Source: Lewinellaceae bacterium SD302
GTDB taxonomy: Bacteria > Bacteroidota > Bacteroidia > Chitinophagales > Saprospiraceae
DNA length: 64,000 nt
Direction: 5' to 3'
Assembly (NCBI GenBank): GCA_002591745.1
Contig: PDLQ01000004.1
Span: 62,001-126,000 of the forward strand
The translations under genes and the position numbers were made by a program. The notes beneath the pieces are model-generated. The model did no database searches and was not told where the DNA came from. It saw only the letters and a program-made list of their open reading frames with translations. Shown here one piece after another: positions 1-64,000 of the stretch (position 1 is the stretch's first letter; every line of letters starts with the position of its first letter).

Positions 1-1
1 C

Positions 2-136
2 TGGGACGGTGTGCCCGAAGAGGTATTGGCCAAACACGACGTAGACTACGACCCGGAGTGGCTCGCCAAATGCATCGATCACGAAACCCGCGATGAAGTA
101 GCCCGCTGGGATGACAACATGAACCTACTCAATTGA
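2..136 (+). CDS. 3' end of an unidentified protein (partial)
   Basis: The window opens inside this gene. Its last 44 residues are hydrophilic and acidic, ending DDNMNLLN before a TGA stop. I do not recognise the family. The stop overlaps the start of the next gene (TGATG), so the two are probably translationally coupled and in one operon. Confidence 0.6.
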   Translation, partial: WDGVPEEVLAKHDVDYDPEWLAKCIDHETRDEVARWDDNMNLLN

Positions 137-480
137 TGGGCGCAATCGTTTTCGGAATCATTCTTCTGGCGGCGGGTGTTTACCATTTCGTCAACCCCGC
201 CTTTTACGATCCTTTCATGCCCGATTGGTTCCCTAAACCTCTGGCCAACGCAGCCGGAGGTTTGGCGGAATTGATTATTGGAGCCTTATTGCTCATCCCA
301 GCCTACCGTAATCTAGGCTTGTGGTTGGCGCTGGCCCTGATGGTCATTTTCCTGCCGCTTCACGTCATTGATCTGCTACGGGAGCGGCCGGTGATCGGCT
401 CTAAGCTGATCGCAACTGCTAGACTAGTCATTCAGTTTGTGCTGATCGGCTGGCTATGGTGGCTGGCGAAGGGTAGGTAG
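136..480 (+). CDS. DoxX-like small integral membrane protein
   Basis: A protein of 114 residues with about four hydrophobic helices, loops such as NPAFYDPFMPDWFPKP after helix 1, and the pattern AAGGLAELIIGALLL in helix 2. This is typical of the DoxX/DoxD-like superfamily of four-helix inner-membrane proteins, whose biochemical role is mostly undefined. ATG at 136 is preferred to the TTG just before it because it overlaps the upstream stop as TGATG, a usual coupling arrangement. A strong hairpin follows the stop at once, so this looks like the last gene of its operon. Confidence 0.7.
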   Translation: MGAIVFGIILLAAGVYHFVNPAFYDPFMPDWFPKPLANAAGGLAELIIGALLLIPAYRNLGLWLALALMVIFLPLHVIDLLRERPVIGSKLIATARLVIQFVLIGWLWWLAKGR

Positions 481-485
481 TTCCC

Positions 486-553
486 GGAATACGCCGTTCT
501 CCGAGCGGCCATAATCAGTAATACTAGTATCCGCTCGGAGTGCGGCGTATTCC
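486..553. terminator. Long GC-rich hairpin after the DoxX-like gene
   Basis: Arms GGAATACGCCG (486-496) with CGGCGTATTCC (543-553), and CTCCGAGCGG (499-508) with CCGCTCGGAG (531-540), make a 21-bp stem with one 2-nt internal mismatch and a 22-nt loop. There is no T-run, so it may act as a bidirectional terminator or 3' mRNA stabiliser, or be a REP-like palindrome. Confidence 0.6.
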
Positions 554-661
554 ATTTGCTTAGTGACCAAGCCACCATAGTAAGAGAACAGGTAGAATAA
601 TTCTCATTGGTGGTATTTTGCCACCAAGGTAATAAATGGTTACAATGAATCTAATTTATTG

Positions 662-1372
662 CTAGCGGTACTCCGGATTCGCGAAGCCCCAGCGACTACC
701 ACTGTCCCATGCTTCTCTGGAGTTACCGTAAGCGGGAAAACCGCCTTCCGCTTTCAGCAGACGGGCCAGGTGCAGTAGGTTATAGGTCAGGAAAGTCGTA
801 TTGCGGTTGGTGAAATCATTTTCTTTGGCATTGGCCTCTTCATCCAGGTAACTCGGGCCGGGGCCCACTTCGCCAATCCAGCCGGCGTCTGCTTGGGGCG
901 GTATACTGAACCCTAAATGCTGCAAAGCATAAAGCATCCCCATGGCACAGTGTTTCACTCCGTCTTCATTGCCGGTGATGATACAACCGCCCACTTTGCC
1001 ATAGTAAATGTATTGCCCCTTATCATTGGTCTTACCACTCATGGCGTAAAGTCGCTCGATCAGTTTGGAAGCTTCACTGGAGCGTTCGCCTAACCAAATT
1101 GGAGTGCCGATCATCAGAATGTCGGCGTTCATGATCTTGTCGTAGATGCCCGGCCACTCATCTTTTGCGTAGCCATGCTCCGTCATGTCTGGCTGTACAC
1201 CCGGAGGAATTTCGTGATCTACGAATCGGACGTGCTGAACGGTCACTCCTTCCGAAACCATGATGTTGGCCGCTACGTCCATCAGCCCACGGGTATGGCT
1301 CTGGCGCGGTGACTTTTTGAGGGTACAGTTCACGAAAACGGCGGAGAGGTTGGAAAAGTCTGGCTTGGACAA
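662..1372 (-). CDS. Flavodoxin-family NAD(P)H-dependent oxidoreductase
   Basis: This 236-residue cytoplasmic protein has the flavodoxin-like fold of NADPH-dependent FMN reductases. The N-terminal strand and phosphate loop read AVFVNCTLKKSPRQSHT, where FMN phosphate is expected to bind. The segment ADILMIGTPIWLGERSS is the family's isoalloxazine-side loop, and GKVGGCIITGNEDG is the next core strand and loop. Such enzymes use FMN to reduce quinones, flavins or xenobiotics; the substrate cannot be read from sequence. It stands alone, convergent with the DoxX-like gene, with the membrane-protein remnant upstream on the same strand. Confidence 0.75.
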   Translation of the reverse strand: MSKPDFSNLSAVFVNCTLKKSPRQSHTRGLMDVAANIMVSEGVTVQHVRFVDHEIPPGVQPDMTEHGYAKDEWPGIYDKIMNADILMIGTPIWLGERSSEASKLIERLYAMSGKTNDKGQYIYYGKVGGCIITGNEDGVKHCAMGMLYALQHLGFSIPPQADAGWIGEVGPGPSYLDEEANAKENDFTNRNTTFLTYNLLHLARLLKAEGGFPAYGNSREAWDSGSRWGFANPEYR

Positions 1373-1413
1373 GTTGAATGATTAGGTCGGATTGCCAAAG
1401 CAAACCGAAGTGA

Positions 1414-1674
1414 TTAAATGCTGTCAGGGTAGAAATGCCGCTTGGTCATTAACAGTGGTAGCCCGATCAGGGCTAAGGCTACCAAGTTAATGATAAGTAC
1501 ATTATGAATAGCCCCGTAAAAGATCGAAATGCCGCTATCTACCAAACACCAACTGATCATTCCCACCCACATGGCTTGATAAGCCCAAGGTTCCCGCCTT
1601 TCGAAAGCATTCTCTGAAATGAAGATCATAAGCAAGTGGAAGCCGATGATGGTGCCACCGATAATTCCGAAAAG
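1414..1674 (-). pseudogene. 5'-truncated membrane protein remnant
   Basis: The open frame starts directly after a TAG at 1675-1677 and reads LFGIIGGTIIGFHLLMIFIS, a complete membrane helix lying upstream of the first ATG (1629). Two further helices follow, and the C-terminus is LLMTKRHFYPDSI. Losing a helix in front of the only ATG suggests the 3' end of a longer four-helix protein whose 5' part is gone. The break lies about 30 bp from an inverted pair of the dispersed TGCTACTTTG repeat. It could instead be a short gene using TTG at 1635, giving 73 residues, but the conserved-looking helix before that start argues against it. Confidence 0.5.
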
Positions 1675-1699
1675 CTATTTAATTTATTGGACTGGTCAT

Positions 1700-1750
1700 G
1701 GCTGACAAAGTAGCAAAGGTTCCCGGTAAACACTGCTACTTTGCCAGTCT
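1700..1750. repeat. Dispersed TGCTACTTTG repeat, inverted pair
   Basis: CAAAGTAGCA at 1706-1715 and TGCTACTTTG at 1734-1743 form a head-to-head inverted pair 18 bp apart. Both carry subtype B flanks (NYAGYC after the core). The pair sits between the GPH symporter gene and the membrane-protein remnant. Confidence 0.85.
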
Positions 1751-1808
1751 AAACCAGGCAATCTTACTGCTGCCCCTGTATCCTCTGACTTAGCCCCTGC
1801 TCTAACTT

Positions 1809-3248
1809 CTAAACCAACGTTTCGGCTTTCCTGCTTTCGATCTGAGCACGCACCGCGTTCGCTTTTTCCTCCGTCAGGTCGTAGGACCACATGATTAAAA
1901 TGGCGGCAATGGTGCCGGACATGGGGAAGAAGCAGAAGAAAGCGTGGAGGCCGTCAACCGCTCCTTGTTGCTCCGTAGTAGCGAGGGCGGAATCGAAGCC
2001 GGTCACGGTGATCATTAGACCACTGAGCGCACCGGCGATGGCGAAACCAAACTTGACCATCCACCAGTATATTGCACCAAAGATGCCTTCCCTGCGCTTG
2101 CCGGACTTTAGTTCATCGACGTCCAGTACATCAGCCGTCATGGACATCATGATGGTGAAGAGACTGCCGATACCGAAAGAAAAGAAGGGCAGGGCAAAGA
2201 TGTACAGCCAGGGCTTGCCGGGCACGAAAAGGAACCACATCAGAATATAACCGATCACGGAAATACTCTGGGACAGAAGGAATGCTTTGCGCTTGCCCAT
2301 GACCCTGGACATCCAGGCAACGGTGGGGATGACCACGAAAGTGGTACACAGTGCCCCCAGACTGCCAAAGAGTACCACCCACACGCCAGTAGCGGCAGCA
2401 TCACCGTTGAACAATTTGTAGACGATCACGAAAAAGGTCAGGGCCGCCACAGTATTGAAAGAATTGAAGATCAGAAAGGTGGCAAAGCACATTTTCCGAA
2501 AATTGCTGATGGCAAAAGCATCCTTGAAACCGGCTAAGATCTTGGTAATGCTTCCTCCGATGTTGGAGAGGGTCAGCGGTTCATAATCATCCCGGTGCAG
2601 GGTAGAGGGACTTTTGATGAAAATGGCGGGTACGATTGCGCAGAGTGCACAGGGCAGAGCGACCCAGATGGCCAGTTGACGGGTGGCTACCTCGGCTGAA
2701 GGAAACCAGGCCGGGTCGTACATGATGATCCAAAACCAGGGAGCAATAACCCAGGCCCACTGGCCGATCCACTGAGCCGTTGCCATGATACTGGTGCGCT
2801 CGTGAAAATCATCACTCATTTCATAGCCCATCGCTACGTAGGGTACACTGAAAATGGTCAGCCCCAGGTAGAACACGATCGACCAAATGAAGAAGTACCA
2901 GAAATTAAACTCCAGTGAGTTTTCTTTGAACAATTGCCACATGAAGATGTAAGCAATACCCATGATAATGCCCCCCAGTAGGACATATTGACGTCGCCGG
3001 CCCCACTTCGAACGGGTATTGTCCGAGATAAAACCCATGATCGGATCGGTGATGGAATCAAATATTCTCGGAGCGAAGGCGATAAGCCCCCACATCCAGC
3101 CCGAAAAGCCCAGGTCTTCCACCAGTACAACCATGAAAATGCCCAAAACCGCCGGAAACATTTGATTGGCCAGCATCCCCAGCCCGAAAGCTACTTTTTG
3201 CCCAAAAGGGACTTTGCCTTTCTTACTTACTGTAATGGTTTCTACCAT
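1809..3248 (-). CDS. GPH-family (MelB-like) sugar:cation symporter
   Basis: A 479-residue inner-membrane transporter with about 12 helices, of the glycoside-pentoside-hexuronide branch of the major facilitator superfamily. After helix 1 (FGLGMLANQMFPAVLGIFMV) comes RIFDSITDPIMGFISDNT, which holds the DxxxD pair used by MelB for cation binding, followed by the cytoplasmic loop SKWGRRRQY. It is the last gene of the glucan locus, 63 bp after the GH17 gene, and would carry oligosaccharides released by the GH16/GH17 enzymes into the cytoplasm. Substrate specificity is inferred only from neighbours. The C-terminus is a short cytoplasmic tail ending in ESRKAETLV. Confidence 0.85.
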   Translation of the reverse strand: MVETITVSKKGKVPFGQKVAFGLGMLANQMFPAVLGIFMVVLVEDLGFSGWMWGLIAFAPRIFDSITDPIMGFISDNTRSKWGRRRQYVLLGGIIMGIAYIFMWQLFKENSLEFNFWYFFIWSIVFYLGLTIFSVPYVAMGYEMSDDFHERTSIMATAQWIGQWAWVIAPWFWIIMYDPAWFPSAEVATRQLAIWVALPCALCAIVPAIFIKSPSTLHRDDYEPLTLSNIGGSITKILAGFKDAFAISNFRKMCFATFLIFNSFNTVAALTFFVIVYKLFNGDAAATGVWVVLFGSLGALCTTFVVIPTVAWMSRVMGKRKAFLLSQSISVIGYILMWFLFVPGKPWLYIFALPFFSFGIGSLFTIMMSMTADVLDVDELKSGKRREGIFGAIYWWMVKFGFAIAGALSGLMITVTGFDSALATTEQQGAVDGLHAFFCFFPMSGTIAAILIMWSYDLTEEKANAVRAQIESRKAETLV

Positions 3249-3311
3249 GATCGATCGGTTTAACTAGCTTTATACAATGAATCTAAATGTTAGGAAGTGC
3301 CCTAACGGGTG

Positions 3312-4610
3312 TTACTTATGACTTACGGCTTTTACGGGTGGCGCCTTAACAGCTTCCAGCAGCCTCGCCCGGTCACCACCAAAGGTTTTTTCAATCGGGT
3401 TGCCGTCGCGGCTCAGTCCGGAAAATACGCCCTGGTCGACTAAATCCCAGAGGGCATATTTGGCCTTGCCGTCAACGGTGAAGAGGCCGAAATGATTTTC
3501 CGAGCCACCGGGGTTGGCCGCATCTTTCCAGGGTTCGTCAAAACCCTCGAAGTAAAAACAGGCCATTTTGTTATTTCGCGTCCAGTTACGCATGTGTTGG
3601 TAATATAGCCCTTCCTTATACTCGTCACAAGCCAATGAACCGGAGTCGCCGTAGAAGCCGTTAGAATTGCTGGCCCAACCGGTTTCTCCTATGTGGATCG
3701 GCTTGTCGGCGCCCACGCTTTTGACGTAATCTGCCACGGCCCGGTATTGACCGTCCGCGTATGCACTGGCCCGTTGCATGGCGCGTTTGAGCTGTTCTTC
3801 TTTCGGCAGATCAGCCTCCTCCGGCAATACGCCCCAGAAAACCGGATTGTAATGAGTATCGTGCATCGGATAAGTGTGCATGGAGATATAATCTACGGCG
3901 TGTACCAGCTTTTTCAGGTCTTCCACGTGGTATTCCACATCACCGCCGCCCCAGGAGGCGAAGTTGTCGGAACTGGTTATCCACAGATCGGCCGGCAATT
4001 CTCCTGCTTGTTTGAGTCCCTGCAGGAGGTTTACCCATCTCAGGATCACCCGGGGCTGTACATAGTAGGCGGCGGCCCACTTGACCATCGCTTCGTTACC
4101 TACGGCAATGACCTTTACGATCTCCGGGTATTCGTTGGTCAGGGCAATGGCCCGGGCGATTTCCTCGCCATTCTTTTCACTTTCTCTTTCGTGGTCGACC
4201 GGCTGATCCGTCCAGGCATTTTTGCAGTCTATCCAGGCACCCAGCATCACGTACATCTCAAAGGCCGGATCCTGGTCCTTTAGCTCCCTGATCGCTTTGA
4301 GAATGTTGCCGGCCTGGGCCAGTTGCACGTTGTAGGTGCGGATGATCCTCACACCCATGGCGTGCAGCAGCCGCATATCATCTTTGAGTTGTGCCGGGGT
4401 CGGTTGTACGTCCCGGCTCGTGACCCGGTAACCACCGTAAGACATGGCCAGGTAGTCGGAATTACCGAGTATTTCTGCCGCAGTGGGCGTCGTTTTGACC
4501 GCGGTATCTTCTTTGCCGGTAGACTGTTCGGAAGATCCTTCACAGCCCGTGAGCAGTAACGCCAGCAACAACGGTAATGCGCGCATCAAGGGAATCAGTC
4601 GTCGTTGCAT
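3312..4610 (-). CDS. GH17 beta-1,3-glucanase lipoprotein
   Basis: The N-terminus is a lipoprotein signal ending LLLTGCEG, so the mature protein is anchored at a Cys near residue 23. The rest (432 residues in all) is a TIM barrel of glycoside hydrolase family 17: GYRVTSRD and MGVRIIRTYN at the first strands, the acid/base Glu in AVGNEAM near residue 173 and the nucleophile Glu in HIGETGWAS near residue 308. GH17 enzymes cut or transfer beta-1,3-glucan chains. With the GH16 enzyme and phosphorylase nearby, laminarin or laminari-oligosaccharides are the natural substrate. It starts 11 bp after the phosphorylase stop, so the two are cotranscribed. The lipoprotein could face the periplasm or the surface. 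Confidence 0.88.
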   Translation of the reverse strand: MQRRLIPLMRALPLLLALLLTGCEGSSEQSTGKEDTAVKTTPTAAEILGNSDYLAMSYGGYRVTSRDVQPTPAQLKDDMRLLHAMGVRIIRTYNVQLAQAGNILKAIRELKDQDPAFEMYVMLGAWIDCKNAWTDQPVDHERESEKNGEEIARAIALTNEYPEIVKVIAVGNEAMVKWAAAYYVQPRVILRWVNLLQGLKQAGELPADLWITSSDNFASWGGGDVEYHVEDLKKLVHAVDYISMHTYPMHDTHYNPVFWGVLPEEADLPKEEQLKRAMQRASAYADGQYRAVADYVKSVGADKPIHIGETGWASNSNGFYGDSGSLACDEYKEGLYYQHMRNWTRNNKMACFYFEGFDEPWKDAANPGGSENHFGLFTVDGKAKYALWDLVDQGVFSGLSRDGNPIEKTFGGDRARLLEAVKAPPVKAVSHK

Positions 4611-4621
4611 CGGTCTGGTTT

Positions 4622-7600
4622 TTAGCGTAACGAATTGCGGGGAATGGAAACGTTGATCTGTTGAACCTTACCCGTGCGACCGAAAATTTGCTGGCTTGTT
4701 TTCCGGTCGAGCGTCAGTCCGTCAAAGGTCTGGGTGTCTCCTTCTGTCAACTCAAGTTCAACGCTGGCCGTATCAGCCAGGCGGTAAACTACCGGAACCT
4801 GGCAATAGGTAAAGGCGAGTTCACCGGCCTGGATATCCAGGTGACACGGTCTTTCGTGTAGGTCGACGTATTTATACGTTTTCGCGGTCTCCAAAAACTC
4901 TCCACTCTTCAATATCGTCGGCTCAAAAGCCAGCTGACCATCGTAAACCTTCACACCCAGCTCTCCGAAACGGCACAACAGGTCTTCCTTCACCTGCCCT
5001 GTCATGCCCGGTTGCTGAGCGCCTTTGCCGGCGGGTGTGTGGGAGTAAGGGTCGGTGGGGAAAGCCCCGTAGAGTTTCGGCGTTTTGTGTACGCCCACGC
5101 CTTCATTGATGGCGTAGTAGTGTTCAATAAGGCCACTTACGGTTGCTTCGTCCGCTCGTGCGGCTACGGCGCGCTCACAACACTCCAGTACGGCCAATTG
5201 CAGTTTGGAAACCATGTGCCAGTAGATCGATCCCAGACCTTCGTAGCCAAAAAAGGTACCCGAACGACCGGTAAAGGCTTTGTGATTAAACACCCGTTCA
5301 AATGTTTGCCGCAGGTGCTTTCGCTCATTGTCGCTCACCTTCAACCCTTCCAGTTCGTCTAGCGCCTTGTCCAGGTCTTTGACGTTGTTGAAAGAGCCAT
5401 TGAAGTGATAGCCTCCGTTCAGGTCGCGCTGTACGATACTGCCGTCTCCTTTGGCGAGCATTTCCTGCAAAAGAGAGGAGTTCTCTACTGCGTCAGCGGG
5501 CACGTTGTTTTTTTCCAGGAAGCCCGGCAATTGCTTGTTCGGGTACAGGATGTAACTGTTTTGATCTTCCCGGTAGAGGGCGCTGGCGCGCAGACTGTTC
5601 AGTAGTTCGAGCTCGGCTTCGGAATCCAGATAGTGGGCGCTCAGGATCGCCACCTGGCCTTCCAGCATTTCGTCCAGATAATCGATGCTGATCCCGTTTT
5701 CGTGGGGCGTCATCAGGTTGTAGGCGTGGTATAATCCGTCGTCGCGCAAATTGGCGGCAATACTGTGGTCCATCCACTCCCGGGTACTGGCAAAGAAATT
5801 ACGCAGTTGTTCACTGGAAATCATTTGCTTTTCCCCGCCGAACGATCGGTCGTAAATGGATGTTCGGAATTTGCCGGCCGCCTGCCCCAGGGCATCCAGC
5901 ACTTTTTTACGGTCCTGGTCGCCGATCGAATTATTCAGCAGATCACGGTGATCCGCCAGGCTGCGATCTACTTGCTCAAACAACTCAGCCAACTCTGCGG
6001 AAACTTTAAAATGCCCTTCGGTGTTGGCCATCAGATCACTGAAAAAGGCCAGGAAGCGCCGCAGGTAATACAGGGTCGCCATAGATACGCCGTTACCCAC
6101 CAATGCATTGTTCGCATCGTTCCATTCGGGGCGCTGGGTCACCATCCAGATGCCTCCTTCGGGTATGAAGTTGCTGATCTTGGCTAACAAAGTAGCAAGG
6201 ATCTTTTCTACGAAGTTGACGCGCATCATGCTCCCGCTCCGGTCGGTCAGTAAAGCCCCGTCGGCTCCCATTTTCGCTCTGCGTTTCCGAATCATTTCGT
6301 CTCCTTCCCGGTCGAAGATCACCGTGTCCTTGGGGTCTTTCAGAAGATCAGCGTAGGGCTTGATCCGGTAAGGAACGTTGGCGTAAGTGAAGACCTCCTT
6401 GCTAAACATCTTAGCCAGGAAACCGGGCTCATGCTTCTCGGAAAACTCCAGGAATTTGAGCAGGTAGATGATCTGGTGGTCGCCCCAATAGCCGATGTAA
6501 GACCAGGGGTCGTCTTCTTCAATAGTTTCCCAGTCGAATCCCCCCTTGGTCACCCGGTAAGGGTTGTAACCATCGAAGGTAGAGGCGTTGAGGAACTTGT
6601 GGATCATCCCCTCCATGAAGTCGGGGTAGGCAAAGGCCAGGGCCTCCCAGTTCTGGAAAATATCCCGCCAGTTTCCTTCGTAATCCAGAATTTTTGAGCC
6701 GTCCTTTTCGCTGGTGGTATTGATGGAAAATTTATTCCAGGGCCGGCTCGGGTCACCGTGTCTGCGGCTGAACTTCAAGGGTAAATACTCCGTACCTAAA
6801 CGAATCAGATCAGGGTCCTCGCTTTCATTGACCTTGGCTACCAGATCCTGGTACCGAAAGGTTTGCCCGAGTGCTTCAATGGTCGCGTGATGACGATCGA
6901 ATACCTCCTGGTTCGCTTTCTTGAGGTAAGGGAGGAAATCATTCGCCTCAACCTGATAATCATTATCGAAAATACCACCCCGCATGATGTTGAACATCAC
7001 GTTACTGAATTGGCGGGTGTCCTTGCGGTCGTCGGCGGTGAGTTGCAAACCATCGGAAGCGGCGGTCAGTGCCGTTAGCTGCTCAGCGCCTTTTTTCACA
7101 TCTTCCTTTACCTCCGCCAGCAATTTCTCGGGATTGTGCAAGGCATTAATTAGCCGTTCCACATCCGGTCGGTTCTGGTTAACGTTCATGACCAGTGACC
7201 ATTCTTTTTGCTCGTCGGCGCCCAATTCTAAATTGTCGTAGAGAAAGTAAGCGCCTTTGGCACCCTTTACGTCGGTTTCCGCGCTTGGTTCTTCTCCTTT
7301 TCTCACGGATTCCAACTGCCTTGCAGATATCAGGCGAGTAGCTTCCGGAAGCCCGACTGACCAAACTACGTTGGCCTTTAGAGCCTCGCTTGGTTCTGCT
7401 TTATCGACTATGATGGCACTAAGGGCGTAGATGCCCAGGCCGCTCTCAGCGTGCAACTCCGTTCGTTTGTAGGCATCGGCAAGGTTGCTGGATCGCATCT
7501 GTAGTTCGCTGCCGACTCCGTAGGGGAGTACGTTTTGTACTCCATCGAGTAAACGGATCGACCGGCTACGATCACCTTTGTTTTCCAGTGTTGCCGTGCG

Positions 7601-8026
7601 TAGAAAGCCGTAAGCGTTGCTGCTCTCCCAGCGATAGCGGAAAACAAGTTGCAGATCTTCGTTGATCTCTTCAAATATGATCCGATCTCCGTGGACGTGC
7701 TTATACAAATTACGGCGGATCGTATGTTGATCCATGCCCCGTACCGAAAAAGGTTCCCACGTTACCGTTTCACCTTCGTGTTCTGAGTGGATGATGGTGG
7801 TCGGTCCGATAGTTTCGGCTCCTTCGGTAATTTTATCGTCTGTATAATAAGGGAACAGCGCGTATTCCGAATTTTTTCGTCCGGCCGTCAGTCCGCCGTT
7901 ACTGGCAATAAACATCCAATGATTGGAAGCACTGACGATACTCATAAAAAAAGGTCGCATCAGGTGACTGTCGGCAATCCTGTAATATTCGTGTTGATTG
8001 ATGGTCACTCTTTGCAGGTCGGTCAT
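4622..8026 (-). CDS. Large cytoplasmic clan GH-Q-like protein, probable beta-1,3-glucan phosphorylase
   Basis: The protein has 1134 residues, no signal peptide and no membrane segment. The N-terminal 280 residues look like the beta-sandwich of glycoside phosphorylases (NHWMFIASNGGLTAGRKNSE), followed by a long helical (alpha/alpha)6-type part. RPEWNDANNALVG recalls the WND segment holding the general acid of GH94 enzymes, and GAFPTDPYSHTPAGKGAQQP recalls their phosphate-binding region. Among clan GH-Q families, GH149 and GH161 are beta-1,3-glucan phosphorylases of about this length, which fits the locus: imported laminari-oligosaccharides would be converted to glucose-1-phosphate. Family assignment is from memory of motifs and context, so a different (alpha/alpha)6 glycosidase remains possible. 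The coding sequence carries one dispersed repeat core at 6188. Confidence 0.5.
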   Translation of the reverse strand: MTDLQRVTINQHEYYRIADSHLMRPFFMSIVSASNHWMFIASNGGLTAGRKNSEYALFPYYTDDKITEGAETIGPTTIIHSEHEGETVTWEPFSVRGMDQHTIRRNLYKHVHGDRIIFEEINEDLQLVFRYRWESSNAYGFLRTATLENKGDRSRSIRLLDGVQNVLPYGVGSELQMRSSNLADAYKRTELHAESGLGIYALSAIIVDKAEPSEALKANVVWSVGLPEATRLISARQLESVRKGEEPSAETDVKGAKGAYFLYDNLELGADEQKEWSLVMNVNQNRPDVERLINALHNPEKLLAEVKEDVKKGAEQLTALTAASDGLQLTADDRKDTRQFSNVMFNIMRGGIFDNDYQVEANDFLPYLKKANQEVFDRHHATIEALGQTFRYQDLVAKVNESEDPDLIRLGTEYLPLKFSRRHGDPSRPWNKFSINTTSEKDGSKILDYEGNWRDIFQNWEALAFAYPDFMEGMIHKFLNASTFDGYNPYRVTKGGFDWETIEEDDPWSYIGYWGDHQIIYLLKFLEFSEKHEPGFLAKMFSKEVFTYANVPYRIKPYADLLKDPKDTVIFDREGDEMIRKRRAKMGADGALLTDRSGSMMRVNFVEKILATLLAKISNFIPEGGIWMVTQRPEWNDANNALVGNGVSMATLYYLRRFLAFFSDLMANTEGHFKVSAELAELFEQVDRSLADHRDLLNNSIGDQDRKKVLDALGQAAGKFRTSIYDRSFGGEKQMISSEQLRNFFASTREWMDHSIAANLRDDGLYHAYNLMTPHENGISIDYLDEMLEGQVAILSAHYLDSEAELELLNSLRASALYREDQNSYILYPNKQLPGFLEKNNVPADAVENSSLLQEMLAKGDGSIVQRDLNGGYHFNGSFNNVKDLDKALDELEGLKVSDNERKHLRQTFERVFNHKAFTGRSGTFFGYEGLGSIYWHMVSKLQLAVLECCERAVAARADEATVSGLIEHYYAINEGVGVHKTPKLYGAFPTDPYSHTPAGKGAQQPGMTGQVKEDLLCRFGELGVKVYDGQLAFEPTILKSGEFLETAKTYKYVDLHERPCHLDIQAGELAFTYCQVPVVYRLADTASVELELTEGDTQTFDGLTLDRKTSQQIFGRTGKVQQINVSIPRNSLR
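6188..6197 (+). repeat. Dispersed repeat core within the phosphorylase gene
   Basis: CAAAGTAGCA with subtype B flank (reverse strand TGCTACTTTGTTAGCC). On the gene's strand it encodes ATLLAK. Confidence 0.75.
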
Positions 8027-8150
8027 GTAGATTTAGATTTTAAAGTTTAACGTTCGAAATTTACTGCTCTTTCGTGCTAAACTACGCCTACTCATCGGTA
8101 AACGTTAAAAACTGATTGTTGAATCACGAATGTCAAATGATCTTGATTAG

Positions 8151-8160
8151 CAAAGTAGCA
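8151..8160 (+). repeat. Dispersed TGCTACTTTG repeat between GH16 and phosphorylase genes
   Basis: CAAAGTAGCA, subtype B (reverse strand TGCTACTTTGCTAATC), in the 147-bp gap between the GH16 stop and the phosphorylase start. Confidence 0.85.
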
Positions 8161-8173
8161 TAGCTGGCAATGA

Positions 8174-9022
8174 TCACTCCGCAGCAAACACTCTTACGTA
8201 ATCGATCACCATTGATTGCGGCAGCGGCGTTTCACTGGTTGGGAAACCCACGTAATTGCCGCCTATGGCTACGTTCAGGATCATAAAGAACGGGTGATCG
8301 TATACCCACTCGCCGGGCACGTCCTCCCGCTCAATTCGTTGGTAGAGGAAGTCGTCGACGAAATAGTCCACTTTGTCTTCACTCCACTCGATGGCAAATA
8401 CGCGGAAGTCGGTATCGAAGCGGCCTTCGTTCTCTAAAGAGAATTCAGTGGTGATGGCGCGGCCGGCGTTGTAACCGGGGCCGTGAAGACTGCCGGCAAT
8501 CTTATTAGGTGCCTGTCCGCGCAGTTCCATAACGTCAATCTCACCACACTGAGGCCAGGGCTCTTCGGCGCAGTTATTGCCAAGCAGCCAGAAAGCCGGC
8601 CATACACCGGGGCCGACCGGAGCTTTTAGCCGGGCTTCAAAACGACCGTAGGTTTGCTCGAAAAGTCCCTCGGTTTTGATACGGGCCGAGGTAAAAGGCT
8701 GACCACCAAAAGATTCTCGCCGGGCGGTGATCAGCAGGTTGCCATTACCGTCCAGACTCACATTGCTGGGGTTGTCGGTGTAGTATTGCAGTTCAGCGTT
8801 TCCCCATCCGTTGTTACCGGTACCGATGTCATAAGTCCAGTTTTCGGGATTGGGTAAAGTACCCGCTTCTCCGTCGAATTCATCGCTCCAGACCAGCCGG
8901 AAGTTGCGTTCTTCCAGGTTTTGGCTTTCGTCGGCTTCGCAGCCAGTTAACGTAGTCAATAAAAATGCCGCCGTCATCAAGAATGAATAGCAATAAATGG
9001 AGGTTTTGATTTTGTTTAGCAT
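8174..9022 (-). CDS. GH16 endo-beta-1,3-glucanase (laminarinase) lipoprotein
   Basis: A family 16 jelly-roll glucanase. The catalytic motif GEIDVMELRG (ExDxxE, near residue 160) is complete. Other hallmarks are LVWSDEFDG at the mature N-terminus, YGRFEARLKAPVGPGVWPAFWLLG, FAIEWSEDKVDYFVDD, and a C-terminus in MVIDYVRVFAAE. I chose ATG at 9022 (MLNKIKTS) rather than the one 60 bp upstream because it places a normal lipoprotein signal, ending LTTLTGCEA, at the start; the upstream extension is hydrophilic. The enzyme should cut beta-1,3 (or mixed-linkage) glucan at the cell surface or in the periplasm. It is transcribed after the glycan-binding lipoprotein, with a large hairpin between them. Confidence 0.93.
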   Translation of the reverse strand: MLNKIKTSIYCYSFLMTAAFLLTTLTGCEADESQNLEERNFRLVWSDEFDGEAGTLPNPENWTYDIGTGNNGWGNAELQYYTDNPSNVSLDGNGNLLITARRESFGGQPFTSARIKTEGLFEQTYGRFEARLKAPVGPGVWPAFWLLGNNCAEEPWPQCGEIDVMELRGQAPNKIAGSLHGPGYNAGRAITTEFSLENEGRFDTDFRVFAIEWSEDKVDYFVDDFLYQRIEREDVPGEWVYDHPFFMILNVAIGGNYVGFPTSETPLPQSMVIDYVRVFAAE

Positions 9023-9101
9023 GTTGCACTTTTTGTTGTGGTAGATAAACTGAATATGAGCATTAGCACTTGGGTGAATCAAAAGTTTAGTTTAAAACCC
9101 G

Positions 9102-9174
9102 GGGTCGAGGACCTCCGGTCCGAGGTACTCGTTAGAGCGGCAAACGTGACACTCGAACCGGAGGTCCTCGACCC
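9102..9174. repeat. Perfect 18-bp-arm palindrome between binding-protein and GH16 genes
   Basis: GGGTCGAGGACCTCCGGT (9102-9119) is the exact reverse complement of 9157-9174; the stem continues after one mismatch as CGAG (9121-9124) with CTCG (9152-9155). There is no T-run. It may partly terminate transcription or protect the upstream message from decay, letting the surface-binding gene be expressed more than the genes after it. A 58-bp part of it (9103-9160) aligns without gaps to a segment of lptD. Confidence 0.85.
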
Positions 9175-9264
9175 ATTCTTCGCTCAATATTAGGCCACCG
9201 CTCTTATCAACTTGCCGGTGTTTTCTGCTTGGTAAGTTGATAAAAGTGTTTCCCTAAGAAACTC

Positions 9265-9274
9265 TGCTACTTTG
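9265..9274 (+). repeat. Dispersed TGCTACTTTG repeat after the binding-protein gene
   Basis: TGCTACTTTG followed by AAGCC (subtype A), 13 bp beyond the stop of the glycan-binding lipoprotein gene. Confidence 0.85.
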
Positions 9275-9286
9275 AAGCCAAAGAAA

Positions 9287-11212
9287 TTAATTTCGGAGAA
9301 AGACATTGTCAATCCATACCGTAGTAGCCCCTACCGGTACTGCCGAGAATATAAATTGAGCTAAATTATCCTGATTGGTCAATCCCGTGAAATCGCTCAG
9401 TGGGATGTCGTAAGTAATCCACTGATTTTGAGACGGAGCTTCGAAAATTATTTCGTGTTCTGTATCGTCGCCACCATCGAATTCACCATCCGCACCAAAA
9501 TCCACGATCTTAATCCGGAACGTAGTCGCATCGGGGGTCCAGACGTCCAGACGAATGTGGGTCATGTCGGTTGCGTCTATCAGGTTCGCGCCGGTAGTTT
9601 CCACACCAACGAACTCAAGGTTACTGTATCGCTTGGTAGGGTTGCCCGCAACTTCTACATCTGTAAAATCGGCCATTGACCATTCAGTCCGCCAGGTGTC
9701 TACACCAACGTCTGTGTAAGCATCACTGAAAAGTGAAATAACGTTGGCCGCTGGAACGCTCGGAGTCGGAGCAGCTACGGTCGGGGCATCATCGCCAGGG
9801 CCGGGATCATTCTCGCCCGCATAAAATAGCATGTTGTCCACAAAAACGATAGACGGACTACCGGAAAGAACGATCTGGGCCAGATTTTCCTGGCCGGTCA
9901 GCCCGGTAAAATCACTCAAAGGAATCTCCAGGGTCACCCACTGTTCGGAAACCAGGGTAGGGGAAGTGAAAGTCAGTTCGTGGGAGCTGTCATCATTGCC
10001 ACCGAAGGCATTATCCGAGCCGAGATCCACCAGCAGAACCTTGAAATCCGCGGGTGGGGCGGTCTCCGAGGGCGTCCAGATGTCGATTCGGAAGTGGGTC
10101 ATCTCAGAGACGTCGATCGTCGGACTGGTAAATTGAATGCCGACGAAATTGAGGTCGAAATAACGAATGACATCGTTCCCCTGAACTTCGGTAAAGTCAT
10201 TAAGGGTCGTAGAGAATTCCCAAAAACCATTATAGAAATCTACCGGTTCGTCTTCGTAAGCATTGCTGTAAATCGAGATCACATCATCAGCTTCGTAAGT
10301 AGGGGTAGGAGCAGCCTGTTGGGGAGTGGTCGCCTGACCGGTGGAAGTAATGGTCAGCGAACCTTTAGCCGCTTCATCGCCAATGGTGGCGGTGATTACT
10401 GCTTCTCCTCCCCCAATGACGGAAACAATGCCACTTTCACTGACAGTAGCTACCTCGGGATTGGAAGAAACGTAGTTGAAATAGGCCGGGGCCGTATTAA
10501 TGCGTTGATCTATCCCGGTTGGCAGATTAAAGACGGTGTAACCATCGGCGTTGAAGGAAGAACCTCCTTCGGAAGTAACGACCCGGTCTTCACCGTTGAA
10601 GATGAATCCTTCGGGTCCGGCAATGGTGCCGAGGTCTTCGAACTGTACCTGGTCGATCCAGAAAGTGTAACCTTCTCCATCTTCGGGGCCTTCAGCATAA
10701 AAAAGCATACCGCGTTCGGAAGTCAGTTTACTGGGATCCGGGATGGGGATATAGTATTTTTGCCAATTAGTGTTGACTTGAATTCCGCCGGCAACGGAAG
10801 TGACGTAACGGTTTTCACCCAGATCGTTACCGAAGCCGATTTCGTCAATCGTCGCCGAGCGCGTGGCCCTGGCCCAAAAGGTAAGGGCGGTATAACCGCT
10901 GAGATTGCGTCCGCTGGTCAGGAAAAAGGTACCGCCGGCATAGGCACCTTCGGGGTCTTCGAAATCGGGTACGGCGAAGCGCATGGAGGTAGTGCCCTCG
11001 TACTTAATCTCGGTATCCACGTCAAAAGCAGTGACTTTGGAGCCACCGAAAGCTGCGTATTCCATTCCTCCGGTGAATCCGTCGATAAAGACATCGCCGT
11101 TTGTCGGGAATTCAGCAGGTTCGAGATCTTCGAGGTCGCGTTCGCAGCCAAAACTTAGTCCGCCAATGATCAGTAAGACGGAGAGAAGTTGATAGATAGA
11201 GTTGAATTGCAT
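9287..11212 (-). CDS. Multi-domain surface glycan-binding lipoprotein
   Basis: A 641-residue lipoprotein (signal ending GLSFGCERD). Domains in order: a jelly-roll, CBM-like domain (about 40-200, with FIDGFTGGMEYAAFGGS and TSMRFAVPDFEDPEGAYAGG); a bacterial Ig-like Big_2 domain (about 205-290, with NPEVATVSESGIVSVIGGGEA); then two tandem copies of a 150-residue domain (about 305-465 and 490-641), sharing DMTHIRLDVWTP-type and IPLSDFTGLT cores. Pro/Thr linkers separate them. There is no catalytic motif. The tandem domains and position beside glucanases suggest a SusE/F- or SGBP-like role in holding beta-1,3-glucan at the surface. It follows the glycosidase-barrel gene by 20 bp. Confidence 0.75.
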   Translation of the reverse strand: MQFNSIYQLLSVLLIIGGLSFGCERDLEDLEPAEFPTNGDVFIDGFTGGMEYAAFGGSKVTAFDVDTEIKYEGTTSMRFAVPDFEDPEGAYAGGTFFLTSGRNLSGYTALTFWARATRSATIDEIGFGNDLGENRYVTSVAGGIQVNTNWQKYYIPIPDPSKLTSERGMLFYAEGPEDGEGYTFWIDQVQFEDLGTIAGPEGFIFNGEDRVVTSEGGSSFNADGYTVFNLPTGIDQRINTAPAYFNYVSSNPEVATVSESGIVSVIGGGEAVITATIGDEAAKGSLTITSTGQATTPQQAAPTPTYEADDVISIYSNAYEDEPVDFYNGFWEFSTTLNDFTEVQGNDVIRYFDLNFVGIQFTSPTIDVSEMTHFRIDIWTPSETAPPADFKVLLVDLGSDNAFGGNDDSSHELTFTSPTLVSEQWVTLEIPLSDFTGLTGQENLAQIVLSGSPSIVFVDNMLFYAGENDPGPGDDAPTVAAPTPSVPAANVISLFSDAYTDVGVDTWRTEWSMADFTDVEVAGNPTKRYSNLEFVGVETTGANLIDATDMTHIRLDVWTPDATTFRIKIVDFGADGEFDGGDDTEHEIIFEAPSQNQWITYDIPLSDFTGLTNQDNLAQFIFSAVPVGATTVWIDNVFLRN

Positions 11213-11232
11213 GATGGTTTACTTTAGAGCGA

Positions 11233-13296
11233 CTACTGGAAGATGTTGATGTGAAGATAAGTGCGGATTTCCCACTCGTTGCCATTGTCAAAGCCTGGCG
11301 CCAGGGGATCACAGCTACTCTCATTACCCACCAGTGTCCGGGTAGGACAGTAACGGGGGGAGAACTGGTTCAGCGTCCGGAAAGTACCCATTAGCCCGAG
11401 GCGAGTATTCGGAAGAGCAAACCAATCCGGGGTGCCCAGTACGGTGGAAAGGTCCAGCCAGTATTGTTCCGGGAAGGTCAGGTTGAAGTCGCGGTGGTAA
11501 TCATAGGGCCCCCAGTCATTTATCTTGACACCGGCGATCATTTTAAATTTCTTGTAGATCATTCGCAGGTCTCCGCCGGTGCGGTTTACTATACGGTCAT
11601 CGCTACCTCTTGCCTGTGCTTTACCGGTGTAGAGGTTGGCAATCCAGCCAAAGTCAGGCCCCTGTTTGGATACGATCCGGGCGTAGGCTTCCCACAGGTC
11701 TTCGGCTGGCGCCGCACCAGGAAAAGGAAAGAAAGTCCGTCCGTCGGGCAGAATGCCGATGGCAGCGTCCTGGGTGGTTGGTAAGTGACGGTAAACAAAG
11801 CCGAGACTGGCGGCCAGGGGAGCGTCTTCGCTGCGATCACTGTCCCAGGCGTACATCCAGGTAGCGGGGGTGGGGTCAAAAGTCAGCAGGATTTCTCCGG
11901 CTACCGTTTCCCGGTTGGAGCGTACTACGAACGGATCGTCAAGGATGTTGCGTGGCCTGGCGGCACCACCTACGTCGGTGGGAACTGGTCCCTCAATTGG
12001 CCGTTGCCAGAGAAAATTGGGGGCGATCTGCCAGTCGCCGGTCGTAAAGGTGAAGCCGCTCAGTACGTTGTATTGGTTGCCGCTGCCACTGTCCTTGAGC
12101 CGCCAGCCGGTAAAGGTCTGGGTATTGTCTCCACCACCGCCGGCGACCAGGCTCATAGCCGAAGCCTGACCGTACCAGTTGATCGGTCCTTTGGAATACG
12201 TCAGTTTAACCTTGCCGCCCCAGGTATCCTTTCCGTTAATCTCGTCCTGGAAAGCCTGATCTTCTCCGTTGACCTCTCGCACGACCTGAAACACCCGACC
12301 TTCTAATGGTTGGCCACCCCAAATTCCGCCGACTTCTACGCCTAAACCACCAAACTGGGTTTTTGCATACAAAGTTGCTCTACGGGTTCTGGGCATTGGA
12401 ATGGCGAAGGAGCTTTCCGTTCCACCCCTTTGCTCAAGATCTTCGTGGAAAATACCGGTCAGCTGGACTTTGCCGACGTCACGGGTATACTTGAGCAGTA
12501 CGGCCGGGTTGGCTCCCCACCAGAGTTCGGGACCCATGGCAATTGAAAGCCCTTTCAACTTGCGCTTGCCATCGATCTCTACGCCCAGAGGAGCATTACC
12601 ATTATAAATATCAATGTTGGGGCCGTAATTGGCTTCGGGATAGAGACCGAAGAAATCACCCTCGTAGCCCCAGTGATAGTGGCCCGTTCGGTAAAAGCCG
12701 TCCAGGTCGAAGTTCTTGGTGCTCCAATTTATGTCGGCGCGGTAAACGGCCACACGATTAACGTCATTCAGGGTTTGCTGGCCGTTGGTGGTATTGATCT
12801 GGATGGGGCGGCCACGGTTCTCGTAGAAGATTTCGTTGATGGGGTTCTCGGCAACGTTGCCCAGGATGTTGAATTGTACTTCGGTTTGCAGATTGGGCGC
12901 TGGATTTCCTTTTACGCCAACGAAGAATGACTGCATATGGTCAAAACCCAGTTCGTCGGGGTAACTGGTGTTATTGGCCGGAGCATCATCGGGGGTACGG
13001 ATCAGGCTGCCGCCAGTATTGAAGGAGGTCAATTCTGCCGTAAGACGGCTTAGGCGGATCTTGCCGCTAGTTTCCAGCTCCAGTGCCGCCTCGTCGCCGC
13101 GGGCTTTTAGCACGGCATCCATCAAATTGATGTTGCCAAAATGCTCGTCCAGGCCGGTCGGGCTGGCTGCTGAATCGTAAGGGTCGAAAGTATGGGCTTG
13201 CCCAAGACTATAGTAAGAAGCACGGGGGTAGAGCTTGTAGAGCCCGCGCTCGTTGGTTGGTCCCTTGGCGCAGACGCCGAACCACTCTTCATTCAT
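11233..13296 (-). other. Downstream open part: outer-membrane beta-barrel region
   Basis: The frame after the TGA has an ATG at 13296 (MNEEWFGVC), but no signal peptide, so a restart here could not place the barrel in the outer membrane. The sequence is rich in alternating aromatic/small-residue strands and turns such as NPAVLLKYTRDVGKVQLTGI. It should be read with the upstream ORF as one gene. Confidence 0.65.
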
Positions 13297-13395
13297 ATTG
13301 TTTTCGCCCTCTACAAAATCGAACTGATAGCCGCCGTTCGACCAGGAGGCATTGTTATCGTGAATTTCAAGATTATCGGTTTGGCCAAATTTCCA

Positions 13396-14376
13396 TCAAC
13401 CGTCACTGAACTGAAAAGTATAACCGCCGATCGAGTTACCAGCTTTACCAAGGCCGGCTGCATTGGCGTAAATTTCCTTCCAGTTATTAATCATATAATA
13501 GGCCTGCTCTTGTTGAGCTTCCTGATTGGCCTGGGCGTCAAAGGCATCGGAGCCGAATTCGGTGAACAGGAAGGGCTTACCGTACTCCTTGCTCACCCGT
13601 TCAAATGCATCACCGAATGAAACCCCACGGTACATATTGGTTCCCAGGATATCTACGTCGGGGCACTCCTTGGCAATGATGTCCAAGAATAGCAGATCGC
13701 CATTACAGATGGCCACCGGGTGATTCGGATCCAGCGATTTCATTTGTCTGGCCGCCTCGTTCATCACTTTGTACATTGCCCGGGCACGTACGGTAGATTT
13801 GCGATCCTCAATCGGAATGTCTTCAGTTTCGGCTCCGTCCCAAAACAGACCGTAATTATTCTCGTTACCCAAAAGGTAGAGTAGCAGACCTGGAGTATTT
13901 TGGTATTCTCTGGCTAGTGCAGTGGCTTCACTTAAGAGCAACTCCCGGGTGCTGGGGTCGGAGTATTCGGTGTTTGGCACCCAGCCGTCGTTGATCGTCA
14001 GTCCGTAACGACCGAAAGAATGATTCAGCATCGTGTAAATGCCAAATTCCTCGTAGATGTAAGTGATCCACTTGGCTGGAACTCCGGTGTACATCCGCAC
14101 CGAGTTAACGCCCATGTTCTTCAGAAGAGCCATTTCTTCGCTCAGGGCGGCCCGGATGATGTCATCCGATTGCTTCCAAAGGCTGTAGTTGAAATTGGTG
14201 CCGATGGGGAAGTAATCCCAGTTCATACCGTTCACCATGAATGGTTCCTGCCCTACCATGAGCCGAAACCCGTCCGTATCTTCAGCTATGCTTACTCGTT
14301 CACTCTGAGCATGAGCCGTATTGGCCGGCATGAAGAATAAGAAAATAAGTAAAATGCTGAGGTATCGCTGTTGCAT
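13396..14376 (-). CDS. Truncated product: signal peptide plus most of a clan GH-A glycosidase domain
   Basis: If the TGA is real this is the product translated: 326 residues, exported, with both candidate catalytic glutamates but missing the last strand and helix region of the barrel (the segment after QFSDG). It would lack the membrane barrel and may fold poorly. Confidence 0.6.
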   Translation of the reverse strand: MQQRYLSILLIFLFFMPANTAHAQSERVSIAEDTDGFRLMVGQEPFMVNGMNWDYFPIGTNFNYSLWKQSDDIIRAALSEEMALLKNMGVNSVRMYTGVPAKWITYIYEEFGIYTMLNHSFGRYGLTINDGWVPNTEYSDPSTRELLLSEATALAREYQNTPGLLLYLLGNENNYGLFWDGAETEDIPIEDRKSTVRARAMYKVMNEAARQMKSLDPNHPVAICNGDLLFLDIIAKECPDVDILGTNMYRGVSFGDAFERVSKEYGKPFLFTEFGSDAFDAQANQEAQQEQAYYMINNWKEIYANAAGLGKAGNSIGGYTFQFSDG

Positions 14377-14500
14377 GAATCTAATTTTGTCGGCTCAAAC
14401 TGAAATGATATAATATTTTGCTATTAACGGCAACGCAAAATGGTATTCTTGATTTCGTGCTGTTAATGCCTAACCTCACAAAAGTACATTTGTTGACTGG

Positions 14501-14510
14501 CAAGGTAGCA
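14501..14510 (+). repeat. Variant dispersed repeat upstream of the fusion gene
   Basis: CAAGGTAGCA, one mismatch to the core, with an otherwise full subtype B flank (TTGACTGG before it). It lies about 125 bp upstream of the glycosidase-barrel start and 33 bp before the SRP RNA promoter. Confidence 0.7.
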
Positions 14511-14542
14511 ATGAATAATTTAGACGAATATTAACGCACTGG

Positions 14543-14573
14543 TTGCCTAGCTACTTAATTAAGCTTACCTTTG
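14543..14573 (+). promoter_or_regulatory. Bacteroidota-type promoter of the SRP RNA gene
   Basis: TTG at 14543-14545 and TACCTTTG at 14566-14573, 20 bp apart, match the -33 TTG and -7 TAnnTTTG boxes of the Bacteroidota primary sigma factor. The RNA starts about 6 bp later. Confidence 0.75.
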
Positions 14574-14578
14574 CCCCC

Positions 14579-14664
14579 GGACGGCACGGGGCCAGCTCCT
14601 ACTGAATTCCCCCAGGGTGGAAACGCAGCAAGGGTAGGTGGTTGAGCGGCTGGCGTGTCCGTCC
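14579..14664 (+). ncRNA. ffs: Signal recognition particle RNA (small bacterial type)
   Basis: The ends pair (GGACGG with CCGTCC), then CCAGC with GCTGG, forming one long rod. The apical part CCCCCAGGGTGGAAACGCAGCAAGGG holds the conserved GGAA-type tetraloop stem and the asymmetric A/C-rich internal loop (GCAGCAAGGG) bound by Ffh. Length (about 86 nt) fits the Alu-less 4.5S class. It guides ribosomes making membrane and secreted proteins to the Sec translocon. A T-run follows (ACTTTT). Confidence 0.9.
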
Positions 14665-14679
14665 ACTTTTAGTACGGGT

Positions 14680-16833
14680 TCATTCGTTTCGAGCGGGTGG
14701 ACCCGTACTTATTCCGGATACCAGCACTGAGAAGTCGTCTACGAAACCTTCCTGTTGGTCTTTGTTCCAAACGTAGACCTTTAGCGTAGAATTTGGCCGG
14801 ATCTGTTCCACCGGAATTCGTTCTTCCATACTGGACGGCCAGAAAAAGGTGTAGGCCTCCAGCTGGTCATCGATTGCTTTGGTGAAATAATGATACAAGC
14901 CTGAGTTGTCTTCTACGGAGACACAAAGGACGGCGGTCGTCGGTCCCGAAAAATTACAACTGGCAATAGCCCGTATGACTAAACTGCCCTTAGCTGGCAG
15001 CCGGTCCATCAAAGAATCGAGTGGGAATTCAAGGGTTCCGGTAAATTCACCGGCCTTTAAAGCCCATTCGCCGTTAGCAACTTCCTCCTGCTGGAGTAAC
15101 GCGTCGTTTACGGCCCAATACGGCTCTGGTCGCTCAAAAGCGTTTTTGCTGTATAACAGGGTGTCTTTCCGGACGGTGGCGTCAAGTAAATGAGCGGGCA
15201 GATTATAAAGCGCCGTGCTTGTTGCCGGCTGTTCGGCTACCATAACGGCACCTTCGTCTTCCGGTTCCCGGGCAAAGTAGGGTAGTGCTTCCCAGGTGAT
15301 TTCGGACAGGTACTGGCTGTGCCAGTTCTTCAGCAGATAATACTGGCCATCCTCAAATTCGGTCAGTAAATCCAGTGGAATACTATCCTGATAGCTCAGG
15401 AATCGAACGGGCATTGCTACTTTAGCTGCCGCTGATCGTTCTTCGTCCTCGGAGTTGAAGCCATTAAAATAATCTCCCCACCGTTTCATCACCGGGTCAG
15501 TCAGTACGAGAGCTGGTTCTCCGGAATCCAGCAAATGCTCGAATACAAAATCACGCTGGGCCGGGTAACGGACCTCTCGGTAGTAAGTAACATTATTGAA
15601 TAGCCGTAAGCAGAGTGCCGCCACCAAGAGAACCAAAAACACGGTCTTTGCCCACGGTCGCTGGCGGATCAGCAAATAAACGCCCGCCGCAACCAACAGC
15701 AGCGTGTACTCATTGTCAAGTAATTTGTAAGCCTGTAAAAAGCCTGTCGCTGCGGCAGCACCCAGGATTACGGGCAGCTCTCTCCTGGACCGTGTTCCCT
15801 TCCAAAATGTCTCAATACCGTAGGCACCGGCAACCCCGCCGATCGGGACGAGGAATAAATAGTGTCGTGGATCCACACACATCGGCGAATAGGAAAACGG
15901 AGAAATACTCATGAAGTTGGCTGACAAAAGCATACCCAATCCACAGACGAACCAGAACGTAGCACCATCGTTAAATTTCCACCAGCTTTTCTTGCTGAAG
16001 ACCAGAACTAGTGAAATTACCAGTCCCGTCAGCATTCCTTCCCGGAACAGCATCTCCAGTAGCTCGTAACCGATCCGTCTCAGGGTATAAACCAGCGGCA
16101 ACTCCGCGTAACTGCAATCGTGGATGTACTGGTTTCCCTGAATGGCGCGAAAACGCATGAACGGATCGCCCGTCAGCCACCAGGTAAAGCCAAAGTAGAG
16201 GAACAGTCCGGCAAAAGTGTAGCCTGTACTTAACCACCAGAAGCGTTGGTCACGTCTACGAGCCAAATCAACAAGAAAAAGGTAGGCCAATAGTGGCAAC
16301 AAAAGGACCACCGTTCCCTTGGCCGCGAAGGCGTAGATCAGGGCGCAGGCAAAACCGATGGCAAAGCGGTGGGGAGAATTTTCTCCGCGCTGGAACTTAT
16401 ATAAGTGAACGGACACCAAGGCCATGATGATTCCTGCGGCAACGTGCTGATCTGGCATCAGCATGTGCGAGTTGAAAAGTATCCAGCCGCTGAGTAAACT
16501 GAGCGATAATCCGGCCGCAAGTACGTAGTTGCCACTGGGCCGCAAAACCCGGTAAACACCCCACAGTATAACCCAGGTAATCAAGATAGCCGGTAAGGCG
16601 GAAGCGAAATCCGATATCCCGAATATATAGTATGCGGCAGCCGTAGCCCAGACTACCGGTATTCGGTATGCGAAGTGATCACCAGCATCGAAATTCCCGT
16701 TGAGCAGCTCTTTGGCCGCCAGGGCATACTGCATATCATCGTAGCCGAAATGACCGAAGTAAGCCCAGTTGTAATAGACAACTACCAGCCCGCAACTGAT
16801 GAGCAATAACAAAAGAGCAGTGAAGCGCTGCAA
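14680..16833 (-). CDS. GT-C membrane glycosyltransferase (PMT/ArnT-like)
   Basis: The 717-residue protein has a first membrane helix followed by an acidic loop motif GYDDMQYALAAKEL, matching the DD/DE catalytic loop of the protein-mannosyltransferase (GT39/83, PMT_2) superfamily. About ten more helices follow, then a roughly 270-residue periplasmic C-terminal domain. Such enzymes move a sugar from a lipid-phosphate donor onto lipids, polysaccharides or proteins outside the inner membrane; the acceptor is unknown. The only usable start in frame is TTG at 16833, since a stop closes the frame upstream without an ATG. It is downstream of the MoxR-like gene and convergent with the SRP RNA. Confidence 0.7.
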   Translation of the reverse strand: MQRFTALLLLLISCGLVVVYYNWAYFGHFGYDDMQYALAAKELLNGNFDAGDHFAYRIPVVWATAAAYYIFGISDFASALPAILITWVILWGVYRVLRPSGNYVLAAGLSLSLLSGWILFNSHMLMPDQHVAAGIIMALVSVHLYKFQRGENSPHRFAIGFACALIYAFAAKGTVVLLLPLLAYLFLVDLARRRDQRFWWLSTGYTFAGLFLYFGFTWWLTGDPFMRFRAIQGNQYIHDCSYAELPLVYTLRRIGYELLEMLFREGMLTGLVISLVLVFSKKSWWKFNDGATFWFVCGLGMLLSANFMSISPFSYSPMCVDPRHYLFLVPIGGVAGAYGIETFWKGTRSRRELPVILGAAAATGFLQAYKLLDNEYTLLLVAAGVYLLIRQRPWAKTVFLVLLVAALCLRLFNNVTYYREVRYPAQRDFVFEHLLDSGEPALVLTDPVMKRWGDYFNGFNSEDEERSAAAKVAMPVRFLSYQDSIPLDLLTEFEDGQYYLLKNWHSQYLSEITWEALPYFAREPEDEGAVMVAEQPATSTALYNLPAHLLDATVRKDTLLYSKNAFERPEPYWAVNDALLQQEEVANGEWALKAGEFTGTLEFPLDSLMDRLPAKGSLVIRAIASCNFSGPTTAVLCVSVEDNSGLYHYFTKAIDDQLEAYTFFWPSSMEERIPVEQIRPNSTLKVYVWNKDQQEGFVDDFSVLVSGISTGPPARNE
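15414..15423 (+). repeat. One-mismatch copy of the dispersed repeat in the GT-C gene
   Basis: TGCTACTTTA in the coding region; the reverse strand encodes AKVAMP. One mismatch and a weak flank, so it may be a chance match. Confidence 0.35.
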
Positions 16834-16996
16834 AGAAGCCTGGTTTGAGGGTGAGTGACTAAATACCGGACAATTGAGTAACTGGTCTTGTCAGAGTACT
16901 TGAACCCACAATATAGCATAAGCTCACCCAAGTGCAGTCAGGGTGGTATCCCGAACCAGATTCGGACTTCAATCCCCCCCTCGTGTTTTCTTCTCC

Positions 16997-18475
16997 TTAT
17001 TCGAAATCGAGATCCAGATCGTCATCCAGCATGTCCGCCAGAATATCCCGGAAGGAGAGGCTGTTTTCCAGCACATCTTTATTGACGACATCCATCTCGG
17101 CCAGCCCTTGCAGGACCAGTTCCATGTATAGATAGGTATCAGCTTTGGAGAGCTTCTCCTCGACGTGCTTCTCCACGAACTTGCGGAGCCCGGCCACGGC
17201 ATCCAGTTTTTTGCGGTACTCAGCGTCGCTGTCATCATTCAGAAGATCGACAACATTACCGCCGCTAAAGTAAGCGCGGATCGTGCCGTAGGGGTCACTT
17301 TCGCGGCCAGGACGTACACTTTCTGGATCGGGGAAGTGGGCCAGGAAACTTTCTTTGATCGACTGACCGAGAAGCTTCATGGCAACTCCGTAGGCACCTT
17401 CCTGCTCGCCCTCGTAGACCAATTCTACCTTGCCGGTAATGGCGGGTACCACACCCCAGAAATCGGTGATGCGGGCCGTGGTCTTATTTTCGTTATTGAT
17501 GAGCAGGCGTCGTTCAGCCGTGGAAGCCAGATTTTCGTAAGCGCTTATGCTCAGTCTGGCCGACACGCCGGATTTTTCGTCGATGTACTCACTGTCGCGG
17601 GCTGAAAAGGCCAGTTGTTCCAACATGATCTCCAGCAGGTCGGGGATGGCGACCTGTTCTTTCTGCTCCGGTGTAAGTTGGGCCTCCTGGCTGGTAATGC
17701 TCCGCGCAATCTCAATGGTCTTGGGATAGTGGGTCAGGATCTGGCTCTCGATACGATCCTTCAACGGAGTAATGATGCTGCCCCGGTTGGTATAATCCTC
17801 TGGGTTGGCGGTAAAGACGAACTGAATTTCCAGGGGCAACCGTAGTTTAAAGCCCCGAATTTGAATATCGCCCTCTTGCAAAATATTGAAAAGGGATACC
17901 TGGATCCGGGCCTGCAAATCGGGCAGTTCATTGATCACGAATAAGCCCCGGTGGGCTCTGGGGATCAGGCCAAAATGAATTACCCGTTCGTCGGAGTAGG
18001 GGAGCTTCAAAGTAGCAGCTTTGATGGGGTCCACGTCACCGATCAGGTCGGCTACGCTTACGTCGGGAGTGGCCAGCTTTTCTACGTAACGCTCGTCGCG
18101 GTGCAGCCAGGCTACGGGAGTGTCGTCTCCCTTTTCGGCAATCAGGTCAATGGCGAAGCGGCTGATGGGGTTCAGCGGGTCGTCATTAAGTTCGCTGCCG
18201 GCTACTACGGGGATATACTCATCCAGTAAACTCACCAGCAAGCGGGCAATCCGGGTCTTGGCTTGGCCGCGTAGCCCCAATAATAAAACATTGTGGCGTG
18301 ATAAAATGGCGCGCTGAATATCGGGAACCACCGTATCCTCAAAACCTACAATGCCGCCGAAAATTTCTTCTTTGTTGCGTAGCTTTTCAATCAAATTGGC
18401 GCGTAATTCTTCTTTGACGGAGCGGGGCTGGTAGTCGCTTTTTTTGAGTTGTCCGAGAGTGGTAGCTTGGTGCAT
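16997..18475 (-). CDS. MoxR/ChlI-like AAA+ ATPase
   Basis: The 492-residue cytoplasmic protein resembles the ATPase subunit of magnesium chelatase-like AAA+ machines. The P-loop is GLRGQAKTR near residue 68 (Ala where a Gly is usual, common in this subgroup). The Walker B/lid segment is GLFVINELPDLQARIQVSLFN, and sensor 1 reads IQFVFTANPEDYTNRG. Then come ITPLKDRIESQI, with the arginine finger region, and a helical C-terminal domain. Members usually work with a von Willebrand A-domain partner; none is next to it here. Its job, such as remodelling a metal- or stress-linked client, cannot be told from sequence. The coding region has one repeat core at 18008 encoding ATLKL. Confidence 0.8.
   Translation of the reverse strand: MHQATTLGQLKKSDYQPRSVKEELRANLIEKLRNKEEIFGGIVGFEDTVVPDIQRAILSRHNVLLLGLRGQAKTRIARLLVSLLDEYIPVVAGSELNDDPLNPISRFAIDLIAEKGDDTPVAWLHRDERYVEKLATPDVSVADLIGDVDPIKAATLKLPYSDERVIHFGLIPRAHRGLFVINELPDLQARIQVSLFNILQEGDIQIRGFKLRLPLEIQFVFTANPEDYTNRGSIITPLKDRIESQILTHYPKTIEIARSITSQEAQLTPEQKEQVAIPDLLEIMLEQLAFSARDSEYIDEKSGVSARLSISAYENLASTAERRLLINNENKTTARITDFWGVVPAITGKVELVYEGEQEGAYGVAMKLLGQSIKESFLAHFPDPESVRPGRESDPYGTIRAYFSGGNVVDLLNDDSDAEYRKKLDAVAGLRKFVEKHVEEKLSKADTYLYMELVLQGLAEMDVVNKDVLENSLSFRDILADMLDDDLDLDFE
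18008..18017 (+). repeat. Dispersed repeat core within the AAA+ gene
   Basis: CAAAGTAGCA preceded by GCTT (subtype A on the reverse strand, TGCTACTTTGAAGC). It lies in frame on the gene's strand as ATLKL. Confidence 0.7.
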
Positions 18476-18551
18476 TGTTCAGTTCGATTTTACGATAAAG
18501 CATGTAAACGAAAAGCAACCCCTTTAGTTGTAAAAGCGTGTTTACACTCTC

Positions 18552-18561
18552 TGCTACTTTG
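18552..18561 (+). repeat. Dispersed repeat between divergent AAA+ and lipoprotein genes
   Basis: TGCTACTTTG followed by ATAGTC (subtype B), 9 bp upstream of the likely -7 box of the lipoprotein gene. Confidence 0.85.
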
Positions 18562-18569
18562 ATAGTCCT

Positions 18570-18577
18570 TATCTTTG
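18570..18577 (+). promoter_or_regulatory. Likely -7 box of the lipoprotein gene
   Basis: TATCTTTG fits TAnnTTTG and lies 21 bp before the ATG. I see no clear TTG at -33, so the call rests on one box. Confidence 0.45.
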
Positions 18578-18598
18578 CTTTTTCCCAAAACGAATTAA

Positions 18599-19381
18599 AT
18601 GACATTCTCAAGAATTATCTGTCTGGCCATCATTGTTCTCAGTGGCCTGTTTTTATCTGCCTGCCTGGAGATTGAGGAGCGCCTCAGCCTCAAGTCGGAC
18701 GGCTCCGGAATGCTGGTCAGTACCATTGATATGGGGGCTATGCTGAGTAATCCGCTCATTGCGATGGGGATGCAGGAAGAGATGAAGAAAAACGGAGAAG
18801 AGATGCCCGAACGCATCGATTCCAACCTCAATATCATCGAAGAGATGATCGAGCTCAATCCTCAGTGGACTGCCGATGACCTGGCCCTGCTCAACCGGGT
18901 AGAAAGCCGGATGGTGATGGATATGGAAGCCGGCGAAGGTGCTGTGACCGTCAATATTCCATTCGATAACCTGGCGCAGTTGGAGAGAATCCAGGATTTG
19001 ATGACGGAGGCCAAAGAGCCCGAAAAAGAAGAGGAGGCAGAGGGCAATCCCTTCAGTGGTATGACCGGTGGTAATACGACCAATGACTTCGAATGGAAGA
19101 AAGGTAAATTTAGCCGACTGACTACGATGACGATCGGCGACGAACTGATGGGGGCCATGGGTATGGACGAAGAAACCATGGGCATGGTGGAAATGATGTT
19201 TGGCGACGCCAAAATGTACTTCGTCATGGAAATGCCCGGTAAGATCAAAAAGGTCAAAGGTTTTGAAGGAGCCACCGTGGATGGCAATGTGATCACTCAG
19301 GAGTTCGAGTTCATGGAACTGATAAAAGAAACCGAGAAGATCAACGCGGCTATGGACGGCCAGATCAAGTATAAGAAATAA
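18599..19381 (+). CDS. Lipoprotein of unknown function
   Basis: The signal ends LFLSACLEIEE, giving a lipidated Cys near residue 21. The mature 240 residues start with ERLSLKSDGSGMLVSTIDMG, a pattern seen in envelope lipoproteins whose N-terminal domain reads xxxxxxxxDGSG. A Met- and Glu-rich helical middle and a Gly/Asn linker (SGMTGGNTTND) follow, then a strand-rich C-terminal domain. I do not recognise a named family. It is divergent from the AAA+ gene and precedes two small plus-strand genes, so it may be the first of a small envelope cluster. Confidence 0.6.
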   Translation: MTFSRIICLAIIVLSGLFLSACLEIEERLSLKSDGSGMLVSTIDMGAMLSNPLIAMGMQEEMKKNGEEMPERIDSNLNIIEEMIELNPQWTADDLALLNRVESRMVMDMEAGEGAVTVNIPFDNLAQLERIQDLMTEAKEPEKEEEAEGNPFSGMTGGNTTNDFEWKKGKFSRLTTMTIGDELMGAMGMDEETMGMVEMMFGDAKMYFVMEMPGKIKKVKGFEGATVDGNVITQEFEFMELIKETEKINAAMDGQIKYKK

Positions 19382-19505
19382 CAACCTCCCGGTCAATTTC
19401 CGTGGGCCAACTAAATCCGATGTCACAAGTGATTGATAATGAGCGTTGGCAACGGGTTTGGCTGGCTTAAATCCACGGCAATTAACCGAGACAATAAGCA
19501 GGACT

Positions 19506-19925
19506 ATGATCGATCAGATTTGGCAATCCATCCAGCAAGCCGCTACCGGACTGGCAGGCACGGTGGGGGAGGGCACCAAGGAGAAAACCAACCAACTCAT
19601 CGAGGATTGGCTCAAGATCTTTCCTCAGTTGGAGATATATGGTCTGGCGATCAATAGTTTTTCCCTGGGCCTGGCCATCAGCCCGAGTCTGCAAGCCGAG
19701 CTGATCAGTTCCCACGAAGACTGGACCTTCGAGCGGCTGGATGAATTGATGCAGAAACACCGTGGCCAGGCGGCTATTACCATGGTCTTCACGGCTATTC
19801 GCACCGCTTACCGGCTGCACCAGAAAACCCTGGCTACTCGTCGGGATCCGCTGATCGTTAAAGTTTCCATACGACTTTCACCGGAAGTGCGGGTGGTGAT
19901 CGGCCAACCGTTACTGGATGATTAG
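19506..19925 (+). CDS. Small hypothetical protein
   Basis: 139 residues from ATG 19506 (MIDQIWQSIQQAATGL). An in-frame ATG 60 bp upstream would add a segment (ATGLAGLNPRQLTETISRT) that overlaps the previous intergenic region and looks non-coding, so I prefer the later start. The body is mostly helical with one hydrophobic stretch (YGLAINSFSLGLAISPSL), and the C-terminus ends in LSPEVRVVIGQPLLDD. No family recognised; probably a membrane-associated helical protein. Confidence 0.55.
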   Translation: MIDQIWQSIQQAATGLAGTVGEGTKEKTNQLIEDWLKIFPQLEIYGLAINSFSLGLAISPSLQAELISSHEDWTFERLDELMQKHRGQAAITMVFTAIRTAYRLHQKTLATRRDPLIVKVSIRLSPEVRVVIGQPLLDD

Positions 19926-19976
19926 GCAAAAGCTGCCGGGAAACTGATAACTGGCACCGCTTACAATGAGAATGGT

Positions 19977-20225
19977 ATGAAGAAAGATGATTTGGCAAAG
20001 CTTTCAATCGAAGAGTTGAAAGCAAAGGAAAAGAGCCTCAAAATTTTCGTTGGGGTCTTTATCATACTCATCATTTTGTTGTTCTTTTTTCTCATTCGGG
20101 CTTATCTGGACGGAGCGGCACTGGACTGGTCGATCATGACCATTGCAATTTGCTCCTTAGGAGGGCCGGCAGCGCTTTACCCTGAACTAAAGCAAGTACA
20201 GGCGGAAATAAAAGCAAGGGTTTAG
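19977..20225 (+). CDS. Small two-helix membrane protein
   Basis: 82 residues: a charged amphipathic start (KKDDLAKLSIEELKAKEKSLK), two membrane helices (FVGVFIILIILLFFFLI and WSIMTIAICSLGGPAAL), and a charged tail ending QAEIKARV. This layout is common among short Bacteroidota redox- or stress-linked membrane proteins, but no function can be stated. It is between the hypothetical gene and lptE on the same strand. Confidence 0.6.
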   Translation: MKKDDLAKLSIEELKAKEKSLKIFVGVFIILIILLFFFLIRAYLDGAALDWSIMTIAICSLGGPAALYPELKQVQAEIKARV

Positions 20226-20270
20226 CGTAAATACTAATAACCTTTCTGTCCGCCAGTCAAATTCATAAAA

Positions 20271-20774
20271 ATGCGCTCTATACTCGCTTTATTTGTTCCC
20301 CTGGTACTCTTTATTTTCTCCGGGTGCTATTCCTTTCGTGGTATTTCCATACCTCCCGGCGTTGAACAAGTCGTGATCTTGAATTTTACCGACAATGCTC
20401 TGAACGCCCCGCCCAACCTGGCCTTAGAGGCTACCGAGCAGTTGCGCAACAAGGTACGCGACGAAGCGAGGCTGACCATCGTAGAGCAAGATCCACACCT
20501 AGAGTTCAAAGGCACCTTGGTAGATTACCGGGTGAGTTCCGAAGCTCCCCAACCCGGAGAGTTTTCCGCCCTTAACCGCCTGAATATCGTCGTAGCCATC
20601 GAATACATCAATCACCTGGATGAAAACGACGAAGGCTGGAAAAAGAATTTCTCATTCTTTTTCGATTTTCCCGGCACTACGGCGCTGGCTTCTGTAGAAG
20701 AGGAGGCCATCAACGAAATACTGGAAAACATTACGGAGCAAATCTTTAACAAGGCTTTTACGGAGGACTGGTAA
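20271..20774 (+). CDS. lptE: LPS assembly lipoprotein LptE family
   Basis: A 167-residue lipoprotein (signal ending IFSGCYSFRG). GCYSFRGISIPPGVEQVVILNF and LEATEQLRNKVRDEARLTIV are the usual hallmarks of Bacteroidota LptE. The fold is two helices packed on a four-stranded sheet, with a C-terminal helix EEEAINEILENITEQIFNKA. LptE plugs the LptD barrel in the outer membrane and helps insert lipopolysaccharide. LptD is also encoded in this window (45.3 kb), not beside it. The short length is normal for the family. Confidence 0.82.
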   Translation: MRSILALFVPLVLFIFSGCYSFRGISIPPGVEQVVILNFTDNALNAPPNLALEATEQLRNKVRDEARLTIVEQDPHLEFKGTLVDYRVSSEAPQPGEFSALNRLNIVVAIEYINHLDENDEGWKKNFSFFFDFPGTTALASVEEEAINEILENITEQIFNKAFTEDW

Positions 20775-20858
20775 ATTACTAATCTGTTAAGCTTATGGTC
20801 CTGACCAACATTATCGTGCAATTGCCATTACCTTGATGGATAATTGAAATATCGCGCG

Positions 20859-22052
20859 ATGAAAACAAACTTTACACTCGGCTTAATTCTCTTTTTACTA
20901 GGGCAATTGCCCGCTCAATTGATCAATGAATTTGAGCCCAATCCCGTGGGGGGCGACCCCACTAACCAAAATGTTGAGTTAAAGGGTACGCCCGGAGCTG
21001 GCTTTGCCGGTATGCTGGTGAGTATCGAAAGTGATTTGGCGAATATCGGCACGGTTGACCGTTTACAGGCCATATCCGGAACTTTTGACGCCAATGGTTT
21101 GCTGGTCGTGTCGGTACCCGACCTGGAGAATCCCTCATTTACCCTGGTTCTGACCGGTAACGATGCAACGGTTGTCGTAGGCGATGATCTCGATCTCGAC
21201 AACGACGGTTCCATCGATAACCCTGGCGACCTGGGCACTATTTTGGACGCTATCGGAATCCCCGATGAGGCCGATGATGCAGACAATGGCGTCTACGGAG
21301 TTGACTTGGGAGGAGCCGATTTCCTGTTCACCGGAGATGAACCTAAATTAGTTTTTCGCGACGGTGTTAACAACCAATGGTACGCAATCAATGACCCGGA
21401 CGGAGGAACAGTCTTTGACCTCGCGGCAACTATGGTCGATCCAATGGATTTTGACATCGACCCACTGGCTGGTTCTACTTTCGGTAGCACTAATCCGACA
21501 ACTGGTCTGGCTCCGGTAACTCTTGTGGACTTCAAAGTAGCAAAGCTGACTAGATCAGTTAAATTGAACTGGTCTACGATCAACGAAACCGGCAACGATT
21601 ACTTTGCCGTTGAAAGAAGCACTGATAACGGTCGTACGTTCAGTGAAATAGGACGCTCTAAGGGATCTGGCAACTCCCGTGATTTCAACGCTTATGAGTT
21701 TGTTGACGAGAACCCCTTCCGGGGAACTTCCTTCTACCGTCTCCGCCAGGTAGATTTCGACGGCACCAAAACCTTCTACGGCCCCCTTAGCGTACAATTC
21801 GGAGAAGCGTCTACTACCGTTACCGTCTTTCCCAACCCCGCCTATGAAACCATTAGCCTGCGGGGCCTGGCCGGTGTGGTTGAGGAGATCGAGATTTTCA
21901 ATGCCCTCGGCCGTCGAGTCAAGACCGTGAGCAACACTGCCACTAAATCGGCTGGAACGAGTATCGACATTTCTGGCCTGCACCGGGGTGTCTACCTGGT
22001 GAAGTATCGTTCAGGCAGTGAACGGGGTGCCTTGAGGTTTATAAAACGATAG
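20859..22052 (+). CDS. Secreted lamin-tail-like protein with T9SS sorting domain
   Basis: 397 residues from ATG 20859 (the frame opens at a TTG 15 bp earlier). A signal peptide ends LGQLPAQ. LINEFEPNPVGGDPTNQNVELKG opens a lamin-tail-like (LTD) domain, common in secreted nucleases and adhesins, with Asp/Asn-rich loops DDLDLDNDGSIDNPGD that may bind calcium. Then a Reg-prop/FN3-like stretch (ERSTDNGRTFSEIGRSKGSG) leads to a type A T9SS sorting domain beginning VTVFPNPAYETISLRG and ending ALRFIKR. It should be exported by T9SS and fixed at or released from the surface. A dispersed repeat core (21533) lies in frame as DFKVAK. Confidence 0.8.
   Translation: MKTNFTLGLILFLLGQLPAQLINEFEPNPVGGDPTNQNVELKGTPGAGFAGMLVSIESDLANIGTVDRLQAISGTFDANGLLVVSVPDLENPSFTLVLTGNDATVVVGDDLDLDNDGSIDNPGDLGTILDAIGIPDEADDADNGVYGVDLGGADFLFTGDEPKLVFRDGVNNQWYAINDPDGGTVFDLAATMVDPMDFDIDPLAGSTFGSTNPTTGLAPVTLVDFKVAKLTRSVKLNWSTINETGNDYFAVERSTDNGRTFSEIGRSKGSGNSRDFNAYEFVDENPFRGTSFYRLRQVDFDGTKTFYGPLSVQFGEASTTVTVFPNPAYETISLRGLAGVVEEIEIFNALGRRVKTVSNTATKSAGTSIDISGLHRGVYLVKYRSGSERGALRFIKR
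21533..21542 (+). repeat. Dispersed repeat core within the T9SS protein gene
   Basis: CAAAGTAGCA preceded by GACTT (subtype A), reading DFKVAK in frame. The 14 bases GACTTCAAAGTAGC plus AA recur at 40434-40449 in hutG in the same frame. Confidence 0.8.
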
Positions 22053-22155
22053 CGGGCGGGGTTTTGGAAAATTTAAAAAATGATTTTCCAAAAAACAGCT
22101 AATCGGATATATCCGATTATCCGTAAAAATTCACCCCGTTTTCCTACCTTCCCCC

Positions 22156-23505
22156 ATGCCCAACCCACAACGCATTATCATCGTAGGAGCCGGACTATGT
22201 GGCTCTCTGCTGGCCATCCGTCTGGCCCAGCGCGGTCATCAGGTTGCTGTTTACGAGCAGCGCTCCGATCCTCGTCAAGCCGATGCCGCCGGCGGACGTT
22301 CCATCAATCTTGCACTCTCCGCCCGCGGACTCATGGCTTTGGAAAGAGTAGGCATAAAAGACCAGATTCTCGAGCACTGCATTCCTATGCGTGGGCGGAT
22401 GATCCACCCGCTGGAGGGGGAGAGTTTTTTTTCCAGTTATAGTGCGCGACCGGAGAGTTATATCAACTCCGTTTCCCGCAGCGGCCTCAATGCTACTTTG
22501 CTAGACCAGGCGGACCAACTGAATAATGTATCTCTTCATTTTGACCATAAAGTCACCAAAGTCGACCTTAAAAAGGCCACGATCTATTTTAAGGATGACA
22601 CCGGCCAGGCGGAAGAGGCTTCTGCTGATCTGGTAATCGGTACTGACGGAGCAGGATCGGTTGTTCGCAAAGCTTTGATGGGGCAGACCACCAAGTTACT
22701 CTTTAACTACTCCCAATCCTTTTTGCGGTATGGCTACAAGGAACTGACGATCCATCCCGGTTCGGATGGGGCTTTTCGGATCCGCAAAGAAGCACTACAC
22801 ATTTGGCCAAGGGGGAAATTTATGATCATCGCCCTGCCCAATCCCGATGGCAGTTTCACTCTCACCATGTTTCACCCATTCGATGGTCCCATTGGCTTCG
22901 ATGCCCTGGACAGTAAGGAAAAAGTGAAAGCTTTCTTCGAAGAGTACTTTCCTTCCTTGTTGCCCTACATCCCGGACTACCTGGAGGAGTATTTCGAAAA
23001 CCCGATCGGTACCCTGGGCACCATTCGCTGTTCTCCCTGGCAGGCTTACGGCAAAACGCTCATCATGGGTGATGCCGCCCACGCCATCGTACCTTTTTAT
23101 GGACAGGGCATGAACGCCAGCTTCGAGGATGTCCGCGTATTTGACGATCTTTTAGAAGCACACGGTCAGGACTGGCCACTTATTCTGCGGAAGTTTCAGG
23201 AGGACCGCGTAGAGAACGCCAATGCCATCGCCGACCTGGCTATTGATAATTTCTACGAAATGATCGATAAGGTGGGCGATGAAAAGTTTATCCGCAAGCG
23301 CAAAATTGAACTTCAACTCGAGCAACAGTACTCCGATTATTATTCCAAATACTCCCTGGTCACCTTCCGACCGGAACTGGATTACAAAGCAGCCCGCAAG
23401 CTCGGCCGTAAGCAAGATGAAATTCTCCTGGAAATGGTAGGGCGGGAAGGCTACGAAAAAATTGAATTAGACGAGTATTACGAAGCGGTAAAGAGACTTC
23501 AATGA
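22156..23505 (+). CDS. kmo: Kynurenine 3-monooxygenase
   Basis: This 449-residue FAD enzyme hydroxylates kynurenine to 3-hydroxykynurenine using NADPH and oxygen, in tryptophan breakdown and quinolinate/NAD synthesis. The FAD-binding Rossmann motif IIIVGAGLCGSLLAIRLAQRG is at residues 7-27. The substrate-pocket segment GRSINLALSARGLMALE is characteristic of KMO and distinguishes it from other class A flavin monooxygenases. TLIMGDAAHAIVPFYGQGMNASFED holds the second FAD-binding GD motif. The C-terminus lacks the eukaryotic membrane anchor. No kynureninase or other pathway gene is adjacent. A repeat core (22491) lies in the gene, encoding ATLLD. Confidence 0.92.
   Translation: MPNPQRIIIVGAGLCGSLLAIRLAQRGHQVAVYEQRSDPRQADAAGGRSINLALSARGLMALERVGIKDQILEHCIPMRGRMIHPLEGESFFSSYSARPESYINSVSRSGLNATLLDQADQLNNVSLHFDHKVTKVDLKKATIYFKDDTGQAEEASADLVIGTDGAGSVVRKALMGQTTKLLFNYSQSFLRYGYKELTIHPGSDGAFRIRKEALHIWPRGKFMIIALPNPDGSFTLTMFHPFDGPIGFDALDSKEKVKAFFEEYFPSLLPYIPDYLEEYFENPIGTLGTIRCSPWQAYGKTLIMGDAAHAIVPFYGQGMNASFEDVRVFDDLLEAHGQDWPLILRKFQEDRVENANAIADLAIDNFYEMIDKVGDEKFIRKRKIELQLEQQYSDYYSKYSLVTFRPELDYKAARKLGRKQDEILLEMVGREGYEKIELDEYYEAVKRLQ
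22491..22500 (+). repeat. Dispersed repeat core within kmo
   Basis: TGCTACTTTG followed by CTAGAC (subtype B), reading NATLLDQ in frame. Confidence 0.75.
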
Positions 23506-23834
23506 AGTAAATGATCTCGTTCATGCAGCGAGTGATGAGCAAGCTTCCTGAAGTTCATTGAGAGCATGGTCTTGTCGGGAAGCCAAATCCCGACAAACCC
23601 TTCTCAACGCGGTATATAATGGTCAATAGTTCACCAGATCGGTGGTCTCAATGCTTTTGAATAAAGTGCAAAAGTGTCGAAAACGAAAGAAAACGGTACT
23701 GATTTTCCAGAAAGCGGTTGATTCGGTGTTAAAATCAACCCTTTTAACACGAAATATGCGCAAATTTTAAATATTTGAGTGTCTTTATGTGTTATAACTG
23801 CGTCTAATGGTTACAATCAGTATCCAAAAGGACG
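23506..23834. other. Intergenic gap between kmo and rlpA
   Basis: 329 bp. Apart from the hairpin at 23573-23597, it holds an AT-rich stretch (23690-23800) that probably includes the rlpA promoter, but no convincing -33/-7 pair. No coding frame is supported and no dispersed repeat core is present. Confidence 0.5.
23573..23597. terminator. Hairpin after kmo
   Basis: TTGTCGGGA (23573-23581) pairs with TCCCGACAA (23589-23597), loop 7 nt. There is no T-run, so it is a weak terminator candidate. Confidence 0.45.
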
Positions 23835-24995
23835 ATGACCAACCGACCAATGAAATACTTTATCCTTCTGCTCACTCTCTGTTCATTCAGTCTGAGCGCC
23901 CAAACAATCACCTGGGACAAGGCAGGTGAAACGACTAAGAAATCCGCCCAAACCTCACCAGCATACAATCGTGCTTACAACGATCTGCAGGTGGGTAACG
24001 CTACTTACTACGCGGATTATCTGGCCGGCCGGCCTACTGCCTACGGCGAAACTTACCGCCCCGATCAGTTAACGGCCAGCCATGCTCTGTTGCCCCTCGG
24101 TACAATTTTAACCGTAACTCGTCTGGGGGACGGCCGTAGTGTGCAGGTGAGGGTTACTGATAATAGCGGACACACTGATGGTAGCCTCGTTGTCCTCAGT
24201 CGCGCTGCGGCCCAGCAACTCGGCATGATCGAAGTAGGCCGTACTCGTGTGAGTGTTAAGCGGACCGGTTTCAGTAACTGGAATCCTCAGCCAGCTCAAC
24301 CTGCTCAACGTCAATTGACAGCTCGTTCCGTTGCTCCCCGTCCGACTACTTATCAGAGCGCTCCGGCGACAACTGCTTATCGTACTCCGGTGACTCGTCC
24401 GGCCAGCGGCTACTATCCCCCCGCCCCTCAGACTCAGGCTAATAATGGATACGTCCGGCCAACCACTAGCGGGAATTCTGACTTCAGCGATGTGAACAGT
24501 CGGGCGAACGACCCGGTCGCCTACCAACCTGCGACCTACGAAAATCGGTCCGTCAGTCAGCCAACTGCCTATCAGCCTCCTGTATATAATAATGCCAGTC
24601 AAACTGCCAAATCTCCGGCTGTAGTGCGCCGCGAGGTTCCCGTTTCTAATACACCCGCTTACCAGCCGGTATCCGCTAATGCTCAACCTACTGCCTATGC
24701 CCGGGCCAATGTTGCGCCGGTGAATGAGGTAAAGGTTTCCGCTAATCAGGTTCAACGCGGTTATGCCATTCAATTGGCTGCTTACGGTAATCTGGAAAAT
24801 GCCCAACGCCAGGTACGTTCTTTGCAAAATCAGGGCGTAGAAAATATCTACGTAGCTACTGTAAATCGTGCTGACGGCATGACCCTCAATCGCGTTATGG
24901 TCGGTCCGTTCACCGACGCCGCCCTTGCCCAACGCACTGCGGATGATTTACTGAGTCGTAAACAGATTAACGGCATCGTTACCCGACTACAATAG
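23835..24995 (+). CDS. rlpA: RlpA-like septal/peptidoglycan protein with SPOR domain
   Basis: 386 residues; the signal peptide ends SFSLSAQ (ATG 23850 is an equally good start). A double-psi beta-barrel RlpA domain (about 50-135) reads ATYYADYLAGRPTAYGE, SHALLPLGTILTVTRLGDGR and VRVTDNSGHTDGSLVVLSRAAA. A 150-residue Pro/Thr/Gln/Tyr-rich linker (repeated TAYQP, PAYQP) follows, then a C-terminal SPOR domain (about 310-386, GYAIQLAAYGNLENAQRQV) that binds denuded glycan strands at the septum. RlpA in some bacteria is a lytic transglycosylase. The long disordered spacer should let the enzyme reach peptidoglycan from its envelope site. Confidence 0.88.
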   Translation: MTNRPMKYFILLLTLCSFSLSAQTITWDKAGETTKKSAQTSPAYNRAYNDLQVGNATYYADYLAGRPTAYGETYRPDQLTASHALLPLGTILTVTRLGDGRSVQVRVTDNSGHTDGSLVVLSRAAAQQLGMIEVGRTRVSVKRTGFSNWNPQPAQPAQRQLTARSVAPRPTTYQSAPATTAYRTPVTRPASGYYPPAPQTQANNGYVRPTTSGNSDFSDVNSRANDPVAYQPATYENRSVSQPTAYQPPVYNNASQTAKSPAVVRREVPVSNTPAYQPVSANAQPTAYARANVAPVNEVKVSANQVQRGYAIQLAAYGNLENAQRQVRSLQNQGVENIYVATVNRADGMTLNRVMVGPFTDAALAQRTADDLLSRKQINGIVTRLQ

Positions 24996-25025
24996 CATCA
25001 CAAAGAAATAAAGTTATCCCTTTTT

Positions 25026-25060
25026 GCCCCGGTATATATCAATTATGCCGGGGCTTTTTA
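25026..25060 (+). terminator. Intrinsic terminator of rlpA
   Basis: GCCCCGG (25026-25032) and CCGGGGC (25048-25054), followed by TTTTTATT. A classical rho-independent terminator. Confidence 0.85.
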
Positions 25061-25070
25061 TTGTGGCTGC

Positions 25071-25080
25071 CAAAGTAGCA
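25071..25080 (+). repeat. Dispersed repeat between rlpA and ruvB
   Basis: CAAAGTAGCA with subtype B flank (GGCTGC before it), 17 bp after the rlpA terminator hairpin. Confidence 0.85.
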
Positions 25081-25230
25081 ATGTCGATTGCCCGCACCAG
25101 GACTATTTTTGCCGACTACTCAAACCGGAGCAAAGTGGCCAACTGAATCTAAGCGTAATGCACTTTTTGCCACAAAAAGTATTAAGCTTATGGCGAGCCA
25201 AGGTCTTGTTCCTTTTCCTATCTTAGCCCC

Positions 25231-26265
25231 ATGAACGAAAACCTCGATCCGACGAAAGAAAATCTGGGCGATTCCGAGATGCAGCTGGAGCAGGCATTGC
25301 GGCCAGACCGGCTCTCTGATTTTAGTGGCCAACCTAAGATCGTGGAAAACCTCCAGATCTTTATTCAGGCTGCTCTTGGCCGGGGAGAGGCCCTGGACCA
25401 CGTATTACTTCACGGTCCTCCCGGATTGGGGAAAACAACCCTGAGCCACATCGTTGCCAATGAGTTAGGAGCCGGTCTGAAACTGACCAGCGGCCCAGTC
25501 CTGGAAAAGGCCGGAGACCTGGCTGGTCTGCTAACCAACCTCAACGATGGCGATGTGCTGTTCATCGATGAGATTCACCGGCTCAATACCGTCGTGGAAG
25601 AATATCTCTACAGTGCCATGGAGGACTACCGCATCGACATTATGATCGATAGCGGCCCCAATGCCCGTTCCGTGCAGATCAGCCTGAATCCGTTCACGCT
25701 CGTGGGAGCTACCACTCGGATGGGCCTGCTGACCGCTCCCATGCGCGCTCGTTTCGGCATCAATTGCTTACTGGATTACTACGATGTACCTACCCTGGAA
25801 AGGATAATCAAACGGTCTGCTAGTATTCTGGACGTACCGATTACGACCACCGGGGCCACCGAAATTGCTCGCCGCAGTCGTGGAACACCGAGGATTGCCA
25901 ATGCGCTATTGCGCCGTATCCGTGACTTTGCCCAAGTGAAAGGAAACGGCACTATCGATATTGAGATCGCTAAATTTGGTCTCGATGCATTGAACGTTGA
26001 CGAGGGCGGACTGGACGAAATGGACAACAAGATCCTCAGTGCCATCGTCCATAAATTTAAAGGCGGCCCAGTCGGGATTTCTACCATCGCCACGGCCGTG
26101 GGGGAAGACAGTGGGACCATCGAGGAGGTCCACGAACCCTTCCTTATCATGGAAGGTTACCTGATGCGTACACCACGGGGGCGCCAGGTAACGGAGAAAG
26201 GTTATCTCCACATCGGTGCTTCGCCACCCGGAGCCGTTGGAACACTGTTTGAAAATGGACTTTAA
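25231..26265 (+). CDS. ruvB: Holliday junction branch-migration helicase RuvB
   Basis: 344 residues, the usual length. RuvB hexamers pump DNA through RuvA-bound Holliday junctions in recombinational repair. Visible: N-terminal [20 protein letters not shown], Walker [14 protein letters not shown] (near 60-70), Walker [13 protein letters not shown], sensor 1 [22 protein letters not shown] with the arginine finger, sensor 2 [18 protein letters not shown], and the C-terminal winged helix [20 protein letters not shown]. It is followed by the processing protease gene on the same strand. Confidence 0.97.
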
Positions 26266-26344
26266 TGGATAATATCCGTCTTCAGTGAATGAGCTTGCCA
26301 ATCGGATAAACAATTAACCACCTCTACTCCTTAATACTGGCAGT

Positions 26345-28003
26345 ATGAGTATCAACAACCAAAATAGAAGCAGCGGTAATGTCTGGCTTCCCTTGATGTT
26401 TGCCATCGTATTGGCCATGGGGCTGTTCATTGGCTTGCAATTTTCCGGCAATGCTCCCTTCATTGCCCGAACTGGCGAAGGCACCGGTTTTACCAAAGAT
26501 CGCGTAGAGGAAGTATTGCGTTACGTGGATATGCGCTACGTAGAGAAGCAGGATCGGGAGGAGCTTACCCGTACTGCCATTCGCTCCGTACTGGATGAAC
26601 TGGATCCACATTCCAATTTTTTTCCCGTAGAGGATATGCAGGCGCTCAAAGAGCAAATGGACGGAAACTTCGATGGTATTGGGGTGGAATTCATGGTTGT
26701 GGAAGATACGATCGTAGTGGTCAGTCCGGTCAGCGGCGGTCCTAGCGAGGCCGTTGGCATTATGGCCGGTGATAAGATCGTAATGATCGAAGACAGCCTG
26801 GTAGCCGGCCCGACCGCCAAGGATACCGACGCGACCAAGCTACTGCGGGGGGCGAGCGGTACCGAGGTAAGCATCGAGGTAAAGCGCCCCGGGCAATCCG
26901 GGCTGTTACCGTTTACAATTACCCGAGCGGCCATTCCCATGCATAGCGTTGACGCAGCCTATATGCTGGACGAAAAAACGGCCTACATCAAAATCAATCG
27001 CTTCAGCGGTACCACGTACACGGAGTTCATGACTGAACTCGAGCGCCTCATCAAGGAAGACGATGCGGAAGACCTGATCCTGGATCTGCGCGAAAATCCC
27101 GGCGGTTACCTGGATCACGCTACGAAATTACTCAGTCAGCTATTTGAAGAGCGGGGAAAACTCCTGGTCTATACCGAAGGAGCCAGCAGCCCGCGAAAAG
27201 ATTATAAATCAAACGGTCAGGCTTTTTACACATTGGGCGAAGTAGCCGTGCTGATCAATGGCGGGTCAGCCAGTGCCAGCGAGATCGTTGCCGGTGCCGT
27301 CCAGGACCAGGATCGTGGTATCGTGGTTGGCCGCCGGAGTTTTGGTAAAGGACTGGTCCAGGAACAATACGACCTGAGTGACGGTAGTGCGCTACGCTTG
27401 ACCGTTGCTCGTTTTTATACACCCAGTGGCCGTAGTATTCAACGTTCCTATGAGGAAGGAGAAGAAGAGTATCGCAGCGAACTGGACCGCCGCTACAACA
27501 GTGGTGAATTGGACGGTAGTGCCGTTGTTCAGCGTGATTCCAGCCTGATCTACTATACCGCAAACGGTCATGAGGTCTACGGAGGTGGGGGTATCACACC
27601 GGATGTATTCGTACCCATCGATACCGATTACTACGATCGCAATTTCCTGCTTCTTCGTCAGGAAATTCCCGCCTATGTTTTCCGTTACCTGGAACTTAAT
27701 CGGGTAGGTGAGCAATTTGAAAATTTTGCTGACTATGAAAATGGCTTCCGTCCCGGCGATGAAGTGATTGATGCTCTCTTCGAAAGGGCCAGCGCTGAGC
27801 TGGAAGAAGGGGAGGAAATCGTCTTGCCAGCTTCCCCGAAGTTACGCGAAGCCTTACTTCAGTTTTTCCGCGCCCGCATTGCCAAACAGCTATACGGAGG
27901 CGATCACTTATTCCGCATCTTAAACCGCGATGATCCTTTCGTGAATCAGGCTAGAGAGTTGTTGCGCAAGGATAATCCTTTAGCAGAAGCGCGGGCTGAT
28001 TAG
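26345..28003 (+). CDS. C-terminal processing protease (S41 family, CtpA/Prc-like)
   Basis: A 552-residue protein with an N-terminal membrane anchor (VWLPLMFAIVLAMGLFIGLQF), a PDZ domain (about 85-175, FDGIGVEFMVVEDTIVVVSPVSGGPSE and GIMAGDKIVMIED), then the S41 core with EDLILDLRENPGGYLDHA. The catalytic Ser is in NGGSASASEIVAGAVQD and the Lys in RRSFGKGLVQEQYDL. A C-terminal helical domain of about 150 residues follows. Such proteases trim periplasmic and secreted proteins from the C-terminus. It lies between ruvB and an Hsp70 gene. Confidence 0.92.
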   Translation: MSINNQNRSSGNVWLPLMFAIVLAMGLFIGLQFSGNAPFIARTGEGTGFTKDRVEEVLRYVDMRYVEKQDREELTRTAIRSVLDELDPHSNFFPVEDMQALKEQMDGNFDGIGVEFMVVEDTIVVVSPVSGGPSEAVGIMAGDKIVMIEDSLVAGPTAKDTDATKLLRGASGTEVSIEVKRPGQSGLLPFTITRAAIPMHSVDAAYMLDEKTAYIKINRFSGTTYTEFMTELERLIKEDDAEDLILDLRENPGGYLDHATKLLSQLFEERGKLLVYTEGASSPRKDYKSNGQAFYTLGEVAVLINGGSASASEIVAGAVQDQDRGIVVGRRSFGKGLVQEQYDLSDGSALRLTVARFYTPSGRSIQRSYEEGEEEYRSELDRRYNSGELDGSAVVQRDSSLIYYTANGHEVYGGGGITPDVFVPIDTDYYDRNFLLLRQEIPAYVFRYLELNRVGEQFENFADYENGFRPGDEVIDALFERASAELEEGEEIVLPASPKLREALLQFFRARIAKQLYGGDHLFRILNRDDPFVNQARELLRKDNPLAEARAD

Positions 28004-28059
28004 GCTATGGCCCATGTTACCATTTTTGAACTTTATTACATCATTACCTTTTTTACTCC

Positions 28060-29925
28060 ATGGCCAAATTCAGTATCGACCTCAAAGCGGGTAATCTTAA
28101 GGAAGAAGAAAAAAGTAGCCGCGGCGAATTGATCGTCGGCATCGACCTGGGAACTACCAATAGCCTGGTCGCCATTGTGCGGGACGGTAAGTCAGTAGCC
28201 GTTACCGGACCGGACTCGAAGAACGTACTGGTTCCCAGTGTGCTTCACTTCGGTCCACAAGGTAAGATCACCGTGGGTGATGACGCTAAACAATACCTGA
28301 GCAGCGATCCGGCAAATACCCTATATTCTGTTAAACGGTTGATGGGAAAGAGCTATCAGGACGTAAGCGAGATTGAAGAGCGTTTTGGCTACGAAATTAT
28401 CGACGAAGACGAGGACAAACTCGTGAAAGTGCGGGTAAAGGACAAGTTCTACACGCCAATCGAATTATCCGGCCACATTTTAAGAGCCCTTAAGCAACGG
28501 ATTGAAGCAGAGTTGGGTGAGCCGATACAAAAAGCAGTAATCACCGTACCCGCCTATTTCAACGATGCTCAGCGCCAGGCCACCAGAGATGCGGGTAAGC
28601 TGGCCGGATTGGATGTCTTGCGCATCCTCAACGAACCTACCGCCAGTTCACTGGCTTATGGCATCGGTCTGAAGGACGAAGACGAAGGGCAGACCATTGC
28701 AGTTTATGACCTGGGAGGTGGAACTTTCGACATCAGCATCCTGAGGATCGAACAAGGCATTTTCGAGGTTTTGTCTACCAACGGTGATACATTCCTGGGC
28801 GGTGACGATTTTGATCAGGCCATTGTCGATTATTGGACGAAGCGTTACGATCTTGATCTCAGCAATCCGGTCTTTCGGGCCAGGGTAAGACTATTGGCCG
28901 AGGAGGCAAAAAAAGAGCTTTCCAATCAAGATCATTTCGTCGGGAACATCGATGGGCTGGCCCTGGAAATAGAACACGGCTACTTTGTTAGCCAGACAAA
29001 ATCGTTGGTACAACGGACGCTGGACTCCTGCCAACGCGCACTTTCAGATGCTGAACTAAGCAAGAATGACATCGACCACGTCATTATGGTGGGTGGCAGC
29101 ACGCGGATGCCAATAGTGAAAAAGGCCGTCGGTGAATTCTTCGGTCAGACAGTAAATGACAGTTTAGACCCCGATCAGGTGGTAGCGCTGGGTGCGGCAA
29201 TTCAGGCCGATGTGCTGGCCGGTAATCAACAGGATGTATTGCTGCTGGATATCACTCCGCTGAGTTTGGGAATTGAAACCGTGGGTGGACTTATGGATGT
29301 GATCATTCCCCGCAATAATAAAGTGCCGACCCGGGTGGGCCGCAAGTACACCACGAGTGTAGATGGCCAGAAAAATCTGAAAGTCGCCGTCTTTCAGGGC
29401 GAAAGAGACATGGTGGCCGATAACCGTAAACTCGGTGAGTTTGTACTACGTGACATCCCACCGATGCCGGCTGGCATTCCCCAAATCGAAATCCAGTTTT
29501 ATCTCGATGCTGACGGTATTTTGCGGGTAAAGGCCAGCGAAAACCGCAGCGGTACGGAGCAAAGCATTACGATCAAGAGCCAGTACGGAATCAGCGAAGA
29601 AGAGATGGCTTTGATGCTGATTGACAGCCTCAACCACGCTGAACAAGATTTGGCCGGCCGTGCCTTGGTAGAAGCCCGGAACGAAGCGAATAATGTACTG
29701 TTGAGCACCCGGAAATTCATTAAGAACAACGAAAGCTGGTTGAGCAATGAGCAAAGTATTGCCCTTAATCAACTGGCCGATAATCTGGAAAAATCGGTAA
29801 AAGGAGGGGACAAAGACGCCATCAATAGCCGTGTGCAGGAGCTGAATATTTACAGCGAACCACTGGCGCACGAGGCCCTGGACCGTAATATTGCGGTGGC
29901 TATGAAGGGAAAAGTGATCGAATAG
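28060..29925 (+). CDS. Hsp70-family chaperone, HscA-like
   Basis: 621 residues. The nucleotide-binding domain has phosphate-1 [15 protein letters not shown], phosphate-2 [16 protein letters not shown] and the adenosine motif [17 protein letters not shown]. The linker [19 protein letters not shown] then joins a beta-sandwich substrate domain. The lid is short, and the usual C-terminal disordered tail of DnaK is missing. Shorter length and the N-terminal extension ([22 protein letters not shown]) favour an HscA-type chaperone for iron-sulfur assembly over the main DnaK; no isc genes or J-protein are adjacent, so this is not settled. A repeat-like 17-mer at 28978 lies within the gene. Confidence 0.85.
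28978..28993 (+). repeat. Variant dispersed repeat in the Hsp70 gene
   Basis: GGCTACTTTGTTAGCC is identical to the variant copy at 57269-57284. It encodes GYFVSQ, a different frame from most genic copies. Confidence 0.6.
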
Positions 29926-30085
29926 TCACCCGTTTCTTACTGAAATATCCTTGATTCGCGACGAATTTCCCCCGTTCCGTCAAAAGACCGAATGGGCCGC
30001 TGCATATTTTGTAAGTTCGCAACACCAGTAAGTACATTTTCTCCGTAAGTAGGTTTCCCCTCTCGAACAGACAGACACTTTTTAG

Positions 30086-33000
30086 ATGGATAGATGGAAT
30101 TCAGGACCCCTTTTGGGTCCGCTCGTCCGGTATGCGACCGTGGCGACACTGTTTTTGATCGTTGGAATGACGACCCTTACGGCCCAGGAAATCTGGATGT
30201 CGATCAACGAAGCCGACCTGCCCCCCGGTGGAGACCGACGGATCAATAACAAATCATACCGTACCTACCTGCTGGATACACTGGCGCTGCGGACACAACT
30301 TTTTGCCGCCCCCCACGAACAGTTTACGCATGCTGAGGATAGCCCGACAATTATAACTTTACCTACTTCCAGCGGGGCCATGAAACAGTTCCGCATTGTT
30401 GCTTACGATCTGGCCGAACCCGCTACGCTGGCCGAGTATCCGAGTATCAGAACCTGGTACGGGATCAATTTAGATAACGCTCGTCAGACTATTTTTCTGG
30501 ATTGGACGGAGCGGGGTTTTCACGCCTCAATTCGTTTTGGAGGGGAAGAAGACTACAATGTAGATCCGCTTTTTAGAGGAGATTTGTTGCATTACCAGGT
30601 TTACGATAAGGTGGCTAACATAGAAGCAATGCCTTTTGAATGTCTGGTCAGTGATCAACCCGACAGTGACCCGCCCTCGGTTAACGGCAGCTTTGGTGAT
30701 TGTAGTTTCCGCGAGTACGAGACTGCCATTACGGCCACGGCGGAGTATAGTAATTACCACGGAGCAACCAGTGCCGCTCAGTCTGGTCTGGTACATTCGG
30801 CGATCGTAACGACAATCAACCGCGTAAATCAGGTCCTGACCCACGACCTGGCCCTGCGCCTGAGTCTGGTGGAAAACAATAGCGATCTATACTATTATGA
30901 CTCGGCAACTGATCCGTTCGATGGTACTTCCCCGACCAGTTGTCTTGTTGGGAATACGCCCAATACAAATGAGGTGATCGGACAAGAGAACTATGATCTT
31001 GGGCATATTTTTTCTGCTGGATTCAGTAGTGGAGTGGCTTACCTGAAATCCAGTTGCGGGGGGCTTAAAGCCGGTGGGGTGAGCGGCAGAATGATGCCCG
31101 AAGGCGACCCGTTCAACGTCGATTACGTTTGCCATGAGATCGGACACCAATTGGGGGCTAATCACATCCAGAACAACAACTGTAACTATAACCCCAATGC
31201 TGGTACCGAGCCAGGAAGTGGCAGCACGATCATGGGCTACGCAGGTATCTGCGAACCTAACGTTCAGGAACATTCCGATGCTTACTTCAACGGCCGGAAC
31301 CTGGAAGAGATAACGGCACACCTGGAAGAAGGGCTGGGAAACAGCTGCGCAAGTGTCATTAGCACCGATCTGAGTACGCCTACGCTCGAGTCAACCGCCT
31401 ACGATGTGATTCCCAAGGGGACGCCTTTCAAACTGGTCGGTGTAGGTTCCGGCGATGGGAACCTGGACTATTGTTGGGAGCAGTACGATCACGAACAGGG
31501 AATGATGCCGCCGACGGGCCTGAATATAAACGGTCCGCTATTTCGCTCTTATGCCCCCGTTGTCATCCCGGAGCGTTATTTTCCCCGCCTGGAGCACGTG
31601 CGCAGCGGTAACGACCCGGAATGGGAAGAGATTCCTTTGGTCGGACGCTCCATGGATTTCCTGTTGACCCTGCGCAACAGTAACGCCGCCTATGGCTGTA
31701 CGGCAAACGTTACGGCCGATATCGACGTAGACGGCAACCGTGGTCCTTTCCTGGTCACTGATCCCGATCAGGGAAATCAGTACAGCGCCGGGCAAACCGC
31801 TCAGGTCCGCTGGGACTTAGCCAACACCGACCAGTCACCCATCAATTGTAGCGAGGTGGAAGTGCTGTATTCCGCTGCCCCCGACGAAGAATTTGTCCTT
31901 TTGGCCGGTCCGGTACCTAATAATGGATATACAACCGTTACTATTCCAAACGAACCCACCTCCACCGCGAGAATGATGGTGCGGAGTGTAGACAATGTGT
32001 TCTACAACATATCGACCCAGGACTTTACGGTACTTCCGGTAGAAGGCAGTCCGCAAGTGACGATTGACAACCTCAGCCCCAGTAGCCTGGCTGATTGTTT
32101 TGACGACGGTGAAGCCGATTTTCGCTTCATAACCACCAGTGCCGGCGGAGCGACCGAGCCATTGATTATGCAAGTCAATGACCTTCCCCAGAATACCCTG
32201 GCCGTATTTTACCCCAACCCGGTACTGCCCGGCGGTACGACCGACCTGACGATTCTGGGTCTGGACAATCTGGAAAACGGCTTCTACGAAATGTCCGTAA
32301 GCGGTGAAAGTGCCGAAGCGACGGTGCTTGCTGAGATTGCGGTAAATAAGACCGGTGGGGCGGGTAGCCCCGGGCCTACGCTCCTTTTGCCGGCAGACCA
32401 GGATACGGAAATAGATCTACGCCCTCATTTTCAGGTAGCTGACTCCGGTGCGGATATTTACCGGATCGAAGTGGCCACTGACGAAGACTTTGAAAATATT
32501 GTCTTTACCAATACCTCCGCTGAACCGGATTGGGTGACCTCAAACTACCTGATACCGCAAACCACTTATTACTGGCGGGTCTACTCTATGGTTGGCGAGT
32601 GCGGAGCCAGCCTTTGGAACCAGCGTAGTTTCACCACCGGAAATTGCTATCTCTATACCAGCGAGGCAGAGGCAGTGACTATTCCTGAATCCAGCGCTAG
32701 TGTGAGTATGCCGGTTGAGGTTGAAGATTTCGGCCAGGTTACCGACGTCGACGTGTACCAACTCGACATCGAACACACTTACATCAGTGACCTCAATGTA
32801 GAGTTGAGTGCCCCGAATAGCAGTATGATCGATCTGTTTGCATACGAATGTTCCGGCCAGAATAATGTTTTTATCAGCTTCGACGACGACAACGGCCTCG
32901 ATTATTTTCCTTGTCCGCCGGTAGACCCGGCTATGTTCATCCAGCCGCTGGAAGACCCCCTGTCAACTTTTGACGGTAGCGAGGCCAACGGTGAGTGGAT

Positions 33001-33625
33001 TCTTACAGTAAACGATCCTTTTGCGGGTGACGGCGGTACGCTTAACGGCTTCACCCTAAAGATCTGCTTCGACAATTACGTGCCGCTTCCCGTCACCTGG
33101 CTGGAATTTACGGCCACGGCAGAGCATGAGCACATCGATCTCAACTGGCGCACGGAAGCCGAAAAGGAAAACCTTGGTTTTTGGATCGAAAGAACCGAAG
33201 ACGCCCGCAACGGGAGTTGGGAAGAGCTTGATTTCGTTGCGGCCACGGGAGAAGAAACAGGAACTTACCACTACGAAGATCATCGGGTAAGTACGGGTCA
33301 AACTTATTTCTACCGCTTGCGGCAGGAAGACACCGATGGTACGGTAATTTATTCTCCGTTACGATCTGCGCGTATGGGTAGCGCGGCCACGAAGGTCAAC
33401 CTGTATCCCAATCCGGTCAACGACCGACTGCAGTATGAGTGGCTGAGTAACGCTGTTGGAATAGCCAGTTTTCAGTTGCGTGACCTGACGGGAAAAATCC
33501 TCCAGACCGGAACTCTGAATGAAGCCGGTGGTGTTATTGAACTCAGGGACCTCGCAGCCGGAGTCTATCTGTTCCGGTTGGATGGACCCGACGGCGTAAC
33601 TTTACGGCGAATTGTAAAGCAATAG
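30086..33625 (+). CDS. Giant secreted reprolysin-type metalloprotease with P-domain and T9SS sorting domain
   Basis: 1179 residues; signal peptide ending MTTLTAQ. The catalytic domain (about 200-420) carries the metzincin zinc motif [11 protein letters not shown] near residue 350 (HExxHxxGxxH). The Met-turn candidate is [12 protein letters not shown]. Fibronectin/Ig-like modules follow (about 540-860). A proprotein-convertase P-like beta-sandwich (about 850-990) reads ITVNDP-like as [24 protein letters not shown]. Then an FN3-like [22 protein letters not shown] stretch and a T9SS type A domain start [16 protein letters not shown]. It should digest extracellular protein at the surface or in the medium. 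SUI1 starts one base after its stop. Confidence 0.88.
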
Positions 33626-33626
33626 C

Positions 33627-34037
33627 ATGAGTAAGAAAAAAGGCTTCTTCACTACCGGAAGTAATACGGAAAACAATCCCGACGATAATCCCTTCGCTGC
33701 CTTATCCGGGCTAAATGACCTGCCGTCCGGTGAAGGGCTGGGAAACGACTCGCCGGAAGATAACAAACCGGAAGACGACGGATTCGACCCCAAACAGGAA
33801 AAACTCTACATTCTCATCGACCGCAAACAGCGCAAGGGTAAGGCCGTCACCTTAGTTACCGGCTTTAGTGGCAGCGACGAGCGGTTGGAAGCTCTCGGAA
33901 AAACTCTGAAAACCAAGTGTGGCGTAGGCGGCACAGTAAAAGACGGCGAGATCATCATCCAGGGCAACCAGCGGGATAAGGTGGTGAAATTGCTCAAGGG
34001 GATGGGGTATGGGAAGGTGGTGAAGTCAGGAGGGTAA
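33627..34037 (+). CDS. SUI1/YciH-like translation initiation factor
   Basis: 136 residues: an Asp/Pro-rich disordered N-terminal half, then the SUI1 fold (about 55-136; [45 protein letters not shown]). Bacterial SUI1 proteins resemble eukaryotic eIF1 and may influence start-codon choice on the 30S subunit. One base separates it from the metalloprotease stop, so both may share an mRNA although the roles are unrelated. Confidence 0.88.
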
Positions 34038-34051
34038 AATCTAAAGTCTAG

Positions 34052-34109
34052 AGTCGGGAATCGGTTACTCGCTTCAGACTCCTTACTCCCGACTAAACAA
34101 CTCCCGACT
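34052..34109. terminator. Hairpin with two alternative right arms between convergent genes
   Basis: AGTCGGGA (34052-34059) can pair with TCCCGACT at 34087-34094 or at 34102-34109. It lies between the convergent SUI1 and glnS genes and probably ends transcription from both sides. Confidence 0.5.
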
Positions 34110-34115
34110 AAAAGA

Positions 34116-35786
34116 CTACTTCTTCCCTTTCCAGCTACTCTTCAATCCAACCGTCAGGTTAAATACCGGATGCCCCGGCTTGCTGTCCGGATCGCTGACG
34201 TAATAGCCCTTGCGCAGAAACTGAAAGTGCTGCCCACCTTCGCTGATTTCACCCAGGGCGGGTTCTCCCTTGGCGGTAATGGTCACCAGGCTGTCCGGGT
34301 TGATGAATTCCATAAAATCTTTATCCTCGTGATTCATCGGCTGCGGGTCGGTGAAGAGTTTGTCGTACTGGCGCACTTCAATGTCCACGGCGTGCTCGGC
34401 GCTCACCCAGTGCAGCGTTCCTTTGGCTTTTACGCCGCTGGTGTCTTCCCCGCTTTTACTGTCGGGGTAGTAAGTACAGTTGATTTGGGTGACCTTACCG
34501 TCTGCATCCTCTTCGTGGCCGAGACAGTGGACGATATAGCCGCCTTTTAGCCGTACATCTTTGCCCGGTGCCAGACGATAGTACTTACGTCCCTGGGGCT
34601 CTTTACTGAAATCTTCCCGTTCAACCAGTAGCTCACGGCTGAAAGGCATTTCGTGGGTGCCGGCGGTTTCGTCGCCGGGGTTGTTGTCGATGGTCAGGGT
34701 TTCGACCTGCCCCTGGGGGTAATTCTCGATCACCAGTTTTACCGGGTCCAGGACGGCCATGTAGCGGTGAGCGTCACGATTGAGGATCTCACGAACTTTG
34801 AACTCCAGCAAGTCGAATTCCTGCTGGTTATCGCGCTTGGCCACACCGGTATCTACGCAGAAGTTACGGATAGCTTCGGCGGGATAGCCCTTACGACGCA
34901 TACCGGCCAGGGTGCCCAGGCGGGGGTCGTCCCAGCCGGTAACCACACCTTGGTCTACGAGTAATTTCAGGCGGCGCTTACTGGTGATGAAATAGTCGAC
35001 GTTCATACGCGCAAACTCAATCTGGCGGCTGGGGAAGATCTCCAGTTTTTCAATCAGCCAGTTATAGAGGTCGCGGTGATGACGAAACTCCAGGCTACAG
35101 AGCGAATGGGTGATCTTTTCGATGGAATCGCTCTGGCCGTGGGCAAAATCGTAGAGTGGGTAAATGCACCATTCGTCACCCGTGCGGTGGTGGGCTTCGT
35201 GCTTAATGCGGTAGAGTACCGGATCGCGTAAAAGCAAGTTGGGGTGGGCCATGTCGATCTTGGCCCTTAATACTTTGCTGCCGTCGGGGAAGTCGCCGTT
35301 TTTCATCCCTTCGAAAAGGGCCAGGTTTTCTTCGGGGCTGCGGTCGCGGTAGGGGCTGTTGGTACCCGGCACGCCGATATCACCCTTTTGTTCAGCAATT
35401 TCCTCGGCGGTACTATCGTCCACGTAGGCGTAACCTTTGCGGATCAGGTCCTGGGCAAAAGCGTACAGTTGCGGAAAATAATCACTGGTGTATAGCACCT
35501 CGTCTTCCCACTCGTACCCCAGCCATTTGATGTCGTTTTTGATCATGTCAACGTAGTGGGTCTCCTCCGTAGTGGGATTGGTGTCGTCCATACGCAGGTT
35601 CGTCCGGCCGCCGTATTTTTTGGCCATCTCAAAACTGATCGTGATCGCCTTGGCGTGACCGATGTGGAGATAACCGTTCGGCTCCGGCGGGAAACGAGTG
35701 TGAATACGACCGCCGTGCTTGCCGGATTCGAGATCCTCTACGATAATCTCTTCAATGAAATTGGTCGGTGCGGGTGGGGTAGACAT
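34116..35786 (-). CDS. glnS: Glutaminyl-tRNA synthetase
   Basis: 556 residues, normal for bacterial GlnRS. Class I signatures: FPPEPNGYLHIGHAKAI (HIGH motif, about 31-47) and TSKRRLKLLVDQG in the KMSKS position. RMDDTNPTTEETHYVDMI and YDFAHGQSDSIEKITHSLCSLEF are GlnRS/GluRS catalytic landmarks that place it in the GlnRS branch. The C-terminal half is the two-barrel anticodon-binding domain. It charges tRNA-Gln directly. A repeat core lies 39 bp upstream of the start. Confidence 0.96.
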   Translation of the reverse strand: MSTPPAPTNFIEEIIVEDLESGKHGGRIHTRFPPEPNGYLHIGHAKAITISFEMAKKYGGRTNLRMDDTNPTTEETHYVDMIKNDIKWLGYEWEDEVLYTSDYFPQLYAFAQDLIRKGYAYVDDSTAEEIAEQKGDIGVPGTNSPYRDRSPEENLALFEGMKNGDFPDGSKVLRAKIDMAHPNLLLRDPVLYRIKHEAHHRTGDEWCIYPLYDFAHGQSDSIEKITHSLCSLEFRHHRDLYNWLIEKLEIFPSRQIEFARMNVDYFITSKRRLKLLVDQGVVTGWDDPRLGTLAGMRRKGYPAEAIRNFCVDTGVAKRDNQQEFDLLEFKVREILNRDAHRYMAVLDPVKLVIENYPQGQVETLTIDNNPGDETAGTHEMPFSRELLVEREDFSKEPQGRKYYRLAPGKDVRLKGGYIVHCLGHEEDADGKVTQINCTYYPDSKSGEDTSGVKAKGTLHWVSAEHAVDIEVRQYDKLFTDPQPMNHEDKDFMEFINPDSLVTITAKGEPALGEISEGGQHFQFLRKGYYVSDPDSKPGHPVFNLTVGLKSSWKGKK

Positions 35787-35819
35787 GCAGCTAAATACTT
35801 AGGTAGGTTGATTTTTTAG

Positions 35820-35950
35820 ACTAGCAAAGTAGCAGTGTAAACGAATGATTGAATGATTAATGATTGAATAGGTAAAACGTTTCGACCACTAGATCATTCA
35901 ATCATTGAAAGATTATCTCATTATTATCTAACATTGCTACTTTGCTAACC
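35820..35950. repeat. Inverted pair of the dispersed repeat around a palindromic core
   Basis: CAAAGTAGCA (35825-35834) and TGCTACTTTG (35935-35944) face inward around a 100-bp AT-rich segment. Inside, AATGATTGAATGAT (35844-35857) pairs with ATCATTCAATCATT (35893-35906). The whole looks like a small terminal-inverted-repeat (MITE-like) unit. It fills the gap between glnS and the sugar dehydrogenase gene. Confidence 0.75.
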
Positions 35951-35979
35951 AAAATAATGGCCGACAAAGGTATAATAAT

Positions 35980-37719
35980 TTAACGCACGAATTTAGCCGT
36001 GAACTGGTCCGTTCCGCTATTCATTCGTAAGAAGTAGGTGCCGTTGGGCAAATCCTCAGGTAGGTCGACGACCAGAGTAGTCGATTCGTAAGCGGGGTAG
36101 CTAAGGCTCAGTAAGCGACGGCCTTTAAGATCGGTGAGCGTGATTTCCAGGTCACGGCCGTTACGGTAGGCTTCCGGCAACCAGATGCTGAGGGGGCCGT
36201 CACCCACCGGATTGGGGCTGAGTACCGGTTGGCTAACCTTGTCTTTACCCACCATGATCGTACGCACCGGCGTAAGTTGGGTAGCTCCGTCCACATCCGT
36301 CTGGCGCAGGCGATAGAAATTACGGCCTTCGACCGGCGCGGGGTCGATGAAGCGGTACTCACTAACCTCGGCGCTGTTGCCCGCGGCTTCCACCTGGCCA
36401 ATCGGCTGAAAACGCTGGTTGGCCTCGCTGGCTCTTTCGATGGTGAAATAGTCGCTGTTCTCTTCCTGCTCCGTTGTCCAGCTAAGGAGTGCATCCTGGG
36501 TGGAGGAACGAAATTCTGCATCCCAGCTGGAGAAGGCCACGGGCAGCGCCGGTGATGCTTGTACCTGATGGATGGAACCGTCGGTAAGGTGAGCGACGTA
36601 TAGTTCGCCGGCTTCGTCCTGACCAAAAGCGGAGGCAGAAAAGTTATTGATTGGTCGCTGGATATCCGAATTACTCAGTGTCCCATTCGGGCCGGTTTGT
36701 AGCAGGAAAAAGTTGGCGGATACGTAGTCGGCACAAATATAAATTCCACTCAATGTCGTGTACTGGGTGCCCCGGTACACGTGGCCACCGGTGATGCTGA
36801 ACCCACCGGTCGAGCCATTGTGGGGATACTCGTAGATGGGGAAGTCGTAGCTGTTTTGCGGCCCGCATCCGGTAGTATTATAAGGACTGTTTCCCTCGTA
36901 ACAGCGCCAGCCCCAGTTGAGGCCCGAAGTGGTCGTAACATCCTCGAGGTAATCGACCTCTTCCCAGGCGCCCTGGCCTACGTCGGCGATCCACATGGCG
37001 TTCCCGTCGAAAGTAAAGCGCCAGGGGTTGCGCAGGCCAGTACCCCAGATTTCGGGCAGGTAATTGGCGTTACCGACGAAAGGATTATCCGCTGGAATGG
37101 CGTACTCAATTCCCGGGTCCTGGTTGTCTACGTCGATGCGCAGCATTTTGCCGAGGTAAGAAAGGTTATTCTGGGAGTTGTTCTGGGGGTCGCCGCCACT
37201 ACCGCCGTCGCCGGTTGGAATCCACAGCATACCGTCGGGCCCGAAAGCCAGATCGCCGGCATTGTGGTTGCTATAGGGCTGATCGTAGACCAGCAGCCGT
37301 CTCTCGCTGTTGGCCGCTACGCTGTTACCGGCAGGGTTGTTATTGATGAACTCGCTGACGATAGATGTTCCATCGTCCAGGGTCGCATCATTGTCTACGG
37401 TATAATTGACGTAGAATTTGCCGTTGGTCGCGTAATCCGGGTGGAAAGCTAGTCCCAGCAAGCCCCGCTCCCCACAGCAGCGGACCCTCGACACGATGTT
37501 AAGGAAGTCATTACCTACGGTGGTGCCACTGTTCTGATCGTAGACCTTTATCCGCCCGGCCCGCTCGACTATGAAAAGCCGGTTGCTGCCATCTCCGGCA
37601 TTAACGATGGCAACGGGAGAGGAAAAGCCGTCTTCGACCTCCATGAGGGAGAGGGTGGGGAACTGGGCAAGCAAGTGAAAGGAGCACAAGAGCAAGAAAG
37701 GGAGGAGGAAACGTGGCAT
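35980..37719 (-). CDS. Secreted PQQ-type sugar dehydrogenase with T9SS sorting domain
   Basis: 579 residues; signal ending LCSFHLLAQ. The six-bladed GSDH/sorbosone dehydrogenase propeller spans about 25-400 (GLLGLAFHPDYATNGKFYVNYT, NHNAGDLAFGPDGMLWIPTGDGG, GLRNPWRFTFD). These residues match soluble PQQ-dependent glucose dehydrogenase-like oxidases that act on sugars at the surface; cofactor use is by family analogy. A FN3-like segment (SWTTEQEENSDYFTIERASE) and a C-terminal T9SS domain (PVLSPNPVGDGPLSIWLPEA to FTAKFVR) follow. It stands alone on the minus strand. Confidence 0.85.
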   Translation of the reverse strand: MPRFLLPFLLLCSFHLLAQFPTLSLMEVEDGFSSPVAIVNAGDGSNRLFIVERAGRIKVYDQNSGTTVGNDFLNIVSRVRCCGERGLLGLAFHPDYATNGKFYVNYTVDNDATLDDGTSIVSEFINNNPAGNSVAANSERRLLVYDQPYSNHNAGDLAFGPDGMLWIPTGDGGSGGDPQNNSQNNLSYLGKMLRIDVDNQDPGIEYAIPADNPFVGNANYLPEIWGTGLRNPWRFTFDGNAMWIADVGQGAWEEVDYLEDVTTTSGLNWGWRCYEGNSPYNTTGCGPQNSYDFPIYEYPHNGSTGGFSITGGHVYRGTQYTTLSGIYICADYVSANFFLLQTGPNGTLSNSDIQRPINNFSASAFGQDEAGELYVAHLTDGSIHQVQASPALPVAFSSWDAEFRSSTQDALLSWTTEQEENSDYFTIERASEANQRFQPIGQVEAAGNSAEVSEYRFIDPAPVEGRNFYRLRQTDVDGATQLTPVRTIMVGKDKVSQPVLSPNPVGDGPLSIWLPEAYRNGRDLEITLTDLKGRRLLSLSYPAYESTTLVVDLPEDLPNGTYFLRMNSGTDQFTAKFVR

Positions 37720-38303
37720 GAGAATGAGTTTGCGAATTATTGAGATGGTATGAAAATGCCGCCAACGTTCAAGTTGATTGATAAGACGACCAACATTTCA
37801 AGCAGCAGGATCACGGAGAATGATTTGGTCAGGTTTATATTTCAATTAATGTATGTCTTTAATTATAAGCTGGTTGAGGTGTTGGGTAAGTGTCGAATTA
37901 ATATTCAATAGTCTAATTGTTCTTGTTACGGGCCAGTAGTCTACCTGTTATTATGTAACAATTATGACGAATATGTAAAGCAGACTCCTACTATTAATCT
38001 TAAATGCACTTATTGAGCTGATTGTTCCCAATGGCCAGTAAATCGTTGTCGAAACCGATGACGATCTGATTAGCGGTGAAAATCATCACTGAACAGCTGA
38101 AAATGCCTGCTTATTAGGTGTTCAGTTGAGCCTGGAAGCCGGCGACTTTTTAGTGATTGAGCTGGGTACATTTATCCTTGGATAGGGATGCCGGGATTTG
38201 CGTAGAGCGGGTGCAGCAGAAAAATCCTCAACTCTCCGTAAAGCCGGCTATTGAGTTGGTTGACACTTGGCAATTGGTACTTCAAGTTCAACCTGGTAAT
38301 CCA
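37720..38303. other. 584-bp gap with no supported gene
   Basis: AT-richer than its surroundings, especially 37840-38050. Open frames here are short and reach into rarA as shadows. No dispersed repeat core, tRNA-like fold or strong hairpin was seen. Part of it must hold the promoter of the sugar dehydrogenase gene, but I cannot place it. Confidence 0.5.
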
Positions 38304-39590
38304 TCAATAGCCATATTTTTTCTTCCACCGCTTCCGCAGGAACTCCCGCATCCGTTCCTCAGACGGGTTATTATGCTGCGGTTCCCAGAATTTGGTGCCG
38401 CTGATCTCTTCGGGCAGGTACTCCTGCTCGGCGAAGTTATTGTCGCCGTGGTCGTGGCTGTATTTGTAGTTTTTGCCGTAATCGAGACTCTGCATCAGTT
38501 TGGTGGGGGCATTGCGTAGATGAAGGGGCACGGGCAGGGTGCCGGTTTCCCGGATTTTACGCTGAGCGTTCTTGATGGCCAGGTAGCTGCTATTACTCTT
38601 CGGGCTGGTGGCCAGGTAAACGGTGGCTTGGCTGAGGATGATCCGGGCCTCGGGGAAACCGAGCATCGTCGAAGCCTGGAAAGCCGTGGTTGCCAGCAAT
38701 AAAGCGTTCGGGTTAGCCAGTCCGATGTCTTCACTGGCGGCGATCAACATGCGGCGGGCAATGAATTTCAGATCTTCGCCGCCCTCAATCATGCGGCCCA
38801 GCCAGTAAACGGCCCCGTTCGGGTCACTGCCCCGGATGGACTTGATGTAGGCCGAGGCAATGTCGTAATGTTGCTCCCCGGTCTTGTCGTAACGGGTGAT
38901 GTTTTCCTGGATACGGGCGGTCACCAACTCATTGGTGATTTGCAGTGGACCGTCGCTGTCTTCGTCCGTGAAGTTGGTGACGATTTCCAGCACGTTGTAG
39001 AGCCGTCGGCCATCTCCGCCAGAGTACCTCAGCAGCGCATCGTACTCCACGACCTCAACTGCCTTTTCTTTCAGCACCTCGTCTTCGGTAAGGGCTTTGT
39101 CGATCAGTCCGGTCAGCTCCTCCTTGGCCAGTGGTTCCAGCACGTAAACCTGGCAGCGGGAGAGTAGGGCGGGGATGACCTCAAAGCTCGGGTTTTCCGT
39201 TGTTGCGCCGATCAGGGTGACGATGCCGGCCTCCACGGCCCCGAGTAAACTGTCTTGCTGAGATTTGCTGAAACGATGAATCTCATCAATGAAAAGAATC
39301 GGAGAGGGGCGGTCGAAAAACTGTGTCCGCTGGGCTTTTTGAATGGTTTCCCGCACGTCCTTTACCCCCGAGTTGATGGCCGAAAGAATGTAAAACGGAA
39401 CTTCCGAGGTATTGGCGATAATCTTGGCCAGAGTGGTCTTCCCCACACCCGGTGGTCCCCACAGAATGAAGCTGGGAATACGCCCGGCTTCCACTGCCCG
39501 CCGCAACACGGCTCCTTTCCCGATGAGGTGTTCCTGGCCGACGTATTCGTCGAGCGTCTTGGGGCGCATTCTTTCGGCTAGTGGCTGCAA
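38304..39590 (-). CDS. rarA: Replication-associated recombination protein RarA (MgsA)
   Basis: 428 residues. It is an AAA+ clamp-loader-like ATPase acting at stalled forks. Walker A is [15 protein letters not shown], Walker [19 protein letters not shown], sensor 1 [20 protein letters not shown], and the C-terminal tetramerisation part includes [22 protein letters not shown] and [15 protein letters not shown]. The start is TTG at 39590, because the family normally begins NQPLAERxRPxTLDEY; the first ATG (39569) would remove PLAER. No ATG lies in frame upstream. Confidence 0.95.
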
Positions 39591-39690
39591 GGGAAATTGT
39601 GATTTATGATGTAAAATATACTCATTTGACAGTGGTGCAAGATCGGTAAAATTCTGCTCGTCTTCAGTACATTCGATGACTTTACGGCAT

Positions 39691-39700
39691 TGCTACTTTG
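39691..39700 (+). repeat. Dispersed repeat upstream of hutG
   Basis: TGCTACTTTG followed by AAGTCAAA (subtype A), between the divergent rarA and hutG genes. Confidence 0.85.
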
Positions 39701-39800
39701 AAGTCAAAAAAACTGTCTAGAACTTAACGGACTCTAAATAATTCCAATCCACTACCTTCGTACCCCAAACCAAATCAGGGCCGCGAGCCCTCAGTTGCAT

Positions 39801-40757
39801 ATGCCCGCCAGATTCCTCTCCCCCGACCCGGCTACCTGGACCGGCCGCCAGGCACCCGCCAATGACTACTGGTTCCAGAAAATACAATGTGTTGAATGGA
39901 GCGAATACCTGGAAGACGGGCCCCTGGGCATCAGCCTGATTGGTTACGCCGTGGACGAAGGCGTGCGACGCAACCAGGGCAGGGTAGGAGCGGCAGCCGG
40001 CCCGCTGGCTATCCGCACCCAGTTGGCAAAACTGGCCAATCACCTGCCCGAAGACCTCAACCTGTATGACCTGGGCGATATCAGTTGTCCCGACGGTGAC
40101 CTGGAAAAGAGCCAGCAAGCCCTGGCCGACTGCACGGCCGAAGTCTTGCGCCAACGGGATTTTCCGGTGTTGCTGGGTGGTGGCCATGATATCGCCTACG
40201 CCCACTACAAAGGCGCCCAAAAAGCATTCCCCGGCAAGCGCATCGGCTACATCAACTTCGACGCTCATTTCGACCTGCGGCCGGACACGGAAGGCCCCAA
40301 TTCCGGCACCCCCTTCTTCCAGTTGGCCCGGGAAGCACGTGAGCGTGACGAACACTTTCCCTACCTGGTTTTCGGGATTCAGCTAGCGGCTGCGACCCCG
40401 AGTCTGCTGGCTACGGTGGAGGAGTTGGATGTAGACTTCAAAGTAGCAAGGGAAATGGTCTTCAGCCGGCTGGATAGTCACCGCCGATTCCTGGATTCCT
40501 TCCTCTCCGATCTGGATGCCGTTTGTCTGACCATTGATCTGGACGGTTTTTCCTCGGCTTATGCTCCCGGAGTCAGTGCCCCTAACCCCATGGGCTTCAG
40601 TCCAGAAGGTGTATTTCCCCTCTTCGAATACCTGGCGGCCAGTGGTAAATTGATCAGTTTAGACATCGCCGAACTCAACCCTGCCTACGACCAGGATACA
40701 GTGACGGCCAAACTGGCGGCACGTTGTGTGGCGGCGGTAGTAAATGGGTTGGGCTAA
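39801..40757 (+). CDS. hutG: Formimidoylglutamase HutG (arginase superfamily)
   Basis: 318 residues from ATG 39801. It is a metal-dependent ureohydrolase. The Mn ligands are in LLGGGHDIAYAHYKG, YINFDAHFDLRP and CLTIDLDGFSSAYAPGVSAPNP. The N-terminal WSEYLEDGPLGISLIGYAVDEGVRRNQGRVGAAAGP fits formimidoylglutamases of Bacteroidota better than arginase or agmatinase. It would hydrolyse N-formimino-L-glutamate to glutamate and formamide at the end of histidine breakdown. Other hut genes are not near, so the role comes from family features only. A repeat core (40439) lies in frame as DFKVAR. Confidence 0.82.
   Translation: MPARFLSPDPATWTGRQAPANDYWFQKIQCVEWSEYLEDGPLGISLIGYAVDEGVRRNQGRVGAAAGPLAIRTQLAKLANHLPEDLNLYDLGDISCPDGDLEKSQQALADCTAEVLRQRDFPVLLGGGHDIAYAHYKGAQKAFPGKRIGYINFDAHFDLRPDTEGPNSGTPFFQLAREARERDEHFPYLVFGIQLAAATPSLLATVEELDVDFKVAREMVFSRLDSHRRFLDSFLSDLDAVCLTIDLDGFSSAYAPGVSAPNPMGFSPEGVFPLFEYLAASGKLISLDIAELNPAYDQDTVTAKLAARCVAAVVNGLG
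40439..40448 (+). repeat. Dispersed repeat core within hutG
   Basis: CAAAGTAGCA preceded by GACTT (subtype A), reading DFKVAR in frame. Confidence 0.8.
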
Positions 40758-40779
40758 TCACTTCAAGGTTGTACCTTTG
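40749..40779 (+). promoter_or_regulatory. Promoter of the NifU-like gene
   Basis: TTG (40749-40751) and TACCTTTG (40772-40779) are 20 bp apart, the same layout as the SRP RNA promoter, and 24 bp before the ATG. The -33 box overlaps the end of hutG. Confidence 0.75.
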
Positions 40780-40803
40780 TAGCACCTAATTTAGTAAACG
40801 CTT

Positions 40804-41052
40804 ATGTCAACCACTGAAAAAAACGAACTGTTGGAAAGAGTCGACCGCGCCCTCGACGACGTTCGCCCTCACTTGGCCGTGGATAACGGTAACGTGGAAG
40901 TCGTTGACGTAACCGAAGACCTTACCGTCAAAGTCAAATGGCTGGGCTCCTGCGTGGGCTGCAGCATGAGTGAAATGACGATGAAGGCTGGCCTGGAGCA
41001 AGCGATCAAAAGCCGGTTGCCACAGATCCAAAAAGTGGTGGCGGTCAATTAA
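40804..41052 (+). CDS. NifU C-terminal-domain protein (iron-sulfur carrier)
   Basis: 82 residues, all one Nfu domain: DDVRPHLAVDNGNVEVVDV, then the CxxC motif GSCVGCSMSEMTMK that binds a shared [4Fe-4S] cluster between two subunits, then GLEQAIKSRLPQIQKVVAVN. Such short Nfu proteins deliver clusters to apo-enzymes. It has its own promoter and is followed by nnr on the opposite strand. Confidence 0.92.
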   Translation: MSTTEKNELLERVDRALDDVRPHLAVDNGNVEVVDVTEDLTVKVKWLGSCVGCSMSEMTMKAGLEQAIKSRLPQIQKVVAVN

Positions 41053-41065
41053 GTCTCTTCCGGTA

Positions 41066-42574
41066 TTAATTTTCTCCCTGCGCCCGTAGAGCCCTGAATG
41101 CTTTGCCCAGGTGATCGATCACGTCGGTTGCCAGTAGGCTTTCCTGTTCCAGTTCGGTGGCCGCTAAATCTCCCGCGCTTCCGTGCAGGTAAACGCCCAG
41201 CTTGGCGGCGTCGACCGAGGGGTAACCCTGGGCCATCAGACCCGTGATGATTCCCGTCAGTACATCTCCGGTTCCTCCCGTACCCATTCCCGGGTTTCCA
41301 TTGGTATTGAAGGTGACCCGACCGTCGGGTGTGCCGATAGCGGTATTGCCACCCTTTAAAACGATGACCAGATTCAGGGCCTGACATTTTTCGCGCAGCA
41401 ATTCCCAACGGGCAAAGTCATTATCCGTTTCCCCGAAGAGCCGGGCAAACTCCTTCGGGTGAGGAGTCAGGATACTCCCCCCGGGAAGTTGTTCCAGCAA
41501 ATTCTGCCGCACAGACAGGATGTTCAACGCATCGGCGTCAAGCACTAAAGGCTGATCGGTATGCCGAATGAATTTCTCCAAAGCGGCAGCCGTTAATTCG
41601 TTTGTGCCCATTCCCGGGCCAATTCCGATTGCATTATACCGTTGACTACCAGGAATCTCAGTAACCACGAACCGGTGGCGGTCTATCTGACACATTGCCT
41701 CGGGCAGTGCGATCTGTGCAATCTCGTAGCCGCAGCGTGGCAGATGAGCCGTAACCAGACCTGCCCCGGCCCTTAAAGCGGCGCTGGCGCAAAGGGTGGC
41801 CGCACCAATTTTTCCCTGACTACCGGCGGCGATCAATGCGTGACCAAATGTGCCTTTGTGGTCAAAAAAGCTTCGGTCCTTCAAAGTAGCCCGCAAGTTA
41901 TCAACGTCTTGGGTGAAGAAGGTGGCATCAATGGCTTCTAACGCCTCCGCAGCCAATTGGATGTCTACTGACTCGATCTTTCCGTAGGCTTTAGCGTTGT
42001 CGACCGCGAATTCGGCTAATTTGGGAGTACCCAGGGAATACGTCAGGTTGGCCTGTACGTGAGTACCGTCGGTAAACCGGTCGGCAAAAACTCCGCTGGG
42101 CAGGTCGATACTGATTACGGTACCGGTAGTTGCATTAATTTGCCGGATGACCCCGGCCCAGACTCCGGTCACTGGCCGACTGAGGCCGCTGCCGAATAAA
42201 GCATCGATAACGACCAGTTTTGGATCGTTCAGGTCACGAACATCATCAGCAGACTCAACCGTAATGATCTCGATGCCGGGAATTTCCTTGGCCAGCTGGT
42301 AGTTTAGTGCATTGTCTGAGCTGCGTTCACCGATTTGGCAATCATATACAATTACCCGGTGTTGGGAAGACAATAGTCTGGCTAATACCCAACCATCTCC
42401 ACCATTATTGCCACTGCCACAAAAAACTGCATATTCACTGCCGTAGAAATCTTCCACAAAACGATAGTAGGTTTCGTGGGCAGCCCTTTCCATCAGTTGA
42501 GCCGAACTGATGTTTTGCGCTTCAATAGTCGCCTGGTCCAGGGCGGGAAGATGCTTGGCAGAAACTATTTTCAT
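41066..42574 (-). CDS. nnr: Bifunctional NAD(P)HX epimerase/dehydratase
   Basis: 502 residues join two repair enzymes. The N-terminal epimerase half (about 1-215, YjeF_N/AIBP) has CGSGNNGGDGWVLARLL and VVIDALFGSGLSRPVTG. The C-terminal ADP/ATP-dependent dehydratase half (about 225-502, YjeF_C) shows GHALIAAGSQGKIGAATL, PLVLDADALNIL, GGSILTPHPKEFARL and GNPGMGTGGTGDVLTGII. Together they restore damaged hydrated NAD(P)H. The dehydratase would use ADP or ATP as in the family. It sits 3 bp after the MCE gene, and a one-mismatch repeat core is at 41882. Confidence 0.94.
   Translation of the reverse strand: MKIVSAKHLPALDQATIEAQNISSAQLMERAAHETYYRFVEDFYGSEYAVFCGSGNNGGDGWVLARLLSSQHRVIVYDCQIGERSSDNALNYQLAKEIPGIEIITVESADDVRDLNDPKLVVIDALFGSGLSRPVTGVWAGVIRQINATTGTVISIDLPSGVFADRFTDGTHVQANLTYSLGTPKLAEFAVDNAKAYGKIESVDIQLAAEALEAIDATFFTQDVDNLRATLKDRSFFDHKGTFGHALIAAGSQGKIGAATLCASAALRAGAGLVTAHLPRCGYEIAQIALPEAMCQIDRHRFVVTEIPGSQRYNAIGIGPGMGTNELTAAALEKFIRHTDQPLVLDADALNILSVRQNLLEQLPGGSILTPHPKEFARLFGETDNDFARWELLREKCQALNLVIVLKGGNTAIGTPDGRVTFNTNGNPGMGTGGTGDVLTGIITGLMAQGYPSVDAAKLGVYLHGSAGDLAATELEQESLLATDVIDHLGKAFRALRAQGEN
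41882..41891 (+). repeat. One-mismatch repeat core in nnr
   Basis: CAAAGTAGCC preceded by CCTT; the reverse strand reads GCTACTTTGAAGGAC (subtype A-like), encoding ATLKD. Confidence 0.5.
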
Positions 42575-42577
42575 CGA

Positions 42578-43639
42578 CTACTTATCATCGATCACCGATA
42601 CCTCGTCCGCCCGGTTCTCTTCGTCTTTACGGTCGAATTTCAGTACGCGGCGGCGGCTCTTAAACGGAATATAGCGGTAAGGGCGTTCCTGTAAATCGGT
42701 CACCAGGGTATCGATGGATCGACTGGCGTTGTCTAGTCGTAAATAGATTTCTTCATCATTGAGCAGTTTTCCGATGGTCCCTTTTCCGTCATTCAGATTG
42801 GCGACGATGCCATTGAACCCTCCCACGGCACCGTCGGCTTGTTCAAGGGTGTTGCTGAGGCTTTTCAATGCGGCGTTGACCTGGTCGAGCGTTTGTTGAA
42901 CCTCAATTTCCGAAAGTGTACCGGTAAATTGCTCGGTATTGTCAATGATGCCCCCCAAAGCTTCCTGCCTTTCGGCCAGACCATTGGTAAGTTCGGACAG
43001 ATTACGCATGGTGGAGGTGATGAAACGGTTGTTGGTGGCCATCAGGTTTTGCAACTGGGCGGTGGTAGCGGCCAGGTTTTTCATGGTAGTCGCCAAGTCC
43101 TGACTGGAGCGGGCGATGGGGTGATCAGAATCTTCACCAAAGAACTTGTCGTTCAGGTTGCCGGCTACGCTGTCCAGTGAACGTGTGAGGTCTTCGGTAG
43201 GGTTTTCCGGGTCGGTGCCGAGAAAAGAACTCAGCATGCCGCGCTCCCGTCCTTCGATTTGTGATCCGCTCTTCAGGCAATCACTGCCGTCGGCCAGACA
43301 AGGCTTATCGTAAACAACGTCGATCTTCATGCCTCCCAGCAGCCCGTCACTGGCGATGTAAGCGATGGAATTTGGGGGAATATTGTAGCCTTCATTCACC
43401 TCCATGATCACCTTAACCAATCTGGTTTGCTGATCGAGTTCGATAGAAGAAACGGAGCCGATGTTCACACCACTGATTCTCAGCGGAGAACCAACGCTCA
43501 GTCCATCAACCGCACCGTAAAGCGCGTAATAAGTATTAGCACCGCTCAGAAGGTTTTTGCCCTGAATGAATTTGTAGCCCCAAAAGGATAGAGCTACGGC
43601 GACGATGACGAGAATGCCTACTTTAACTTCGTTACGCAT
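42578..43639 (-). CDS. MCE-domain (MlaD-like) lipid-transport protein
   Basis: 353 residues: one N-terminal membrane anchor (VGILVIVAVALSFWGYKFIQG), then an MCE domain (about 35-110; TYYALYGAVDGLSVGSPLRISGVNIGSVSSIEL), then a long helical/coiled-coil part with SDLTNGL-like heptads and a basic tail (KSRRRVLKFDRKDE). MlaD proteins form hexamers on the periplasmic side of an ABC transporter that moves phospholipids between membranes. The permease and ATPase are not in this window. It lies between the amidase and nnr on the same strand. Confidence 0.88.
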   Translation of the reverse strand: MRNEVKVGILVIVAVALSFWGYKFIQGKNLLSGANTYYALYGAVDGLSVGSPLRISGVNIGSVSSIELDQQTRLVKVIMEVNEGYNIPPNSIAYIASDGLLGGMKIDVVYDKPCLADGSDCLKSGSQIEGRERGMLSSFLGTDPENPTEDLTRSLDSVAGNLNDKFFGEDSDHPIARSSQDLATTMKNLAATTAQLQNLMATNNRFITSTMRNLSELTNGLAERQEALGGIIDNTEQFTGTLSEIEVQQTLDQVNAALKSLSNTLEQADGAVGGFNGIVANLNDGKGTIGKLLNDEEIYLRLDNASRSIDTLVTDLQERPYRYIPFKSRRRVLKFDRKDEENRADEVSVIDDK

Positions 43640-43744
43640 ATTTGCTGGTTGGTTGAGTCGAGAGCACCGGTAAATAAAAAATTGGCTAGACCAGTATGTA
43701 CCTCCAAACAGGCCGAGTAGCCAGTTGGTTTGCCCGAACCTACT

Positions 43745-45328
43745 TTAATTCCCGAGCAGGCGACTCACTTCGGCGGCGGGCAAGCGTTTGCCGTCCCGGT
43801 AGATCACGATGAAAGCCCCGGCGAAACCTTCGGTCACCAGCTGATCTCGGGTCCGTTTGGCATCCTGGGCGTCGGCAATGCCCCGGGCCTGGTATTTTAT
43901 AAAATCGCCTTCCTTAATGACGGCCAGCGGACGGGTCATACGTTGCCAGTGAGGTTCGGTCATGGCCAGTTCGCGTTGTACGGCGGCCAGTTGTACGGCG
44001 TAGATATACTCACTCTGTGGCGACGAGTAGGTGGCCGGGCTGTTGCTGGAGGGTGGTGTTGCGGTATTGGAAGCGTATCCGGTTGCAGGGCTCAGGCTGG
44101 CGGGAGCGGAATAAGTCGTGTTTCCGGCTTTCCCCGGTTGAACTTCCTTGCTTAAAACAGCTGGTTGCGCCACTGACTTGCGTTGGGTGGTCACAACCGG
44201 ACTTACGGGGCGAGGATTGGGCAGATTGACCTCAATTGGTTCCGATTTGCCCTTAATACTGAACGTCTCGGGGCGAACGACCGCCGGGGTATTTGTACTC
44301 ATCACTTTCCCTTTATCAGATTGCTGCCGCCGTTGCTGGCGTTTTTGCGCACGGCGGCTCACCGGCACTACCGGTACGGCAACGGCCTTTGGCACTTCCC
44401 GCTGCTGTACCGCACTTTGGCTGCTTACGGGGCCCAGTGCGCCGGAAGGAGTGGTCAAAGCAATTTTATCTGCGGCGTCCGTAAGCTGGCGGTAGGCCCG
44501 GAAGGCTTCGAAGATCGCGCCCGCCAATCTTTCCTGACCCTGCTCACTAAGTAGATATTTCTCTTCTTTCGGGTTGCTCATAAAGCCGGTTTCCACCAAA
44601 ACGCTCGGCATTGCCGTGGCCTTTAAAACAACGAAACCCGCCTGTTTAACGCCCCGGCTTTTCCGTCCGGCGTATTCGGCAAATTGCTGTTCCACCAGTT
44701 CTGCGAAGAGGATGCTCTGTTCCAGAAAGGCGTTCTGGTACATGGACATCAGGATGTGGCCTTCGTCGCTGGAGGGGTCGTAGTCGTAATTGTTTTCGTA
44801 GTCGGCTTCCAGTAGAATGGAGGCATTCTCCCGCTTGGCCACATCCAGGTTGTACTCGGCCACGTGCTGGCCCATGACGAAAGTTTCCGTACCCGCCGTC
44901 GCCTTGGAACCCGGCATGATGTTGGCGTGGATACTGATAAAAAGGTCCGCTTTATGACGATTGGCGATGGCGGCCCGCTCGAAAAGTGGAATGAAAGTAT
45001 CGTCGGAGCGCGTCATGATCACTTTGATCTCCGGGTAAGTTGTCTCGATCTTTTGGCGCAGCAGATCGGCCACGGCCAGGGCAATGTGTTTTTCTCTACT
45101 ATTCGCGCCCATACCGCCGGGATCCTTTCCGCCGTGACCTGCGTCGATAACCACGGTCTGAAGCCGGTAGTTCGCCCCGCTTGTCGTAGCTTTGCAGCCC
45201 ACCGGAATTAAGGAATTGTTAAAGAGTCTTAATGAAGTGGACGCGGCCATCGGGCCCACCGTTACGAATAGGACGCCGAGCAGGCCGACCAAGCCCCTGA
45301 TAAATTTTGTTTGCAAATCGGATGACAT
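43745..45328 (-). CDS. N-acetylmuramoyl-L-alanine amidase with C-terminal SPOR-like domain
   Basis: 527 residues; signal/anchor near FIRGLVGLLGVLFVTVGPMAAS. The Amidase_3 zinc domain (about 50-270) shows VVIDAGHGGKDPGG (His), SREKHIALAVA (Glu), ISIHANIMPGSKATAGTETF (His) and LVETGFMSNPKEEKYL (catalytic Glu). A Pro/Ser/Thr linker follows, then about 80 residues resembling a SPOR-type domain (YAVQLAAVQRELAMTEPHWQ). It would cut the amide between MurNAc and the stem peptide during division. The start overlaps the divergent lptD start by 7 bp. Confidence 0.9.
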   Translation of the reverse strand: MSSDLQTKFIRGLVGLLGVLFVTVGPMAASTSLRLFNNSLIPVGCKATTSGANYRLQTVVIDAGHGGKDPGGMGANSREKHIALAVADLLRQKIETTYPEIKVIMTRSDDTFIPLFERAAIANRHKADLFISIHANIMPGSKATAGTETFVMGQHVAEYNLDVAKRENASILLEADYENNYDYDPSSDEGHILMSMYQNAFLEQSILFAELVEQQFAEYAGRKSRGVKQAGFVVLKATAMPSVLVETGFMSNPKEEKYLLSEQGQERLAGAIFEAFRAYRQLTDAADKIALTTPSGALGPVSSQSAVQQREVPKAVAVPVVPVSRRAQKRQQRRQQSDKGKVMSTNTPAVVRPETFSIKGKSEPIEVNLPNPRPVSPVVTTQRKSVAQPAVLSKEVQPGKAGNTTYSAPASLSPATGYASNTATPPSSNSPATYSSPQSEYIYAVQLAAVQRELAMTEPHWQRMTRPLAVIKEGDFIKYQARGIADAQDAKRTRDQLVTEGFAGAFIVIYRDGKRLPAAEVSRLLGN

Positions 45329-48300
45329 ACGGGATAAGTGTTCTGAACCTGGCCTTCCGCCGGGTTTCGCTACAAATATACGTGCTCTGCCTCATTATGG
45401 CGATGGGGTGGGGTAGCGCATCTGTAATTGCTGCTGCTCCGGCGGTAGATTCCACATTATGGCTTCAAAGTAGCAAGCTTGGTAATTTCGATGATGACAT
45501 TGCCCCTCTGCTAGCAACAACGATATGCCAGTGGGCCCAACCTTCTGTTATTGGACCAAAAACCAATTTGATTCCGGGCATTGAAAAGAACACTGCTACT
45601 TTGTCAGTCGAAAAAAAGGCTGGAAGTGAGAAAACAGACGCTTGGCAAGAAACTCAAACTGCTGATGCGGACACCGGACTAGAAAATTCCCGTTCCGAGT
45701 ATCACCTGGACCGATCTCACGAGTACCTCGTCCCAGGGTTTCGCGACCAAACCGTTGGGCCATCGTCAGGCCTACTGACCACCGACACCATTCCCCCGGA
45801 TTCCCTCGATGAGTATCTGATGCGCAACGACCTTCCCGTCTATCCCATCAACCCCACTGATACCGTTCCAAATCCTTCCGATACTTCATTAATTAATTTC
45901 GGGGTCACCATTGAGCCGGACTCCCTGACGCCGCGTTTTACGGGCAATACCAATGATTTTCGCCTCAGTAAAGACAGCCTGGATGCCCCGGTGGAATATT
46001 CCGCCCGCGATAGCCAGCACATTGATTTTATAAATGAAGAGATTCACTTATTCGGCGATGCCAAGGTAACTTATCAGCAGGTGCAGTTGTCTGCCGATCA
46101 CATCATTTTGAACTGGGGAAGTAATATCGTAGTAGCTGAACCCCTGCGCGACAGCCTGGGTCAGCGGACGGGACTGCCCAGCTTCAGCGACGGCGGCCAG
46201 GAATTCACGGCTAAAAAGCTAAAGTATAATTTCCGGACCTCTAAAGGCATCATCACCGATGCGGTGACCAGCCAGGACGATATCATAATTCGTGGCGGAA
46301 CGACCAAGTTTCTGAGTGGTGCGATACAAGTCGACGATACGACCCGGGCCGATGTGATTTACACCGCCGGAGGTATTTTTACGACCTGTACCGACGAACA
46401 CCCTCACTTCGGTTTTCGGACGACGAAAGCCAAAATAGTTCCCAATCAGGTAGCCGTGATCGGGCCAACCAATCTTGAAATCATGGGCGTGCCTACACCG
46501 CTCTGGCTGCCCTTTGGTTTTTTTCCTTTGAAAAGTGGACGCAGCACCGGATTGATCTTTCCCAATGACTACGAATACAGCCCGGTCTGGGGCTACGGAC
46601 TGCGTGACTTCGGCTGGTTCTTCCCACTGGGTGAGCACGTTAACCTTTCTGTGCTTGGCACCTATTACCTTAAGGGGACCTGGGGCGTTGGAGCCACCGG
46701 GAGCTATCGGAAACGTTATGGCTACAGCGGAAATTTCACCCTGCGCTTTGATAATCAGCGGGCAGAGGCCAATGATGGGTTCGTTGATTTTCAGAATAGC
46801 ATGCAGATTCGCTGGAGTCATCGACAGGACCCCGCCGCCCACCCCACGGCCAACTTCGGGGGCAGTATTAACTTCCAAACCAATCAGGCCCAAAGTCGGG
46901 TATATAACTCTGCGGCAGCCGTACGGCAGAATACGACCAACTCTAACGTGAATTTCACAAAGAGTTGGGACGGTCAGCCCTTTAACCTCACCGCCAGTCT
47001 CAGCCATAGCCAGAGTAACCGGACGCGGGAGATCACAGTGAACTTTCCCCAGGTCCGCTTTCAGACCCAGACGATCTACCCCTTCCGCCGCAAGGCTGAG
47101 AATCGGGTTGGTAAGGAACGCTGGTACGAGCAGGTCAACTTCCGTTACACAAACGAGTTGAAGGGGACTTTTGTCGGGTCGGATACAACTTTCTTTACCC
47201 AAGAGACTTTGGATGATGCTCGTTACGGTTTCCGCCAGAATGCCAGTACCGGACTCAATTTTAAGGTGCTTAAATACTTTAATCTCTCGCCCTCCGTGAG
47301 TTACGAGGAAACTTACTACACCCGCCGCAGTGATTTTGTATTTGACGGCACGACCGGAGTAGAAACGGACTCTACTTTCGACGAATTCGGTAACCTGATG
47401 ATCGATACCACCGATTTCGGTACCATTCGTGAATCTCTACAAACCGGACTTTACGGTATTCGGGAGTTCTCAGCCGGCATCTCCTTGAACACCCAGTTCT
47501 TTGGCACGATTAAGTTCCGAAAGGGCAAATTGCGGGGGCTACGCCATATTGTAAAGCCCCGGATCACTTTCGGCTACCAGCCGGATTATCTAAATAATGA
47601 TCGCTATAACATCATTTTGGCCGATACGCTGCTGCCAGAGTTGAACCGCACTTACGATCGTTTCGATGATGGCATCTTCGGCGGCGCGCCCAGCGGTGAA
47701 AGACAAGTGGGTATTTCCTACTCCATCGATAACCTCTTCGAAGCTAAAATCTGGAACAAGCGAGACAGTACTACGGAAAACGTAAAGCTATTTCAAAATA
47801 TCGGCATTAGTGGTTCTTATAACTTTCAGGCGGATTCTCTGAAATGGTCGATGATCCGGATCTCTGGCGGCACTAAATTTTTCAAAGATCTCACCAGCGT
47901 TAGCCTCCAGGCCGAACTGGATCCCTACGAACGTATATACGACGGTAGTAGCGTTACCGGCCGACGAGTAGACATTACAACGCTTTCGTCTAGCCAGACG
48001 CCTTTTAAACTGACGCAGTTCAACGGCACGATCTCCACTAATATTACGGTTGCCAAGATCCGCCAACTCTTTCAAGGGGAGGAAGAGGAAGTGATCACCG
48101 ATGTACGGGAAGAAAGGCGTAGACAACGGGAAGAAGAGAATACGTTATTCGAAGAGACGGATTTATTGTCTCTGTTTGAAAACTTCTCCATTCGCCACAA
48201 CTTTAATTTTCGAACCCGACGGCTGGTCGATCAGAGCGGTACCGGTGCCCGGGATACCCTGCGCTTCGAAACCCAGGCCCACAGTGTGGAACTTAGGGGG

Positions 48301-48555
48301 CGTATTCAGATGACTGAAAACTGGCGGGTTGATATCGGTAGCATCGGTTATGATTTCGTGGCCAAGGACATTACTTACCCCTACCTTAGTCTGGCCCGTG
48401 ACCTCCACTGCTGGGAAATGCGCTTCAGTTGGGCCCCGACGCGTGGAACTTATAATTTTTCCATCGGCGTAAAACCGGGTACCTTCGATTTCCTGAACGT
48501 GCCTTATCGCCGTAACCGCCTGGACGCAGAGCAGTTGGGCGGTAATATGTTTTGA
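45322..48555 (+). CDS. lptD: LPS assembly protein LptD
   Basis: 1077 residues from ATG 45322 (the frame opens at a TTG 15 bp earlier). The signal region ends SVIAAAPA. A poorly conserved-looking 200-residue stretch follows. The OstA-like beta-taco domain (about 230-330; IDFINEEIHLFGDAKVTYQQVQLSADHIILNW) then leads into the barrel: PTPLWLPFGFFPLKSGRSTGLIFP and WGYGLRDFGWFFPLGEHVNLSVLGTYYLKGTWG are LptD landmarks. LptD with LptE inserts lipopolysaccharide into the outer leaflet. The stretch between signal and OstA contains two dispersed repeat cores and a copy of the 9.1-kb palindrome, all in frame. Confidence 0.9.
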   Translation: MTYGISVLNLAFRRVSLQIYVLCLIMAMGWGSASVIAAAPAVDSTLWLQSSKLGNFDDDIAPLLATTICQWAQPSVIGPKTNLIPGIEKNTATLSVEKKAGSEKTDAWQETQTADADTGLENSRSEYHLDRSHEYLVPGFRDQTVGPSSGLLTTDTIPPDSLDEYLMRNDLPVYPINPTDTVPNPSDTSLINFGVTIEPDSLTPRFTGNTNDFRLSKDSLDAPVEYSARDSQHIDFINEEIHLFGDAKVTYQQVQLSADHIILNWGSNIVVAEPLRDSLGQRTGLPSFSDGGQEFTAKKLKYNFRTSKGIITDAVTSQDDIIIRGGTTKFLSGAIQVDDTTRADVIYTAGGIFTTCTDEHPHFGFRTTKAKIVPNQVAVIGPTNLEIMGVPTPLWLPFGFFPLKSGRSTGLIFPNDYEYSPVWGYGLRDFGWFFPLGEHVNLSVLGTYYLKGTWGVGATGSYRKRYGYSGNFTLRFDNQRAEANDGFVDFQNSMQIRWSHRQDPAAHPTANFGGSINFQTNQAQSRVYNSAAAVRQNTTNSNVNFTKSWDGQPFNLTASLSHSQSNRTREITVNFPQVRFQTQTIYPFRRKAENRVGKERWYEQVNFRYTNELKGTFVGSDTTFFTQETLDDARYGFRQNASTGLNFKVLKYFNLSPSVSYEETYYTRRSDFVFDGTTGVETDSTFDEFGNLMIDTTDFGTIRESLQTGLYGIREFSAGISLNTQFFGTIKFRKGKLRGLRHIVKPRITFGYQPDYLNNDRYNIILADTLLPELNRTYDRFDDGIFGGAPSGERQVGISYSIDNLFEAKIWNKRDSTTENVKLFQNIGISGSYNFQADSLKWSMIRISGGTKFFKDLTSVSLQAELDPYERIYDGSSVTGRRVDITTLSSSQTPFKLTQFNGTISTNITVAKIRQLFQGEEEEVITDVREERRRQREEENTLFEETDLLSLFENFSIRHNFNFRTRRLVDQSGTGARDTLRFETQAHSVELRGRIQMTENWRVDIGSIGYDFVAKDITYPYLSLARDLHCWEMRFSWAPTRGTYNFSIGVKPGTFDFLNVPYRRNRLDAEQLGGNMF
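45470..45610. repeat. Inverted pair of the dispersed repeat within lptD
   Basis: CAAAGTAGCA (45476-45485, subtype A) and TGCTACTTTG (45594-45603, subtype B) face inward 108 bp apart, open in the lptD frame as LQSSKLG and NTATLSV. Confidence 0.8.
45691..45748 (-). repeat. Diverged copy of the 9.1-kb palindromic element inside lptD
   Basis: The reverse strand of this 58-bp segment matches 9103-9160 at 42 of 58 positions with no gap, including 12 identical bases CGAGGTACTCGT. The outer stem is largely lost, and the segment is in frame in lptD. Confidence 0.6.
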
Positions 48556-48707
48556 CGGCTTTAGTAGCCACACCTTCGGATGATCCTACGGTAGGGAGGC
48601 CTCGTCGGCGCGTCAAAAGAAGTAGTAACACTTGTTTCCTCCCTCAGTATACCTCGTTTGCATCACTGCGGTGCTAGATAAATTCCCAATCAAGCTCTTA
48701 GTTGTGA

Positions 48708-50171
48708 TCAGAAATTGCCCGCCACCGCCCTTAATAACCATGGCTTCTCAGTGCAGGGTTCCGTTTCTTCAATTTTCTTACTAAGTGCTATCCGAGCCGA
48801 CCGGTCACCCGGCGGGAGCCGCTGAATCTTTTCAGCCAGGGTGAAAATGTTGAGGTAGTTTTTTTGGTGGTAGCCTAGCTTTTTTTTGCGGCGAAGCCAG
48901 GCCTTTGTCGCCCGAACATGGCTGGTGAAGAGGTTGTAATCGTCGCGCTGATAATAAATTTTCATCTGCATGACCCGAGCTGTGAGGTGATGGATAACGT
49001 CCTGATAATCGGCGGTACGTAAGAATTGTAGGGTCTGATCGAAATCGCCGCGCTGGAAAGAGAGGCGGGCCCGGCTGAGGGACTCCACTTCTCCCTTTTT
49101 TTCTGGTGGCAGTCTTCTGACGTTGGATTCCAGGAAGCTGGCGGCCCAGTCTACTTCGCCGAGCCGTAGAGCAACCCCGAGGATGTTGTTAAAGGTGTAA
49201 ATGCTGATTTGGCCGCCTTCGTAAAAGCCCTTGCGTTGCAGGCCGAGTTGGTAGAGATCCAGGCTCTGGCGCAGGTAACTTACCCGGCCGGCATTGGCCT
49301 GACGGACGCAGTGGTTAACGGCCAGAATGAGGAGGTCACGGCGGCCGTGGTGCGGAAATGCGTCGATGTGTTGCTCCAGTTCTTGTTTTAGTTCCTGAAA
49401 AAGCTCGTCGCTATTTTTACCTCTCGCACGGTAGAGTAGGGTAGCCAGGTAGTAAATGTGGATGCCGGGCAAATCTGGCCTTGGTGCAGCGGCATAGAGT
49501 TGCAATAATTCTTCCAGTAAGGGGATTTGATAGTCACGCTGGGGAAATAGCCGCAGGTGAGCCAGCGTGGCGCAGGCCTGGCGAAATTTGGTGGACATGA
49601 TGGCGAGGAGCAGGCTGTTCTCCTGGTCGAGTAAATTATGTTTTGCGGTACGTTTGGTAACCGCGTTCAGGAAGTAAACTTCTTTTTTAAGTTGATGGTC
49701 GTGGAAGAAGCGATCGGCGGCGGCGGTGGCTGCTCCGGTGGGGTAGCGGTTGTCGTAACGCCTTACCCTGGTCTGGAGATGACTGTAAAGACCACGCTCG
49801 CGATAAAACGCGAGCAGTTCATTGCGCTGGGCGAATTCATTCTGGCTGAAGCGGCGGTAGCTGAGAAATTGCTCCAGACAAGCCAGGAGTTTGTGGGTCA
49901 ACTTGGCCCAGCGGTCGGGGGTGAATTTTTGCTGCGGCCGGGCGTGTTGAAAGGCCGCTTTTTCATCAATATTAAGTTTAAGTTGGTGGATCCACTCCTC
50001 CAGATAATCGAATAGCAGGATCAATTCCTGCTGCTTGTTGTGGAGGGGGGTAGCCAGCCAATAACGGGCGTCTCTTCTTTCGGAGGGGCGTAATTCGGAA
50101 ATTAGCTCGATCAAGAGGGACAATTCGTAGGATTTAGAAGATTGGAATAATGAAATATTTAGGATAATCAA
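48708..50171 (-). CDS. Helical-repeat (TPR-like) protein of unknown function
   Basis: 487 residues, almost entirely alpha-helical, with helical pairs such as ELLQLYAAAP, YYLATLLYRARG, LDLYQLGLQRKGFYEG and LARSRLSFQRGDFDQTLQFLRTADY typical of TPR solenoids. No signal peptide; rich in Arg and Gln. The only in-frame starts near the 5' end are TTG at 50171 or an ATT, so the start is uncertain. The gene is divergent from the T9SS adhesin, and a dispersed repeat sits in the shared 5' gap. I do not recognise a named family. Confidence 0.6.
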   Translation of the reverse strand: MIILNISLFQSSKSYELSLLIELISELRPSERRDARYWLATPLHNKQQELILLFDYLEEWIHQLKLNIDEKAAFQHARPQQKFTPDRWAKLTHKLLACLEQFLSYRRFSQNEFAQRNELLAFYRERGLYSHLQTRVRRYDNRYPTGAATAAADRFFHDHQLKKEVYFLNAVTKRTAKHNLLDQENSLLLAIMSTKFRQACATLAHLRLFPQRDYQIPLLEELLQLYAAAPRPDLPGIHIYYLATLLYRARGKNSDELFQELKQELEQHIDAFPHHGRRDLLILAVNHCVRQANAGRVSYLRQSLDLYQLGLQRKGFYEGGQISIYTFNNILGVALRLGEVDWAASFLESNVRRLPPEKKGEVESLSRARLSFQRGDFDQTLQFLRTADYQDVIHHLTARVMQMKIYYQRDDYNLFTSHVRATKAWLRRKKKLGYHQKNYLNIFTLAEKIQRLPPGDRSARIALSKKIEETEPCTEKPWLLRAVAGNF

Positions 50172-50203
50172 TTTATCCTGCTGCTAATTTAGGTAGTAAA
50201 TAT

Positions 50204-50213
50204 TGCTACTTTG
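50204..50213 (+). repeat. Dispersed repeat between divergent genes
   Basis: TGCTACTTTG followed by TTAGTCAA (subtype B), in the 5' gap shared by the TPR-like and adhesin genes. Confidence 0.85.
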
Positions 50214-50379
50214 TTAGTCAAGAGAAAAAAATTGGTGGAAAAGTTAGGCATAAATGTGCTTGTCTGAGCTGTTGCTAAGCCGCATTATTGTATTGTCAGA
50301 GAACGTCGGGCGCCCGGATGATTCGATTGACGACCAACTAATTAATCGGCCAACCCCAGCGGCTACAGAAATCTATCCC

Positions 50380-53300
50380 ATGCGTTTACTATTATCTCTA
50401 ATACTGTTCTTTTTACTGCTTGCCGGTCCCGTAGCCCAGTGTATGGACGCTACTTTTGATGCCAGTATCGAATTTACCTATGATTGTGAGGGTGGAGATA
50501 TCAGTGTATTGACAATTGTTGCTGATAACAGTTCCGAGCAATATTTTCTGGAACTGACTAATTTGGAAACCGGCAATGCTGGTGGCTTTACTTACTTTTC
50601 GGCGGGTACTTACACCGTACCGATTCAGCCAGGAAATTATTTCGCGGAAGTTTACGATCAAAATGGTTGTCAGGTAGATTTAGGGAACATCAGCGTAAGT
50701 GCCGGTGGGCCGGAATTGGGCGTGATCCAATATCAGCCTCCACTTTGCGCCGCTACGAACGATGGCTCGGCCTCCGTGATCGTTTCCGGTGGCACGGCAC
50801 CTTATACTTACTTATGGAATAGCGGCTCCACCTCTCCTTCTCCGGACGACCTGCCTTTTCTATCCTACGTAGCCGTGACCGTGACCGATGCGGATGGCTG
50901 CACGGCTTTTCGCGATCTGGCTATTTTTCAGCAACCGCCAACCACCCTGGGAGTTGAACTGATTGAAATGACCAATCCTACTTGTGGCGGTGGTGCCGAC
51001 GGAACCATCGAAGTGGCTGCCGAGGGAGGGCAGTCGCCCTATTTCTATCTCTGGCATAATGGAGAGATCGGACCTGTGCTGACTAACGTAGTAGCAGGGT
51101 TTTATACCTTGACGGTGACGGACGATAATGGCTGTGTGTACGACACCACTTACGTGCTCGACGAAGGCATTAACCCCGCTATCTCGGCCAGCAACGGCGG
51201 GGTCATCGGTTGTACTACATCATCCGTCACCTTAACCGTTAGCCCCGCCGGTCCGGAATTGGGCTTTGTCTGGGAAGGCCCTGGTCAAAGCGGTGCAATT
51301 GGCAACCAGATCACCGTAGATCAGCAGGGCACCTACGTGGTAACGGTTACCGACGGCAGCCAGCCGGATTGTAGCGGGGTAGATAGTTTTGCAGTAATAG
51401 ATGAGAGCAATTTGCTGGATTTTGCCCTGACCGGATCGGTAGCCGATTGCGAGAATGGAGAGTTTTACCTGATCGAAGGAGTTGTGCTGGATGGAACCGG
51501 TCCGTTCGATTACGTTGTTCTGTACGAAGGAAATTTTGTCGATATGGGCCAGACTTCTGATAACTTTTTTCAGAACCTTGTTTCACAACCCGGCTTTTAT
51601 GAGGTCATATTAACCAGTACGACCACCGGCTGTTCGGAGATTCGCAGTTGTGAGATTTTGCCCTTCGAACCGGTCTTGGTAGAGTTTGAGGTAGACACGG
51701 CTTTTTGCGCTGGTGATTTGGCCAACATCACTTCTACAATCATATTCGGTAATCAACCCTTCAGTTGGGCATGGAGTAACGATGCGACTACGCCTTTCCT
51801 CTTTAACGTACCGGGTGGAGATTATGAGGTTACGATTACCGATGCTAACGGCTGTACCTACGTAGAAGAAATTTACGCCGGTAATAGCGATGACATCAGC
51901 ACATTCTACGTTTTTGAAAGCCCGTCCTGCGGTGAGAGTGATGGCTCCGTCACCATCACTACATTTACGGGGGGAACGGAACCCTATGGCGTAGAATGGT
52001 CTACCGGAGAAACAACGATGACTATCTCGGGGCTGGCCGCAGGCGTGGAGTACGGTGTGACAATAACCGACGCTAACGGCTGTGAAGATATCGGGTCAGT
52101 TACCCTGACTACGGACCTCGAAGCGGAAATTCTGGTAGAATATCCCGCTAATTTGGGTTGTGATGGTGGCCTACCTCAATTAACCGCCTCCCCGGATAAC
52201 GACTTTTACGAATATGAATGGACCGGACCGGCTGGCTTCACTACTAATGCAATCAGCTTCCTCGCTCCACTGGAGGGCTTTTACACCCTCACCTTAACCG
52301 ATCCTTCGGGCAATTGTGTGGACTCTACCTTTGTACAGGTCGTTGCCATCCCGGATTTAGAGTTGACGGACATTGTCGTCACTCCAGTGCCTTGCTTCGG
52401 GTTTACGACCCTGACACCTACTTATACTGCGGAAATAGACGATAATTTCGTCCATCGCTGGGTAGTGAACGGAGATACTACACTAACCCTCGGCGAAGCT
52501 TTCGACGCCGGTCTGCCGGGCTCTTACGTCTATATCGGTACGGATATGGAAACGGGCTGTGTAGTTACCGATAGCGTATTTCTGCCCACCGTAGGCGGAG
52601 AATGTGTGGGCGTAGTGGGAACGCTCTGGGCCGTCCAGGGCGATTGCAGTCTGAACGGAACGGAAGTGCCCGTGGCAAATACTTTGATCAGAATCGAAGA
52701 GATCACCGGCTCGGCCACCTACTTTGTCTCCACCGATGCCAATGGTGTTTACTCAACGGAACTGCCATTCGGCACCTACGAGGCCTACCCGTTACCCAAT
52801 GCCTCGGATCTCTATGGCGATTGCGGCGACGTACAGGTCATTCATGTAGATATGGACGGTAACGCCTTCGACGACCTTTTCATCACCTACGAGGAAGCCT
52901 GTCCGCTCATGTACGTCAGCGTGGCAGCACCTAACCTGGACCGCTGTTTTGAAAACGAAGTCTACGTGTACTACTGCAACGACGGCCCGGTGGTAGCCGA
53001 AGCCGCCACCATTACCGTAGACCTGGATGAGTTCCTCTTCTTCCAGGAGGCCAGTGTAACACCGGCCAGTTCCAGCGACCATAGCGTAACCTTTGAATTG
53101 GGCGACCTGCCGCCGTTTGCCTGTGGTACCATTAGTCTGACCTTGCTCGTCAGCTGTGAATCCGAACTAGGTCAGACTCACTGCCTGGAGGCTACGGCGA
53201 CCCCTAATGATCCCTGCCCGGAGCCGAACAACTGGAACGGCGCCAATCTGGTCCTGGACGCTGAATGTCTGGGTGACAGCCTGGAGTTCATCATTACCAA

Positions 53301-54327
53301 TGACGGCAGCGCTCCGCTCTCAGAAGCCCTGAGCTACATCATTATCGAAGACGGCATCATGATGCTTGGCCTGCCCAACACCGGTCCCGTCCTTAATGAA
53401 GATGAAGCATTTCGTTTCCGCGTGCCGGCCAACGGCAGTACTTATCGCCTGGAAGTGGAGCAGGAAGCGAATAACCCCAATTTCGGAATTCCGACCCTGA
53501 CGGTAGAGGGTTGCGGAACCAACTCCAGCGGCACTTTCTCTACCGGCTTTGTCAACCTGCTTCCGCTGAACGATTCCGATGTGAGCTGGTACGATATTCT
53601 CTGCCGCGAAAATACCGGCGCATTCGATCCCAACGATAAAATGGGCGTGCCTTTGGGCGTAGACGAACAACGCTTTATCAAGCCGGGAACGCCCATCGTC
53701 TACGACATTCAGTTTCAGAATACCGGTACCGATACGGCTCGAACGGTTGTATTACGCGACACTATTGCTCCGGAATTCGATCTGAGCACCATTCGCCTTG
53801 GTGCGGCGAGCCACGACTATGTATACGCCATCGATTCTGGCCGCGCCCTTACGATCACCTTCCCGGAGATCATGCTGCCCGACAGTTTCGTTAACGTAGA
53901 GGCTTCCCAAGGCGTAATTTCTTACTACATCGAGCATTATGACGACCTGCCATTGGGCACAGAATTGCGCAATCAGGCAGCTATCTACTTTGATTTTAAT
54001 GAACCTATTTTCACCAGCAATACCCTGCACACGCTCGGGGATGATTTTCTCTCTTCGCTCTCACCCGAGGCAATCGGGGCCGGGCACTCGCTTGCGGTTT
54101 TTCCTAACCCCGCTGACCGTAACGAAAGCGTAGCCTTCCATCCTTCAGTTCGCGAGGCCTATCACCTGGAAATTTACGATGGACTTGGTCGCAAGTTAAT
54201 GACCCGTCATAGCACCGGTGGTTTGACTTTGCTCGACCTGAGCCAGCAACCAGTAGGTTGGTATCTGGCCCGACTAACCACTACGGACGGTAGCGTAATC
54301 GCTACCAGGAAGTTCGTACTGAACTAA
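50380..54327 (+). CDS. SprB-like repeat surface adhesin with T9SS sorting domain
   Basis: 1315 residues from ATG 50380, which gives a normal signal (LLLSLILFFLLLAGPVAQ); the longer frame upstream lacks one. Ig-like SprB repeats occur several times (PLCAATNDGSASVIVSGGTA, NPTCGGGADGTIEVAAEGGQ, SPSCGESDGSVTITTFTGGT), each followed by PYxYxWSxGxT and VTDANGC. A carboxypeptidase-regulatory/SdrD B-like domain (VVGTLWAVQGDCSLNGTEVPVANTLI) follows, then a conserved surface-protein module (DPNDKMGVPLGVDEQRFIKP to IYFDFNEPIFTSNTLHT). The T9SS domain starts LAVFPNPADRNESVAF. SprB is the gliding-motility adhesin of flavobacteria; attachment or gliding roles here are inferred. Confidence 0.85.
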   Translation: MRLLLSLILFFLLLAGPVAQCMDATFDASIEFTYDCEGGDISVLTIVADNSSEQYFLELTNLETGNAGGFTYFSAGTYTVPIQPGNYFAEVYDQNGCQVDLGNISVSAGGPELGVIQYQPPLCAATNDGSASVIVSGGTAPYTYLWNSGSTSPSPDDLPFLSYVAVTVTDADGCTAFRDLAIFQQPPTTLGVELIEMTNPTCGGGADGTIEVAAEGGQSPYFYLWHNGEIGPVLTNVVAGFYTLTVTDDNGCVYDTTYVLDEGINPAISASNGGVIGCTTSSVTLTVSPAGPELGFVWEGPGQSGAIGNQITVDQQGTYVVTVTDGSQPDCSGVDSFAVIDESNLLDFALTGSVADCENGEFYLIEGVVLDGTGPFDYVVLYEGNFVDMGQTSDNFFQNLVSQPGFYEVILTSTTTGCSEIRSCEILPFEPVLVEFEVDTAFCAGDLANITSTIIFGNQPFSWAWSNDATTPFLFNVPGGDYEVTITDANGCTYVEEIYAGNSDDISTFYVFESPSCGESDGSVTITTFTGGTEPYGVEWSTGETTMTISGLAAGVEYGVTITDANGCEDIGSVTLTTDLEAEILVEYPANLGCDGGLPQLTASPDNDFYEYEWTGPAGFTTNAISFLAPLEGFYTLTLTDPSGNCVDSTFVQVVAIPDLELTDIVVTPVPCFGFTTLTPTYTAEIDDNFVHRWVVNGDTTLTLGEAFDAGLPGSYVYIGTDMETGCVVTDSVFLPTVGGECVGVVGTLWAVQGDCSLNGTEVPVANTLIRIEEITGSATYFVSTDANGVYSTELPFGTYEAYPLPNASDLYGDCGDVQVIHVDMDGNAFDDLFITYEEACPLMYVSVAAPNLDRCFENEVYVYYCNDGPVVAEAATITVDLDEFLFFQEASVTPASSSDHSVTFELGDLPPFACGTISLTLLVSCESELGQTHCLEATATPNDPCPEPNNWNGANLVLDAECLGDSLEFIITNDGSAPLSEALSYIIIEDGIMMLGLPNTGPVLNEDEAFRFRVPANGSTYRLEVEQEANNPNFGIPTLTVEGCGTNSSGTFSTGFVNLLPLNDSDVSWYDILCRENTGAFDPNDKMGVPLGVDEQRFIKPGTPIVYDIQFQNTGTDTARTVVLRDTIAPEFDLSTIRLGAASHDYVYAIDSGRALTITFPEIMLPDSFVNVEASQGVISYYIEHYDDLPLGTELRNQAAIYFDFNEPIFTSNTLHTLGDDFLSSLSPEAIGAGHSLAVFPNPADRNESVAFHPSVREAYHLEIYDGLGRKLMTRHSTGGLTLLDLSQQPVGWYLARLTTTDGSVIATRKFVLN

Positions 54328-54378
54328 AATCTTATCGGAAGCTTTGATTAAGCATTCATTTATCCAAGATGGCTGGTT

Positions 54379-54410
54379 GACCCCGTTCGTATTTCGAGCG
54401 GGGTCTTTTT
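54379..54410 (+). terminator. Intrinsic terminator of the adhesin gene
   Basis: GACCCCG (54379-54385) pairs with CGGGGTC (54399-54405), followed by TTTTT. Confidence 0.85.
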
Positions 54411-54433
54411 GGTATGGAATTGATCTGTCCTGG

Positions 54434-54443
54434 CAAAGTAGCA
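54434..54443 (+). repeat. Dispersed repeat after the adhesin terminator
   Basis: CAAAGTAGCA with CTGG before it (subtype B) in the gap before the convergent SPOR lipoprotein gene. Confidence 0.85.
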
Positions 54444-54622
54444 GTGTTTAATTTAAAGCACTTACCAGCAGGAGCTAGACTTGACAGTTGATGCCGTAGC
54501 GAAACTCATCCGGTAAATGGATCACTAGTCCTCTTTGCCAAAACGCTTTATCCGGAAAGCAGAAATTGAGGAGGGGAAGAATTTTCAGGTTAGTACCTTT
54601 CTCTTTCCCCCCCACTTGTCGT

Positions 54623-55282
54623 TTACTGCTGGCCTGAGAGTCGCAATGCTTCTTGGACCTCCACTCGTTGCCCGTTGTTCAAGGCTACTACGAAAGCATC
54701 CTTCACGCCCATCTGGCGAAGACGGTCGCGTAGCTTGCGGGCATTATCATAAGTACGGAACTGGGAAACGACTACCTTTTGCAGCCCTTGCTGATCGCTG
54801 AGGTTCAGGCCGTCACCGGTGTCCAGGTCATTGTCCAGTTTATTGCCAGGCTGAGCGAAGGCACCGAGCTGAACGCGAAAAACTATCCCGTTTGCAATAG
54901 ATTGGTCGGTGATCATCTCGTCCCGGTTGGCCAGAGCGTTCTGAGCTACGGTAAGCTGACTTTGGGCTTCGTTAAGCTGTCGACGCAGGTCCTGAAGTTC
55001 GGCCTGGGCATTCTGATAATTGGCTCCGCTGGAATTCTGAGCAGACTGAGCCCGGTTGAGGTCGCTGCGCAGTTGGGTGACCAGTGCTTCGTTTTCTTCA
55101 CAGGCCTCGGTAAAGGTGCGGAGAGACTCCGGGTTCTTCTGGTAAGCTTTGGCACGAGCGGACCAATCAACGCCGTCGCTACCGTCACCCATCGTTGCTA
55201 CTTTGGGGCTACAGGCAGAAAAGCCGAGAAAAATGACCGCAAGTAGGGCCATAAGCAGTGGGAAAGTGAATTTTTGGTACAT
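54623..55282 (-). CDS. Coiled-coil lipoprotein with SPOR domain
   Basis: 219 residues; lipoprotein signal ending FLGFSACSPKVA. The middle (about 60-125) is a coiled coil (LVTQLRSDLNRAQSAQN, AELQDLRRQLNEAQSQLTVAQNAL). The C-terminal part (about 135-215, FRVQLGAFAQPGNKLDN to VKDAFVVALNNGQRVEVQEAL) is a SPOR domain, which binds stem-peptide-free glycan at division sites. A repeat core is just after the lipobox in frame (PKVATM). Possible role: septal cell-envelope tether; it stands alone between two plus-strand genes. Confidence 0.78.
   Translation of the reverse strand: MYQKFTFPLLMALLAVIFLGFSACSPKVATMGDGSDGVDWSARAKAYQKNPESLRTFTEACEENEALVTQLRSDLNRAQSAQNSSGANYQNAQAELQDLRRQLNEAQSQLTVAQNALANRDEMITDQSIANGIVFRVQLGAFAQPGNKLDNDLDTGDGLNLSDQQGLQKVVVSQFRTYDNARKLRDRLRQMGVKDAFVVALNNGQRVEVQEALRLSGQQ
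55196..55205 (+). repeat. Dispersed repeat core at the 5' end of the SPOR lipoprotein gene
   Basis: TGCTACTTTG; on the gene's strand it encodes KVAT right after the lipidated Cys. The flank after the core (GGGCT) fits neither subtype well. Confidence 0.55.
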
Positions 55283-55427
55283 GAATTATAGGTTTTACTG
55301 GATAAACTGGCTTAGTTGGGCGGATGTTTACGTCAATTGGTCGTAATAAACAGACGCGTTCAGACGTAAAGCTTAACTTGCGTCGTTTCTTATTGAAACG
55401 ATTTACTACTCAAACAAAATTAGTATA

Positions 55428-57065
55428 ATGTTGAGATATTTTGCCCTGGCCACAGCCTTATTCTTCTCACTGGCATTGGTCGCCCAAGACGACGCCCCAC
55501 AAAACTGGTGGAACCTGGATCTGACCGCCGATAAATACCCCGGTGTTAGTGCCGACAAAGCTCAGGAATACCTGAAAGGAAAAACGGGCCGCCAGGTGGT
55601 GGTTGCCGTAATCGATAGTGGGGTAGACATCATGCACGAAGACCTCAAAGACATCATCTGGACCAACGAAGGCGAGATCGCCGGAAACGGAATTGACGAT
55701 GACAACAATGGCTACGTAGACGATATCCACGGCTGGAACTTCATCGGTGGAGCTAATGGCACCCACGTTAACTACGAAAACCTGGAAGTCGTTCGTATCT
55801 ACAACCGTCTTGCCAAAAAGTACGCCAACCGCAACGTGGACGGGCTGCCCAAGAAGGAACGCCAGGAGTACGCCAAAATGCTGGAAATGAAGGAAGAGAT
55901 CGACAAAGAGTACGATGCTGCCGCACCGCAGTACGCCGTTGTCGCTCCAGCTTGGGAAGCGGCACAAAAAGCCGTAAAGACGATTGGGAAAGATGCCAAA
56001 GACATCAGCATGGAAGAAATCAAGGCCCTGGAAGGTGAAGATTTCACCATGCTGAAGCAAATCCTGCCTAACCTTAGCCGCAGCGGCGAATTCCCCGAAG
56101 CCTACGAAAACCTCGAAGGCTATACCGATTACCTCAAAGGTACCGTAGAGTACAACTACAATGTAGACTACGATGCCCGCGATATCGTAGGTGACGACCC
56201 CAGCAACCTGAACGACCGTAACTACGGCAACAACGACGTGAAGGGCCCCGACAGCGGCCACGGTACCCACGTATCCGGCATTATCGCTGCAGTGCGTGAC
56301 AATAACATTGGTGTAGACGGTGTTGGTGGAGCCAACATTCGCATTATGTCGGTCCGCACCGTTCCCAACGGTGATGAGCGCGATAAAGACGTGGCCAACG
56401 CCATCCGTTACGCCGTAGATAACGGGGCTCAAGTGGTAAACATGAGTTTCGGTAAAGGTTACAGCCCCTACAAAGGAGCCGTAGATGCTGCCGTAAAGTA
56501 TGCCCAGAAAAACGACGTTCTTCTGGTACACGCCGCCGGAAATGACGGTAAGAAACTGACCCTGACCAACAATTACCCCAACGACGTATTCCAGAAAAAA
56601 AGTGGCAAGCCCGGCAAAAAGGCCGCCAAGAACTGGATCGAAGTGGGTGCCGCCAGCAAGATGTATGACGCTGGCCTACCCGCCGGCTTTAGCAACTATA
56701 ATAAGGAGTACGTGGACGTTTTCGCCCCGGGTGCCGACATCTACAGCACCACCCCGGAGAACAATTACGCCAGTTTCAACGGTACCTCCATGGCCGCCCC
56801 GATGGTAGCCGGCATAGCCGCTCTGGTGCGCAGCTATTTCCCCGATCTCACCGCCCGCCAAGTGCGCGAGATCATCCTCGAAAGTGCTATCCCCGCCGAC
56901 CTGAGCGTGAATACGCCCGGTGAAGATGACAAGCAAGTCAAGTTCGACCGTCTGAGCGCCACCGGTGCCGTCGCCAACGCTTACGCTGCGGTGAAAATGG
57001 CCGAAATGACCAAAGGCAAGAAGAAAAAAGCGGCTCAGCGCGATGCTTCGCTGATGAAGTACTAG
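55428..57065 (+). CDS. Subtilisin-family (S8) serine protease
   Basis: 545 residues; signal peptide ending SLALVAQ. The catalytic triad is Asp in VAVIDSGVDIMHEDL (near 63), His in DSGHGTHVSGIIAA (near 278) and Ser in NGTSMAAPMVAGIAAL (near 454). About 215 residues separate Asp from His, against about 30 in typical subtilisins. The extra part includes a charged helical hairpin (LPKKERQEYAKMLEMKEEID, YAVVAPAWEAAQKAVKTIGKDA) and a YDARDIVGDDPSNLNDRNYGNND loop, features of a Bacteroidota S8 group. No T9SS domain; the tail is Lys-rich (TKGKKKKAAQRDASLMKY). It is probably periplasmic or Sec-secreted. Confidence 0.9.
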   Translation: MLRYFALATALFFSLALVAQDDAPQNWWNLDLTADKYPGVSADKAQEYLKGKTGRQVVVAVIDSGVDIMHEDLKDIIWTNEGEIAGNGIDDDNNGYVDDIHGWNFIGGANGTHVNYENLEVVRIYNRLAKKYANRNVDGLPKKERQEYAKMLEMKEEIDKEYDAAAPQYAVVAPAWEAAQKAVKTIGKDAKDISMEEIKALEGEDFTMLKQILPNLSRSGEFPEAYENLEGYTDYLKGTVEYNYNVDYDARDIVGDDPSNLNDRNYGNNDVKGPDSGHGTHVSGIIAAVRDNNIGVDGVGGANIRIMSVRTVPNGDERDKDVANAIRYAVDNGAQVVNMSFGKGYSPYKGAVDAAVKYAQKNDVLLVHAAGNDGKKLTLTNNYPNDVFQKKSGKPGKKAAKNWIEVGAASKMYDAGLPAGFSNYNKEYVDVFAPGADIYSTTPENNYASFNGTSMAAPMVAGIAALVRSYFPDLTARQVREIILESAIPADLSVNTPGEDDKQVKFDRLSATGAVANAYAAVKMAEMTKGKKKKAAQRDASLMKY

Positions 57066-57071
57066 GTACTT

Positions 57072-57174
57072 AAAGACGCTAGATTCTGGACGCTAGACGC
57101 TAGAGTGAGACAATAGATGAAGGAGGCTTGAACGCTGAAATTCTAGTGTCTGACTTCTAATGTCTAGCGTCTTT
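57072..57174. terminator. Nested-repeat hairpin after the subtilase gene
   Basis: AAAGACGCTAGA (57072-57083) pairs with TCTAGCGTCTTT (57163-57174), with a T-run at the end. GACGCTAGA-like units occur three times on the left side and their reverse (TCTAGTGTC, TCTAATGTC, TCTAGCGTC) three times on the right, so several stem registers are possible. Confidence 0.65.
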
Positions 57175-57264
57175 TTGTTTCTGTGTTGCAACAATAAAAC
57201 AACCTCAGTCAATTTCATGAAGCAATAAGACTGAAGGGGTACTTATCTAATCGTGCCTAATCAT

Positions 57265-57327
57265 ACATGGCTACTTTGTTAGCCAAAATAAATTGATGGA
57301 TTGTTCGGACTAGCAAAGTAGCAATGT
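57265..57327. repeat. Dispersed repeat, outward-facing pair
   Basis: GGCTACTTTG (57269-57278, one mismatch, flank TTAGCC) and CAAAGTAGCA (57314-57323) face away from each other, opposite to the pairs at 1.7 and 35.8 kb. They lie in the gap between subtilase and MFS genes. Confidence 0.8.
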
Positions 57328-57330
57328 TAT

Positions 57331-58500
57331 CTATTCGCCAACCCTCCTCAGTTTTAAGATCACCCCAATCACCGCCGCCACAACCGCAGCCCCCAGCAAA
57401 AAAGTAAAGCTCAACCGCAGCGTCCCCCAGTCCGATAGAAAGCCGAGTAGCGCCGGACTGGCCAAGAAGCCCACGTAGCCCAAGCCAGCCACCACGGAAA
57501 TGCCCTCGGCCGAAGAAACGCCTTTGGCCCGCCCCGCTAAACGGAATAATTCGGGGATGATGACTGAAAAGCCAATGCCTACCAGCCCGAAGCCGATCAT
57601 GGCCAGCCAGAAGGTGGCTACTAGAACCAGTGCAAAACCGGCTGCGGCCAAGAGACTGCCCCCGATTACGATCTTAAGTGAACCGAAGCGTTCCGAGATG
57701 CCATCTCCTAAAAAGCGGCCGGTAGTCATGGTTGCTGAAAAGACAACGTAACCAAAACCGGCCACTTGATCAGTTACCGAGCCAACCACCTCTAGTAAGT
57801 ACAGCTTGCTCCAGTGCTCGATGGCGCCTTCACTTCCCATGATGATCACCGCCAGTAACGTAAGGCCTAAAAGTGGTTTAATGAGGCTGAATTTGAATTT
57901 GCCGCCTTCCCCACGGTCTGCTTTGCGACTCTGGTTCCGGTAGTAGCTACTAAGCAGTAAACCATTGGTCACCAAGACAAAAACGGCTACGGCCAGACTG
58001 TGGTAGACCGGTGCCGTAAACTTTGCCAGTAACAAACTGCCGATACCCGCTCCGATCACGCCACCTAAACTGAAAAAACCGTGGGCAGCTGACATAAAGT
58101 GAACATCATCCTCCAGCTCGATCTCCGAGACTAAAGAGTTCATGCCAATGTCGGTCAGTGAAACGAAGATACCACTGCAATAGAGGGAAACTACCAGAAA
58201 AGTGTAGCTGGTTGCTTGCACGGGTAATAGCATCAGGGAGGCAAAAGTTACTACGGATATAAAGCTCAGCCGACCCAGTCCGAGTTTGCGCAGCAAAAAG
58301 GACGAGGCCGGGATGATGGACAGCAGACCCATGGAGAAGGCAAATAGTGCCAGACCTAATTCACCGTCACTGAGCTCGAGTCTAGCCTTTACCGTGGGTA
58401 CGTAAAGCACCCAGGTACTTACTACGATATTTAAGGAAGCGAAAAGCCAGACGGGAGCGAAATAGCGGCGGTTGCCCAGGATGAGAAGTAGTGATTTCAT
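57331..58500 (-). CDS. MFS transporter
   Basis: 389 residues, about 12 helices with the two-bundle MFS layout. Features: DGELGLALFAFSMGLLSIIPAS at helix 2, SFLLRKLGLGRLSFISVV (a weak form of motif A) and SAAHGFFSLGGVIGAGIGSLLL. It resembles the fucose/galactose-permease-like and YbjJ-like groups, often sugar or metabolite transporters. The substrate is unknown. It is divergent from the AraC regulator 128 bp away, which probably controls it. Confidence 0.8.
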   Translation of the reverse strand: MKSLLLILGNRRYFAPVWLFASLNIVVSTWVLYVPTVKARLELSDGELGLALFAFSMGLLSIIPASSFLLRKLGLGRLSFISVVTFASLMLLPVQATSYTFLVVSLYCSGIFVSLTDIGMNSLVSEIELEDDVHFMSAAHGFFSLGGVIGAGIGSLLLAKFTAPVYHSLAVAVFVLVTNGLLLSSYYRNQSRKADRGEGGKFKFSLIKPLLGLTLLAVIIMGSEGAIEHWSKLYLLEVVGSVTDQVAGFGYVVFSATMTTGRFLGDGISERFGSLKIVIGGSLLAAAGFALVLVATFWLAMIGFGLVGIGFSVIIPELFRLAGRAKGVSSAEGISVVAGLGYVGFLASPALLGFLSDWGTLRLSFTFLLGAAVVAAVIGVILKLRRVGE

Positions 58501-58628
58501 AATAGTAGTTGATTACTCCTGCAAAGAGAAGGGCCAGCGCTAAGCATTGCTAGTAGGCAATATGCAATTGGTTGGACAAAATATTCAGTTAGTGAGCAAA
58601 TTTGGTGCCTAATGGTTAATTTTGGGCA

Positions 58629-59486
58629 ATGCAAAAGCTGAATTACGAGAATATCGTTGTTGGTGTCAACGCCTCAATGAAGGTCATGAACTATGATGCC
58701 ACTCATGACTGCGGTGTTGGTTGGCACCTGCATCCGGAATACGAAATTGTACTGGTAGATAAGGGAGCGGGTACCTTTCAGGTAGATACCAAGCAGATCA
58801 ATTACGATGATGGTCTACTGATTTTCCTGGGGCCGGATGTCCCCCACGTACACCTCATTGAAGCTCATCAGCCCGGCGAGCAAATGGCGGTCATCCAATT
58901 CGGGAGCGATTTTATCCAGCGCCAGCTGTCGACCTTCCCGGAGTTCAACGGGTTGATTAAATTCGTCGAGCGTTCGCGGAGAGTATTGGTTTTTGACCAA
59001 GGTGTGCAGCAGCGCCTGACTGAGCAATTTTTGGCACTGGAAAAACTGAAACCGGCAGCAAGACTACTTTCCTTTCTGAACTGCCTGAGTATTATGGAAG
59101 CCGCCACGGCCACGAATGAGGTTTTCTCCGGAGTGAATCAACTCCAGTCTCGCAAACCCATCGACGCTGAGCGATTGGAAAAAGTTTTTACCCTGGTTAG
59201 TTCTTCTTACGCCCGGTCGCTGAGTTCCGCTTCCGTAGCTCTCGAGTTGGGAATGACAACCAATTCCTTTTGCCGCTTCTTCAAAATCCAGACGGGTAAG
59301 ACATTCCTGGGCTTCCTCAACGAGTATCGTCTGGAAAGAGCCAGGGAATTATTGCAGCATACGGACCGTAGTGTCCAGGAGGTCATGTACGATTGCGGCT
59401 ACCGTGACGGGCCGTACTTCAGCCGTGCGTTCAAGCGATTTGCGGGCATGTCACCCACCGAGGCCCGGCTGGTATTGCAAGACTGA
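58629..59486 (+). CDS. AraC-family regulator with N-terminal cupin
   Basis: 285 residues: cupin sensor domain (about 20-110; WHLHPEYEIVLVDKGAGTFQ, LIFLGPDVPHVHLI), linker, then an AraC double helix-turn-helix domain (about 185-285; ASVALELGMTTNSFCRFFKIQTGKTFLGFLNEYRLERARELL and VQEVMYDCGYRDGPYFSRAFKRFAGMSPTEAR). Such regulators bind sugars or small organic ligands in the cupin and switch on neighbouring catabolic genes. Likely targets are the divergent MFS gene and perhaps the convergent sulfatase, which ends one base later. Confidence 0.92.
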   Translation: MQKLNYENIVVGVNASMKVMNYDATHDCGVGWHLHPEYEIVLVDKGAGTFQVDTKQINYDDGLLIFLGPDVPHVHLIEAHQPGEQMAVIQFGSDFIQRQLSTFPEFNGLIKFVERSRRVLVFDQGVQQRLTEQFLALEKLKPAARLLSFLNCLSIMEAATATNEVFSGVNQLQSRKPIDAERLEKVFTLVSSSYARSLSSASVALELGMTTNSFCRFFKIQTGKTFLGFLNEYRLERARELLQHTDRSVQEVMYDCGYRDGPYFSRAFKRFAGMSPTEARLVLQD

Positions 59487-61082
<1,596 letters not shown>

Positions 61083-61141
61083 AGTGGAAGATTCTGATCG
61101 AAGTTTGAAGGCACTTTTAAAAGGTCTTTTTGTGAAATTAT

Positions 61142-61197
61142 GGCATTGCAACTTTACCTTCGGTGATCGTCCCTTCGGTCATCGGAGTTGAAGTCAA
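61142..61197. repeat. Dispersed repeat split by a 34-bp insertion
   Basis: GGCATTGCAACTT and GAAGTCAAAAAAAG, which are joined directly at 39687-39714, are separated here. The insert contains two near-identical 12-mers on the reverse strand (GATGACCGAAGG and GATCACCGAAGG). The copy was probably split after it formed. Confidence 0.5.
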
Positions 61198-61233
61198 AAA
61201 AAGATTTCAAGAGGATGGATATATGATTAAAGT

Positions 61234-62037
61234 TTACTCCATCCGTGTAACTGCAATCATCTTATCCTCCACCAGGCGTACCAGCTCTACGTATCGATCC
61301 GTGCGCTTGGTACTCCGGTCGCGTTGAAGCGGGAGGTCCACTTTCACGTGTTCCACGAACTTACTGGGAGCGGGTTTCATCATATAAATATCGTCGGCCA
61401 GATAGACGGCTTCACTGATGTCGTGGGTAACAAAAATAACGGTGGGGTGAATGCGGTGCCAGATTTCCGTGAGCAGATCTTGCATCTGAAGGCGGGTGTC
61501 GATATCCAGGGCACCGAAAGGTTCGTCCATTAGCAGGATGTCTGGGTTGGCGATGAGGCTGCGCGCAATGGCCACCCGCTGCAACTGACCACCGGAGAGG
61601 GTCGGGTACTGGGCATATTTGTTCTCGTGACCAGCCAGGCCGACCAGTTCCACCATCTCGGCGGCACGGGCCAGGCGTTCGGATTTGTCTACACCCTGGT
61701 ACTGTAAGGGCAATGCGACGTTTTCCAGAACTGTCAGCCAGGGCAGACTGCTGTACTGCTGGAAAACCATGCCTACCCGGGGGGCTTCTTTTACCGGCTT
61801 ACCTTTTACCAATACGGTGCCAGCGGTGGGCTCCTGGAGTCCGGCAATATAGCGCAAGACGGTACTTTTGCCCGCTCCGGATGCACCGAGGATGACCACG
61901 AACTGCCCCTGAGCGGGCTTGTCTTCCACCAGGAAATCGAGTCCTTTGATGATATAGGTGTTGCCGCCGTCGTAGGACTGGTCGATGCCACGTAGCTCAA
62001 TGATGTTGTCGAGGCTGGTGTCGTTGAAATCAGGCAT
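61234..62037 (-). CDS. ABC transporter ATPase (nitrate/sulfonate/taurine type)
   Basis: 267 residues from ATG 62037 (MPDFNDTSL), which overlaps the permease stop by 8 bp; an ATG 51 bp upstream would overlap it much more. Walker A LGASGAGKSTVLR, Q-loop FQQYSSLPWLT, signature LSGGQLQRVAIARSL, Walker B ILLMDEPFGALD and H-switch FVTHDISEA are all intact, so it is a functional ABC subunit of the NitT/TauT (SsuB/TauB) type. It powers uptake by the adjacent permease; the substrate is not known. Confidence 0.93.
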   Translation of the reverse strand: MPDFNDTSLDNIIELRGIDQSYDGGNTYIIKGLDFLVEDKPAQGQFVVILGASGAGKSTVLRYIAGLQEPTAGTVLVKGKPVKEAPRVGMVFQQYSSLPWLTVLENVALPLQYQGVDKSERLARAAEMVELVGLAGHENKYAQYPTLSGGQLQRVAIARSLIANPDILLMDEPFGALDIDTRLQMQDLLTEIWHRIHPTVIFVTHDISEAVYLADDIYMMKPAPSKFVEHVKVDLPLQRDRSTKRTDRYVELVRLVEDKMIAVTRME

Positions 62038-63205
62038 TTTCAGTGTCGTTTTGGGTAGTGGGTTGGGCGAAACGCAGCAGGTACTCACCGTAGAGGATCA
62101 GCAGCAGGGCGGCCAGACAGACAATAAGGATGAACGGCCCCATGGCAGTCAGAGCACCGTCGGTTAGTGCGTTAATGAGGATGTAAAGCAGTGGAACACC
62201 CAGCAGGGTATAGAAACCCAACCGGCTTTCTTTCATGCCGGGGCGGGTCCGCTTAAAAGCCTTGTGGGGGAAAAGGCGGTGATTCATGTACACGAACAGA
62301 CGATCCTGTAAATAGCCGATCACCACGATAATGATCAGTACGGCATAGACACTGGGCATCTTTCCCAAACGGGCGAAAATGTAGAGTAATGAACCCAGCC
62401 CGGTATCCCGGTTCAGGGATTCGGCGATGATGATATAAGTCCAGCTGATGGCGGTCAGTACCCGGATATCGTCGATCAGTTTACTGAAAACGGAGGGTAG
62501 GTAAACCGTTTTGATCAATTGCCAGTCCGTAGCGCCCAGGGTAAAAGCGGTTTTGAGGTATACGCCCTCGGTCTCCCATACCCGCTGCATCACCACCGGT
62601 AATAAATAGACCATGATGCCGAATGCCAGGAAGCTGACTTTCAGTTCTTCACCGTACTCAAAAGCGGCGACGAAGAGCGGGAAAACCGCCGTAAGCGGAA
62701 TGTACCTCAATACATCGATCTGACGGGCGAACATGGCCCTTACTGCGGGAATCAATGCCACCGGGATGCCGATGATCACACTTAAGAAAACCGCCCAGAA
62801 ATATCCTTGTAAATTGCGCCAGATGGAGATGAGCGCGTTGGGTACGATACCCTGTGGTTTCCCCGTTTCCGGCCACCACCAGCTTTCACCCTGTGGCTTG
62901 AAGACCGTCGGAAAGGCCGCCAGCACCAAATGGGGTGGAGATAGCAACGGGTAATCTTTTTCGAATTCAGTGGCGTTGGCGATGGCGACACTATCGGCCC
63001 GCAGAATGGAATCGCGGGCGGCAATCTCGGCCGGATCCAAAGACAGGCTGGAGGGCGGGCGGGTATTGATCTCTACTACCGGCCGGTCAACTGCCAGTGC
63101 TTCGGCCAGAAGCCACCAGGCCGCCAGGAAAATGACCAGCCCCAGTACGCCGAAAAGCAGCTTTTGGGTAGAGTTATAGCGGTACTCCGCGTTGATGAGT
63201 GACAT
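62030..63205 (-). CDS. ABC transporter permease (NitT/TauT type) with extra domains
   Basis: 391 residues, longer than the usual 250-280. The first helix (LLFGVLGLVIFLAAWWLLAEA) is followed by about 90 periplasmic residues (PPSSLSLDPAEIAARDSI). The BPD_transp_1 core (about 130-310) contains the EAA loop YLKTAFTLGATDWQLIKTVYLPSVFSKL that docks the ATPase. Two extra C-terminal helices end in QPTTQNDTENA. It pairs with the ATPase gene by overlap. No substrate-binding protein gene is in view; the large periplasmic loop could partly stand in for one. Confidence 0.85.
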   Translation of the reverse strand: MSLINAEYRYNSTQKLLFGVLGLVIFLAAWWLLAEALAVDRPVVEINTRPPSSLSLDPAEIAARDSILRADSVAIANATEFEKDYPLLSPPHLVLAAFPTVFKPQGESWWWPETGKPQGIVPNALISIWRNLQGYFWAVFLSVIIGIPVALIPAVRAMFARQIDVLRYIPLTAVFPLFVAAFEYGEELKVSFLAFGIMVYLLPVVMQRVWETEGVYLKTAFTLGATDWQLIKTVYLPSVFSKLIDDIRVLTAISWTYIIIAESLNRDTGLGSLLYIFARLGKMPSVYAVLIIIVVIGYLQDRLFVYMNHRLFPHKAFKRTRPGMKESRLGFYTLLGVPLLYILINALTDGALTAMGPFILIVCLAALLLILYGEYLLRFAQPTTQNDTENA

Positions 63206-63344
63206 AATAGGTGGGTTTCGTGGGTGGAAGGTATAAAATCCCTTTCCGGTTTGCTAGTTGGTAAAGATAATTGTGATATTTGACCTCTTCTCTAAGCCTG
63301 ACTCTCCGTCGGCGGAGGAAAATATAACATAAAAATTTTACCTC

Positions 63345-64000
63345 ATTTCTTACTGGTTCTTTCGCATACGCTCCGCTCTGGCCTGGTATTTCTCGGCGTC
63401 TACCCGCTACGACCTGCACTCACCGTTGCTGGCGGATTTCGTGGAAAAAGTCGTCCGCGACCGTCGCCCCTACCACATCTACGAACTGACCGCCCAATTG
63501 CGGGAGTACTGGAAAAATCACCCCGGCGAAGTAACCACTTTAGAGCTGGGCGCGCCCAGTAAGGTCAGTTCGGCTAACCGCAGAAAAATCAGTGAGTTGG
63601 TCAAACATTCCGCCATTTCGCCGGACTGTGGCCGTATTTTATTCCGTCTGGCGCTCTGGTCGGAAGCGGAGACCATCGTGGAGTTGGGCACCAACGCGGG
63701 CATCTCCACCCTCTACCTGCATTACGCCGACCGCCGTGCCCAATTGCACACCATTGAAGGAAATCCAGAGGTGGCCGGTCTGGCGCGAAAAACCTTCGAG
63801 ATCGCCCGCTGTCGGGCAAGCCTGCACCAGTACGTAGGGACTTTCGAAGAATTACTGCAACCGGTACTGGATGAATTGGACCGGGTAGATCTGCTGTTTG
63901 TCGACGGTGATCATCGTTACCCCCAGGCCGTTGAGTACGTAAAAAATGCCCTGCCCAAATTACACGCCGGATCAGTGGTAGTGGTGGCAGACATTCACTG
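63345..64000 (+). CDS. Class I SAM-dependent O-methyltransferase (partial, no AUG start)
   Basis: The frame is open from 63333, after a stop at 63330-63332, to the window end and reads ISYWFFRIRSALAWYFSAS. STRYDLHSPLLADFVEKVV is the N-terminal hallmark of a Bacteroidota methyltransferase group. The Rossmann SAM motif I is TIVELGTNAGISTLYL, acidic motif II LHTIEGNPE, and the later motif VDLLFVDGDHRYPQAVEYV. No ATG, GTG or TTG precedes the conserved start; ATT at 63345 is the best available, otherwise the start is lost. The C-terminus is cut by the window edge. Confidence 0.7.
   Translation, partial: MSYWFFRIRSALAWYFSASTRYDLHSPLLADFVEKVVRDRRPYHIYELTAQLREYWKNHPGEVTTLELGAPSKVSSANRRKISELVKHSAISPDCGRILFRLALWSEAETIVELGTNAGISTLYLHYADRRAQLHTIEGNPEVAGLARKTFEIARCRASLHQYVGTFEELLQPVLDELDRVDLLFVDGDHRYPQAVEYVKNALPKLHAGSVVVVADIH

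Follow-up and report, generated by a model that had tools for sequence, protein, structure and literature searches.

A 10-mer core that recurs throughout this genome is probably part of an uptake-signal sequence read by the natural-transformation machinery, comparable to the Neisseria DUS and the Haemophilus USS; we put the probability of this reading at about 0.64. The element, noticed in the 64-kb stretch of DNA analysed here (the window), is abundant, arose in place where it could be aligned, follows a distinctive distribution in which sites on the same strand exclude each other, and has related motifs in sister species of the genus. The initial annotation had proposed the binding site of a nucleoid or segregation protein, a DNA-uptake or recombination signal, or relics of a tiny mobile element, and of these options the uptake signal fits best.

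The 20 exact cores originally counted in the window are all present (100 shuffles: mean 0.05, largest 1), one of them at 45466 on the minus strand rather than at 45476. Among the five near copies proposed, those at 14501, 28978, 41882 and 57269 have a single mismatch, and the fifth, given at 61142, is a weak match at 61147 with two mismatches and was not accepted (Table 1). Over the 5.48-Mb genome we counted 1344 cores against 16 for the reversed pattern, a density of approximately one copy per 4 kb and a number far from the random expectation, in agreement with the suggested genome-wide signal; the suggested lack of strand bias was also borne out (675 forward, 669 reverse). The full unit of approximately 25 bp reads ARCAYTGCTACTTTG-[A or NY]-AGYC-AAAA, in which a near-invariant GCTACTTTG is followed by a spacer of 1–2 bp, AGYC and an A-rich run; the consensus signal, derived from 123 sites, fades at about 25 bp. 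Both tail spacings described as subtypes A and B are real: among 201 exact sites in 746 kb, spacing B fits better or equally well in 140 (132 of them with at least three of the four AGYC positions) and spacing A in 61 (59 with at least three of four). The imperfect dyad reported for the unit was, by our own reading, not evident in the sister consensus. Cores with one mismatch are hardly in excess (79 versus 71 for the reversed control); in 43 of these, five or more of the six context positions are present. The motif ranked first among 10-mers in all four 40-kb control sets, two from this genome and one each from the sisters G014 and G002. Other repeated words came first in a G002 set to which locus L035 belonged; in a separate count of 10-mers in G002 the motif led. 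At least three stretches from other organisms, among the matches listed, carry one site each, and no viral contig carries the motif. Curated Rfam models gave no RNA at the sites, the gathering score being reached only by a small SRP RNA at 14576–14670.

Table 1. Sites of the repeat element in the 64-kb window.
Feature	Position	Strand	Remarks
Site, subtype B	1706..1715	-	exact core; inverted pair with 1734
Site, subtype B	1734..1743	+	exact core; inverted pair with 1706
Site, subtype B	6188..6197	-	exact core; within gene 4622-8026
Site, subtype B	8151..8160	-	exact core; intergenic
Site, subtype A	9265..9274	+	exact core; intergenic
One-mismatch site, subtype B, full context	14501..14510	-	
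Site, subtype A	18008..18017	-	exact core; within AAA-domain gene 16997-18475
Site, subtype B	18552..18561	+	exact core; intergenic
Site, subtype A	21533..21542	-	exact core; within Por_Secre_tail gene of the opposite strand, translated as DFKVA
Site, subtype B, AGAC tail	22491..22500	+	exact core; within FAD-binding gene 22156-23505
Site, subtype B	25071..25080	-	exact core; intergenic
One-mismatch site (GGCTACTTTG), subtype B	28978..28987	+	
Site, subtype B	35825..35834	-	exact core; intergenic
Site, subtype B	35935..35944	+	exact core; intergenic
Site, subtype A	39691..39700	+	exact core; intergenic
Site, subtype A	40439..40448	-	exact core; within arginase-family gene
One-mismatch site (GGCTACTTTG), tail AAGG	41882..41891	-	
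Site, subtype A	45466..45475	-	exact core; 5' end of LptD-family gene, inside or just before (start codon dependent)
Site, subtype B	45594..45603	+	exact core; 5' part of LptD-family gene
Site, subtype B	50204..50213	+	exact core; intergenic
Site, poor tail	54434..54443	-	exact core; intergenic
Site, poor tail	55196..55205	+	exact core; within or immediately ahead of gene 54623-55282, at its 5' end
One-mismatch site (GGCTACTTTG)	57269..57278	+	inverted pair with 57314, lying between the ends of convergent genes
Site, subtype B	57314..57323	-	exact core; inverted pair with 57269

In the 746 kb, 119 of the 201 sites are intergenic and 82 genic, a 9.8-fold intergenic enrichment. The genic copies lie in unrelated gene families, and the alternative that all copies belong to a single family of homologous genes was not seen. 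One codon phase is shared by 67 of the 82, and 42 run in the direction of the gene and 40 opposite to it; in tandem intergenic regions, 19 of 33 sites point with the genes. Only one gap between sites on the same strand was shorter than 1000 bp, compared with a mean of 21.8 and a minimum of 11 in shuffles, and the deficit persisted at 500, 1500, 2000 and 3000 bp. Any proposed mechanism has to account for this same-strand exclusion, which can be measured. The near-even spacing claimed earlier holds for each strand alone (CV 0.46 and 0.53 in the window, 0.52 in the 746 kb) but not for both strands pooled (0.98 and 0.80, respectively). Neighbouring sites alternate in orientation in 144 of 198 cases (shuffle maximum 123), and 27 of 103 plus-strand sites have a minus-strand site within 300 bp (simulation mean 13.3, maximum 24). 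Ten inverted pairs lie within 60 bp, nine of them at gene 3' ends; this is not above the base rate, since such regions hold 73% of intergenic bases, and a terminator role of the pairs was set aside on that ground. Two inverted pairs in the window fold strongly; the pair at 1706/1734, which lies 65 bp away from the 3' end of gene 1809-3248, forms a strong hairpin.

A mobile repeat of the REP/REPIN type or similar, dispersed by a transposase, would account for the species-specific spelling, the many near-identical copies and the hairpin-forming inverted pairs, and corresponds to the tiny-element relics proposed at the outset; we hold it to be very improbable. All eight genic copies (of 82) that could be aligned with sister proteins at 45% identity or more lack a motif-length gap, a bar chosen after weaker alignments with gaps at the site had been seen, such as C1 134393 (24–27% identity) and C1 332045 (37%), which would favour insertion. 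In addition, the site at 6188 differs from the sister genes by silent changes in LATLLAK (five of the seven sisters with a match were compared). The mobile repeat was rejected on the ungapped alignments and these silent changes, and the single codon phase likewise contradicts it. REP and REPIN copies are inserted and essentially extragenic, a description that the copies here do not fit.

A recombination signal similar to Chi, that is, an oriented site read by a nuclease of the RecBCD or AddAB type, would explain the same-strand exclusion, since the nuclease arrives from one side and each strand would need its own spaced copies. Chi sites are likewise oriented, over-represented and dispersed, and the non-palindromic site and the scarcity of mutated forms are also as expected. 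However, known Chi sites are 5–8 bp long, are found mostly in genes and are biased to the leading strand, whereas the site described here spans some 25 bp, prefers intergenic DNA, and is nearly balanced between strands on three contigs (50/39, 35/38 and 18/21, counted per contig). A Chi-like function is unlikely. The abundance, the sharp core and the intergenic enrichment could also reflect genome-wide binding of a nucleoid, segregation or regulatory protein, an explanation that we also doubt strongly. The sites have little tie to gene orientation, and their same-strand exclusion is combined with closeness on opposite strands; a nucleoid or segregation protein by itself predicts neither the exclusion nor the dialects described below, and a change of dialect would presumably mean that more than 1000 sites were rewritten. 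That the element is a promoter or terminator element and nothing else is improbable in the extreme. The core resembles part of the Bacteroidota −7 motif, and the strongly folding pairs would suit a terminator, but the promoter idea was dropped because sites lie within genes on either strand and show little consistent direction relative to genes, and the inverted pairs are few and no commoner near gene ends than expected.

The sister species carry what looks like a differently spelled, related version of the same tag, YTGCACCTGCG-N-CCGCGCCC. YTGCACCTGCG is present in 21–1129 copies in 16 sisters (reversed controls 2–20) and in at most 36 copies per genome in 379 genomes outside the genus, and TTGCACCTGCG in 12–686 copies in all 20 sisters (controls 0–7); dialect counts are low in two of them (G001 and G004). 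The similarity of the own and sister motifs in register is significant (p = 0.005). Same-strand exclusion is present in sister G002 too, where the same-strand CV is 0.91, alternation is not significant, and codon-phase and intergenic preferences are weaker (60 genic and 30 intergenic sites).

The element largely matches the published signature of DUS and USS, which, in the accessible portions of the literature, have no orientation bias, are spaced more regularly than random with some close opposite pairs, and lie preferentially in non-coding DNA with many coding copies (PMC1626085). The same holds here, regularity being seen per strand; strong over-representation, an origin in place (here, in all eight alignable copies) and dialects among related species (here weak in G001 and G004) are further likenesses. 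The portions consulted describe Neisseriaceae DUS as having hundreds to thousands of copies, many in genes and some as inverted pairs (PMC2346458, PMC1626085), and dialects that vary from species to species while a part stays conserved (PMC3630211), and Pasteurellaceae USS as having a 9-bp core with an A/T-rich flank, which the present unit resembles. There are also differences. The density is about one per 4 kb here and about one per kb there; one orientation is commoner inside genes for USS and DUS (PMC2346458, in part), unlike the 42 and 40 counted here; and USS forms with one mismatch are in large excess (947 versus 86 expected, according to part of PMC1939737), whereas they are few here. 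DUS has another sequence, belongs to another phylum and is recognised by ComP, a type IV pilin; the present site is longer than DUS and has a variable spacer. For USS, a minor pilin is the predicted receptor (PMC12616744, in part).

If the element is an uptake signal, a surface receptor would bind the roughly 25-bp site on free DNA and thereby favour the uptake of DNA from the same or related species. Uptake and recombination would involve the tagged alleles, which would make sites born by mutation common, and biased uptake, perhaps with selection, would keep them at approximately one per 7.4 kb per strand; a change of receptor would shift the motif and give rise to dialects. This receptor binding, uptake and drive are inferred.

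ComEC was found in all 21 genus genomes, and also in 10 of 14 control genomes, so its presence says little. No type IV pilus ATPase was recognised in the 21 genomes by a search with PF00437 alone; matches were marginal (best 24.9 bits), with 11 genomes nominally reaching the cut-off over a short part of the profile, and the top-scoring protein of this genome belongs to the ClpB-type AAA+ proteins. The outer-membrane step is therefore probably different. A candidate for this step in this species, by analogy, is an operon on contig C115 encoding a plug-domain outer-membrane protein and a lipoprotein with three DUF5689 domains. Among the 21 genus genomes only this species has the pair: DUF5689 is absent from all 20 sisters (two less than 90% complete), and the outer-membrane partner has no sister ortholog (best 33.9 bits versus 2133). 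Five of 15 sister proteins matching the partner were run against Pfam, and all have plug or TonB-receptor domains; no counterpart operon was seen by eye in 8 of the 15 neighbourhood gene lists. With DUF5689 and an ortholog of the partner missing from the sisters, while 95 of the 120 family genomes (counting this one) have DUF5689, a genus-wide receptor role for the pair is unsupported; four family genomes with DUF5689 but no comparable short motif in 40 kb each, and other-dialect sisters without DUF5689, argue that the operon alone does not explain the motif. By its domains the pair resembles one needed for transformation in Riemerella, another member of the Bacteroidota, which has ComEC and adjoining CarboxypepD_reg-like and DUF5689 proteins and transforms with machinery that its authors, in the portion consulted, call unique (PMC8459023). 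Protein P0002 matches the NCBIfam M949_1556-family lipoprotein model, with a score below the cut-off (118.6 of 475 bits). R. columbina prefers its own DNA, according to part of PMC7965970; unlike here, the only words that k-mer counting brought out in Riemerella were A/T-rich.

DUS and USS are described, in the sources as far as accessible, as known only from Neisseriaceae and Pasteurellaceae, and the literature searched, accessible in part, contained no report of such a motif in Bacteroidota or Saprospiraceae. We incline, by a narrow balance, to the view that the element represents a third uptake-signal system of independent origin, which would be the first in Bacteroidota and also the first not to use a type IV pilus. 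The genus would then have three or more dialects (TGCTACTTTG-NYAGYC, TGCACCTGCG-NCCGCGCC and GCACCCGCG-NCCGCGCC), the odd one coinciding with the only genome, of the genus genomes examined, that has the DUF5689/outer-membrane operon. If so, a third case in another phylum and with no recognised type IV pilus would mean that uptake tagging evolved repeatedly, and it would offer a new test of molecular drive versus selection and a pointer to an outer-membrane DNA receptor of Bacteroidota.

The four family genomes with DUF5689 (G280, G204, G303 and G233) gave no comparable short motif in 40 kb each; the repeats of G280 proved to be long and dispersed, and a word in G233 came from regularly spaced, protein-repeat-like DNA, so that neither was taken as a dialect. 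In the sisters, a weak TTGCT word lies upstream of the motif at about −20.

The repeat first recognized in the window proved to be abundant throughout the genome of strain SD302. TGCTACTTTG was found 20 times in the window against 0.05 expected, in agreement with the 20 exact cores of the initial annotation, one of which had been placed at 45476, ten too high. A genome-wide count, proposed there as a check, gave 1344 copies in the 5,478,864 bases of the 147 contigs, compared with 16 for the reversed pattern, and the near equality of forward and reverse copies (675 and 669) bears out the claimed absence of strand bias. In a set of 59 other genomes, 20 other species of the genus (sisters) carried 0–12 copies each and genomes outside the genus at most 38 (38 in an 11.2-Mb genome). 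The longer YTGCTACTTTGNYAGYC was present in 685 copies in SD302, whereas no genome among 395 others from the order had more than one (0–1 each).

The consensus of 123 sites in 464 kb is ARCAYTGCTACTTTG, after which come a variable spacer, then AGYC and finally a run rich in A, with the information content dropping away beyond about −5 and +25. The tail of subtype A is one base closer to the core than that of subtype B, as had been described. GCTACTTTG was nearly invariant across sites, and its one-mismatch forms were scarcely in excess (79 versus 71 for the reversed control); the commonest classes had G in place of the first T (18) or C in place of T at the seventh base (9). All six context positions were present in 34 of the 79 forms and at least five in 43.

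We surveyed 201 exact sites in 746 kb of the genome, with genes called by a simple hexamer-based caller, whose gene boundaries are approximate. Although only 13% of this DNA is intergenic, 119 sites were intergenic, a 9.8-fold enrichment; of the 33 sites lying between tandem genes, 19 were oriented along the genes. The 82 genic sites were divided between the gene's strand (42) and the opposite strand (40), and 67 lay in a single codon phase, which reads ATL, or KVA on the other strand. By-eye gene reading suggests that the longest site-free interval (see table), which has a lowered GC content, looks like a metal-handling island; the next-longest contain ordinary genes by such reading.

The protein containing one window site (see table) aligned without a gap across LAT-x-LAK with five sister orthologs (59–64% identity), and three of these, reading LATLLAK, are separated from the SD302 site by silent changes alone. 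An insert test required at least 45% identity to a sister protein and 10 residues on either side, the 45% bar having been chosen after a broader alignment round in which a few alignments at 24–37% identity showed gaps at the site. None of the 8 genic sites that qualified carried an extra stretch of motif length; the largest SD302-specific gap was 4 residues and adjoined a 5-residue gap in the other sequence. Judged from these alignments, which cover 8 of 82 genic sites, the motif appears not to be an insert.

Coordinates of the features described (L, sequence stretch examined; C, contig of the SD302 genome, G000)
Feature	Location	Strand	Remarks
Core, corrected coordinate	window 45466		
Core within a gene	window 6188		1134-aa protein
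Bacterial small SRP RNA	window 14576-14670	+	Rfam RF00169; no other Rfam model matched the window at gathering score
Longest site-free interval in 746 kb	G000:C82:172899-186688 (L045, L046)		13.8 kb, GC 0.48
Plug-domain protein and triple-DUF5689 lipoprotein-like protein	L153:5673-10601 (G000:C115)		gene pair
TTGCT word upstream of some sister sites	L061-L064, L077-L080, L110-L113, L130-L133		~20 bases upstream
Long dispersed repeats	L207, L208 (G280)		GCTCGGCCCT, 16 copies, and CACATCGCTA, 8 copies, in 40 kb
Protein-repeat-like DNA	L214 (G233)		spacing ~480 bases

Near-even spacing, as claimed in the initial annotation, held for each strand taken separately (mean 7.4 kb, CV 0.52 over 746 kb), but with the strands pooled the sites were only mildly regular (CV 0.80). 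Neighbouring sites alternated in orientation in 144 of 198 cases (shuffle maximum 123). Only 1 same-strand gap was below 1230 bp, a bar set by the smallest gap in the first 464 kb, against a shuffle mean of 23.2 (minimum 12), and other bars agreed: 1, 1, 6 and 19 gaps were below 500, 1000, 2000 and 3000 bp, against means of 15.2, 21.8, 34.4 and 49.8, with none of 1000 shuffles as low. Opposite-strand sites were closer than simulated, 27 of 103 lying within 300 bp, compared with a mean of 13.3 and a maximum of 24 in 300 runs that retained the intergenic preference and the same-strand exclusion. When one-mismatch sites were counted, 10 inverted pairs lay within 60 bp, none inside genes; two pairs in the window form strong folds (z −4.9 to −5.2 in three folds). 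A terminator role for the pairs was not upheld, because a gene 3' end was present in the region of 9 of the 10 but also in that of 73% of intergenic bases. Among the first 100 listed TTGCACCTGCG sites of sister G002, no same-strand gap was shorter than 2 kb, against a shuffle mean of 5.3 (fraction 0.001); their same-strand CV was 0.91, and their orientation alternation was non-significant (0.13).

In de novo k-mer searches of 52–160 kb from each of 12 sisters, GCACCTGCG was one of the highest-ranking words in four (G002, G013, G014 and G020), as was GCACCCGCG in two (G019 and G016). In the 52–160 kb of G007, G009, G012, G017, G001 and G004, no such motif clearly headed the ranking. The sister consensus is CnYTGCACCTGCG-N-CCGCGCCC (58 aligned sites, 8 genomes), with a C-for-T variant (32 aligned sites, 2 genomes). 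Whole-genome counts of YTGCACCTGCG were 1129 (G005), 1062 (G002), 1050 (G014), 602 (G006), 563 (G008), 338 (G015), 223 (G009), 214 (G020), 211 (G013), 204 (G017), 154 (G019), 127 (G012), 110 (G007), 73 (G016), 54 (G004) and 21 (G001), with reversed controls of 2–20 in sisters; SD302 had 9 (reversed control 6), and 379 genomes outside the genus had at most 36, yet often somewhat more than their control, as in G394 (35 versus 0). TTGCACCTGCG was above control in all 20 sisters (12–686 versus 0–7), reaching at least 100 copies in 13. The SD302 and sister motifs gave their best match when aligned in register and on the same strand (p = 0.005 against column shuffles; p = 0.038 for the third dialect). 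The sister stretches held 60 genic and 30 intergenic sites, with a weaker phase preference than in SD302. Some sister sites look by eye to be within signal-peptide codons, a location that could inflate the counts in sisters. The upstream TTGCT word (see table) is possibly a second contact element.

PMC1626085 describes the uptake sequences of Neisseriaceae (DUS) and Pasteurellaceae (USS) as occurring at a density near one per kb and showing no orientation bias, with spacing more regular than random and some close opposite pairs; they prefer non-coding DNA, yet have many coding copies, and are over-represented in relatives. DUS dialects share an inner part that is conserved (PMC3630211), and DUS are located in permissive regions at spacings similar to conversion-tract length (PMC2397512). 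Density excepted, our motif has the distributional features given in PMC1626085. It differs from USS, for which part of PMC1939737 gives a one-mismatch excess, and from USS and DUS in the even split of its genic orientations, where a preference is described in part of PMC2346458. A Chi-like recombination signal, or another intracellular oriented signal, is a possible reading instead. On the balance of DUS/USS features present against those absent, we favor an uptake signal with a probability of about 0.64, uptake, receptor and drive all being presumed; this is slightly below an earlier 0.66, because the 3'-end enrichment of the pairs and the genic orientation preference failed on re-check.

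Among candidate components of uptake machinery, ComEC was present in 21 of 21 genus genomes, and also in 10 of 14 controls. Matches to PF00437 (pilus/secretion ATPase) were marginal (best 24.9 bits), present in 20 of 21 genus genomes and reaching the nominal cut-off in 11; the best SD302 match is a ClpB-type AAA+ protein. T9SS and SprB domains, which suggest Bacteroidota, were found among the proteins examined. According to PMC8459023, Riemerella transformation requires ComEC, DprA, ComF and RecA together with four further proteins; among these four are two neighbours, one a CarboxypepD_reg protein of the outer membrane and one with DUF5689. The gene pair on contig C115 (see table) resembles these by domain content: the first protein (933 aa) has CarboxypepD_reg and plug matches, both below curated cut-offs, and the second (675 aa) has three DUF5689 matches and is lipoprotein-like by eye. 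DUF5689 was found in 95 of the 120 genomes sampled from the family (SD302 included) and in 0 of 20 sisters, and the partner had no ortholog in those 20; thus SD302 stands apart from its sisters both in dialect and in outer-membrane machinery, which is one coincidence, not proof. No motif was detectable in 40 kb from each of four DUF5689-bearing family genomes.

The dense repeats of the relative G280 (see table) look like a different repeat family of mobile appearance. A recurring ACTTTGGCGACGG-like word in the regularly spaced DNA of G233, another family genome, probably resembles the core by chance.
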